In this document: piece by piece, positions 1-64,000 of the stretch
Position numbering within the stretch: position 1 is the stretch's first letter
How the letters are laid out: every line of letters starts with the position of its first letter
NCBI GenBank assembly: GCA_963969365.1
Contig: OZ017749.1
Span: 3,038,001-3,102,000, forward strand
Direction of reading: 5' to 3'
From: Asterochloris sp. CNOR1
Taxonomy: Eukaryota > Chlorophyta > Trebouxiophyceae > Trebouxiales > Trebouxiaceae
Length of the DNA stretch: 64,000 bases
The notes under the pieces: generated by a model
What the model saw: the letters and a program-made list of their open reading frames with translations, nothing else
Database searches by the model: none
What the model was told of the DNA's origin: nothing
Made by a program: the position numbers and the translations under genes

Positions 1-428
1 AGAAAAAAGAGTTCGCATGTGCATGAGACCGGTGCTGGCGGCCTGGCACTTGGCAAATCAAGCTGCTCAGAGGGCAGTGTCAAATTCAGCAAAGAGGCTC
101 ATAACAAGAAACCTGGCATCGAAGAAGGGCCTCGCATGGCCCTGACCTTGAAGTCCACCTGCCCAGGAGGCAGGTCCAAGTCCAGCTGCCAGTTGTGCCC
201 CTCAGACCACTGCAGCTCCTGAGCATGTTTGACATCCCAGTGGCCCAGGGCTCCAACCTCCCCAACTGCCTTTACTCTGTCGCCAAATGCCAGCTGACAA
301 TCTGGCAACAGGATAGTGCTGGCTATGCCCTTGTTTGAATCAACCTCAGCTGCAGCTGCTGCCACCAGCGTCAGGGACCTTGTCGTATGTGAGTATACCG
401 ACTGATGCCCATGTGGGCACACCTGCAT
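1..428 (-). CDS. CBM20 starch-binding domain protein, partial (runs off left edge)
   Basis: Only the N-terminal part is inside the window. One exon, ending at a donor near position 147, encodes a carbohydrate-binding module 20: residues such as RVKAVGEVGALGHWDVKHA, then LQWSEGHNWQLDLDLPPG and VDFK match the CBM20 core, including the G-x-W of the starch-binding surface and the following W. Before it lies a short Ala/Val-rich stretch (LTLVAAAAAEV) that could be the end of a plastid transit peptide. An in-frame ATG lies at 426-428, but a TGCAG acceptor sits directly there, so the first exon may be further right. CBM20 near the N terminus is found in phosphoglucan water dikinase and in the DPE2 glucanotransferase; the catalytic part is outside the window, so neither is chosen. 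The role is inferred to be binding of starch or glycan. Confidence 0.6.
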
Positions 429-820
429 GTATGTGCGACTTAGAAAATTCCTAGGAGCACCTTGGATTCAGCATTCAGCAGCCTGGAGAATGGCGTACCT
501 GCTCTCTGCAGGGCACATAGGCGGGGACCAGACCTGCAGGCAGGAAGCTGGCAAATCCATTCAGACTGTACATTTTGAGTGTCAACATGCCACTGGCTTC
601 ATTTGTGTCGCTGCCTGCCGCACAAACCTGCTGCTCTGGGCCTCGCAGGAATGCAACTCCTCGTGATAGAGGGCAGCACATGCTGCTGACGACATCCTGA
701 TGCCGCAAGCCTGACCATCGCTCCGAATTTGTCCGGTGCACACTGCGTGTGTCAGGAATTCAATTTAATCATTTAGCTTTGGTGGGCCATTTGGGCACAT
801 GGGCAGTCAAAGCTGCCTCT
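429..820. other. Intergenic: SCC2 3' untranslated region and CBM20-gene upstream region
   Basis: No convincing exon was found between the SCC2 stop codon and the CBM20 exon. A minus-strand reading frame at 475-741 has an internal ATG and could hold a first exon of the CBM20 gene, but its peptide resembles nothing known to me and it may equally be SCC2 3' untranslated sequence. No TGTAA polyadenylation signal is visible on the minus strand here. Confidence 0.4.
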
Positions 821-3800
821 TTAATGTGTATTCTCAAAATCAGAGTCATCATAGGACTCACTGCTACTGCGCTCCACCTGCAGCAGATGCACAAATTTTG
901 CACTCTGCCAAGCGCCGCACCCAGGACATGCCCATCAACCAGGGGACTGGCATCACCTTTCTGCGCTTCTTGCCTGAGCTGCGCACCTTGGCAGCGCTGC
1001 GGTTGTGAGCACGGCCTCTTGCAGCGGGTGCAACAGCACCTCTACCACGCCTCTTGCCGGAGGCACCTGCACCAGCTTTGCCATTGCAGCATTGCCTTGT
1101 GCGAACATGTGCACACTTGGCTGCGTCTTCTGCCAAGCTGGTCGGAGTGCTGCAGTCTATGGATTGAGGTGTTGTGTGCAGCAGTCCAGCAGCCTCAGCT
1201 TCACAACAAGCCGACACCCTACCACCTGCAGAAAGAGGGTGTGTCTCCACTTGCATAAACAGCTGCAGGGGGGCTCCTGGGCTCCGCGCTCGACCAGGCG
1301 ACTCGTCAGTCTCATCTGCCTCTCCCTCTGCAGCCTGCTCTAGCCGCCCACAGTCCTGGCTGAGGATTTTGTGAAACACCTGCAGTCTAGGTGGCACGCA
1401 TCAGCGTTTGAGTCGGCAGTGTGCGTGCACCAGATTGCAGTAGGCAGTCAGAGGTCTGATATGGCTACATGCTTGTCAAGTGTGGCAAGCTGGGCAGCTA
1501 TTGGGGGAGCTTCCCAATGTAATTGACAAGGCTTGGCCACCCAAGAATGTTTGGCTTGTGACTCTCAGGCAGCCAGCACAGCAGGACTGCAGTGTTACCT
1601 TGTACTGCTTCCTGGCCTGCTGCACATCCTGAAGGCCTGGCAGGCCCAGCTCGTGTAAGAGAAAGGTGCCACCCTCCTCTGGGAACAATCTCACATTCTC
1701 CTCCTGCAGCAGAAGCACACTGCAGTTGGGCGCTGGCAGACAGGTCTGCAAGCAAATGCTGCAGGGTGGTGCACGGAAACCTCGAGCTGCAGAACCCTGA
1801 GCCACAGCAATGCTACAGCGGCATGGTGCACCTGAAAGCCATGCCACAGGACTGCCAGCAATGTTTGCAGCAGATCCTGTACTTGGGCTGCAGGCCACCA
1901 TGACCAGCAACACCATAATGACATCCACCAAGTCAGGTCCTGAAGGCAGCATTGCCCAATCCCAGCGGCCCTGGGGGCATTGACAGCTGACTGCTGGCCT
2001 GTGTTGGCTTTGCACAAGCATGCATATGCAAGCCAGCAAAACAGGACAGCGCATGCCTGCACACCTGTTTCCTCCGGGCAGCCTTGTCTGGGAGATAGTT
2101 TTCCAGGCGAACATCTGAGATAGCATAAGTGAACTTCAGGAACTGCTTCAGCATAAGCAGCATGGTCAGCGCCACTGAGGCCTTGCAGGCAGCCTTCAGG
2201 GTGTCAGCGGGTGAAGCCTGCAGGCACGCAATGGGTGTGCCTCATTTGGATGAAGGTGTGCCTCATGTGACTGAGACAGCAGTGTCTTGGAGATTGCCTC
2301 ACCCAGACCTCTGCTTGGACAACTTTGACAGGTGTCGTGGACACTGTGGCAAGGATGTGTTCTGTGTTTTAGGAGTTGCTGGTCAGACACGAAGCTGAGA
2401 GGTCCTCAGCACCCACGGTTTTGGGATGGCAAAATGCCTCAGTAAACCAGGCAGAGCAGCAGAACACTTCTCTGCCCCGCCATGAGCGCAGCTGTTTGGC
2501 CGACTGGCAGCTGGCACAGGCAGCAGGGCTTTAAGACAACGGCAGTCACCTACACAGCAGAGTGGCGGCTGCTCTGGGTGCCAGCTGTGGGCCTGCCCAG
2601 CGCACTTGAAGACCATATCGGGGCGCCTTTAGCCCTCCTGATGGGCAGCAAGCTGACCTGTTGCTTGAGTGGCCCAGTTCCAGCCCATGTTCCCCACAGA
2701 GAGCCTGGCAGGACAAGCTCACCTGCTGTCCGGGGTGCCCAGCTGCAGCATCGTCAAGTGCCAGCTTGAGGGCTGTCTGGACTGCATCACCACGCCTGCT
2801 GATGAGGCTGTTGACATTGTGCAGCACATAGCAGACCTCATCACCCCTCTTGTAGGGCAGGTTGGCTGCCACGTGGGCGCACATGGCCAGCAGCCTGCAC
2901 AAGAGGGGTGATGACTTGCTTGAGAGCGAGAAAGGGGAGCACACACCAGCTGCTGCCTTCTTGCATCATGTATGATAGCTGACAAGCACTGAAAGTACAA
3001 ATCTTGAACAGCATCCTGGCAGACTATGTCAGTTGCTCTATTGCCAGAGCCGGACAGCAGCTGAGCACAGAGCATGTGAGCAGCCTGGCAGGTCAATGCC
3101 ACGATGATGCAGGCATCACTCTGAAAGCTATTGACCAGCAACAACTGCATGCTGCTGACCTGGTGTCGCTGCGAGAGGCGCCGCTGGTGTTGAGGTCAGA
3201 AGCAGCAGTAAAGGGGTGCAGCAGAGCCTTCAGGAATGAAACCTTGAAGGTTCGGTCCGGCTGCACCAGGCTACTGTACAGGGACTTGAAGCCAAGAATG
3301 ACCTCCTGAGAAGCACCTGCAGGGACAAGCAGGATTGTGTGGAGGGGCGCTGGCATCTGGAACTTATACACTTTAGTCGCTGAAAGGTGCTGCTGTGCAC
3401 ACCCTGCATTCCCCCAGCAAAGAACAGAGGATGCTGCTCCAGCAGTGGCGGTGGAATGCAGCAAGCAATGCATCCTGCTGTCCTTGGCTTGATTGGCAGC
3501 AGTGCCGGGTTGCGCACCTGTCCTTGGCGCTGAGCGAGCCTCAGGGTGCCAGGAGCGGTGCAGAGCGGCTTGGAAATTTGCGGCTGCCATCAAGTTGTCT
3601 GGCAGCCCGATCTTAGCTCGCACATTGCTGTGCTTGGCAACCAGGCCCCGCAAGACAGACAAGGCCCGCTCAGATACTTGCCTGCACGGACAGCAGGGAC
3701 CCAGCTTGGAGGGCACTAACAATGCATTAGCAGATCAATGCACTGACAAGGCAATCACTGACGTCCACATTCAAACAATACCTGCCACATAACCAATTTG

Positions 3801-6800
3801 TGGGAACAGCTCTCTGCATGGGCGTCCCACCTGTTGGGGTCTGTGGTCAACACGACCAGCACCTGGACAGCCTTGAAGGGTGGCGTGATGCCGCTGTGCT
3901 GGACTGCCTCGACAACCTCAAGTGCACGCCATCTGACCTGCACAACAAACATGTGGAACCCTGTGTTATCATCATGAAACAGCATGTTGAGCATTGGAAC
4001 CCAGGCCGCATGCTCAGCAGAGCAGCCACTGAGCAAAGACTGATACTGTTCACCACCTGTAGTGCAGAGCAGATGCTCTATGCGTGCACAGCACGGCTAG
4101 GTGCGATGAGCAACCGCTCACACATGCTCTGCAGAGCAGCAGCCACCACCTGTGCGCCGGCGAAGTCAGAAACCTTCTGGACAGGGGTGGTCCCTGCGGA
4201 CTGGCTCCGGCTGGCATCAAGTGCCAGAGCAGCAATAGAATCCCAGCACTCCTGCAGCACAAGGCAGGCAATCGTTGTCAGCGCTTGCCAGAGGCCAGCA
4301 CGTCTCTTGCAAGACATGGCACACATCAAAGCTAATCTCACCTGCACAAAGCCTGAGCTGATGTTGAGACTGCTGTTGAGCGCCCCATTTGCAGGCAGAT
4401 TGACAGTCCCCAAGGACTGCTCCTCCGCGTCTTCCTGCTTCACTTGTAGGGCCACCTCGTCAGACTGTAAAGAAAGCAAGAGTTGTCGATAGAGCCTTCA
4501 CGGAGTAGACAGGATCACTCAAAGCATTTCCCAACGCAATCTGCAAGGACATGTGCCATAGTACACTTTGTGGGCAGCGGCGTTTTGATCAGATCTCCAA
4601 AAGCTGCCCTGCCGAGGCTATCTGCGTGCCAACAGCCCACATGCATGCCCACAAACTTGCTGATGCAGCAGCTAGGCTGAGACTGGTGGCCAGCTTGGGC
4701 ATGCATGGTGGTGGGGGGGCTGGCATCTGCTGTCACTGAGTGGTGGGGCCTGTTCCCAGAGATGGTGGGGCTGAGGTCAGTGAGACAGTGGTTGCACCTT
4801 GATGAGATTCAGAAGGTTGCTCAGAGCCCGCAGCTTGAGCTGCACCGGCATGGTGGGGCTGAGGGCCTGCTGCATGATCTGCTGCACAGCAGGATCCATC
4901 ACCAAGTTGGGGCGTGCAATGAAGAGCAGCCCCATGGCCTCCAGCGCCCGCTCCTGTACTTTGATGCCGCCTGCAGGCCGTCCGGAACCAACAACGTCCA
5001 GTGCTGGTGGATTGTTAGCTGCAGGGCAGGCTGAGCTGCCTGCACATCTGGTGCCTGCAGAGTGTCCGCCTGCTGCGGTGCTGCCACCCTGATGCAACTT
5101 GCAGAGCAGCACCCCAATAGCAGCATCCAGGGCACATTCCTGCTGTTGGGAGCCTCATGCAGGTCCAGCAGGGAGCCCTGGCTGCCACTGCTACTGGAAG
5201 TGCTACCTGCAGCTGGCAGCTGCAGCTGCAGGCACTACATCCAGGTCTTGTGAGCTGAATAGAGCGCAGCCAGGACTCTTCAACAAGCTTCCATGAGTGC
5301 AGACTGGGACCCAATATAAGCATGGACAGGACTTACTGGTCTTATTGTTGTACATCTGCACTAAAAGGCTCGAGAAGTCCGACAGCTTTGTGATGTGGCC
5401 ATCCTGTGATGCTGTGGCCTCCACAACGTCAGCTGCACAGTGCAGCAGGTTGCCCACCACGCACAGCATCCTGCAGCCAGCCAGGAGGGTCCTTTCTGGG
5501 GTTGAGCAACCAAGATCTTGCAAAGGGGGCTGCTTAGGTGCCTGGGACACGCACAGGCAAATGTAAACAGAAGAGGTGGCCACAAGGTAGCCAAAAGCAC
5601 ATTTGCTGCGCAGAGTGTGCGCCCATTGCTCCTCTGACAGGGCAAGGCAATCAGCTCAATAATGTAACATGTTGTCACGCATACTATCAGCAATTGCCGC
5701 CCACAGTGAGGCAGCAGAGAAGCCCAGCAGCTGCTGTACACCCAAAATCAAACCCACCTGCAGGTGGCGTCTTCTCCCAAGCCAGGCTCCATCTGCACCA
5801 GCGGGTCAGTGTAGCGCTGCACAAGCGAGGCCAGCCGGGTGGCAGCAGCGGGCGCCAGCTTGGCCAGAGCACTCATCGTGTGCGAGGCTGCTGTCACCAC
5901 CTGCAGGCGCAAGATTGCTTTAAGGGCACAGGTGCTGGTACCGCTTGCGGCCCGACGCCACAACACAATCAGAGCTGCTGATGCCATCTTTAGGCCACGA
6001 GTCACAGGCAGATCTTCTGATGAGGCAGACCTTCATTGCAGCCTGCAAAGGGGCTGGGCCCCAATGCAGTCTGCAGGACTTCAGTGCTGCGCCGCCCCAG
6101 GGATCAGGAATGGAGCAGGGCCCCATGAGCAAAGCCTGCACAAATATGTGCGCACTCCAAGGACCTTCCAGCTTAAGCTGCCCCTGCACTAGCCCGAACC
6201 CAGCAAGCAGCTGCTCATCTACCATCCTCTTACCCCCTGCCAAAGCCTCGATCAAAAGTCAGACAAAAGCGGGCTCAATGATCAGTCAGTTGTGCAGATG
6301 TGTCCCTCTCCCCGAAAGCCCCAGATCAATCTGCCTGCATGACGCCATGCACCTCGGTAAGCCGTCCAAGCAACAGCAGCTTTAACCTCCAGTAGAATGA
6401 AGCCGCCTGTCCCCCGCTACCCAACGACAGAGCTTGCCCGAAACAATCCAGGCACATTATTGAGCCACCTGAGCACCATGACCTTGTTCCAGGGCACACA
6501 CGGTAGTGGCCTCTCCTTCAAGCATTGCGCAGGGCTTGCCTGCACAAAGCTGTGCGCCGCAATCAGGTGAGCCAGGTCCTGAGTCAGCTGCTGAGCCAGG
6601 GGTTCCTCCAGCTTCCCGCAGCTCGCCAGGCACGACTTCAACACTGCCAGAATGCACATAAGCTGGGCTGCGCCGTGCCGCTTTGCGTCTTCTGATTGCT
6701 GTGCTGTAGGCGTGTCGCCTTTCAGGTGGGGCGCCAGGCACCGCATGAAGCGGGCAGGGTCCTTGGCTGGCCGGCAAAGGTCTGGATCCACCGTACACAG

Positions 6801-9800
6801 CGCTTGCAGCGCCTGCACAGCGCAGATGGCTACAGGTTGCGACCGGCATGCTAGAGGCAACACATGATGTCACACATGGGATGGCTGGTAGGCCACAAGC
6901 GGGGCAATGGCCACTGCTGCTCTGGTTGATGCTGCCTCTGAGCCTCCAAGTGGTCACTACAGACAAAGGGCAGGGCTGCAGAGCAGGCTGGGCATCAAGG
7001 ACAGGCACATCGTGATCGGGGGCATGTTGAGGATGCACAACAGAAGAGCCACAGACATAAGGAGTCATGGCTAAGAGCACTCTGCCAGTATGGCGAGCCC
7101 CGCCTAGGGTACGCATGTCTGCAAAGCCACAGGGCACGGCAGGTTCACAGGGCAGGGCCGGAGGCTCACCATGAGGTATGAGAGCATCAGAGGGTCTGGC
7201 CCAGAGCTGTCAACTGCCTGCAGGAACCCCTCCAGCAGAGCATCTGCCAGGCTGGATGCTGCCTTGCCTCTGCTGCCCTCCAGCTCCATTGCCTGCTGCA
7301 GAGCCATGATGAGCTGATTGCTGCTCTTGAGGGGCAAGCTCGCGATGCGGGACCCTCCGGCCTGGTGCACCCCCAGGGCTGTCATGGCTAGCTGCTGTGC
7401 ACGCTGCGCAGCTGGGCCACCTGCAGAGCGGAAGACATGTGCATCACGTGAAGTTGTGGCCTGGTGATCTCCCAAGAGGCGCCTATGCCCTCTTGCAGCA
7501 GCAGCTGCTGGCTCTATGCCACAGCAGCACCCACCTGGTGGGTGCATGACATGCAGATGCTTGCAAAAGATGTGGAAGTGAGCTGCCCGGGCCAGACAGA
7601 GGCTGCAGAACATCTTGACAATGCTGTGCAGCTGACCCGGTGAGGCCAGCCAGGGACTGTGGGTAACCCCAGCAGGTTAGTTGCTTGTCACTGGGCTGCA
7701 GGCACCGGAATGCCGCTGACCTCATGAAGCTGGCGCCCCGGCCTCTGATTTCTCGCCAACAGTCCTAGCAAGCTCGTCTATCATGTTGAGACAGCACCAT
7801 CAATGCACAGCTGACCTGTGAAGTTCAGCCAGAGGCTGTGGACTGCTCTGGATGACGACCCTGGCAAGATTCTCAAAATGAAAAATGCCTGCCAAATCAT
7901 GCGCAGCTGGCCTATGAAGCCCAGTCAGAAGCTGTGGGAAACATCGGAAGCCCCTGAGGGCGAGAAGCTCACATTAGCAATGCGGGCAGGCAACCTACAG
8001 CTGACCTGTGGAGGCCAGCCAGAGATCATGGAACCCTTTCGTGATCAGCTTTCTGATGGAGTCCTCGCTGCTGTTAACCAGGCCAAGGAGCTGTATGCAG
8101 GCGTCGATGGCTTGCGTGAAGCCGGGCTGCTTGATGCACTGCCACAGGATGGTGATGGCACGCTTTTTCACGCTGGTGCCAACATCTCTGATAGCCTGGC
8201 TGACGATGTCATAGTACTGCTCTGCCAGGCTGCCATCGCTGCTTATGTGCCTGCCCAGCAGCTCAACAGCAGCCTCCCTCACAGAGACAGCCTCATCCTG
8301 CAGTGGTCAGGCACGGCTGTGAGAGAAGGACATGTGATGTGCTTGGTGGGGCAAGGGATGGGGAAGGGCTGCGTTTCACCTCTGCAAGCAATGCAGCAGG
8401 ATGAGATGGAGGCACAGGCTGAGCAGGCTCGTCTCGCACTTGTGAGTGCAGGGATGACAGCTGCACAGGTGCAGGGGAGATGAGCAGCATGCAGCATAGG
8501 GTCCGGGCGTCTGCACCACATGGAACTGTGACCATCTCCACTGGTCCAGGTTCTCATGTCCAGCAGCATCCCAAGCTTTGGGACCCTGTCAGCAAGTAGG
8601 TTGACCATGTGCAAGCGTCCCACCTGCAGGGCAGAGCTGGCGCCCTGCACCACGGTGTGCACCGCCAGGAGGCGTGTATCTGCCTCAATGACGGAGCCCA
8701 GAGCCCTGACAGCCTTGGCCCTGACTGGAGCAGAGTGCTCCTTGCTGATGCGGCTGGTCTCCACAAGGCAGGTCAGCAGATTGGCCTTCAGGCGCCGCAG
8801 GGGCCCTTGGTGCACGAGAAAGCGAGCCAGGCAGGCCTCGTCCTCTGCAGCCAGCAACATCAGAAGTAGGTGCCTGACGGCTGGACCTGACCGATGCCTG
8901 GTGAGGGGACCAGGCAGGGAGCTGGGCCTCTGCAGTGCGCAAGTTGAATATTGATGTCTTGGTGGGACGTGGGGCAGGCACCCTGCGTCCCGCGCGACCA
9001 GCAAAAGTCAAACAATATACAATTCTGTAGACGTCGAGGTGCACAGTCTTGCTCTGGCTAGATACTTGCTGCAAGAGCAGGAATGCAGTGGGCTGGCGGA
9101 GTGGAGACTACGGCATCAGCCGGGCACACCCGCAGTGCATACATGGGGTGCCTGTAGCTTGAACCTCTCCTGCTGCACCAACCTCAAGTCACATTGCCAG
9201 GCTGCTATCCATGACTGGGTATAAGACTAGGGACTGGAGCAGCTTCTCCAGGCTGGCTGATCTGATCAGCTTGAGGCACATGCGGTGCTTGCAGCATAAG
9301 CACGCACCTGGATCATACTCCTGTGACGTGGCGTTTTCCAATGTCTCAGCTAGCTGCCATGCAGCCGCAAGGGCTTCCTGCTCAGACGCTGGCCTCTGCT
9401 CTGCATCGTGACGGCCCGAAAGGCCTTCAACAACCATTTTGCACAAGATAAACTGTCTAGCAGCAGCATTTGCAGGTGACATCTGGGCCAAGCCCCCGGT
9501 GTAGCTGAGCAGGAGAAGCTGTTGCGTTGCTTGAGCTTGCTGCCCATCCGTCTGCTTAATCCCGCCTGCGCACAGAGACAGGCTTGGCGTCACTCTCTTG
9601 AATTTGTTACCTTCTGCTCTGAAGGCCAGACATGGCTATCTTCAACAAGGCTTCTGTGCCTGAGCCCTCTCTAGATCAGGTATGCAGCAGACTCTGGTAT
9701 CAAGGTGTGACTCAGGCAGGCTGCGCACCTTCAGTGCTCAGCAGCTTGCTCAGCTTTGGCTCATCTGCCTCCACCTGGGCAGCATCCCTGTACAGAGCTG

Positions 9801-12800
9801 CTGCAATGCTGCCAAGTCCATCCAGGCACATCTGCCTGATCCCTGCCTCTCCATGCTTTAGGCCTCTGCTGCCGTGCATCACCATCACGCAGCGACAGAG
9901 GAATGTGCTTGCTGCAGGCCAGGCTGGCAGGTTGAGGGTAGCCAGGACATCTGCAGGCCACAGTGTCAGGTCAGCTCATGGGGTTTGGATGCCGCATAAA
10001 GCCCGTAGCTGTGAGGTTCTATCAAAGTTGCCTGACAGGAGCAGATCCAGAACGGCCTTGGGCTCCAAGTCACTGCTGCCCTTCTGGCTGCGTGCCGCTG
10101 CAAACCTGCATAACAGCAGACTGCCACCTTCAGCAGGACTGTGAGAGATGCCAAAGCACTACACAGGGCCTGTGCTCATCTGTACCTGTCAAATAAGCCT
10201 GCCCAAAAGTGATCTCCCACCACAGATGCAGGCCTGAGCAGGTCTGCAGACTCTGCCTGAGGAAAAGGCGCAGCTGGTAGTTGCACAGAAGCCTGCATTG
10301 CCAATAAATTTGGTCTCGCAGCAGTCAGACGACCTTGCAGCAGGCTGAGTGGAACATGTAGTTGCTGGTACAGGCTTCCAGTGGGCTTCAGCAGCAGTGA
10401 CAAGCAAGGCCGAGCATGCAACGCCTACCTGCATCATCTGCAGTACCAGAGCTGACACACAGTGGATTGCTGAACTGCTCTCATCACCCAGAAGGAAGGT
10501 CCTTGCAGTCTGCTTAGACACAGCCACATTAGGCAGCACTGCATCCAGGACCTCCTGAATCAAGACTGTGCGCTGGTCCTGGGAGGACTGAGACACTGCC
10601 ACCAGAATTCCTACAGAACAGATAGCAAGCACTGCATCAGGGGAGGAACAACACACCACCCAGCTGCAGCTGAGCAGTGCTGGTTGCCTTGAGGGCATGG
10701 CAGGCCTGTTCAGGTTTGCTGAGAAGCAATGACTAGTAGTTACTCTGGCTTCATTCTCAGCCCTATGTCATCAGACGCGGTAGATCAGAAAATGGTTTTT
10801 CTCTTTGCTGGTCGGACTTACCAATGGCCTTCACGTGAAGTGAAGGCAGGCACTGGACTGTCAGGGCCTGGCAGGCAGCCCTGAGCAGGCGGCTGCTTGC
10901 GCTGGCCGGCACATGCACAGCCCCAAAGAGGCCAGCCAGCAACTGCAGCACTGCCTCCAAGCGACTGCTGACCCTGTTGACAGCCTCTGGCACGCTGCAG
11001 GCGCAGATTCCAGCTCGCAGCGACTCTTGCTTGGGGGAGGGTCTTCTTCAGCAGTGATGTCTTGTCAGAGGCCGCATGGTGCTTCACATGTGCGATGCAC
11101 GCAGCATCAGCAGCTTTCCAGCAGCTTGAAGACGCGCTGAGCAGATACAGAAGTGCACAGCGTGGACTAAATCTCGGATAGTTGAATTACCTGTCCTTCA
11201 GCTTCTTGCTGATCTTGTCCTTGGCCTTGTTAGGCGTGATAACATCTGCATGCAACAATATCTGTCAATCGCAGTCGAAGACAAGGTCTGCAACAGCACT
11301 ACATCTCCCTCCAAGTGCTTCTAATCGCCTCCGCACTGCCCAGTCATTGGCTGGCGCTGGACCACTTTGCCTTGCAGATGCAGCCTGGCCTGCTGTTCTA
11401 AGAAGCCCATGTGATGCAGCCTGCCTCTTGTCCTGACAAGTCCTCATCGCATTGCAGAAGTGAAGTTCCACCAAGTTTGGCTGACATTGGACTTGTTTGC
11501 CTGGCGAGCGTGCGCATATCCTGAAGCACCTTGCGGGGCCAGGAAACGTGCCAAAAGAGATTGCTCACCTTGGCCAGCACTTAATTTGTTTGCCTGGCGG
11601 ATGCGCTCGTCATGGAAGACCAGCACGTTGTGCAGCAGCTGGAAGCGGGTTAGGTCCAGCATGAGCTCAATGACGTCCTCTCTGAAGATCTGTTTGGGCA
11701 TGCCAGGGGCCACCAAGATCCTCAAGCAGATGCTGCAGGCCTCCAGGCCCTGCAGAATGAGGTCAGCCTGCGTGCCCTCCTGCAGGCACAGAACTGAGGT
11801 ACAGCAAATGCTGCAGGCCCTTAGGCTCCACAGAGCAAGATGTGGCTTTCCCCCTGCAATACAGCGAGCAGGCTGGTATGCCTCACAGAGATGTTGCAGG
11901 CCCCCCATATACTCAGATGTGGCGTTGGCCTCCTGCAGGGCGCCGTTTGGCTGAGCCCGCCTCACAGAGATGCTGTAGGGCCAGGCTCTGCAGCATGACC
12001 TCAGCCCACACAAACCCTCCTGCACGCTTTGCCTCACATACATCTGTCTGCAATCACAGGGCTGCACTAGGAGACCTGCCTGAGCGGCAATATGCCTTGC
12101 TTGCTGCTGCTACTGTTACTGCATGCAACAAGGGCACACCAAGCCAGGCTTGGCAGCTTCTACCTGAGAAACAGGTGAAGCCTGCAGCTTACAGACTGAT
12201 GTCCAGGCCGCAGATGTGCCTGCATGTACTTGTCATGGCTTGTAGTGCATGCTGCACTTCATGACCATTGCTGCGGCCGAGGGGATCCATGCAGTGCCTG
12301 GCCCTTGATGTTGTCTGTCAGCAAGCAGGCACACATCAGCAAGGGCAGCAATTCCCTTGCCTGGCTTACCAAATCCAACACCACAGACTGCCCCTGCCGC
12401 ATGTAGCCGGCCAGCACGTCGATCACTTGGGCGAGGAGCTCTGCGCCTAGCAGGTGCAGGGACTCTGAGGCAGACAACGCCAGCACAGAGGCCTGCAGCC
12501 GCTTGAGCTCAGAGAGGCCTGGCAGAGCACCCTCGCAGCTGCCATGCCCCTCCAGAGCGTCCAGGTCAGAGGCTGGGCCCTGGTGTGCAGTAGAGTGCGC
12601 CCTGAGGAACCCTGTTACATTCGCCTTGCACGCATCTGCATGGCAGAGTCCGGGCAACATGAGTGCCCTGATGGCAGCCATGCCACTGTGCATAAGTTGG
12701 CCTGCATGCAGCTTAGGCTGCCTGGTTTTATTACATAGCTCTGCTCATTGCAGCACGACAGGGCACGCCCAATGTCTACTGGACAATGGCGCTGGGCGAT

Positions 12801-13626
12801 TGCATCCCCTTGTTGCCCTGACCTGCGTTCTTCTCCAGCTGGACACCAGGGTGCTCTGCCAGTGGCCTTGTCTTGAGAGTCCTCCTTCGCTTGCGCTTCT
12901 GGCCAACTGACTCTGCCTGAAAAGGAGACAGCGCCCAGGAGTTGGCGGGAGACTCTCAGTCTGAGCAGGGTAGGGAGTCAGTACGAGAACTCCACTCCTG
13001 AGCCAGTGCATCTGGAGCCTGACTCGGCACCAGACTGCAACGATGAAGCACAAGGGCAGCCTGTAACACCACCACATGCCATTTGCAGCCATGCAGCACC
13101 AGCAGCTGTGCCCGTACTGGCAGCTCGTCCGTTCGGGACTGCCGCTTCAGGGAGGCAGATGATGAGACAGTCTGCTTGGGGGACTGTGGTGATCTGCAGC
13201 CCAGGGTGTTGGCTGGCTGGTGGCTGTCTGTCGCCTCAGGGTGCATCCTCCGGACAAGGAAGAGGTTGGGGTCCAATGCAAGCAGCTGCTGGGCCAGCTT
13301 GGCAGCAGAGCCCTTGAGTGGCTGTGTTGGAGGGGCAGGCGCCTGCCGTGGGACACTGCAGGCAGGGGCAGAAGGCTGGTCCACCCAAGGCAGCAACACA
13401 GCGCAGCAAGTCATAAGGCTCACAAGTAGTCTGCATCTGCCCGCTGCAGCAGTCTGACTACTTGAGCTGCTATCAGATCATCAAGAGGCAGGGATTGATC
13501 TGATGCTGCCGCAGACCAGGCTCCAACACTATCCGAGGGAAAAGCAAGCGCTGGAAGGGGAAGTTGCCCTGCCACATCAGGTTGGGACAGGTTCGAGAGT
13601 CTGATGAGAGATCTCTCAGGCGCCAT
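821..13626 (-). CDS. SCC2: Sister chromatid cohesion protein SCC2 / NIPBL / adherin (cohesin loader)
   Basis: Large HEAT-repeat protein of the nucleus that, with SCC4/MAU2, loads cohesin onto chromosomes and stimulates its ATPase. The start is ATG at 13624-13626. Diagnostic exons along the minus strand are SAPVRAKAVRALGSVIEADT (about 8.7 kb), VREAAVELLGRHI-like plus QYYDIVSQAIRDVGTSVKKR and FHDLWLAS (7995-8282), LASLVQRYTDPLVQMEP (5.8 kb), KVQERALEAMGLLFIARPNL (4.9 kb), NLPYKRGDEVCYVLHNVN (2.8 kb) and MLLMLKQFLKFTYAISDVR (2.1 kb), all in the order of plant and animal SCC2. The C terminus is a basic tract (GKRRGRG, SGKKRRKV) joined by an intron to a short acidic tail, ERSSSESYDDSDFENTH, with TAA at 821-823. 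KKRRKV looks like a nuclear localisation signal. It is divergent with the gene at 13777, 150 bp away. Introns are numerous; two contain tandem copies of exon edges (see repeats). Inner exon limits are approximate. Confidence 0.93.
7600..8035 (-). repeat. Intronic tandem array copying the SCC2 exon end and donor
   Basis: The plus-strand motif cagctgacctgtg..gccagcc marks the true SCC2 exon end plus donor at 7998. Degenerate copies begin at 7904, 7808, 7713 and 7629, giving steps of 94, 96, 95 and 84 bp. The segments between them also share words, so the whole unit is repeated. Copies lie in the intron just downstream of the exon on the coding strand. Alignment was by eye. Confidence 0.75.
11700..12035 (-). 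repeat. Intronic tandem array copying an SCC2 exon start and acceptor
   Basis: The SCC2 exon encoding LILQGLEACSICLRILVAPG has three degenerate copies upstream of it on the coding strand. The word atgctgcagg (plus strand) recurs with variation at 11730 (exon), 11808, 11891 and 11970, steps of about 78, 83 and 79 bp. The acceptor-bearing word cctgcag recurs at 11779, 11853, 11932 and 12019. The long open frame through this stretch is a by-product of the copies. Confidence 0.7.
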
Positions 13627-13776
13627 GATCAGTTTAAGTCAATGTCCACTCCCTTTCTTACACTGCTTTCACCTTTCCGGGTCAAACGGCACTGCTGCGC
13701 AGCACCTGTTGTCAGATCTGGTTACTAGTGACCTGCCAGCCCTTTATGGGGGCTCCCAACGGTTAGATTTGTTCAC
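13627..13776. promoter_or_regulatory. Divergent promoter region, SCC2 / unassigned plus-strand gene
   Basis: The SCC2 ATG (minus, 13626) and an ATG opening the plus-strand gene (13777) are only 150 bp apart, so both genes must share upstream sequence. No named promoter element is recognisable. Confidence 0.45.
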
Positions 13777-16642
13777 ATGAGAACCGCATGCAGCATGATT
13801 GTTGCGGGAGCTGCAGACCTTGATGAAGGCAAGGAGAACAGCCCCGTGCCAGCGGCTGCAGCTGAGTCGGGGCTCTTTGGTGCAATGGCTGGCATCTGCA
13901 GTCCACAAACTCCAGGTGGGCGAGTTTGGAACGCGTGCCCGTTCCAACAGGCGTATCATGCCCCCGTGGCCATCCGTGACTCCGACCAAGCCGGTGCCAT
14001 GTGCAGAAGGCATGGTCAATGCCAGCCGCATCCAGAAAAAAGTGGCCCCAGGCAAAGGTGGAGTGCTGGCAGCCAGCAGAAGCAGGCTTGGACAGGTGAT
14101 CCAACTGCAGACAGTTCCTGCAGCGGTGGGGGGCAGGACCTCAAGTGCCCAGGCAAGTTTGTACACTGTGATTGTGGATTGCACCTGATTGTGCAACTCG
14201 TTATAGGCCTGCAAGGTCTGGAGCAGGCTTGACCACTATGGCCCCTGGTGCAGGTCAACACTGTGCATAATGGGCCAGAAGCCATGAAGAGTTCGCCCGG
14301 CACAGTCATACGCACCACAGGGCTGGATGGCACCCCTCCAGCCAGGTGAGACCCCCACAGCCCGGCAATTTCACGTCCCACATGCCTGGCCTCATGCACT
14401 GCCGTGTGGGTGACAGCTGCTTAGTGCTCAGGGCAGTGCTCAGCATGTTGCAGCAGGCTGCACAACCGCCCACACTCGACGCTGCGGTCTCAGGCTGCAT
14501 CCTGTTCCATGTCGCAGGCACCCCAGTGACAAGGGCCACCCCCGCGCCCCAGTGGAGGGCCCACCACGAGGGTTGCAGAGCAGCACTGTGCCCCGCCCCA
14601 CACCTGTGCACAGGCCAGGCGCGGTCCCAGGGACCAGGACCTTCGTGCGTGTCAGGTGAAGGGTGGCCTGAAGATTCCCAGTCTGCTGCTTTTCTGAGCA
14701 GGCCATGCTGGGCACAACAATGAGCCCTGGGCCCCAAAGGAGCCAATTAGAGGCTCATGAGGTGAGCGCCTAGAAAGAGCAAGGCGGGGGTACTCTATCC
14801 ACACTGTTACTGTGCTGCCATGTGTGAGCTGGCCTGAACCACTGCAGACTAGATTGGCAACCGCTGGATTGCTGCTGGCCAGCAGCCTGGCTCCTCTCAA
14901 AATCGCATCAAATCACACGCGACCTGCACTGAGCCGCTTCAGCCAGGTGTTGTGCAGCGCAGAACCCCTTGGAGTTGCTCAGCGATATCCTGCAATGTCG
15001 CATCTTGTCCAATGCATGACGCTGATGACTTGATGCTTTGCGCTCGAGCATACCCTGACACACACTCAATGTGCATGGCATGACTCCCTACCGCACAGCT
15101 GTTGCACAGGCTCAAATGGACAGACAGCTGGTTGCTTAGACACTTGAATTGCTGGGACGCACTGGACCTGAGTGCACTGCATCGCAGCACAGATCCACTC
15201 ACTGCCTGCTGCCCTGACTGGCCGTGCCATGCAGCGTGCAATCCAGCTGAGCGCAGTGCAATGCAGTGCCAGGTCACTACTGAGGCCCCCCCAAACAGGC
15301 TACCGCTTCCACCTACAGGGCAAGGCGCATCAACCTGGGTGCACTGCACAGCAGCCTCAGCCAAAAGCATCCACTTGCAACCCTGCGTCCCAGGCCAACT
15401 TCCCAGGAGCTGCTGTCTTCTCCTGCAGAGCACATGCTCAACCTGCACTGCGCGGCAGTTCCATGCTAACACTCCTACTCCTCAAGGTGTCCTGTGTCAC
15501 AGGTCAGCTCCCCTGAGTGGCTGCTGTCCATACCTGCAGGGCGCGGCGCACCCTCAACCTGGGCGCCGACTCTGACTGCAGCTCCCTGCAGACGTCCTCC
15601 GACAGCGGGGTGCTGCCCCCCCTGGGATGCTCCCGCTCGGCAGAGGACCTCAGGCTCAGCACAGACCGCCTATTCCGCAGCAGCAGCGGGCAGCTGATGT
15701 GCCTGGCCCGCTCTGCCGACTGGAGCCAGGGCGCGGCCCTGCAGCGCAAGCGCTCGGTGAGTCAGCATGTGGAGGAACTGCAGATGGTTGCCAATGGGCA
15801 CAGCCTGTGCTTTGCTCAAGGGCCAGGGCGCAACCCTACAGCGCCAGCGCTCTGTGGATGTTTCTGGAGGACTTTGCCCTGGTGCTAGGCAGATGCTTTG
15901 CACGCTGTGGCCAATAAAGGGCTCTGTCATGTCAGGGCTCGGTGGCTGCTTGTTGGGGCAGTCCTTCATCAGTATGCACAGCATCTGCTTTGCTTATTTG
16001 GGGCCAAGGTGGGGCCTGCCATTGAGGTGCTGGAGTGGAGCTTGTGCAGCCTGTGCACATTCCAAGTGCACAGCATGTGCTCTGCTGCCTTTGGCCAGAC
16101 AGCTGCCCTACAGCGCAAGCTGAGTCTCCTCTTGTTTGCTGTTGGGCAGCCTGCCGTCTGAGGCTCAGCGATTCTGCTGCTGCCTACAGGACCGCGGTGG
16201 CGTGGAGATTCCAGTATCCAGAAAGAGCTTCAAGCGTGATGAAACCAGTCAGAGCTGGGACGCTGCAGCTGCATGCCTTGCCAGCATGCATCTGCAGGTG
16301 AGTCTGATCCTCAGGTCTGCCTTGCCAGGATCCATCATGTATGTGCTTGAGAACATGCAGGCATTGCAGACTATGTCATCACAAGGGCCGCATTTGTTAC
16401 ATCCCTATGCTCCTGAGTCCTGCAGCAAATGCATATGTCGTGACAAGGGTGGATCTCACTGACTTGCACAGCGCTGTGCTCTGCACTTGAGTGAGTCCCT
16501 ATGTAGACCTGCCTGGAAATGTGGAATGCCCGAGTGCTTGCAGTCTGGCTGCAGCTGCAGAGTCTACTGCTCTGCGATGCTCGAGGCCCTTGTCCAGCAG
16601 CGTGACCTGTCCCGCCTGGGGCTGCAGCGGTGCCCTGCTTAG
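13777..16642 (+). CDS. Unassigned Ser/Pro/Arg-rich protein, probably disordered
   Basis: I do not recognise this protein. Coding-like exons on the plus strand are: the region of 13777-14095 (contains GKENSPVPAAAAESGLFGAM and, in another frame, IMPPWPSVTPTKPVPCAEG and RIQKKVAPGKGGVLAASR, so the exon join here is unresolved); 14253-14346 (VHNGPEAMKSSPGTVIRT); a Pro/Arg-rich piece around 14.5-14.65 kb; 15541-15756 (RRTLNLGADSDCSSLQTSSD, SAEDLRLSTDRLFRSSSG), ending at a GTGAGT donor; 16191-16299 (DRGGVEIPVSRKSFKRDETS); and 16562-16642 (MLEALVQQRDLSRLGLQ, stop TAG). The 15.5 kb and 16.2 kb exons join in frame at perfect splice sites. A TGTAA lies 127 nt after the stop. Many S-P, T-P and R-x-S sites suggest a phosphorylated, unstructured protein. 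Start and first exon are uncertain. Confidence 0.5.
15312..15570 (+). repeat. Intronic copies of an exon start in the unassigned gene
   Basis: The exon start at about 15541, ctgcag then ggcgcggcgcaccctcaacct, is preceded by two degenerate copies in its upstream intron. The word ctcaacct sits at 15553 (exon), 15437 and about 15330, steps of 116 and 107 bp, and each copy keeps a TGCAG or TACAG acceptor-like end. Confidence 0.65.
15722..16130 (+). repeat. Intronic copies of an exon end in the unassigned gene
   Basis: The exon end at 15725-15762 (gccctgcagcgcaagcgctcg followed by the donor) recurs in the following intron near 15826-15860 (caaccctacagcgccagcg) and 16100-16125 (ctgccctacagcgcaagc). 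A linked upstream word, cacagc.tgtgct.tgct, recurs near 15800, 15978 and 16068, so the repeated unit is about 90-100 bp. Confidence 0.6.
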
Positions 16643-17059
16643 CCCTAAGTCGCATGCCTTCCTGCTCTTTAGGACATGTCCAATGAGGGTGAAGGACAGA
16701 TCCCTGAATGAGCCAGCCAGTAGTGCAATGGCAGTGCGGCCCGCAGTTTCCGCAAGAACGAGTAGCCCTGTAACTTCAGGAAGGGTGCAGCTCTATGACG
16801 CTTCTCAGATCCCTCTACCATCAGGTTGACTTGAAGGCAGCACACCGCCGTTTTGTTTGTGTAGGCCAGTACTAGCACCTGGCCCGCCTCTGTTTCTGGA
16901 CAGCAATGCAGTTCATTGATTGTTGCATGCTTGTCACTCCTTGCCTTGCTAGCAGACAATGAGTCGTACAACTTCCTGTGAGCTCTTCATTTGAGCTGAG
17001 ATATGTAGTTTATTTGAATTCATTTTGATTGGTTGCCATGAAGAACGTTGTATGTTGAT
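16643..17059. other. Convergent 3' ends of the unassigned gene and UCH37
   Basis: The two genes end towards each other with 417 bp between stop codons. The plus-strand gene has TGTAA here. No coding sequence is recognised; the open frame on the minus strand at 16669-16971 resembles nothing and is probably untranslated. Confidence 0.5.
16769..16773 (+). terminator. Putative TGTAA polyadenylation signal
   Basis: TGTAA is the usual polyadenylation signal of green algae. This one lies 127 nt after the plus-strand stop at 16642, a fitting distance. Confidence 0.45.
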
Positions 17060-20000
17060 TCAATGTTGCTCTGACTGAGTCTCCTGTGATCTGGCTCGAC
17101 TGATGAGTGGCTTGAGCTGATCTTGCTTCGCCAGGGTCCTTAAAAAGGTGAAGAGAAAGGGGATCCAGTTGTGCTTCCTTCTGCAGCAACAAGAAGTGCC
17201 TGCTCAGAAATTGCTCAAGACTGTCCCTGGAAACACGATTCTCCACCCAGACTTGCCTCAAGTTGTCCTCATGCCAGCTAGCATGCCTGTCGGCTTCAAG
17301 CTGAAGGTCAGACCGTGCCCTGCAGTGCAATTGTAAGGTTGTTGGGAACAGCTTTGCTGGCAGCGGCACAGGCATCTGCGGACAGGCCAGTCCCCATAAA
17401 TTGCCAACACACCAGCCATGCATCAACCGCTGGACACATCATGTGTGGCAGCAATGGTTATGCAGAGTGCATGGCAGGCTCACCTGGCCAGCTCGTGTTC
17501 CAGCTCACCCCTTGGAACACCTGCACCAGTGGTGATCTGCTTTTGTTAAAGGCTGCAGGCATGGACAAGGTCAGCCGACCAAGTCGCAGACGTTGTCTAC
17601 CAGAGAAGGAAAGGCTGCCTCTGTCACAAGCACCAGGCGTATCAGAGCACTTTGCCCATGCGAAGCTGCTGGCTTCCATGTCAGCAGGTGCGAGACAGGT
17701 GCCCACGAGCAAGCAGCACCTGTGTCGGCGCTGCTGGCTAGCTGCTGCTGCAGCTGCTCCACCCTCTCCCTGTGCTGGTCTCGCCTGCAGCCAGCAGGCA
17801 GCCCTCATAGATGTGCTGGGAGAGTCTGTGCATCCACCTCTCACCCCAAGCCACAACCTCAAGCCTGCACCAGCTGTGGATGCTGAATGTGCACTGGCGG
17901 TACACCTCCAGCCATAGGCGCGGATCAGAAAGTGCCGTGGCCCCCGTTCATGCAGCCCCTGCCCTGGCGCCACAACCCAAGCCGCAGTCCTGCACCCACC
18001 TGTCCTTGACCACCGCCATCAGATTGAACCCTGCATGGCAGATGCTGTGGTTGCGGTGAGGTGAAGAGCATGCTGACAGGCATGCGGAGCAGGTGTGACA
18101 CAGCCTGGCATACCCTTAAGAATGAAACAGCCACAAGGAAAAGATGCAGAGCACGAGTGCAGGCATGGAGACCAACCACAGCTTAGCGCTGTCCAGGCCA
18201 AGGAGCAGCAGGGGGACATCAGGCATGGCAGGCAAGTGGCACACCCATGCTTGCATCGGCTCCTGATGCATACTCATGCACACACACCGGATATTGCAGT
18301 GCAGCAAGGCATTGCATGTTTAGCCAGCACGCTCACGAATCTCTTCCTGGGAATACCGCTTGATGCGCTCCTGTATGGAGGGGCCTGCCACCTCCAGCCA
18401 GTCACTCTGCAGGTGCATCAGTACCCAGCTCAGAATGGGGATCTGGCAGCAGCAACGGCAAGCTTGCAGATCAGGCAGCAGAATGCATGCAGTGGCCTGC
18501 TGCTGGGCATCTTATGTGGCGCCACAGACGTCAGCTATTCCAGCACAGCCCAGAGCAGGAAACCCATCATGCCTACAAGCAGGCCCTGCCTTGATGGGTC
18601 CAGCCCTCCACTGTGTTCCCTGGTCCTTGCTTTGAGGGTGTGAAGTTGACCTTGAACAGGCCCCACAGCTGAAGCGGCCAAACCCTGATTGCATTCAGCC
18701 CCCACATGGGTGGCCGCCAGCACAGATTGTATTGAGCACACCCCAAAGCAGCATTCCTTGCGTCCGCCACACACCTCAGAGCAAGGCCCCAGTTTGACAG
18801 GACCAATCCAGCCCAGCATACCTCAAAGCATCTACCTTGCTCCTGAGCATAGAGCCTGGGAAACCATTGAGCCGGCCCCTAGCCAGCGCGCAGCCCAGCA
18901 GACGTCACGGCAGCCACTCAGCTTGCAGCTCCAGTGAGTGAGCACGGCACCACCTCTGAGCAGGGCCCCAGCTTGATGGGGCCAGCAGCACGACCGTCCA
19001 ATGCCCAAGCACATGCATGGCGATAGCCGGGCCGACCACACTGGGCTGGGCACACACCTCTGTGCAGGCCCCCAGCTTGATGGGCCCTGCCTTGAGCCCA
19101 TCCAGCTCCCATACATGCCCACTGCGGTGGATGTAGCAGATGAAGTGGAAGGCATCCCCCTCCTCATCTGGGTGCTGGGTCTCCTCTGGGACAATGGCCT
19201 GGGGCGGGCTGAAGCTGTTGTGCGCTCTCCTGATGCTCTCGCTGTTGCTGATGGCTTCCCCTGCAGGCACACATGCCGTGGGGTTGCGGGCCGTTCTGAG
19301 GCTGATAGATTCCCTGGGCAGCAGCAGCAGGGGCATGCTCACTTGATGCAGGCAGGACCACCGGCAACTTACAGAGGGCTATCCTTAAGCTCCCGCATGG
19401 CTGTCCAGGGACCCTGGAACGAGACAGGCAGGGCAGAACTCTGGCACAGCTCTGGCCAGCAAAATGGTGGGCCAGCTGCAGCACCAGACACACCTTCCAG
19501 CACCCAACAAGCATGACATCAACTTTAAATGAGGCCAGCCGCTGCTCTGCCAGCAGAGCTGATCGATGTGTTTGTCACACAGCTGCAGGCGTCACCCTGT
19601 ACTGCTTGTTTGTAAGTTATGCACCCCCAGGGATGAGATTGAATAGAACAGTCTGACAGATGCACCTACCTCTCAGCGCTGGCGTGAAATCTGCTGTGAA
19701 AGACTTCAGATCTGTCAGGGCGCTGCCCAGCTCAAGATCCGGTGTGTTCAGCAGCACAGACAGGATGGCCTGAGTGGCGCACGCATTGCTGATGACCTGC
19801 AGCAGGACTGCTTCCTGTTTCTTTCTGGCTGGAACTACTCAGCTTGCATGGCAAGCTACAGCGCGGCAGCAGGGCCTTGAAGGCCACTCAGCACCTGGGC
19901 AAGCCCGCAAGGCAGCAGCCAGGGTTGCCCCTGACCCTTGCAGTGACATCCCCGCAGAGCCTGCACCTGGTTGGCAAAGAAGATGTCGGGGCTGTCTGCC

Positions 20001-20789
20001 TCAGTGGGGCGGTCGTCTGTCTCCTTGCGCCACTTGAACAGGAAGATCAGGCCAAATATGGGCCTGCAGCAGGGCGCATCTAGTGCTTGTAGCTGGCAGC
20101 ACAGGCTGGCAGCAGATGGTAGGCCCAGATCTGCAGCTGCCTTGTCTGCTCCCGACAGACCATGCAGGTTGACGCACATTGTGGCAGGCGCAAGGCCTGG
20201 GGTAAAGGCAGGCAGCCAGAAACAGGCAAGGGCAGAGACTGCACGGCCCCTGGCCAGGAGCAGCGCCTGGAGCACCTTTGCAGCCGGCACCGAAGCAGCA
20301 CAAACAACAACCGGCAAGGACCAGCGATGGCTGGGGCCGCACCTGCGCAGAGGCTTGTATGATGCAACAGGATGTGAGAGCAGGGATGGCACAAGCAGGG
20401 CCTGGACCAGCTTGCAGCTGTGCACAGTTGACTGTACAGGCAATAGGAGCAACATGACTGATGTGCGCACGTGATGGCTGCCAGTGACTCCTTCTCCAGA
20501 GAGTACAGCTCCTCCACCTGCAGATGCAGCTCTGGCCATGTCAGGTGATGTCCACAAGCAATATACCCAACAGGCGAAGCAAGCAACTGCAGAGATACAC
20601 AGCATGTCCTGTACAGAAGACTGGCTTGCCTGAACTCCCTTGCAGCCCATCTGGGCAATCAGTTCAGTGAAGACACCTGCGAAGAGGACACTCTAGTCAT
20701 CTTCGGCCAAGTGGGTGTGTGCAGCTTCTGATTGATCACCCACCAGGGTCTGACTCAATGAGGCACCAGTGTGGGGCGTCATGTGCCAT
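17060..20789 (-). CDS. UCH37: Ubiquitin C-terminal hydrolase UCH37 / UCHL5 (peptidase C12)
   Basis: Cysteine deubiquitinase that in animals and fungi acts on the 19S proteasome through RPN13, and in the INO80 complex. ATG at 20787-20789 opens [16 protein letters not shown], then [35 protein letters not shown]-type [15 protein letters not shown] and DIFFANQV. The active-site exon near 19.7-19.8 kb reads [17 protein letters not shown] with the catalytic Cys. The exon at 19075-19330 holds [18 protein letters not shown], then [20 protein letters not shown] with the catalytic His and Asp, then [10 protein letters not shown]. Further exons give [20 protein letters not shown] (18.33-18.4 kb) and FNLMAVVKD. 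The UCH37-specific C-terminal tail is complete: coiled coil, then [20 protein letters not shown] and [18 protein letters not shown] with TGA at 17060-17062. This KEKE-like tail separates it from shorter UCHs. It is divergent with eS12. Confidence 0.95.
18770..19090 (-). repeat. Intronic copies of the UCH37 exon end [10 protein letters not shown] plus donor
   Basis: On the plus strand the true exon end is 19057-19086 (cctctgtgcaggcccccagc). Copies lie in the downstream intron at 18952-18982 (cctctgagcagggccccagc) and 18773-18803 (cctcagagcaaggccccagt). The core agcttga is at 19074, 18970 and, as agtttga, 18791: steps of 104 and 179 bp, the latter about two units. Confidence 0.75.
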
Positions 20790-21128
20790 GATACACAGCT
20801 GAACAGCCTGTAGCATGACCCAAGACATAAATGATCAAGGGAGTTTTGCACAGGCGACACTTGATCGCACCTGCCCTCCTGCGCAGACAGCAGATCACCA
20901 AGTCGATACAGTGCCCGACAGCAGGATGGTCAAAACCAAGATTGACTTGCTAAAGTAGAATTCACCCGGCGGCTCAGATCACCAGCTTGCTTGAAAGCGG
21001 AGGCATTCCAGGTGAGATAGCAGTGTCAGGTACTGTTGCCCTTCGTGCCCAGATATCTTGTAACAGTGTTGTCTGCACCAGGCAGGTCACCCAAGGGAGA
21101 CAGACTTCTGTCAGGGACCAAGGGAGAC
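20790..21128. promoter_or_regulatory. Divergent promoter region, UCH37 / eS12
   Basis: The two start codons face away from each other with 339 bp between them, so this interval must hold both promoters and both 5' untranslated regions. No specific element is recognised. Confidence 0.5.
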
Positions 21129-22684
21129 ATGTCTGATACGTGAGTCCCTGTGCTGCCGCTAAACAAGTGTTGGCTGTGTCTTCACCAGCAGATCTGCAGC
21201 ACTTGGCAGACCATGTTGGCTCCTTGCTGTGCACACGAAGGAGGTTGTTCGGGGATGCAGTGAGGAGGTTACTAATGGCGCGGAGGTGGAAGAGACCCCA
21301 GCGGCAGAGGCTGGCCCCGCTCCTGGGGAGCCCATGGACCTTAAGTCAGCCCTCAAGGCAAGCCTGCTGTGCCCAGCTTGAGCCTGCTGGCCCCCTGTAT
21401 TGCTAGCAGACAACAGGCATTGCTCGTTGAAGGTTTCATACAAGCCTGTGGTCCAGCCGTCCTGCCGGTCATTTGTGTTGCCTGCCTGCATGCGATGGCT
21501 AGCTGCCTGCAATGCTGGCTTGCTTGACGACATGCACCTCTTGCAGCCAACGTGTCAGAAAGCATGGTGTGCTGGCTGGTCATAGCCAGCAGAGCTTGAT
21601 GCTGGTTCACCCACCCTGCAGGCTGTGCTGAAGAAGGCGCAGGCTTACGATGGCCTGGCGCGGGGCCTGCATGAGACCACACGCGCCATCGAGAAGCAGC
21701 AGGCACAGCTGTGCATCCTGGCGGACGACTGCGATCAGCCAGATTACAAAAAGCTGATCGAGGCACTGTGCTCTGAGAAGTCGGTGCCCCTGCTGACTGT
21801 GGAGGACCGGGAGACCCTGGGGGCCATGTCAGGGGTGAGCGGGAGGCTGCTTGCTTGGATCGGGGTTCAGCTGTTGGGCAATGCCTGGGTAGCTGGGGAG
21901 GCATGCTCTGAGCTGGGGTCGGCTGCTGGCAGCGCCCCGAGAGCTGGGGGTGCCATGTCAGGGGTGAGATGGGGCAGGCGGCCTGCGGTGCCTGTGACCG
22001 AGTGCCTGTGAGCTGGATTCGTATGCAGTGTACACACGCAGGGCTTTCGCACCAGGGATGCGTGCCTGTGAGCCCAGGGTCTTGTGTCAGGAGTGGGCTC
22101 CAGGTGGGTGCAAGGGGAGCCCATGCTTGGCTGTAGCAGTTCTCCTCAAGCTGCTCTGCTCTGCCCTGTTGACCCATCTGCAGCCTTGGGTCTGGGTGCA
22201 GTGTCCCTGCACACAGACCTGGATCAATGATGAACCTGCGGGCTCAAGCCTCTCTGTCGGTTGCCCGGCTGCAGCGTTGTCTCAAATCTTGCTGTTGGGT
22301 TGCCATCACTGCAGCACTGACCATGATTCCCTAGTGCCTACAGCTGTGCAAAATCGATGCTGACGGCGAGCCTCGCAAGATTGGCAAGTGCTCCTCGGTG
22401 GTCATCACGGTGGGTTGATGGAGGGCAGCGCCTCTGGCAGCCTGGCATTATCAATGGAGGCCCTTTTGTTCTGCAAGCTGTCCTGCAGTCTGGAGGTGTT
22501 CTATCTGTTACTGCATGCTTCATTTGTGTGTGCAAGCTAGCTGTATGCATCCTGGGTGTGCTCCGTGGCAGAGAGTGCAAGGTGCCAGTCTATGATTGCT
22601 AAGTAGTGCATCTCCCATCTGCAGGATTATGGTGAGGAGGGTGAGGCACACACTGTCCTGACCCAGCACCTCAAGGATCTTTGA
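21129..22684 (+). CDS. RPS12: Cytosolic 40S ribosomal protein S12 (eS12)
   Basis: Component of the small ribosomal subunit beak. The coding sequence joins cleanly into 148 residues from five exons: a tiny first exon (MSD plus two bases, from ATG at 21129, donor GTGAGT), exon 2 (TEEVTNGAEVEETPAAEAG, MDLKSALK), exon 3 (AVLKKAQAYDGLARGLHETT, QLCILADDCDQPDYKKLIEA, LLTVEDRETLGAMSG), exon 4 from 22344 (LCKIDADGEPRKIGKCSSVV) and exon 5 (DYGEEGEAHTVLTQHLKDL, TGA at 22682-22684). The core GLARG-E--R-I-K-QAQLC-LA--CD and the LCKID--G--RK signature identify eS12. The acidic N-terminal extension is usual for the family. The 509-nt intron 21835-22343 holds exon-end copies at exact 129-bp spacing. Confidence 0.96.
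21811..22096 (+). repeat. Intronic 129-bp tandem copies of the eS12 exon end and donor
   Basis: The exon end plus donor at 21811-21840 contains gccatgtcaggggtgag; the same 17 bases recur at 21952-21968, and a weaker copy (cttgtgtcaggagtgggct) lies at 22081-22099. The word gtcag falls at 21828, 21957 and 22086, an exact 129-bp step twice. The first intronic copy keeps a complete GTGAGA donor. Confidence 0.85.
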
Positions 22685-24267
22685 GACCAGTTCACAAGCA
22701 CGCTCTGCCAGCCTTTTGCCCAACTTGAGTGTCTGGGCCTGTCCCTTGAAATGCAGTGCTTAAGCTTTTCAAGGGCCAGTGTCATATTGAAAGACTGGGT
22801 GTCAGCACCTCACTCGGGGTTTGAGGATTTCTGGGGAACTGTCGAACATCTTGAGATGGACATTGGAAACAGTGCATGCATTCAAGGGTGACAGATAGAA
22901 CCGATGCTATGCGGGAACTGACAAGGAAATGCACAATGTGGCACACGGGGAAGCAGAGGAGCATGCATTCACATTTATGTTCAAAGGTGAGGTGGCATGG
23001 ACCATCAGAGTTACAGCAGCTGCCAATCACCCTCAGCAGCCTCGAAAGACTTGGAGCCTACGCCCCTTACAGGTGTGCATCTGGAGTCAGCAGTGCTGAC
23101 TAGCACAGCGCTCTGGCACAGACCATCTGTGCCAGAGCTTTGCCGCATCATCCCCACATGGCGAGGCGATAACAAGACTCCAGAACTGCAAGCAGCAAGC
23201 ACAGTGGTTGGAGGCCTGAGACCAGGGATTGTCAGGGGACGATGGGCAAGCCAGGCTGCATGCAGCAGCAAACACAGGGCAGTCACTGGCCTGCCAGAAT
23301 GACAGGGGACCGCAGGCCTACTGGCATTGAGACTGACAGGCAGGACCTCACAGCTTGGGTGGCAGTGGGCAGAAGCCCGGGCAGCATGCGGTAGCAGTGG
23401 GCAAGTAGCCCCTAGCCACACGGGGACAGGCTGACCTAGCCAGGGACCCCGAGGCTGAGCTGGGTGCCATCTCCAGAAGCTGCTCACAGACGTTTGCCAC
23501 CTGCCCTGGCTGCGACCTGCCCGCTCCCAGCTGCGGCTTGTGGGGGCCGCTGTGGCTCGGGGGTGATGGAGACCTACAGCAGCAGAACACACTTTGCAGC
23601 CCATCTGCCAGAGACTTCAAGCCGGTGCTGATGCAATCAAGGATGGGCAGCAAGCATGCACAGCAAGAGCCCTGCGCCCAAGCTCAAAAGCACATGCAGC
23701 GAAAGGGGTGCCGACATTGAGCAACACTGAATCAAGATTGCTTAGGCCTAGAGGGTCCGGCGTGTTCTGCTCAGGCAGATGACTAGGTCGTTACTTCATT
23801 CAGGCAGCAGCCCTGAGCAGGTGGTGTGCTGTGGGCAGTCTGGGAGGGGGGCTGCTGTGACAGAGGTGTCTGGTGCTCTTCTGCGGCTGCTGGCTGGACG
23901 GCCTGTACGCTCCTGGCGTCTTGTAGTGGCCATGCCCTCTCTGCGTGCGCCCCTGAACTTGCTTCATGCTCTTCTGCTTCCCCACATGCTGGTGCCCCCC
24001 CCCCGGGACTCATCAGCCAGGGGGGATTGGCCTGCCGAGGGGCCCCTGCCACCCCTCTGGGCACTGGGTGGCCCGCCACCAGTCAGTAGTGATGTCTGCA
24101 GCAGGGCGCCGCGACACACCCTGCTTGGTAAGCAGTCCAGGAGAGAGGGCAGGGTAGTCGGGTTCAGGCCGGCTCCCAGAAGACGGCCTGTCTCCAGCTG
24201 TGTGCAGTGCAGGGCATGCTGAGTGCACACAGCACTCCCGGCAAGGCGGGGAGGCAGGCAGCGCGCA
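22685..24267. other. 1.6 kb between convergent eS12 and SRPK stop codons
   Basis: No exon of a recognisable gene was found on either strand. The stretch probably holds two 3' untranslated regions. Minus-strand TGTAA signals at 23011-23015 and 23067-23071 would give SRPK a 3' untranslated region of about 1.2 kb, long but usual for green algae. Open frames on both strands at 23.8-24.2 kb are Gly/Pro/Ser-rich and resemble nothing. Confidence 0.45.
23067..23071 (-). terminator. Putative TGTAA polyadenylation signal for SRPK
   Basis: TGTAA on the minus strand, with another at 23011-23015. They are the first such words found downstream of the SRPK stop codon, but at 1.2 kb distance, so the link is weak. 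Confidence 0.25.
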
Positions 24268-29375
<5,108 letters not shown>

Positions 29376-29621
29376 CCTGCCACAGCTCCCCCAAAGCCGC
29401 CCTCCGGCTGAAGCAGAACCGGCTGTGCACAGGCCCTACGACGTCATGTGCAGCCGTTCATGGCAGGCGGACCTGGCTCTGCAGTCTGCTTCGAGTTCTG
29501 CATCAAGCTCGAAAAAGGCTGATAAACAGTTTTACTCATTCTGCTTCCATTTCAATGTAATGTGCTGGCTTCCAACAAGAATGGGCAGAGACAGAATGCA
29601 AGTTCGGTACATGGCGGCAGC

Positions 29622-30560
29622 TCAGAGCAGCTTGACTTGCACATCTACACCAGCCGGCAGTTCCAGGGCCATCAGCTTGTCTATCGTGTCGGGTTTAAAC
29701 TCCCTGATGTCTATGAGGCGCTGATGTGTCCTGGTCTCAAACTGCTCGCGGGCGTCCTTGTTGACATGTGGGGACGTCAGAACAGTGTACTTACGGATGC
29801 GGGTAGGAAGTGGCACTGGCCCTGAGACCTCAGCACCTGCAGGTAGCACGGAGTCTCTATCAGTTGCTGACACTCTCCACACATTTGCACATTGAGTTCA
29901 GACCCTGCGTGTCAGCTGCTGGCAGGCAGTGCTGGCTGGCCCCCCTGCATAGATCGACCTTGACTCAGAATCAGAGAGGCAGGTCAGATGCGATCCACCA
30001 GCCAGAACAGCAGTTTGTGACTCTGGCAGCCATGCCACGTCTCAGGCAAGCTGCCTGCAAGTCCGGAAGCTTGACCACATCCAAGAGCATACTGTGCGAA
30101 ACCAGCCCCAGCAGCTGCATGCAAGCCCAGCCACCCTCAAGCAAGTCAGGTCAGCAGTCTTGAGCGCAAGCAGCCCCATGAGCTGTGTGAGGGGAACACC
30201 GCAACAGTCCACATGATAACGTGCAGCATGCCACCAACCTGTTGCCTTTGCAGAGTCCACAATAGTTGTCCCACTCTCTGAGATGAGCGTCTTATCATAT
30301 GACTTGAGCTTGATGCGGATCTTTGGGGGGGCCTGGGCAGACAGGGGTTCAGCGTCATCCTCAGTAGGCAGGGATGCGGCGTCCTCCTCAGCTGCTGCAC
30401 AGGTGACTGTCAGCTGCCTCTGGCTCAGCCTCTGCTGTGAGCCAGCTGCGTGCCTGGTGTGCCGTGCCTGGTACACTGGTGGCCTGGACGCCTTGGCATG
30501 CGGGCAAGATCTCCTCACTTGCAGCTGCTGGCCAGTGGGGCACGTGAAGAGCGCCTGCAT
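29622..30560 (-). CDS. RPS10: Plastid 30S ribosomal protein S10 (uS10c), nucleus-encoded
   Basis: Small-subunit protein of the chloroplast ribosome. Two exons, 30239-30560 and 29622-29836, join in phase to 178 residues. The first holds a transit peptide ([20 protein letters not shown], rich in Arg/Ser/Ala, low in acids), an acidic linker after [12 protein letters not shown], then [17 protein letters not shown] and KATG. The second gives [40 protein letters not shown] and [20 protein letters not shown], the complete uS10 fold with the SPHVNKD-REQFE-RTH loop. It is closer to cyanobacterial and plastid S10 than to cytosolic uS10. ATG at 30558-30560 is preferred for the transit peptide; a second in-frame ATG lies at 30615-30617, only 7 nt after the ALDH stop. 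Confidence 0.92.
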
Positions 30561-30623
30561 GGCCGCTGTTCCTGGGTTGCGAGGCCAAACTAGGTCACAG
30601 TGCTCCCACTGGGGCATGAACTC

Positions 30624-33600
30624 TCAAGATTTTGCAGTTGCAGCTAGGATCACTTTCCTGACGCCCTTCAAACTGGTGGACCATGCAGGGGCATAGAAGA
30701 GGTCTATCAGGCCTGACACAAAGGCAAAAGACCTTGTGCTGAGGGGGTACTGAAGCAGTGGGGGGATGTCTGTCCGTATGAGCCATGGCCACCTGCAGGA
30801 CACAGGACAGACTGTGCATTGCTTCCGCTTAGTTGTGCATTGACGGGCTGCATCACAGTGGCAGCGCTCACCTGTCCTCACAAACTGCTTTTGCAACACA
30901 CATGCCTCTGAGGCCCTCTATGCCAGCAAATCTGTCAAAACCACTGTGCTTCACCCCGCCAAACGGCAGAGACTGGCACATGTAGGTTGCTGCAAAGTCA
31001 TTGATGCTGGTCATGCCAGCCTGCAGTGCAAAGGACTGGTCAGCACTGACAATGCACGCTGTGGCCCTCACAAGCCAGCATTGTGTCTTCTGCCTTGCCA
31101 ACCAACATCACTCCAGCTGCCTGCCTGGCCTGTACTACTGACTGAACATTTACCTGAAGCTCCCCTGCAATGGCAATGGCCCTGCTGCGATTGCATGACC
31201 AGACGCTGGACCCCAAGCCAAAATCACAATTGTTGGCAAGGCTGATTGCCTCTTCATCACTTTTCACCTCTACCACCACAAGCACAGGGCCAAACACCTC
31301 CTCCCTGCACAGAGCACACGCAGCATGTCAGCGTACTTGGCACCCTGACGCCCGTCAGGACCAACTGAATGCCTGCAGCAGCAGTTCTCTAAATGTACAG
31401 ACTGCACAGCAACCTTGGTGATTGCATGCTCATGCATGCAGCTGGACAGGAATGGGCCGCAGCCCTGTATAGGCTGGAGACAGTGCCACAAACGCCGCAG
31501 GAGGACATCACAAAGAGGCTGCTATAGTGAGCATTGGCAGGCCATGAAGCAGGTGCAGCTCCCAAGCATGCACTTGAGGGAGCTGGGTGGGCGTCATGCA
31601 CTGACAGCAGTGCCCACCTCCATATCCTCATGTCTGAAGTGACACCGACCAGCACTGTGGGTTGGTAGAACTGCCCCCTGGATGCGTGCTTGCCAAGAAC
31701 CCCTCCCACTAGCACCTGCGACGCAGCAGCTTGCAGTTCATGCTGTGAGGCATACACGCCCAATCAAGCCTCTGCCTACAGCTGATGGCTGAGACCTGCA
31801 TGCCTGATGCAGGCAGCATCCAGGCAGCAGTGTCAGACGCAGCGCCCCTCCAGAGTACTGACCTTAGCTCCATGAGAGACTGCGTCCTGCACCAGCTCAT
31901 GCACCCTTTCTGCCAGGCCTGGCATGCACATGGCTCCAGCATCCACCACCTCTGGGCCGAGGGTGGGCCCCTGCCGCATTTTGCGGCAGGTTGCAGAGAC
32001 CTGCTGCACAAATTGGGTGTACACGCGACTATGCACCAGGAAGCGCTCTGCGCCGGCGCAGTTCTGGCCGCAGGCCTGGAAGCAGCCCCTGAGGGCAGTG
32101 GGAACCGCCTGCAGCCAGGGAGAGGACTTGAAGGGGGATCGGCGGGCTATGCAGGGACAAGCAGCCTTCCTACCATGCAGACAAGCGAAAGCACAGGCAG
32201 CAGCCTCTGTCTCAATCGGGGCTAGAAGGGTGCAAGGGCGGGCCCTCCATCGCATGAAGGTAGAAGTGTGCAAGGGCGGGCCACCCATCGCATGAAGGTA
32301 GAAGGGTGCAAGGCGCCCTCCTGGCAAGGGCAGATTCCTCTGTAGAGCACATGACGGAGCAGCCCCGGTCTTGCCTGGGTCCACAGGGGTGCAGGGTGAC
32401 AACCTGGCTGGCATCTCATGCCTGTCTGCAAATGTGGCTCCCAAGCATCATGGTGAGCAAGGCAACCCCTTGAGGACACACTCAGCTGCCTCAGGTCAGT
32501 ATCGTCATGTTCCGTCAAGGGTAGATGGGCACAAGTTCCGGCAAGGGTAGAAGGGTACAGGGCGACTAGCAGGAGCACGTCCCTTTATGAAACCCATCAT
32601 GCAGCGGCCCCAATGCTGCCTTTCACAAAGCAATGTGAATCACACATGCTCACCTGCTTCAGGTCAGCATCATCACACACTATGAAGGCGTCCTTGCCAC
32701 CCAGCTCCAGCACAACAGGCGTCAGCGTGTCAGCAGCGCTGCGCATGACTGCCTTGCCCACTCCAGTGGACCCCACAAAAACGAGCTTGTCCACCCCAGA
32801 TGTTACCAGCGCCTGCCCGGCCTCAGCATAGCCGGTCACAATCTGGACCAGGCCCTCTGGAGCACCTGAAGGTCACTCACATGGTCGTGTTGTGGGTTTG
32901 TGACGTGGTCTTGTCCAGCACCTATGCAGGCTGCGCTCAGGAGCTGCATGCTTCAAGGACCGCTCAGGTGCCCTCGAACGCTAGCGGCCTTGTCTGCAGG
33001 CCTGTGTCTTGGTGGAACTTGGCCTGAAGAACTTGCAGAAAGCTGAGTGCTGGGACGAGGCTCAGCACATCCTTTGTAGCCAGCAGTGGCTAAGCACACA
33101 TCTGAACCCCCCAGCACAGCGCTGAAGCTTACCGCAGGCAGCAAGAGCTGCCTTGACGATGCGCCCGTAGTACTGGGCAGACCATGAAGCATGCTCAGAG
33201 ACCTGCACAGGCATGTTGGGCTGGGTCACAAGCAGAGTTCAGGTGCCTGCCTGCCACTTCTGAGGAGGCACTCACCTTTATGACGATGGCATCTCCAGCA
33301 AATACAGCAGCAGTGAGGGGGTTCAGCACATTGTGGAAGGGATAGTTCCATGGCACAATGGCGCCCACCTGCACAGGAAACCAACACGCACATTCACAAG
33401 ATGAGGCCACCAAGACAGGCTGCGGCAGCTTGCACCTGTCAGGCAGACCACCACTCACCACGCCCAGAGGATGGTACTCCACCCTTGCAGCTTTGTAAAA
33501 CATCTGCAGGTACAGGAAGTCTTTCACTGCAGGCTGAGGGCAGTGCTAGGGCAACCATCAGGCCTTAGCGCCAGTCCAGGGGACCATTGACGTCAGCAGC

Positions 33601-34680
33601 GCTGCCGGCTGCCAATGGTGTCAGCGCACAAAGTGCCTCTGCTGCAGGACACTGCTGCAGCCTGACGCGCAGGGCCTCTAGCGTCTGCCGGCCACCAAGG
33701 GTACGAAGCAGCAGAGAGCACTGCAGCCTGGGCATATGGCCAAGACAGAATTTGTGCGATGTGGCTGACAGCCATTGAGGGTGCCCTGTAAACCCCCCAG
33801 GCGCACCATGATGCCAGCACCTCGTTTCTCAGGCTTCAGCCAGCGCTCCCCATGTCGCAGCAGCCACCAGATCTTCTCGCAGGTCACCATGACCTCCCCA
33901 AAGGCTGCATCTACTGCTGTCTTGCCAGAGTCTCGAGAGGACACCCTGCATGGTGCCCACCAGTCATCATGTTTGCTAGACACAGATGTGGTGCTGCTGC
34001 AGCAGGTGCAAACCCAGGCAGGCACCAGGCTGGGCGCTCAAATGGACAGTCCTGCTCGCTGACCTGCAGATTGCCACCTTATGGTCCACAATGTACTTCA
34101 AGATGGTCTTGAGCAGCAGCTTACGTTTTCTGAAACTGCTGTGGCGCCACTCCTGCGCCAATGATGGTGTGTAAGCTGCTTGCAGCTGACAGGAGATCAT
34201 GCAGGTTGACATTACTCTCAGCCAAGCATACCTGAGAGGCGGCACGGGCCTTCTGCACAGAGTCCTGGACCTGCGGGGCAGGGGGGCAAGACATGTCGAG
34301 GAAGGGCAAGCAGGCATGCTGCATTCAGCACGGAATGTTGAGCTGACCTGCTCCTTGGACATGGCAGGCATGAAGCCTAGCATCTGCATGGTGGCTGGGT
34401 CGTAGCATGGGATCTGGCCAGCAGCCACCTTGGTGCTGACATTGTAGTGGTCTGCTTTGATGTCATTCTGGCTCTCAGCTGCAGACCGACAGGACAATTC
34501 TCGATGGGCACAGGGCACAAGTGCTGATGCAGCAGCCTCATCACCTGGAAGCAGGGGCACATCCAGGGCAGGAATGGCATCAGAGTCTGCCCAATTGCTG
34601 AACAGAAGCACTAGCAATAGCAGGCCTGTAGCCAAGCTCAGGCCAAGCCAGTGCTCGTTCCATAGGCAGCAGAGACTCAT
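30624..34680 (-). CDS. ALDH22A1: Aldehyde dehydrogenase, ALDH22A1 type, membrane-anchored
   Basis: NAD(P)-dependent aldehyde dehydrogenase of the plant/algal ALDH22 branch. ATG at 34678-34680 starts [15 protein letters not shown], then a hydrophobic helix [14 protein letters not shown], a signal anchor as in Arabidopsis ALDH22A1; a non-ATG upstream extension was not used. Then [58 protein letters not shown] and [29 protein letters not shown] and [68 protein letters not shown] (general-base Glu), [20 protein letters not shown] (catalytic Cys), [20 protein letters not shown], and [20 protein letters not shown] with [14 protein letters not shown]. The family-specific C-terminal extension is present ([29 protein letters not shown]) and ends at TGA 30624-30626. 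Likely endomembrane; substrate unknown. Confidence 0.95.
32222..32310. repeat. Short tandem repeat in an ALDH22A1 intron
   Basis: A unit near 51 bp (tgcaagggcgggcc, catcgcatgaaggtagaag) occurs twice almost unchanged, with shorter relatives at 32517-32560 (gggtagatggg, ggcaagggtagaaggg). It lies inside the intron between the exon ending DDADLKQ and the exon with the catalytic Cys. Confidence 0.7.
32480..32672 (-). repeat. Intronic copy of the ALDH22A1 exon end DDADLKQ plus donor
   Basis: On the plus strand the exon end and donor read tcacctgcttcaggtcagca (aggtcag at 32661). A copy, ctcagctgcctcaggtcagt with aggtcag at 32493, lies 168 bp further into the intron. In translation the copy reads [10 protein letters not shown] against [10 protein letters not shown]. 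Confidence 0.7.
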
Positions 34681-35145
34681 TTTGAAAGAGGTGGTGCAGC
34701 AGGCTGCCAATCAGATCTACTGTTGTGAGGCCCGGTGCGCCTGAGGGCTTGATCTGGTTGACGTCCAAGCTCTGGGAGATCCCGCAGTGTCTATAATGCT
34801 GAGCCTCTAAGCAACCTGCATGGCGGGTCCCACTCCCTTTCTTGCAACAAGCTGAAAATTTGCTCGACATTTACAGGCATGCCGCAAGATTCATTTGTTT
34901 GGCCACAGACAGATGTTGCTGCCAGGTCACTGCAACTAGCTGGGCTAAAGGTGTTTCACTTGATGCGCAGCTGACAGTCAGGATGCACCTGATACTAAGG
35001 GACTGTTCAGTGCTGCTCGCAATGCGACCAGGGCAAGTGCAAGCTGAGCATCCGTGGTGGGGCGTCAAGCCAGGAGGACAAACAGGGGCTTGTTTGCGCC
35101 TGTTGCATCGCAATGATGGGTCAGTGGGGGTTGAGTTCTATGTTA
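34681..35145. other. Intergenic: PP1 3' untranslated region and ALDH22A1 promoter
   Basis: Both flanking genes are on the minus strand. No coding sequence or RNA gene was seen. A minus-strand TGTAA at 34871-34875, 271 nt after the PP1 stop, is the likely PP1 polyadenylation signal, leaving about 190 bp for the ALDH22A1 promoter. Confidence 0.5.
34871..34875 (-). terminator. Putative TGTAA polyadenylation signal for PP1
   Basis: TGTAA on the minus strand 271 nt downstream of the PP1 stop codon. Confidence 0.4.
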
Positions 35146-39040
<3,895 letters not shown>

Positions 39041-39187
39041 TTTGAGCTGGCGCTGGGCGCCTTCTCGTCAGCTCACTGCTGCTGCGGTCAAATCATGCCC
39101 GGCAGCTGTGCATGAGGAGCATGTGCAGGCAAAGCAAATGACCAGTAATAAGGAAATGGAAAAGTAGGCCCTCTTTAAGCAAACACC
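39041..39187. promoter_or_regulatory. Divergent promoter region, PP1 / DTW-domain gene
   Basis: Start codons of the two genes face away from each other across 147 bp, the tightest divergent pair in the window. No named element is recognised. Confidence 0.45.
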
Positions 39188-40495
39188 ATGAGATCCATCT
39201 GCAATCATTGTGAGCGACCCGTCACGGCATGGTGAGCGCCATCGGAGCTCTGACCTTGTATTGAGAAGCAACTTGCAAAACTCAGAGTCTCTCTGGCTTG
39301 CAGTCTGTGTGAGGCCTTCCCAGCCCAGCCCCTGGCTTGTCGAGGGCTGATTGTGGTCCTGCAGCATCCATATGAAGCAAAGCGCAAGTTTGCCACAGTG
39401 CCACTGCTACTGCGGGCACTTGCTGGTAATGTGCTTGTGCTGAGAGGCAGGACGCTGAAAGTGGGGTCATGAAACAGCAGTCCAGTGTCAGTGCGTTGAG
39501 CAGCAGAGCGCTCACTGTGTCCTCTTGACGTTGCAGGGACACAGCGCAGCAATCTTGAGAGATCTCTTGACCACAGCGTCAGATCACAGTGTACCATGTC
39601 TGCTGCTGTTCCCTGGCCCAGGTATGTGCAGCATGCAGGTGGTGCTCAGGGGCAGCCCCCCAAGCCCACCTAAGGCCTTTTGTCCTGCAGGAGTGGCAGA
39701 TCTTGAGACCGTCTCTCAGACATTGAGCGCCAGCATCAGGGGGAGGGCACCCTTCAGATGCCCAGGCGTTGTCGACCCTGCCGCCATGCATCAACCTGAG
39801 GTTCTGCAAGCAATCATTGTAGCCGTCAGCCTAGCCTCCTACATTCTCATCTGCGTGGATGGCACCTGGCAGCAAGCCATGGAAATGTTCAAGGTGATGT
39901 TTCGGAAGCTCTTCACCAGTTACGCTTGTCAGTGGGCAGAGCTGACTCACGCAAAGCTTTGTGAGTGTGGCGTTACGGCGTTGTTCCAGCTCCCCAACCT
40001 GCCGCTGCTGCAGGCTGCACAGGCAAAAGTCCTTCAGGAGTTTGACTTTATCCAGCGAGTCCAGCTGCAGTGCTCTAGGTGGTCAACCTGTCAGCAAGAC
40101 TTGCTTGCAGCACATATCGACACGATTGCAGACTGTCTGCCTCTTGCAGCTCAGAAGCCGAGCAACCAGACTATCAGAATGTCTTACAGCGCTGCGTCCT
40201 GCGGGAGCCTGCACCACAGTGTCTTACAACCTTGGAAGCCCTGGCCAGGTAAAAGCTTGACACTGTTTGCAAGATGCAATGCACTCCTTTGTCAATGTTT
40301 CTGGCCTGCAGGGCGCTCAGTCAGCTGGAGGGCGATGAGGAAATGTACAGCTTGCTGTTGAGACCACTGGAGATGCTGATCTCACAGCAAGCTAAACACT
40401 GTCAGGTCCAGCAAGACAGCAAGCTCACTAACACCCAGCAGACAAGAACACCGCCCCGCAAACTAAGATTCTTGACAGATACAAGTGCTATCTGA
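39188..40495 (+). CDS. DTW-domain tRNA-uridine aminocarboxypropyltransferase (DTWD2-like)
   Basis: DTW-domain enzymes (bacterial TapT, human DTWD1/DTWD2) transfer the 3-amino-3-carboxypropyl group of S-adenosylmethionine to tRNA uridine, making acp3U in the D loop. ATG at 39188 opens a short exon, MRSICNHCERPVTA, spliced at 39231/39304 to CLCEAFPAQPLACRGLIVVL, which builds the cysteine motif C-x2-C-x2-R-P-x3-C-x-C. Then QHPYEAKRKFATVPLLLRAL, GHSAAILRDLLTTASDHSVP with LLLFPGP, and ILICVDGTWQQAMEMFK, the DTW signature (D-G-T-W-x2-A). Later exons give LREPAPQCLTTLEALA and LSQLEGDEEMYSLLLRPLEM, the conserved C-terminal helix, and stop at 40493-40495. About 300 residues. It is divergent with PP1 (147 bp). 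Which tRNA position it modifies cannot be told. Confidence 0.88.
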
Positions 40496-41895
40496 GACTG
40501 TGGACTGATGCTGCGGCAAAGATCACTGGTGACAGTACTGGTCACATGTGTCTGACTTCTTCTTAGCTGCCTCAGCTGGTCATCAGGCTGAGAGCATGTG
40601 CATGATGAGAAATGTGGTTTATGATCAACCGTGTGCTACCAGTCTACTGACCATCCACTGCATGGCTGAAGGCTCAGAAGCCCTAGCTGTCAGATTCGAG
40701 TACAGGCGCCAAGTTCTGTAGCCTTTATGACCTGTGGAAAGTCTCGGTCGTCAGGGGACAGATTCTCCTCAATAAGTAGCCTCATGTCATCAATGCAGGC
40801 TGCGGAATTTTTCAAAATTGCCATGACTTTAAAGTAGTCCGAACAGCCAGCAGCAGCACAGGCACCAGACGCTCCCTGGGCTCCAGCGCTGTCATGTTTG
40901 GCTCTGTTCAGCGCATGCCTCGCAGGAGTCCAGGATGAGGACAGCACTCCCCTTTTGAGTTGGTCAATCCCATTTTCCGCCTCCTATTAGTTGTAGCATG
41001 TCACAGAAGTGGATGTGCCAGCCAAGACTCTCAGAGTGGGTCTCCCAAGCCTCACAATGAGGCAGCCCAGGGGTTTTAGCAGGATGGCAAAGTCTGGCGC
41101 CTGCCATATGGAGTACTGTGCCCTGGAACAAGCAGTATTTGTACTCTCCAGACCAGCGCAAGTCATGATGACAGCCCTAGCAGGCATCAGCCTCAGCAGC
41201 ATGGACTGGGCTTCTGGCCTGACACAGGTGATTCACCCCACATTGGTGCGCATCAGCTTCAGCTAACCACAGCTTTGGCTTCAGCAAGCATGACCTGGCC
41301 ATTCCATGCTGTCCCATCTGTGGAGTGGTTCCCCAGCCTGAGCAGCCCCGCAGGTATGCTGACCACCAGGCGGAAGGTCCGTGGCATTGACACCTGGCTC
41401 CAGGGTTCGCCCCCAATTCCAGTGATTCCATTTCAGCCAGTGCTGCACCCATGGCATAAGAGAAAGAGCAGTTGCAGCTGCGAAGCATGATGGGCTTGCC
41501 TGCCTTTGAGCAGAACTATGTCAAAGCTGCCGCCACCTGTCTGGGCACTCTCGCCTGCCAAGCATGGGCATGACACATAGGCATCATTCCCAAGTGCAGT
41601 GCTGTGCCAAGCTGCAAGTGCATGCACCTCCCGTTTCACCTGCTCTGGGCAGATCTGGTCCCAGCAGAGACTCAATGTGGCATGGAGATGCTGGCCAGGG
41701 CTGCTTCAAGCCAGCTGCAGATTTCCTCTCATCAGCTAAATAATTGGAGTGAGAGAGTTGTAGGCCCAGTACTGGTTTCGGAGGAGGCTGTCACTTTCCT
41801 TTCTGTCTCCGCAATTGTTGCACTTGCCTGGCAGCCCCTGTCTGATGCCCAATTTATTCAGGCAGAATTGAGAAACACCGCAGCATCCCCCAGAA
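40496..41895. other. 1.4 kb with only a doubtful minus-strand reading frame
   Basis: No gene was recognised. The best candidate exon is on the minus strand at 40690-40947 (residues YFKVMAILKNSAACIDDMR, LIEENLSPDDRDFPQVIKA), which looks protein-like but matches no family I know. Other pieces such as RWSGEYKYCLFQGTVLHMAG (41.1 kb) and SFDIVLLK (41.5 kb) could be further exons of the same minus-strand gene, but I could not join them. If real, that gene would be divergent with WDR11 and convergent with the DTW gene. The stretch must also hold the WDR11 promoter. Confidence 0.3.
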
Positions 41896-44800
41896 ATGCC
41901 TCCCATAGCTGCAGTGGATGTGCTCGGGCATCTGCCAGGCCCAGTCAGTAAGACCAATGCAGGGGCTGGGGACCTGCTGGCAGGCGAAGTCTTTGCCTAT
42001 GCAGTCTCATCATCCATCGCTGTAGTGGATGTGAGCACGTCGCCCTCCATTCATGAGCGTCCTGCTGGCCTCTGCGTCTTGCTGGTCCTGTCATTGCAGA
42101 TGTGATGCTTTGGCATAAACATCAATGCTCTGCAGGTGCATCGCATGCAGCTGGCCTGTGTCCTGCATGGAGGACACAGAACAGCGGCTGTCACGGCTGT
42201 AGCATGGTGGGGTGCCATGGCACTGCTTCTGCTCACTGATGTTACAGACATAGAAGCCTTGAGTCCCTGCTGCAGGTGTCCAGAGTGCTTCACAGGGGAC
42301 GTGAATGCACACTCACACCTCAGGTGAGCCGTCGGCTGCTGCCAGTCCTGGCCCTGCTGTCCAAGACAGCCAAGCAAAGCCTGCCCAGCCTTCTGTGCTG
42401 ATGAATGTGTGGCTGCACATGTGATTGCTGAGAGTTCGTGCAGCCAGGCAGGGCTGCTAGGTGCCGCTGGGTGAGCTTTATGATGCTGTCCATGAAGCTG
42501 ACCCAGCTTTATGCAGAACAGGTACTGGCAGGGCCCCTCCGTGTGCTGCAGGCTGGCTATGGAGCACCATGAGGGGCGTGGAGTGCTCTGGACACAGCAA
42601 CTGTCTTGGGACATTGCCACAAATGCAGGCCTCCATCATCAATTGCTGCATGCTGCAGGCTGGCCTCTCAGGAGAGTGAGGCACGCGTGGCCGCGCAGGT
42701 TGTAGTGAAGGCAACCGTATTCGGACACTCCCACAACGGGCTGAGCTATCGGTTGTGGACCTGCAGGCTGGCCTCGGGGGATAATGAGGGGCGTGTGGTG
42801 GTCTGGGACGTCACCACAGCCACTGCCATGGCCACCTTGGAAGATCCCAGTGCAGCAGCAGCAGCAGCCGGTCCTAGTCCGAAGAAGGTGGAGCCGGGCA
42901 AGGGAGGCCCTGTGCGGGACCTAGTCTGGGTTATGAGCAACCCCTGCCTGCTGGCAGTTGTGCTGGCGAATGGGATGCTACTGGTCTGGGACCAGGCAGG
43001 TGAGGATCCCATGGCTGGCCAGGGTAGCATGATTGCCGCCTGGCTGCCACAAAGGCACAGGAGCGGCCGAGAAGTTGTCACCCAGGCCAGGCTACCACAG
43101 GCGACCTCTGTTGCATTGCAGCAGCTTAAAAGCCAGGTGGCACTGCTCTCAACCCAGATTGATACCAATTTGCAGAAGGATCTGCATTCGCAGCCTGAAT
43201 CAGCACTGCCTGCTGACCATGTGCCAGGCGATGGCATGCTGCTGGTGTGGAACCAGGCAGGTGCCCAGCTGCCACTGCGCCTCAATCCAGGCCTCACTGG
43301 AACATTGAAGCCAGGCTGCACCTCAGCTGTAGCTGTGCTGAGAGTGGCGGCCTCCCTTGTGGCTGCTGATGCTCCCAAGGCGCTGGAGCTCTGCTCCACT
43401 GGCATTGAGGGGCACTGCTGCCTTTGCACAGCACCATGTGAAGACTGTTATGGTGCTGCACCAGACACGCATGCACAATACTGTTGCATGCCTGGAGGTG
43501 GCTTGGAGGAAGGAGTTATGGCCTGAGCAATGAAGGATGGGAACATCATTTCGGCACAGGTGCATCATTGAGCTTGTCTGCCCGGCCGCATCCCAGGTGA
43601 TGTGGAGGAGGTGGAGGCTGAGCAGCTAGGATCATGCATTGTGAATCCTGGTGCACCCTAGAGGCGCACCTTGTTGCCTGCCTGCCTGCAGCCAATCAGG
43701 TGGTGTGGAAGAAGGAGCTGGGGGCCGAGCAGGCTCTGGCAAGCATCAAAGTGGACCCCACAGACTGGCGCCACATATGCCTCTGCGGGGCCAAAGGCAG
43801 CATTGTCGTCCTGCGCCTGACAAACATGGCGCAGAACAAGGTGGGGTGAAGGGGTACAGCAATGTAAATGCAAAGCTCCACAAGTGGTGCAGCGCTCTGA
43901 GGGCAGCACTGTGGGGGCCGCAACACATTGAAGTCACTTCGTGAATGGCCAAATTCATCTTGCCACCAATTTCTGATGTTCACTTCAAGAGCTGTCCAGC
44001 TGCACAGATGGTGCCTTCCTTTGTGCTCAAAGTCCTGACCTCTACGTGGTCACTGGCTGTACCGGGAACTGAAGTGCGAGGATTCTGCACTGTTACAGCC
44101 GATCTCAGGGCAAACTTGTTGGCGAGCGCATTGGTTTGTAGGAGGGCAGACTACTGAGCAGCTCTGAGCCACTCACACAGGAAGCCCACATACAGTGCAC
44201 CTTGAAGCCCCTTGTGTTGCTGCCGGTGGCAAGGGAGCCCTGCCAATGGCAGCATTACAGGCTGGCGCACACTGAATGGCCTGCGGCCCGTCACTGCTAC
44301 GCAGCCCCAAATTGCTGTGGAACCTGGCTGCAGGTAGATCAGCAGACGTACAAGGTAGACATGAGTGGCAGCAAGCCAGGCGACACCCTGCGCTGCTGCT
44401 TCAGCACCACACGCGACCTGCTGTATGTACTGCTGCCACGGGAGGTGAGCCTCAACTGCGGTATTGTACGTTGCACCAGCATGGCTGCAATTTGGGCAGG
44501 TCGGCAGGTGCCTCGTCAGCTGGTGGACACCCACTTGCAGTCAATGCTGCAGTGAGCCTGGCCGGCCAGGCACCTCCAGCACAGTGAAGTTGTCCAGCTG
44601 TATGCTGTTGTCGAGGGCATGCTGCCCAGATGATCTGTGACAGTGAAGCTGAGAGCTGCATCTCAACTCATCACAGGACCTCCGGTGCCCCACAGCTGGT
44701 CTGCACTGAATCCCTGCACTGATGTCCTGCATCATGGACTTCAGTGCTGGTGTGCCAGCCTGGGACCTTGGGCTGCTGGCACCTGTGAAGCCATGAGCTC

Positions 44801-47800
44801 ATTGGCAGCTGGTCATTCTTGAGAAAAAGCTGGGCAGCAGGCTACTATCCAGTCGTCGTGAAGATGCTGACTGCACATTGATACTTGCCTGCAGGTCGTT
44901 GTGTTTGACTTGGAGTTTGGGCAGCCTGCTGCCAGCACTGTACTGCCCACCTCCAAGGCGCCCTTCAGGGACATCTTGGGCTGCTTTGGGCACCAGCGCA
45001 TAGGCAAGAGCGTGACAGAGGGCGGCATTGACCTGCTGTACTGCTCTCACCAGGTGAGGGCCTGTGATCTGGTAGTCTAGGCTGGCTCTCCCAGCGCCAG
45101 ATGTGTGCTAAGATTTCACTCTTGCCTGTCAGGCCTGCACATTGCGCTGTTTGCAGCAAGCCTCGTATGCGAATATGTGCTGCATATGCATCTGCATCCC
45201 TGACTAGCCAGACTGCCTCTCACAAAAGTCTGCAGAGCATCCCCCAAAGCAAACTGCACCAGGCCAAGGCCAGCCCTTCCTTCTCTCTCTTGCTAACACT
45301 GGGTGGCCGACCCTGCCATACCCCGCTGGGTTTTACCAACACATCCACATTGCACAATCATGGTCTTCCTGCCCTGGAGTACGACAGCCTCTCTGTCTGG
45401 CAGCGCCACTTTAGCGGGCTGACTTATGCTGTCTCATTCTAGGTAGGCGATTCTGCTCGACTGTGCGGCACCCCACAGGCCAGCAATCTCAGCAACATTC
45501 AACCTGCTGCCCTGCAGGACGGCAGCCTGTCTGTGTGGCGGCGCCAGGTCAGCGGGCTAAGCTACAACCTCCTCTGCCTGCACAAGCTGGTGCCTCCTGC
45601 CTCCCGCATCAGCAACAATGCGACGGTTAGCCTGCTGTGCATCGCGGCCTGCGCCTGGGTGCGCTGCAACACGGACCCACGGCGCAGCACCGTGCTACCG
45701 CCAATGCAGCACACAGTCAGCGAATTTGGGGTGGTCACCGCTAACAGCCCACGAGCCGCGCTGGACAATGTGTCGCACCCTTTTGGAAGAGCCCCTCGCA
45801 CAGAGGTGCCTGAGGGGCCGCCTCAGTCCAGGCTGCAGACTCCTGCAGCAGCTGGGGCTGACGAGGGAGGGGACCCATTTGCAGACCTTGCTGCAGCGCG
45901 GCTAGGTGGGACTATTTACTTCCCCTTGGGTGTGTGAGTAGCCAGAGACGGGGTGCAGCCGTGCACTAATACAAAAGAACTTCAGCTGGCAGGACCCTCT
46001 GGGCTGCAGGTGTGCCAGAGCAAGATGCCACAGAGATACAATACCTCGCAAGAGTGCACCAGCTCTGGCCCTGTACAATAAGACCCACATGCTGCTTGAT
46101 TGCTCTGTGCCAGATAGTCAGCTCAAGGAGGGCATGACGCAGTGCCTGCTTAGCCACAGGCTGATGGCTGCGTAAGTCACCATCAGCCTTGCTCCTTGCA
46201 GGCCCTGCAGCAGCAGCCCCTGCCCAGGCTCAGCACATCCAGGATCCCCAGAAGCTGCAGCCGCAGCACATCGAGGGGGTCTCCAAGACAGCTGCTGCCC
46301 TAGGACGCGACTCACTGCTGGTGATGGCCGTCTCTGATGAGGGGCATGTGTGGCAGTGGGATGTGGCTCTTCATGGCATCATTGATGCGCCTGCTGGTGA
46401 GACCCTGGCTGCGAAAGCTGCCCCTGTGAGATTGCCTTGCCTGCTTGAGCACCTGCAGCTGCTTGCAACTGTTGCTGGGGTTGACTGTGCTGCTCGGGCA
46501 TGTGCACAGGTCAGACTGCCACGCAGCTTTGACACATAGCTTGTGTCATGCAGAGCTGCACAAGTTGGTGCTGTCTGCACAATAAGCAGCCTGCAGCAGT
46601 GAGCCCCTCTCCACCTTTCATCCTCCGGGCACCACCCAGTCCCCTGTGCACTCAGCTTCCCAAGCCTGAAGAGCCTCCAGACAGCCCCAGCAAGCTCAGA
46701 CTGGCCACTGCTGCAGGGGGTGACAGCCCCCAGAAGAGCCTTCAGGCAGCTCCTACTGCGGCTCAGGATGTGCACCTGGCCACGAGACCCGCCCTGCAGG
46801 GCCTGCTGCACACCCTGCCCCACAGCGTGACCACCTTCTCGGTCTGCCCCATTCCTGTGGGCGCGGCATGGCAGGCTGCCGGGCAGCAGCCCAGCAGCAT
46901 CAGCGGGGCAGGGGGCGATGCAGTGGCGGTGAGATTGCATGCCTCTGGCGTGTCAGGGGTCAGCAGTCAAAGGTCGCCCTGCCAGTGCCTGAGCTCATTG
47001 CCACGATGGCAGCCGCTGCTCCTCTGTGTGGACCTCATGGCATGCAGCCATTGCGCTGGCAGGTGTCCACAAGGGATGCTGGTCTGCAGTTTGCAGCCTT
47101 GCCAAAGACCAAACAAGGTCATGTCAGAAACTCGGGGCTGCAATGAACCTCCTCGTCTGTGTGCAGGTGCTGGCAGCTGTGACCAGTGCAGGCAACGTGG
47201 AGCTCATCACACTACAGCGTGGAGCACTCATGCCGCTCAACAGCAGCATCTCAGTATCCCTAGGTCAGGCTTGCTACAGTTGCTGCTCTCCCACTACAAC
47301 ACCATCCCTGCAGCGTAGCAGAGGTGTTGTGCCGGTGCTGCCCAGAGCCTGGAGGTCATAGGCGCTACTGTGATACAAGGGCTGCTGCTGAAAGGTCCCT
47401 GGCATATTGCAGCTCTGCCAGCATGAGGGCTGCTTGTGGCTGTGGCCGGTGTGAAGGTGGGAACCAGCCACGCAAGACTCGGAAAGAAGCAGACACACCT
47501 CTTTGTGTGGCTCTGGCAGGCGCTGGCACCGGCAGTCCTGCAGCCAGCAAAGCCATACTTCTGCTATTGCAGGCGCACATAAGGACGTGGTGAGAGGGGT
47601 GCGCTGGCTCGGGCCCTCCCCGAGGGTCGTCTCCTTCAGCAGCGAGAAGGCAAGCGGCCTGCACTGCCTATGCTCTGCTGCAGACCTGCTTGAACTCCAG
47701 GCCTGCAGAGCCATCTGCTGGGCACCACCTTACCATGGCCAGCTCAATCTTGTCCTGCACTGCACCTGCAAGCAGGAGCGGCCCAGCACTGCAAACTGCA

Positions 47801-50800
47801 TGCTCAAGTAGGCAGCCCTCAAGAAGAACTCACGCCGTTTGAAGTGCCCAATGATTGCAGGCCAACTTCACTCCTTGGCTGCAGGTGCAGCACGGCTTCC
47901 GCAACACCCTGCTGCTGACAGACATCAGGAATCGCTCAAGCGTTCCCTTCAGGGAGGTGAGCTGTTTTGCAGCGCCAGCCCATTACATGATTTTGGGAGG
48001 TCAGGCTGGATGTCAAGCTGCTTATGCTTGCACCAAGTGGTCCTTGGACGCACCCTGTCCAGTCTGCTGCTGATAGCCCTCGTCGATGAAACAAGAGTGG
48101 GCCCTGCGCATCTTTGCAAGCCTGAGATCTCAGGTCTCAGGGCATGCTTACTTTGACTGCATGATGTGGACAGGACCAGTGCCTGCTGCAGGTGGGTGCA
48201 GAAAACGCGCCCATGCTGGGCATCCGGGCGTCCCCTCTGGGCCGCTACATTCTTGTGCTGCTCCGAGGGGCACCCTCAGAGATTTGGGCGGTGAGCAGAC
48301 CCACTGCAGCACTGGCAGGGCTGAGTAGACACATTGCCAGCCGTGGACTCAGATGGCACTGTCTGCAGCAGCTGGCAAGCCCAGAATGGAACCCAGGCCT
48401 GTTGCTATGTTTGCTGTGGTCGCCACCAGAGTTCCTATACTGCTTCGTGGTGGCCTCCTCTCCAGCCAGCCATCACCTGTACAGGCTGTGCCCATCGCTA
48501 CGTATATTGAAGTTACAAGGTGTGGCTATCCATGAGCATACCAAGTCGGAGACACAATCGTGGGCAAAGTACATTGCGCAGATGCTCAGACGTCCTGGGC
48601 TACGCCTCTGGCATGAAAAGGAGTGTAGTCTGCTAGAGTCTAAAAGTGTCTGGCCTCAACGATGCCCATTTGAACAGCAGGACCGCATCATACCAGCACC
48701 CAGGGCACTCCCCCCTGCCACCCTGTGTGCAGGTCGGAGGCAGCACGCGCCCAGTGCGTGTGCGTGTGCTGGACCTGCCCTTCACAGCGGTGGAGTGGGT
48801 GCTCCCCAGCGAGATGACACATGCCTCTGCTGAGGCCCTGTCCCCAGCCAAGTGGATGGTCTGGGAGCGCAGCCCTCTTGCCAAGGAGCGCTCCCTGCAG
48901 GTGGGCACCTGCTGGGCTATGTCTGGTATAACCAGAAAGTTTTGGGGTGGGGCAAGTGCTCCCTGCAGGTGGCCGCCTGCTGTGCTGAGGGCACCTGAGT
49001 GGATGGCAGGCTACAAACATCTCCAAGCAGGGAGAGCACGTGCAGAGCTGTACCATGTCACCCAGACAACCTGTATCGTGCCTGGGTGCGCCTGGCCTGT
49101 CGTTTTAGGAAAGTGGACCTGGACAGCTGGGGCAAGCTTGTGTCGGCCGCCAGCCATACTCGAAGGATGTGACATACCTGCACAGGCCACTCTGATGACC
49201 AGCACCACCTTTGAGACTCCTGGCACATTCGCCTGCTTGCTGCAAAGCTATGCTAGATTGTGGCCCAGCATGCCCGAGGCCGCCTGTCAGCGCTGTGTCA
49301 CTGAGTCAGACTGACATGCCTGCCACGTGCCCTCCCGCAGGGTCACTTCTCCGGACCGGATTCAGGATCTTGGAAACGGACGCACAGCTATGCTGGGCGG
49401 TTAGCCAGCTTGCTTCATAATGTATTATGCCTGCCATCTGCTGTCCTGCAGGGCTACTTTGATGACCAGGACGACAACCTGACCCCCCTGGCTCAAGACG
49501 TGTCCCAGCTGCCGGAGGAGAAGCTGGCCTTTGCCTTGGGGGACGGGCGTGTGGGGTTGCTGGCCGTCAAGGGGCGCAAGGTGCGCGCCCTCTATAGGCC
49601 AAAGACGTTGTTGCCTGCCGGAACGTCAGCCTTGGAGCATGCACAAAGCTCAAATGGCGCTGCTCATCAAGCGTCACAGGTTGAGGCCCCTCAGCAGAAG
49701 CTGCGCTCATGGCCCCCACTGAAGGAACATAAGGAGGGGCATGGCCAGGCTGAGCTGGCAGCAGCAGGCTGCTGGCATGCAAGCTGCTGGTTGCCATTGA
49801 AGCACTCCACAACGTCAGCTGTGTGGGCAGTATCTGGACTCTTTACGGGCGCTGCTGGGCCTGGCTGACAGCGTGCACTCCTTGGCCGCGGCTGCAGGTC
49901 AGCGACACCAAGCCCAAGCGCCCTCAATGGGGCCTGCTGAGCAGTGGGGAGGTGCACACCACAACCATCGCTGCCTGGGCTCACCTGGTCATCTTGGGAG
50001 ACGCGGATGGCAACCTCAATCGCTGGGACACCACCACGTGAGGGGGCCTGCTGTGCAGGGTGTGCTGCCGTGTGCAGGGCATGCAGCCGCCTGCAGCATG
50101 CTTTGCTGTGCTGAACATGCAGCTGCATAGGGTTTGCATATCCGCACCAAGCTTGGGGGCAGGCCAACTGCTGTTTACAGAGAGTGTGCTGGATGCACAG
50201 CACAGCTTGTCGGAATGTTGTGCCCTTGGCCTGCAATCCAAATTAAGACATGCAAATACCAGTGTCCACCAGAGGTCAACAGAGCGTTTTGCACTTGCTG
50301 AGGCAGGGGCCTGTCCATGATGCACACCTTCTGGACGTCTGTTCCAGAACCAGTCGTGGGCGCAGTTGTCTTGCAGGCAGTGAGGGGCGCACAGGGTAAA
50401 ACTACCACTACAGGCAACGCGCTGTGCAGCCCCTGCACATGCATGCACCTGCTGAGGTGCCTGGCTGCCTTTGACCTGCAAGTGGCGCACGTGAACGTCA
50501 ACCCTGCCCCCACCCAGGACCACTCTGGCCATGTTGTACTGCAACAGTGATGTTCTCTCATGTTATGCAGGGGGCGCATCACGACAGTCAACACAGGGCA
50601 GGGTGCAGTTCGGCGGCTGCACTTTGCACCCCCGGCCTGTGACCAGCTGGACTTCTCTGCCCACACGCTGTCAGCATCTGCCATGGCCGCCCGCGTGTCC
50701 TGTCTGTTTGTGAATGGCACCTTTGGCGTCTACGAGCTTGATGCCCGCAACGAGCTCAAGCAGGTGAGCCTGCTTTATTCTCTGAAGAGGAGCCATCACC

Positions 50801-53800
50801 GCTGGCCATGGTACCAAAACATGCAGCAGGGGGCCTGCACACCACCCAATGGCAGAGAGTGCCGCCACTCGATGCATACTCATGCATGCTGCCTCTACAA
50901 GAGGTACCTTTGGGGCAGGACCTCAGCAACATGGCCACCAGCGGAAGGCCAGGTGCCCTGTGCAGGGAGCTTCTTGACTCATACGATCTTTGCTGTGAAT
51001 GCTGCAAACAACTGCCTGTGGGCAAGGCTGTGTCGTGGTGGCAGCCAGCCGGGGGGCAGCGTCAAATATCAAGTGCACAGCCACCTGTGCGGGACCGGCC
51101 ATGCCACAATCAGGTCTGTATGTGGTAGCTTACGTGGGCTGTGCCAGTGCTGCAGGGCGCTGTCACACTGGCAGCCAGCCACATGGTGGGGCGTGCTGTG
51201 GACATGTTGTTGGCTCAGTCATAGAGCGCAGCTCTACGCAGCCTGCCTGTGCTGCAGGGCAGCCAGGTGACCTGGTCAGGAGTTTACAAGCAGCCATGCA
51301 TGCTGCAGTGATAATGGCTTTGACAGGTCTTATGTGTGCTGCAGGGCCCTGTCATGGTGGTGGGCCATGCAGAGCATGGTGGACAGTGCCGCTCACGAGC
51401 CTGAAGTGCAGCTGCACGGTGCCTGCTGCAGGCCCTGTTAGAGGCCAAGTCAGCAGCCCTCATTCTGCCTGTGCTGCAGGGCCCTGTCACGGTGGCGGCC
51501 AGCCAGAAGGTGGGGCGCGTGGTGGACATGTCCTGGGCCCCTTTGCCCCAGCCAGTGGGGGCTGGCTCAGTGCTGGCCCTGGCGCTGGATGATGGCTCTC
51601 TCGCATTTGTGGACGCGAGCCAGACCTTGGAGCAGAGCACACGGCGGCAGCGCCTGCAGGCCTTCAAGCACCTCATCGGGGGGACTTGGCCCTACCCCCA
51701 GGTCAGCCGGCAGAAACTGCTCATGCTTGACTCTTGGGGGCACCTGGCCATGCCCCTGGGTCAATCAGCGGCAGCTGCTGCTGCTTGGCAGGATGGACAA
51801 GGCTGTGGTCTGCAAGCTTTTACCAGGCCTGCTGCTGGATCTACCCTGCTGCTGCTACTCGACTACAAGCTGTCTTGATGTTTGCTACATTTGATGCTGT
51901 CTCTGCATTTGGCACAGAGGTCTGCCCTGCTGCTCTCCCTCTGCTGGCTGCTGATGATGCAGAGCACCCCCCTTGCTGCAGTCCCGACCCACTACAGCTG
52001 GATGCCTCTCTGTTGCTGCTCCTCCTGCTGCAGCATGTGCTGCCGGCAAAGCTGCTGCTGCTGCTGATGCTGTCTCAATACATGCTGCAGGGCGTGCTGT
52101 CCCCGCCGCCACCGCTGGGATCTGCGCTGCTGCTGCCCCTCCCATGGGCGCAGCTGCTTCGCCTGCTGCTGCAGCAAGGGCTGCCTGCAGAGCTGCTGCA
52201 GCAGCTGTGGGGCCCTTCATCTGATGACGATGAGGTGGTGGAAGCTGCCGTGTGGAACTGCCTTCCGGGAGAGTGCTGCCGCGCGTGGCAGCAGGCGCCC
52301 CACAGGATGGGCACTGAGGAGGCTCAGGTGGGCTGCCTGGCCTGCTGGCGCCTGTAAGTGGACGACAGCTGACGCTGGGCTACTATTGCTGTGGCGCGGT
52401 GAAGGAGCACACCAAAAGCATCCAGGCTGTGCAGAATTCCCCGCTTGACAGCTTTTTGGCTGAGGTTGCCTGTGGGGCAACACAGCATAGGTCTCTGCCT
52501 TCGGCAGGCCGCTGCAGCCACGTGTTCACCCTGACTTGTACTGCCTGCAGGAGCTGTCCTACCTTGCAGAGGGCACCACAGACGCGCGACTGCGGCGCAA
52601 CACCGCCGATGCCATCCCCAGCGTGGGCACAGAGGACGACCCGTTCTCAGACAGTGCTGATGCGGGAAATGGCTGGGAGGGGAGCTCCCCAGGCCAGTCT
52701 GAGTCCAGCCCTGGGGCAGACCAGGGCAAGGATGGGCAGACTGGGGGACGCTTCAACATCAGGTCAATCTCAGGTAGGTTGGCGACTCCGGGCGCAAGGT
52801 GGAATGGCTTTGCTTGGCGCTGCCAGCCTGCCGGTGGGCTGGTGCGCGCACCGGCTCATCAACACCTTGACTGCTGCCCTGGGGCGACCCATGGGGAGGG
52901 TGGCAAGCCATCAGTGGTAGGTGGGTCACAAGTCATGTGCAGCAGGACAGCATGCCCTCCAGGTGGTGCCTGGCTCCCAGGGGTGGGCGCACGGCGTTTC
53001 GCCTCTGTGGTGGATCATGCACAGCCACCAAGGTCAGACTCCACCCGCTCCTGCAGGTCTAGTAAGGACACGTCATGGAACATGGTGTTGCTGGCCGGCT
53101 CCACTGACAGCAGCGCATGCAGCAGCAGGCTGGTGCCTGGACTTGAGCTTGAGGTGCCTATGCCTGTGCAGGCCGGCTGGGGCGCTTGGCCAGCACTGGC
53201 AAGGGTGAGATCATGAAGAACCTCGGCTTGTCGGAGGAGGATGACACAATACCTGCACGGCAGCCAGGTGCAGCCGAGGTGTTGAGTTCTGTCTGCAGCT
53301 GTGAACTTGCGCAGCCAAACGTGCTGTTGCCCAGCCAGACATGCTCTGATGGCTGGCCTGACCAGGTTGTGCCGGTGACAGCCTGCCTGAACCAGCTGGA
53401 AGTGCTCTGCTTGTGGGAGCCTGGTCATGCATGGCAGCCAGACGCAGGATGCTTGGCCGGTTGTGTTGTTGGCAGCCTTGCATCTGCCTGCCTCACCCTC
53501 TGACAGACGCTCTGCTCCTGCACAGCAGCCAGCCTTGTGCAGGTTTTGGATGCGCTTCCTGGCAGGCCAGCCGCTGTCCTGGCTCCACCACAGGCGCCTT
53601 CTTGATCACTGCAGTTGGCTTGATGATGGGGCTGCTGCTGCCACTGGCTATGCCTGCATCTCTGGCTGGCATCTGGCACGCAGTGGCATGCCAGACAGGC
53701 AATGCGCATGCAGCCCTCTTACCTGTCAAGCAAGCTCCAAAGCAACACACAAGGCTGATGCTGACAGCTGTACCCTGCCCTGCGTCTGCAGACCTCCCCA

Positions 53801-56800
53801 GCATCTCAGTCACTCCCCGCCACACCTACAATGCCCCTCTCATCATGGTGCTGCGAGCGCTGGCCCACATGCGGGCCGGAGGTGCCCTGCTGCACGCAGC
53901 AGAGTGGCGCATGTATGCAGCAGCCCTGGCAGCTGGCTCAGTGGCTGCCCGCATGGCTGTGGCTGCCACGGTGGCTGGCAATGCTGAGGAGGTGAGTGTT
54001 GTCCATACAAACATGCAGGTTTGCGGGTGTGTTCAGCAAGCAATCCAGCAAATTGCAACTGTCGCGTTGGTGGCTGACAACACTTGGGAGGTCGGGGTCA
54101 TGCAGAGACCAGTGATCATGTGCATTGGGGTGCATGGAGGTCAGCATACACAGGGCAGCTCATCCTGTTGGTGAGGTCAACTCCCACTCACTGTAGCTCG
54201 ATGCTGGCACAAGCAGCCCGCATCAGTAACGGCTGACATCTGCGCATGGCTGCCGTGCAGGCGCGCTTCTGGCAGGGCCTCCCAGCCACGCTGCGTGCAG
54301 TCAAAGAGGCAGCTGCTGCATCAGGACAAGCTGCTGCAGCCCCCCAGAAACAGGCAAGCAAGAGCATGTCTAGTTCTTCTTGCACTCCCAATGCAAGGGT
54401 ATGCTCAACGATGGACGCCTAGGCCCCCACCTCAGTCATGACCTGACTGCATCAGATGTGCCAGGTTGGCTGCGCCAGTTCTGCAGGCAAGTTTTGGCAT
54501 CTTGCAGGCTGCACAGCAGTTCAATGTCCTATGCGTGCTGCAGGATCTGGAGGCTGCTGTGTCTGAGGCCTTCCCTGCAGCGTCACGGCAGCAGCCGGCC
54601 CCTCAGCCTCCTGTGCCAATGGAATCTGCTGGGAAATTGTGGAACAAAGATGCGGAGTTGGCTGAGGCCAGGGAGAGGACCGAGTGGCACGAGGTCATGT
54701 CACGGCGGCAGACAGACGTCAGCGAAAAGCTTCAGGTCAGGCATGATTTTTGTAAGGCATCTGCTCAGGCTGGCATGCAGCAGCGCTCTGTGCATGATGA
54801 TGGCAGCGTGGCTGTGCACAGTCTGCATGCACATTGCTCTGCAGGTGGTCAGTGAGCTGCAGCTCCTTGATGCCCTGCAGCAAGCTGGTGTCTGCAAGCA
54901 TGTGCTGCCGATCACAGTCAGCCTTTGCTGCCCTGCCCTGCCATGCTGAGCACTGCCGGATTCAACTGTGCTCCCCTGCCTGCAGGACCGACGAGTCATA
55001 GAGTATGTAGTGTTGGGTGACTACCCCACAGCAGTAGGCTTCCTGTTGGCCAGCAAGCCAGAGCGCACCGCCCGCTACTACCGAGACGCCCTCTGTACCC
55101 TGGCGCTTGCAGTGAGACCCTGGCTGAGCATCTGGTTCTCAGCCATGAGGGACCATGAGCAAGACAGGGTTGCTGGCTCAATGTGCATGTTGTCTTGCCT
55201 GACCGCCGGGTCAAACCTCAACTGGCAGCCATGCTGATGTAGATTGTGACAGCACAAACACCCTTCTTGGGTGCTGCTATGCTGGTCCTGGTGATCTCAA
55301 TCTGCGCATCTCTGGCTCTGCCAATGGCCAGGCCTAAAGTACTCCAAGTCTGCAGCATCAATGACGAGGGAGAGCTGAAGGCACGGCACTGAAACTTGGG
55401 GTCCAGTTGAGCAGATTGCTCAAGCAGCACTCTGCTGCTGGGCTGCAGGCTGTGTCCACAGAGGGCCCGGCCCCCAGTGATGGCCCACCCTCGGATGCTG
55501 TCTCGCGGACGCTGCACGTCCAGGCAGCCAAGGTGGTGGCAGCACACGCTGCCAGCATGGGCGACAGCCTGCTGGGGGTCCCCCTCATGTGCTCAGCCGG
55601 TGAGCACCAGCAAAGGGCGGCAGCGTGCATGACTGGGCCTCTGAAGGGCGCGGCTGCCAGGCTCCCAGCCCCCAGTAGAAGGCGTTGCATGGCAAGATGA
55701 TCACCAAAGTGAGCCTGGCGCACGGCATGTGGACAACAGCCTGCTGAGGAGGCCCCCTCATGTGCTTGGCAGCTGGTGAAAGGACTGATGAGACAGCGTC
55801 TTGCATGCATGAGCATGTCCAGAGAGGACACTTCGCCTCTAGCAGTCGCAGCGGCAGCAGAAGTGCCGTTTCACAGATACAGGCAAGTTCTTCAAGGCCG
55901 GCATGCTGTGCAGCCTGGTCGTGCAGGCTGTGTGAGAGGGTGCGCTGCATGCAGAGTGGTCCTGCCGCTGCAACCTCATGCCGCTGTGCTGCCAGTGCTT
56001 TCCTGCTGCAGGCAGCCACCACGTGTTCCTGTGCAGGGCTGGCAAGCGAGGCGGTTGCCCTACTGCAAGAGGGGCACCTGTGGCGCTATGCATCCACGCT
56101 GGCAGCCCACCGCCTGCGCGGGGAGCAGCAGGCCGCAGCTCTGGAGCGGTGGGCTGCGCACATCCACCAGGTGGGGCCAGACTGCCAGGTCCTGTTGTGG
56201 GTTGCGTCAAGTGGTTGGCTGCCCACAGCCACCAGGGAGGGGCCGACTGGTATGTGCTGTGTCAGTCCTGCAGCCAGTTGGGTGTAGAGCTGCTCTTCAC
56301 TGCAAGCTGAGCGGCTGCAGCTCAACTCGACAGTTTGCACTTTGGGGTCTGTGGCCATCTGGGCAAGGGGCTGCCCACATTGACCAGGTGAGTGCCAGCT
56401 GCTACCATTGTGTTGTCGGGCACTGGGGAACGCTGCATTTGTTGGGCTGCTAGGTGCACAGCAGTCGGAGCCCAGCAGGGGCCTTCAAACCTTGAGCAGC
56501 TGGCCACAGAGCAGGGGGAGCCCTGCAGGGGCCTTCTGCGGACAGTGGTTGCTGCAGTCATCATGGGTGCGCGGATCATTGCAGCAAACACTTGGCTGGA
56601 AGGTGGCCTCTCCCTGGGGGCAGGAGCCAGGCCTGGGGTTACCAGTCCTGGCAGGAGGATGGCAGGCAGCGGCAGGTCTCTGCTGCCATGACTCAAACCT
56701 CATAGCCTGCCAGTCTCAAAACTTACGCACGATTGGGTACGTCGCAAATCTTGCCGGCCGCCCTGCCACACGAGGGCGTCTGTTGCCTGCAGGCTGAGGG

Positions 56801-57196
56801 CAGCCTTTGGCGGGCTCTTGGGGTCATGTCGTCAGCAGGAGCTCTGCGCTCGGCCGTGCTGCTGCTGCGCAAGGCAGGGCTGCCAGGGGCTGCAGTTGCC
56901 TTTGCCCAAACGTGCGCCGTCGAGGGTCTCAGCAACCCTGCTGCGCCGGCTGACGCAGGTGAGCCCACTCGGGCGGGTTCTCTGGCTTTTGGAGAGCCCT
57001 GCAGCTTTGCTCAACAGGGTCAGAATCCACTGCTACATCTGCAGGTTTTGTTGAGAACTTGTTCCACCACACTGGCAACACACCACGACGCATGTCATTC
57101 AGTCACAGGCCTGGCGCCGCTGCAGAGGCGCAGGAGACAAGCTCTGTTGAAATTGACTACCTGCAACACATGTCCAGCGTGTTTCAGGCGCTGTGA
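41896..57196 (+). CDS. WDR11: WDR11-family WD40 protein
   Basis: Large protein with two WD40 propellers and an alpha-solenoid tail; in animals and yeast WDR11 works with FAM91A1 at the trans-Golgi in endosome-to-Golgi transport. ATG at 41896 gives MPPIAAVDVLGHLPGPVSKT, then AYAVSSSIAVVDV, the family N terminus. Exons follow the plant/animal order: LASGDNEGRVVVWDVTTATA (42.77 kb), KKELGAEQALASIKVDPTDW (43.7), LRCCFSTTRDLLYVLLPRE (44.4), VVVFDLEFGQPAAST (44.9), DGSLSVWRRQVSGLSYNLLC (45.5), GHVWQWDVAL (46.3), ITLQRGALMP (47.2), LAFALGDGRVGLLAVKGRK (49.5), VILGDADGNLNRWDT (50.0), VRRLHFAPPA (50.6), VLALALDDGSLAFVDASQTL (51.6), RTEWHEVMSRRQTDVSEKLQ (54.7), DYPTAVGFLLASKPERTARY (55.0), LWRYASTLAAHRL and LERWAAHIHQ (56.1), and LWRALGVMSSAGALRSAVLL (56.8). 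The last exon ends HTGNTPRRMSFSHRPGAAAE, VEIDYLQHMSSVFQAL, TGA 57194-57196. More than 25 exons; inner limits approximate. Confidence 0.93.
42439..42800 (+). repeat. Intronic tandem copies of the WDR11 exon start LASGDNEGRVVVWD
   Basis: The acceptor plus exon start is at 42762 (tgcaggctggcctcggggg). Copies in the upstream intron begin at 42654 (tgcaggctggcctctcagg), 42547 (tgcaggctggctatggagc) and, weaker, 42439 (tgcagccaggcagggctgc). Steps are 108, 107 and 108 bp. In the frame of the exon the 42547 copy reads LAMEHHEGRGVLW. Confidence 0.85.
45378..45600 (+). repeat. Intronic copy of the WDR11 exon DGSLSVWRRQVSGLSY
   Basis: A stretch at 45380-45441 reads YDSLSVWQRHFSGLTYAVS, clearly a copy of the exon at 45518 onward (DGSLSVWRRQVSGLSYN). 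Two landmark words, cagcct and agcgggct, are both displaced by exactly 138 bp. The copy lacks the TGCAG acceptor of the true exon. Confidence 0.8.
51028..51535 (+). repeat. Intronic tandem copies of a WDR11 exon start GPVTVAASQKVGRVVDM
   Basis: The exon begins after tgcag at 51475-51479. Acceptor-bearing copies start at 51151 (tgcagggcgctgtcacactg, continuing gcagccagccacatggtggg), 51253 and 51340 (tgcagggccctgtcatggtg), with a weaker one at 51427 and a partial one near 51029. Steps are mostly 87-102 bp. Confidence 0.75.
51990..52215. repeat. Leucine-coding CTG/CAG-rich stretch in WDR11
   Basis: Dense imperfect CTG/CAG triplets that read as poly-Leu on the plus strand. The part from about 52090 reads GSALLLPLPWAQLLRLLLQQ and is probably exon, followed by an acidic SSDDDEVVEA. 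The earlier part may be intron. Slippage-prone sequence. Confidence 0.5.
55552..55780 (+). repeat. Intronic copy of the WDR11 exon end LLGVPLMCSAG plus donor
   Basis: The exon end at 55565-55602 (cagcctgctgggggtccccc then tcatgtgctcagccggtgag) has a copy at 55738-55778 (cagcctgctgaggaggcccc then ctcatgtgcttggcagctgg). The word cccctcatg is at 55581 and 55754, 173 bp apart. Confidence 0.65.
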
Positions 57197-57720
57197 CTGG
57201 GCCACACTAACTCCCCAACTGTACCAAATGCCTGCTTGGTTCTTTGCCCCTTGATGCATGAAGCCCAGTACATGTGACATTGATTCGATGACCTCAAAGC
57301 ACACAATGAAGTTCGTGCCTCTAACCCTGTAATCCTGACTGGTGCTCAGCTGTGAGACATTGAGTGCACAAAGTAGTGCTGCATGGGCTCGCTGCTGTGC
57401 TTCTGCTGTTGGCTGCACCTGGCAGAGCACTTTGGCACATCTGCATGCTTGGCTCACATCACATAGTCAACCCTGCAACTGCATTGGCAGCGGTCACATG
57501 CCTCAAATGCCCCTCTGCTCACTGGCAGCCAGATTTCACAAATGTGGCATGGCCTATACTCTCAGGATACATCTTGCTCTGCAAACCACAATATCAGCGC
57601 AGATCAGTGACAGCGCTTGCTTGCCAGGTTTGAATTTGAAGTGCTGGCCAGATGAGAGCCCAGGCTGCATCTCTCAGCTTGACATACTGCCACAGCTGCA
57701 GCGAGTGACGCTGGCCTGCT
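57197..57720. other. WDR11 3' region and possible start of the next plus-strand gene
   Basis: Contains the WDR11 polyadenylation signal (57328-57332). A plus-strand open frame at 57342-57785 may include exons of the unassigned gene that follows, but no start codon or family match could be settled. Confidence 0.35.
57328..57332 (+). terminator. Putative TGTAA polyadenylation signal for WDR11
   Basis: TGTAA lies 132 nt after the WDR11 stop codon, a typical green-algal distance. Confidence 0.5.
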
Positions 57721-57721
57721 A

Positions 57722-58309
57722 CTTGCAGACTACAGAGTGGAGCTGCCAGCCACTTGCAACCTCGCCGTCACTGCATTTCATGTGAAGCAGGTGACGGCAG
57801 TGTGGGGCCTGGCACAGTGCCTGCTGCACTGCATGCTATGGAGAGATGACATGTATGGTATTGCCTTATGTGCAGTGCCATTGTTGCATTGATGGCGACG
57901 TAGCCGTTCTCAAGCTGCAGTGGCAGGTGGAGGAGCACGCCAAACAAAGAAGCTTGTCCCTCCAGACATGGTTTGCATTTAGAGAAGAAGCATTGCCAGA
58001 TCAGGTCATTATATAAGCATTCTGACTGCAATTTGAGATATTTCTGACAACATTGACAGTCTTGTAGAAGTATCTGAGTGCAAGTCTGGACATCAGGCAC
58101 TCCAAAGGACACCCACTTGCTGTGCCTACCACAGTGCGTGGTTCTTCACTGCTGATTCACTCAGCGGCGGGTGGAGCTGTTCCCAAATGGCAAAGAGAGG
58201 CCCAGGATGCCTGAGGCTGATGTCAATCATGCTTTGTTGCTCTGCAAAGGGAAATGGGAACTTGCATCTGCAGGACATGCACAAGCACAGGCTTGCAGCT
58301 GAAAGCTCG
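57722..58309 (+). CDS. Unassigned plus-strand gene, at least three exons, 5' end unknown
   Basis: I do not recognise the family. Three pieces join in frame at good splice sites on the plus strand. About 57728-57790 gives DYRVELPATCNLAVTAFHVK plus Q. Exon 57876-58004 (129 nt) gives CIDGDVAVLKLQWQVEEHAK, QRSLSLQTWFAFREEALPDQ. The exon from 58165 gives RRVELFPNGKERPRMPEADV, NHALLLCKGKWELASAG and a stop near 58307. Phase 0 is kept at both joins and the residue mix is that of a soluble globular protein, which argues for a real gene. A further coding-like piece, RVWRPRKKQLTHLTDLPQWH, starts near 58606 and could be a later exon of the same gene. The start must lie to the left, perhaps within 57.3-57.7 kb. 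Confidence 0.42.
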
Positions 58310-58882
58310 GTTGCTAAGACTGACTGAGGCTTTGCCACTCTCCAGCGCTGTGTGTAGGTGTCATGATGTTGTTGGCTCAATTGCCATATGGAGGCACTGC
58401 CACCATACATGCTGCTAGGATGTTAAGCAGGGTCTGCAGCACACCAGGCACTCTTCAATTACACTCCAGGAGAAGTCCTACATGATGCCATATCATTCTC
58501 CCTGTCTGCATGTGTGTGAGGACCGACGCGGATGTGGCAGAAGCGTGCCCTCTTACTATGAGGCGCAGTACCAGCATGTGGTGTGGACACCTTCTGACAC
58601 CAGCGCGTCTGGCGCCCACGCAAGAAACAGTTGACCCATTTGACGGACTTGCCACAGTGGCATGGCACTCTTCCTTGCACACAAGCCACATGCTGGGATG
58701 GACATAAATGCTGGCCAGCATCCCTGCAGAGAGGGAGAGAGCGGGACAGAGAGTCCCAGTTCAGGCTGCCCCTGGTGCACCACTGAATGATGTTGGATCA
58801 GCCTTTGTCAAAAGGTGATGCGCATGGTGCTGCAGTAGACAGAGCCACTGCTGTGTGAGCTCAGCATGTGCCCCTATTCCTT
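58310..58882. other. Region between the unassigned gene and the CLC gene
   Basis: May hold one more exon of the preceding gene (about 58606-58690) and the CLC promoter. Nothing else was recognised. Confidence 0.3.
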
Positions 58883-61800
58883 ATGCAAGCCGCACCAAGA
58901 TTTAAGAGGGCAAACTCTCAAACCCTCCCGGTTTTCAACGCAGCGTGCTCATTTGCGGAGAGGAGGGGGCAAGCTCTGGACATGGCAGGGGACAGCAAGA
59001 TGACTACTGAGCCCCTGCTTCACGGGAAGCCGGAGAGAGGACCCCTGAAGGCATACGGCCAATCCCTCCTGGCAAGGTTCAGGTAGTCATCACGACAGCT
59101 TCACCTGAGCCTTGTCGTCTGCGGTTGTGCTGAAATCGACCTGGTTCATGGGAGAGAGGTCACCTGGGAAGGGGTCAGTTTTGACTGAGCACTGGGTCTT
59201 TGCTGTGGTTGTTGCTGCTCTCTGTGATGCAGGGAAGCCTGCATTGCTCAGAACTTGTCCCAAAATCGTCAATCCTCTTGCTGCTCTCAAACCACAGTCA
59301 CATGGTCTGCAGGACGCGGATGCAGCCTGTCTGCCCATCAAACACCCTCATCCTGGCTGCTATCTTTGGCGTCCAGTGCGGCATCATTGCAGTGGCCTAC
59401 AACACCTTCTTTCTCAAGGTCAGGCAGGGTTTTCCGCTGGGTGCCCTCCCCCAATTTTGTCAGGCCTCCGTTACAGCAGTGTGGAGTGGCCCGGCTGCAC
59501 CAAGCACCTCCCAGCCATGCTGTTTGGGGCCTCTGACTCAGACATGTGCATGCAAGACAAGCAAGTTGCAAGGTCTGGCCCTTGGCTGCAGGTGATCTGG
59601 TTTGCTTGGGAGTGGGTGCCCAACCACCTCTTCTACCCCATGCTCACCCAGCTGAGCGACAGGATAGGCTGGTTCCCCAATCCCCAGGACATTGTCTGGA
59701 CCTACACAGTAGTGGCTGCCACACTCTTCGGCACAGCTGCCGGCGTGACGCAGCACATCCTGGGCAGCCCAGGTGCACCTGATTGTTGGTCCCACCTGCT
59801 GCCGTGATGAGTCCCAACAAGTGCCTGCAAGGCGTCCGTAAAGGGCAGTGGCAGCCAGTCTCACCTGCCAGACCCTTGCAGATTGAGTTGTATCACCTGC
59901 AGTATGCTACCTGCCATGCATTCTGCTCAGCTCAGAGCGGGCAGGCCCATATGCTTGAGAATGAGGGGAGGCAGCCCAGAAGCCTTGCAGGACTGATGGT
60001 TGTTCAGCACTGGTGCCGGCCTGCAGGCGATCTGCCTGACACAGTGCGCAGCATCCATGAGGAGGGCTACCTGTCAGTGTCCAAGGCGCCCTCAATGTTC
60101 CTATGCTCCGCCCTGTGTATAGCGGCTGGGGGCTCCCTGGGGCCGGAGGCGCCCCTGCTGGCGCTGTGCGGGTCCAGCTGCAGCTGGGTGGGCCGGTAAG
60201 CCCTTGACTGCCTGACAGGCGTGCCTTGCCATGCGTCTCTCTACGGGGGCCGCTTTATGTCAAGCTGCCACTGCTTGGGTTGGCCTGCACCGGGACAACC
60301 GTGGCAGGGCCAAGATGGGCCATGCAGGCAAGTGCAGCAGCAGCTACAGCTGTGCAGGACACCTTCCTGGTCGGTCTGTGTGGCAATGCACTGACAGGGC
60401 TGTCCTGGCGGTGGGCCCTTACCAACTGGTGTGGGGCTGTCCACCGCCGGCATCGACCGTCTGGCAGGGCCTGCCTTGCAATGTGCCTTTGTTTTGGATG
60501 GAGGTTGGAAGGCCTGCAGCTGGCTGGGGTGCTGAGCGCGCCTGTCCTGCACTGCCTTGCTTACAGCGATGCTGGGCTCATGGCAGGGAGGCGCTGCAGC
60601 CCCAGACCTGACTGTAGACGCCCATAGCACAGCTTGGCTGCTGTCGTGTCCTGAGCCAATCAGCGAGGCAGTGCTGTGCTCTCATCACCCAGAGGCAATA
60701 TGTCACTGCAGGAACGTCTTGCAATATAAGGGGCAGAGGCTGCGCAACTGCGCCCTGCTGGGCATGACAGCAGGACTTGCAGCTTTCTTCGGCGTGGCCC
60801 TGGGAGGTGAGCTGCTCCTTTTCCTTTTTCTGGTTTTCTGGAAACATATTGCTTCTCAGGCTGCACTCAGCATGGCAAAGGCTCACAAGCATATGGGCCT
60901 ACAGTGGGGCTGTTGCCCTGCCTCAGGCAGCACAGGCTCATAAGTTTGCAACCGTGCATGGCAGGCAGCATGGGCTGCTTGGACCTTGATTTGGTGGCAA
61001 AGGCAAGCAGCTTTGGTGGCCCTGTCGCTGTGATGGCAGGTATCCTGTTCTCATCGAAGGTTGCGTTGCTGCCGGGAATCTGCCTGGGGCATTGTGCCTG
61101 GCCTATGAAGTGCAATCCTGCCCTGCAGGCTCCCTATTTGCGCTAGAGGTGCTGCACCGTACAGGCATGCAATTCTATGAGGTAGGGAGCTGCTCGTAGG
61201 GTCTCCTGCAGCCCTGCTGGATGCAGCCGCCTCAAGCCCCAAGTGCATGCTGCACGGTGCCATTGTCTGGGCAAGGACAGGCACACTTCAAGCACTGCAA
61301 GCCTGATGGTTGCCTGCTGCAGATTGCCACATATGCAGTGGCCACAGGCACCATCTGCCTGGCCGTCTTCAGAGGCCTCTCAGGAATGCCATTTGGCGCC
61401 ATCTGGACATTTACGGAATCTGTGCCAGAGCTGGATTACAGACATGTCCTGCTTGGTGAGTCATGCCACCCTGCAGACCCTACAGCCTGTCAACCATGCC
61501 AGCGACAGGCATGTGGCCTGAGACTCTCAGACTTGCACTGCAAGTCAGCAGGCAGCGTGCCTGCTGTCTTGCCAGGCAGAGCTCAGCCTTGGTGGCGCAC
61601 AGCCTGATGCTGACACCCTGGCTGCCTCCTGCAGGTCTAGGCATGGGTGTAATGGCCGCAGGACTTGGGCTGATCTTCATGCGCATCCACAAGATCATCC
61701 ACAAGCTCACACGTGCTGTGGGCCTCCATGTGAGCACACCCCTGAGCATGTGACCCCATCGGCCCCCTGGCCAGGTCATGTGTTCCTGCGTCCTGATGAG

Positions 61801-64000
61801 CTCCCATCCTCTCATGCTCTGGCAATGTATTGGCTGCCCCCCTTGAGCATGCAGCAGGCTGCTAGCACACTCAATGCTGATGCTGAATCTTCTAAATCTG
61901 GCCCCTGAGCAGGCCAGATCTGATACCCAGAGCCCTTGACACCAAAGCCGCTCAAAGGTGGAAGGCAGTCAGCAGAACACCGTGCACATTTGCAGCTCAG
62001 CAGGATGCAGGCTGCTGGTGTTCCTGATGCCTGTCTCTGCGGCACACCTGTCCCTTTGCTCCCTGCAGGAACACAACACGCCCATCATGTCTGGCATGAC
62101 GGGAGGCCTCATGATTGGCATCATTGGCATGCTGCTGCCTCCTGTGATGTTCTGGGGTGAGCAGAGCGCATTGTAGCTTGGCCTCCACCTGGCAGCGTGG
62201 TGTGATGCTTCTGGCATGCCTCACATACAGCTGCTGCTGAGCGCCTTGTGCTGGAGTGTCCACCGCTTGATGGAGCAGCCTGTCCCCATCTGCACAAGCA
62301 GCTGCGGGTGCACACGTGCCGACCTGACACGCCTGCTGGCCCGCAGGTGAGTTTGAGATCGACTCTCTCATCAACAAAGGGCAGCTCCTGCCTCACATCT
62401 GGCCGAAGGGTGGCCTGTGGGGCGGTACACACCCCTTCTTGGAGGTGGGTCCACTGCTGCCTGTTTGGTGCTGCATGCATGATGCATGCTGTGGCTGGTT
62501 CGCTTTGGCAGCTGCTGACACGGTCCATATCTGCCCGCCGTGTCAGGCCTCCTGCATCACGTGACAGGCACCCTCCATGGTCGCATGCCCGACATTGTGC
62601 CAGGTGGAGCATGGCTGCCTGACACTGACCTGAGCTTGAAGCGCTGGGCAGCCCGCCTGGGCTCTTTGAGTCAACATCTGCCAGATCAGGCCTCAGCCAC
62701 TGTATGGAATGTTGCGCCAGGATGCTGCCAGAATGCACCACCTGAGGGCCTGACCAGATCCCAACAGTGCCGCCTCTCACTCAGCAGAACTGGCCAGGCC
62801 GGCACATTCCATTCCCGATGGCACCTCTGTCGCCTGCGTAAATGCTGTTGCAGTACTACCTCTTTGCCCTACAGGACCACACTTCAGTTGTCAGTCAGCG
62901 TGCATCCGTGACTCACTGTTCCTGACCTCTGTGCAGCCCAGCCTGGGTGCAGACTGCAGCATTGTGCACCTCGCTCGTGCTCCACCATGCCCCCGCACTG
63001 TGCAGATACAGAAGAAGCTGCAGCACTGCACCCTGCACACCATGCCTGGCTCCTGTGCCTCATGCCAGTGTGCACTCAGCTCAGCCTGCCCACCTGTCCT
63101 GCAGAACCACTACACTCCGCACATGCTGTGCCTCATTGCGGTTGTCAAGCTCATCTGCATCAGCATCACCGTGGTCTCAGGCTTCCGCGGCGGCTTCATC
63201 TTCCCCCTCTTCTTTAGCGGCACGGCCCTGGGGCTGGCCATCTCCACAGTGCCCAGCATCCCCTTCATCAGTGACCTGCCCCCTGTCATGCTGGCCATGA
63301 CTATGGCTGCAGGTCAGTGGCGGCCTCCGGCCGCCAGTGTACTGGGCTGCTTCTTCCTTGTGCTGTCAGGCAGCAAGAAGACCACCAACTTCGGCAGCAT
63401 ACAGGCGCCAGCGGGCAGCACTGCTGCGCTTTTTCGTGTGCTGTCTGGGGTTCCATCGTCAGGAGCATTGCTGCCTGCTGCACTGCATGCCTGAGGAGTG
63501 CTGTAGCACAGCCATTGGATGGTGTGGCCCATGCAGTACATAGCTGCACTACTTGGCAGATTCTCTGTCTACATTGGGAACCCTGCAGGGCCTCATTGTG
63601 CTGTGCAGCCCTAGCAAGGCACTGTGTGCAATTGCCTGCTGCCCTGCATGTCAGGGCACCCATTGCGTGAATGCACCACACTCATACATCAGTGTCTGGC
63701 ACCCTGCAGGCCTCAATACTGTCATCACGCGGACGCCCTTTGCCACTAGCCTCATTCTGACGACCCTCAGCGGGCACCCAGAGGTGGCAGTGCCCTGCCT
63801 GGCCTCCTCTCTCATTGCCCTGTTCCTCACGCTGCCCTTCCCCTTCATCATGGCTCAGGTACGCAGCTGAGCATGAAGCAACAATGTCAGCCTCCAGGGC
63901 GACCGCATGCAGAAGTTGCTCTCTGTTACATGTTAAGCATGTGGTGCCCGGTTCATAACAGAAGTGCAGGCAATGCTGACTGCTGTCACCTGCAGTACAA
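58883..64000 (+). CDS. CLC-family chloride channel or anion/proton exchanger, partial (runs off right edge)
   Basis: Multi-span membrane protein of the voltage-gated chloride channel family. In-frame ATGs lie at 58883 and 58982; the second gives MAGDSKMTTEPLLHGKPERG, a typical cytosolic CLC N terminus. Exons: TLILAAIFGVQCGIIAVAYN (59.35 kb), VIWFAWEWVPNHLFYPMLTQ and YTVVAATLFGTAAGVTQHIL (59.6), GDLPDTVRSIHEEGYLSVSK with GGSLGPEAPLLALCGS (60.0-60.2), LLGMTAGLAAFFGVALGG (60.75), GSLFALEVLHRTG (61.1), IATYAVATGTICLAVFRGLS and GAIWTF (61.3), GLGMGVMAAGLGLIFMRIHK (61.6), MTGGLMIGIIGMLLPPVMFW (62.1), GEFEIDSLINKGQLLPHIWP (62.35), VVSGFRGGFIFPLFFSGTAL and MLAMTMAAG (63.1-63.3), and VITRTPFATSLILTTLSG (63.7). 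GPEAP is the second anion-path motif with the gating Glu. The first motif joins as GSPGDLP instead of GSGIP. A final acceptor at 63993-63995 opens the next exon at the edge. Confidence 0.93.

Follow-up and report, generated by a model that had tools for sequence, protein, structure and literature searches.

Intron gain by the tandem duplication route of Rogers and Gilbert requires that the end of the upstream exon and the start of the downstream exon be repeated at a lag equal to the length of the intron. In a potato RdRp gene, one young tandem duplication spanning a junction is described as having made a new intron (Ma et al. 2016, PMC4974935). In rice, PMC7971508 gives short tandem duplications of 50-200 bp, attributed to patch-mediated repair (Vaughn and Bennetzen 2014, as cited there), as the commonest recent insertions.

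The window analysed here is a stretch of 64,000 nucleotides from the green alga Asterochloris sp. CNOR1. A first-pass annotation had claimed that introns of eight of its genes (SCC2, an unassigned gene, UCH37, eS12, SRPK, ALDH22A1, PP1 and WDR11) hold copies of segments that span their own exon-intron junctions, and had suggested that such arrays would point to a continuing, genome-wide process. The copies were found, and they appear to be the remains of a process that has ceased or slowed steeply.

Exon-edge copies in the window

At least one intron with junction copies was identified in each of the eight genes:

4971..5336, minus strand: SCC2 intron, acceptor-side copy; template 4937-5045, copy 5123-5235, 64% identical
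7421..8005, minus strand: SCC2 intron, donor-side array found by self-alignment, boundaries from our own gene model only; template/copy 7899-8023/7803-7929, 7997-8024/7807-7834 and 7998-8025/7629-7656; donor-copy lags 94, 190 and 369 bp
11780..12369, minus strand: SCC2 intron, acceptor-side copies found by self-alignment; template/copy 11720-11787/11960-12027 and 11720-11744/11881-11905
14656..15539, plus strand: unassigned gene, weak acceptor-side copies at 15172-15254 and 15311-15342, the longer about 64% identical
15757..16189, plus strand: unassigned gene, donor-side copies; template/copy 15725-15759/15822-15856 and 15710-15751/16079-16120
18407..19057, minus strand: UCH37 intron, donor-side array; template 19042-19111, copy 18939-19007, more copies at 18768-18804 and 18657-18704; donor-copy lags 104, 283 and 407; boundaries match A. 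glomerata model P0013
21835..22343, plus strand: eS12 intron, single donor copy; template 21819-21839, copy 21948-21968, lag 129, identical at 20 of 21 bases; boundary by eS12 homology
25044..25510, minus strand: SRPK intron, acceptor-side copies; template/copy 24997-25060/25093-25157 and 25000-25052/25209-25260; acceptor-copy lags 97 and 208; boundary supported by PDB alignment
32109..32653, minus strand: ALDH22A1 intron, donor copy; template 32644-32675, copy 32476-32507, lag 168
37353..38272, minus strand: PP1 intron, marginal acceptor copy; template 37322-37361, copy 37515-37554, 72% identical, with an in-frame stop
43000..43691, plus strand: WDR11 intron, donor copy 43206-43263, acceptor copies 43558-43625 and 43496-43529
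45054..45517, plus strand: WDR11 intron, acceptor copy; template 45507-45558, copy 45369-45420, 83% identical
48901..49451, plus strand: WDR11 intron, donor copy 48955-48986, acceptor copy 49177-49227
51702..52090, plus strand: WDR11 intron, donor copy 51736-51787; on the acceptor side several matches, in part of low complexity
55600..56036, plus strand: WDR11 intron, donor copy; template 55558-55602, copy 55730-55775

The boundaries of the five WDR11 introns were taken from Trebouxia homologues; in the intron at 51702-52090 several matches fall in CTG-rich sequence. The ALDH22A1 intron also holds a 38-bp minisatellite (32223-32313, 92% matches). In PP1 and eS12 the gene finder mistook intron sequence for exon. 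Rfam at the gathering threshold returned no match within the 64-kb window, and a chloride-channel query against PDB returned zero matches at 1e-5.

Frequency and character of the copies

All genomic comparisons were made within this one alga. The assembly surveyed comprises 56.4 Mb in 21 contigs, and six of these supplied the six sampled blocks (294 kb in all). Most of the 235 introns with both flanking exons well scored were defined by our own self-trained gene finder. A first self-trained HMM slid to tiny exons (3136 introns) and was rejected; stricter settings were then tried, and an HMM with an intron penalty of -12 was chosen, before any exon-edge test, for its recovery of PP1 and its clean splice consensus (CAG/GTGAG at donors and CTGCAG/G at acceptors, the slash marking the junction). 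The retained model leaves just 4% of bases intergenic, which is too little, and calls part of the intron sequence exon. Self-alignment was performed with our own aligner in place of blastn, which returned no pairs at lags below 50 bp; a lax gap scheme was dropped because it put the self-alignment into the linear phase.

A copy of the intron's own exon edge was present in 42 of the 235 introns, with control means of 1-2 per side for permutations against other exons and 0-1 for own reverse complements. The excess over shuffled and other-exon controls by which the first-pass annotation proposed to judge its claim was found at a score of 70, where other-exon, reverse-complement and shuffled controls average from 0 to about 2 per side; at a score of 60 the controls become appreciable, with about 9-11 hits per side where the own edges give 39 and 31. 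Among 26 introns with homology-supported boundaries that were picked up automatically, 7 were positive at score 70 and 6 at score 80. The fair figure is 7 of 26, since the full list of 29 includes three introns added by hand because they were already flagged (3/3 positive at 70, 1/3 at 80). Three of the ten positives on that list (53268-53791, PP1 and eS12) sit exactly on the threshold of 70. About one intron in six retains decayed copies of an adjoining exon edge. The copies are real and are not confined to the window: positive introns come from all six sampled blocks, and tandem duplication across junctions is likewise seen in all six.

The copies lie near their templates and in direct orientation. 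At lags of 15-400 bp, 334 direct repeats were found, against 13 in a distance control (294 kb, six contigs). Inverted pairs less than 1000 bp apart were absent at blastn scores of 20 or more, with a few rows at score 18. It was also considered whether introner-like or other transposable elements fill these introns, introners being reported mainly from lineages that evolve fast, green algae among them (PMC9860276). This is the least probable of the readings weighed, since matches 5-25 kb apart are rare (at scores of at least 25, none direct and two inverted) and a search of 39.7 kb of the window against the whole genome listed at least one small repeat family and at least three short matches elsewhere. 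These counts are lower bounds, as only the best candidates were scored and very common words were skipped; the search was non-exhaustive, the window's own locus being absent among the matches listed.

The unit of about 80-140 bp given by the first-pass annotation agrees closely with the lag to the nearest copy (60 intron ends; median 108 bp, quartiles 86-161, 5-95% range 58-268, commonest bin 80-100 bp). The serial arrays it described were also recovered, with two or more copies at 18 of the 60 ends and regular spacing at some (e.g., 95/190/369, 107/215 and 88/174 bp). In 29 of 45 donor pairs and 22 of 38 acceptor pairs, the alignment carries on for more than 5 bp beyond the junction. As it had also stated, copies bear decoy splice sites: GT is kept in 24 of 36 donor copies and AG in 13 of 22 acceptor copies, where overall identity predicts 0.59.

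These copies can look coding, and the gene finder took intron sequence of PP1 and eS12 as exon, as might be expected if they were alternative exons, or mutually exclusive ones, constrained at the protein level. However, mismatch rates are almost even by codon position (0.24/0.22/0.27), 64 of 69 gaps have lengths that are not multiples of three, and the UCH37 and WDR11 proteins of A. glomerata and Trebouxia pass straight over these introns, which makes such exons highly improbable. The lag is a multiple of three in 31 of 33 exon-exon pairs, whereas mixed pairs are spread 42/39/42 over the three remainders. Because the copies mostly cross junctions, take no account of frame and have mutated at nearly the same rate in all three codon positions, they are best read, from their sequences, as neutral DNA-level tandem duplications and not as alternative exons, introners or new introns.

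Tandem duplication at an exonic AGGT site, the route of intron gain named by the first-pass annotation (Rogers 1989; Gilbert), would be plausible from the splice consensus, and cases are known elsewhere (PMC4974935, PMC2891723). It is nevertheless very unlikely here. Eight both-exon pairs were found, in six introns, and in none does the lag match the length of the intron (ratios of 1.1-3.3, with a median of 1.45); in addition, the copies sit within existing introns, mostly with intron sequence past the junction. They are expansions of introns already present, and the proposed route was not borne out. Very old intron gains could have eroded past detection.

The ratio of junction pairs to intron-only pairs was 1.80, or 2.13 at lags of at least 50 bp, counts that leave out 9 exon-exon or other pairs and the 8 both-exon pairs. 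When duplications were simulated as uniformly random and splicing as fully tolerant of them, the mean ratio came to about 0.9-1.9 (0.7-2.4 in single replicates), varying with timing and with the length of ancestral introns; most replicates fall below the observed ratio, except where the ancestral introns were short or the quiet time was long. In these simulations a special preference for junctions would not be required by the data. The high ratio, together with 88 junction pairs against 55 (SD 7) under random shifts of the annotation, nonetheless leaves room for some preference, which may be mild.

Age of the copies

Age statistics were restricted to lags of at least 50 bp. Among near pairs, 1 of 309 was at least 90% identical over 40 bp, and that one is an exon repeat. 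The 81 junction pairs have a median identity of 0.765, and none reaches 90% over 40 bp. Their divergence is homogeneous (chi2/df 1.11 in the 54 pairs with at least 40 aligned sites). The few young-looking cases are short near-perfect matches of less than 40 bp and one 29-bp unit (92%) on contig C2. As hardly any young copies were found, the spell of duplication seems to have been over long ago.

A steady neutral process still running at a constant rate would leave copies of every age, and the presence of copies in all six blocks with a range of identities is compatible with this. However, under simulated constant births 57 of 251 non-exonic pairs (about 23%) would be young, with 15-36 young pairs per 235 introns over eight replicates. 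Simulated chi2/df was 5.9-10.7 for constant births and 0.8-1.8 for births stopped 0.20-0.25 substitutions per site ago (12 replicates each). The age distribution in these models strongly disfavours steady births, and such a process is correspondingly improbable. Arrays are also largely star-like (281 private against 36 shared derived sites in 25 copy-copy comparisons). Both copies of a pair depart from the exon at 74 sites where 49 are expected, so that part of the copy history is nested. With young copies of units of 50 bp or more missing, arrays largely star-like and divergence resembling a single age, the suggestion of a continuing process was not sustained.

The lack of young copies and the uniform divergence could also be accounted for, with no stop, if copies were born about 20% different through error-prone synthesis or early hypermutation, in a process perhaps still running. 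In simulations under two parameter sets, such births produced overlong alignments (median 86-94 bp, where 49 bp is observed) and a mean chi2/df of 2.1-2.4, and intron-only pairs outnumbered junction pairs. The substitution spectrum is without strong bias (388 transitions, 383 transversions; C>T 0.117, G>A 0.105, A>G 0.145, T>C 0.143), and exon fourfold sites have diverged as well, by 0.299 against 0.222 at second positions, implying that real time has passed. Degenerate birth is therefore unlikely, if slightly less so than steady births.

The simulations, which are simple and have hand-tuned parameters, suggest that births ceased or became far fewer at roughly 0.1-0.25 substitutions per site before the present. 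The date varies with the statistic: identity quantiles give 0.10-0.15, in simulations without indels, and the spread of divergence 0.20-0.25. Intron-only pairs are slightly more alike than in the stop models (mean divergence 0.267 against 0.273-0.287; n = 19). Collapse of identical tandem copies in the assembly would hide young copies too. Short-unit arrays at least were not collapsed, since 39 of 96 TRF arrays have a period below 40 bp and at least 90% matches; of the six with periods of 40 bp or more, two reach that level (90 and 91%).

Origin of the copies and comparison with known systems

The introns are best read as a fossil record of old short tandem duplications that later stopped or were steeply reduced, to which we assign a probability of about two in three. 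Segments of roughly 50-200 bp would have been duplicated head to tail at many sites. Duplications internal to exons would have shifted the frame and been lost unless their length was a multiple of three. Where a duplication fell within an intron or across a junction, the outer donor or acceptor would still have adjoined an intact exon, and its use at birth would have turned the extra exon edge into intron and left the protein unaltered. Part of the new arrays would quickly have added further copies, and all would then have drifted neutrally. Births would later have ceased or dropped steeply, some 0.1-0.25 substitutions per site ago. The likeliest cause, judged from size alone, is patch repair of nearby nicks or breaks. 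In this account the homology, the direct orientation, the crossing of junctions, the neutrality, the filter on frame in exons, the distribution across the sampled contigs and the scarcity of young copies come straight from the data, and the choice of outer splice sites at birth, the halt in births and the DNA-level cause are inferred. A more specific version, put forward tentatively and at somewhat less than even odds, is that a single extinct genome-wide episode, dated by the even divergence, lengthened many introns by budding off copies of the exon edges beside them and then came to an end, perhaps via changed DNA repair or effective population size upon a change of lifestyle. Loss of DNA polymerase theta as cause of the stop is unsupported: a theta-like polymerase domain, named from its motif by eye, lies on contig C16. 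A search with PF20470, the profile for the helicase-associated domain of theta, yielded no match.

The copying of exon edges into introns, where they decay, is a measurable source of intron growth. Junction-spanning duplications were apparently retained about as freely as intronic ones, and this implies that in most cases the outer splice sites beat an identical inner copy; splice-site choice after duplication becomes testable in natural data. If young copies are missing genome-wide, the alga also preserves the trace of an earlier shift in mutation or fixation, one that could be dated with sister species. Were the single episode true, the introns would form a clock-like fossil layer of splicing tolerance, junction by junction, in which new duplicate splice sites were tolerated as freely as intronic duplications or more so. 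In practice, gene finders can take such copies for exons, as happened in PP1 and eS12.

Exon-edge copies filling the introns of Asterochloris or other green algae were not found among top-ranked literature matches, a search that mostly excludes subscription journals. Intronic minisatellites and VNTRs share the regularly spaced arrays seen at some ends, but the units here, instead of being near-identical and homogenised, are mostly about 12-35% different from one another, with a largely star-like history and no sign of recent turnover. The Drosophila cases described in PMC2891723 resemble the alga in local duplication within genes, filtered by splicing and frame; those studies count new introns, whereas no new-intron signature was found in the alga. 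The potato RdRp duplication likewise crosses an intron-exon boundary, and differs in that the alga has dozens of old duplications, by which introns already present grew longer (PMC4974935). The rice duplications, as described in PMC7971508, are alike in being direct, head to tail, tens to about 200 bp long, of no sequence family and spread over the genome. The copies in the alga are too old for their exact breakpoints to be read. Unlike in rice, recent duplications with units of at least 50 bp are missing from the alga, and what is left is an old set of even age.

Exon-edge copies in introns

The window occupies positions 3,038,001-3,102,000 of contig C4. The genome to which it belongs comprises 56,383,464 bases in 21 contigs, of which 294 kb was analysed in six blocks: the window, 50 kb from each of four other contigs of the assembly (C1, C2, C3 and C5) and 30 kb from a further one (C9). 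An annotation-free search (score ≥80) returned 334 direct repeats with a lag (the distance from template to copy) of 15-400 bp; with 10 kb added to the lag, the count was 13. This excess was present in each of five blocks tested singly. Inverted repeats less than 1000 bp apart gave no match at a blastn score of ≥20.

Introns with two well-scored flanking exons were searched for copies of the 60-base edge of either exon (score ≥70). A copy was found in 42 of 235 introns (17.9%), at the donor side (upstream exon end) in 25 and the acceptor side (downstream exon start) in 24. Edges from the exons of other introns gave a mean of 0.95-2.0 per side and never more than 4 in any permutation; own edges, reverse-complemented, gave 0 and 1. 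Under a stricter exon criterion own-edge copies were found in 25 of 111 introns, and exon sequence 60-120 bp off the junction yielded just 2 and 3 positives in this set. Seven of the 26 introns with boundaries automatically confirmed by homology were positive, or 10 of 29 with three hand-picked introns added; for these 29, 200 derangements gave a mean of 0.5 (maximum 3) and reverse complements 0. Median intron length was 457 bp with copies and 275 bp without. The first-pass annotation had described such copies in introns of this region; the excess over introns paired with other exons bears this out, and all six blocks contribute positives (12/53 in the window; 3/39, 7/44, 7/30, 8/39 and 5/30 elsewhere).

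In 39.7 kb of the window (two parts) searched against the genome, dispersed elements did not account for the copies: the matches listed, a lower bound, were three short ones and a small family of repeats around 58.2-58.7 kb. Noted in the window were:
58200-58660, in the interval separating WDR11 from the chloride-channel gene, a dispersed repeat whose relatives (71-84% identical) lie on contigs C2, C10 and C17
40841-40913, 73-bp match on contig C6, 93% identical, in opposite orientation
The window held no tRNA and no Rfam family at the gathering threshold.

Gene models and the nature of the copies

Genes were modelled with a purpose-written, simple two-strand exon-intron HMM trained on the six blocks; intron calls beyond the homology-supported set come from that HMM alone. 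Its splice consensus was CAG|GTGAG at donors and CTGCAG|G at acceptors. Across the whole sample this self-trained model placed T at -5 and G at -4 of the acceptor at >90% each, and a preference this strong at these positions is unusual for a U2 intron. In the window it found SCC2, UCH37, part of eS12, PP1, ALDH22A1, SRPK and WDR11, as well as S10-like ribosomal, DTWD-like and chloride-channel-like proteins; except where a homology search was made, these names, given by an earlier reader or by eye, are presumed. Exon boundaries matched Asterochloris and Trebouxia homologues (UCH37, WDR11), human proteins (PP1, eS12) and solved kinases (SRPK). The exons of UCH37 are almost identical to protein P0013 of Asterochloris glomerata (JGI, Astpho2), differing at a single residue over the stretches aligned; that species is described as having a 56 Mb genome with 56-62% GC across 98% of it (PMC6652019).

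The lag was a multiple of three in 31 of 33 ungapped pairs wholly inside predicted exons, and its remainders were spread 42/39/42 in mixed and 12/12/21 in intronic pairs. Because exon-exon lags keep frame while the others do not, the gene models appear sound on an independent sign of quality. The ab initio model took intron sequence as exon at two places in the window:
21838-21963, eS12 (a donor copy)
37567-37989, PP1
False exons of this type may also occur wherever the genome has been annotated automatically.

Alignments ran more than 5 bp past the junction in 29/45 donor and 22/38 acceptor pairs, and in 5/45 and 12/38 they ended inside the exon with over 5 bp left to the junction. The duplicated unit was therefore genomic DNA, not spliced RNA. 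Mismatch rates were near-even over codon positions 1, 2 and 3 (0.24, 0.22 and 0.27); among 69 gaps, 64 had a length other than a multiple of three. Both results indicate that the copies are without coding constraint and speak against their being alternative exons under protein-level selection. Copied splice dinucleotides, intact in 24/36 donors and 13/22 acceptors (0.59 expected), were neither clearly retained nor clearly purged. Over 60 copy-bearing intron ends the nearest-copy lag had a median of 108 bp; two or more copies were present at 18 of these ends, and several showed regular spacing (95/190/369, 107/215, 88/174 and 62/123 bp).

Age of the copies

The scarcity of young copies was unexpected. 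Among 309 pairs chosen without annotation (lag ≥50 bp), one was young (≥90% identity over 40 bp), an in-frame exon repeat, and of the others 0/271 were, against 57/251 non-exonic pairs in a constant-birth simulation. Small exceptions were a few near-perfect matches shorter than 40 bp and one 29-bp unit at 92%. Recombinational loss of young copies cannot explain the scarcity, because steady births leave at least as many young copies as old. For 54 junction pairs (pairs involving an exon edge) with ≥40 aligned sites, mean divergence was 0.268 and chi2/df 1.11. Simulated chi2/df was 5.9-10.7 under constant births, 2.1-3.4 and 1.5-2.5 when births stopped 0.10 and 0.15 substitutions per site ago, and 0.8-1.8 for a stop 0.20-0.25 ago or a short burst. 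These results run counter to the continuing process proposed earlier. Identity quantiles, in simulations without indels, were best matched by a stop 0.10-0.15 ago; as the two measures favour different times, the inferred stop is given as 0.1-0.25. Stop models remained the best fit when small indels were added.

Alternatively, copies could have been degenerate at birth. Two such models were tried and fitted worse than a stop, with alignments too long and intron-only pairs too many. Copies of one edge carried 281 private and 36 shared derived changes, and near copies showed no greater similarity to the exon than far ones (identity 0.764 vs 0.770; Wilcoxon p 0.83). Exon and copy differed more at fourfold sites (0.299) than at second positions (0.222), so the exons have also aged since duplication. 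A 38-bp minisatellite (92% matches) lies in an ALDH22A1 intron (window 32223-32313); short-unit slippage may still be active where long-unit duplication is not.

Junction preference and mechanism

Uniform random tandem duplications were simulated over introns and flanking exons, purely exonic events being rejected and junction-spanning ones freely kept; these simulations were simple and tuned by hand. Mean junction-to-intron ratios were about 0.9-1.9, varying with starting intron length and timing, and dropped to 0.7 when half of junction-spanning events were lost. The observed pairs numbered 83 to 46 (81 to 38 at lag ≥50), which implies that duplications across a junction were kept at least roughly as readily as those within introns. 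So high a ratio can be accounted for by shorter introns in the ancestor (1.92 was simulated with introns starting at 120 bp). A mild duplication preference for junctions is also possible, with 88 junction pairs observed vs 55 (SD 7) under random annotation shifts. Tandem duplication had also been invoked as a route of intron gain; in none of the eight pairs matching upstream to downstream exon did the lag equal intron length, which argues against it.

Loss of polymerase theta as a reason for the inferred stop in births is unsupported, as a theta-like polymerase domain is present in the genome. The model of the theta-like gene (L031, G000:C16:2207001-2216000, on another contig of the assembly) contains two similar adjoining peptides, GSLVRI.GR.MQC and GSLVRI.GRMKQC, perhaps a further exon-edge copy read as exon.

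In rice, short tandem duplications are described as enriched among 50-200 bp mutations and ascribed to adjacent-nick repair (PMC7971508). The Asterochloris copies are alike in size and orientation, and on these grounds probably arose by the same kind of event.
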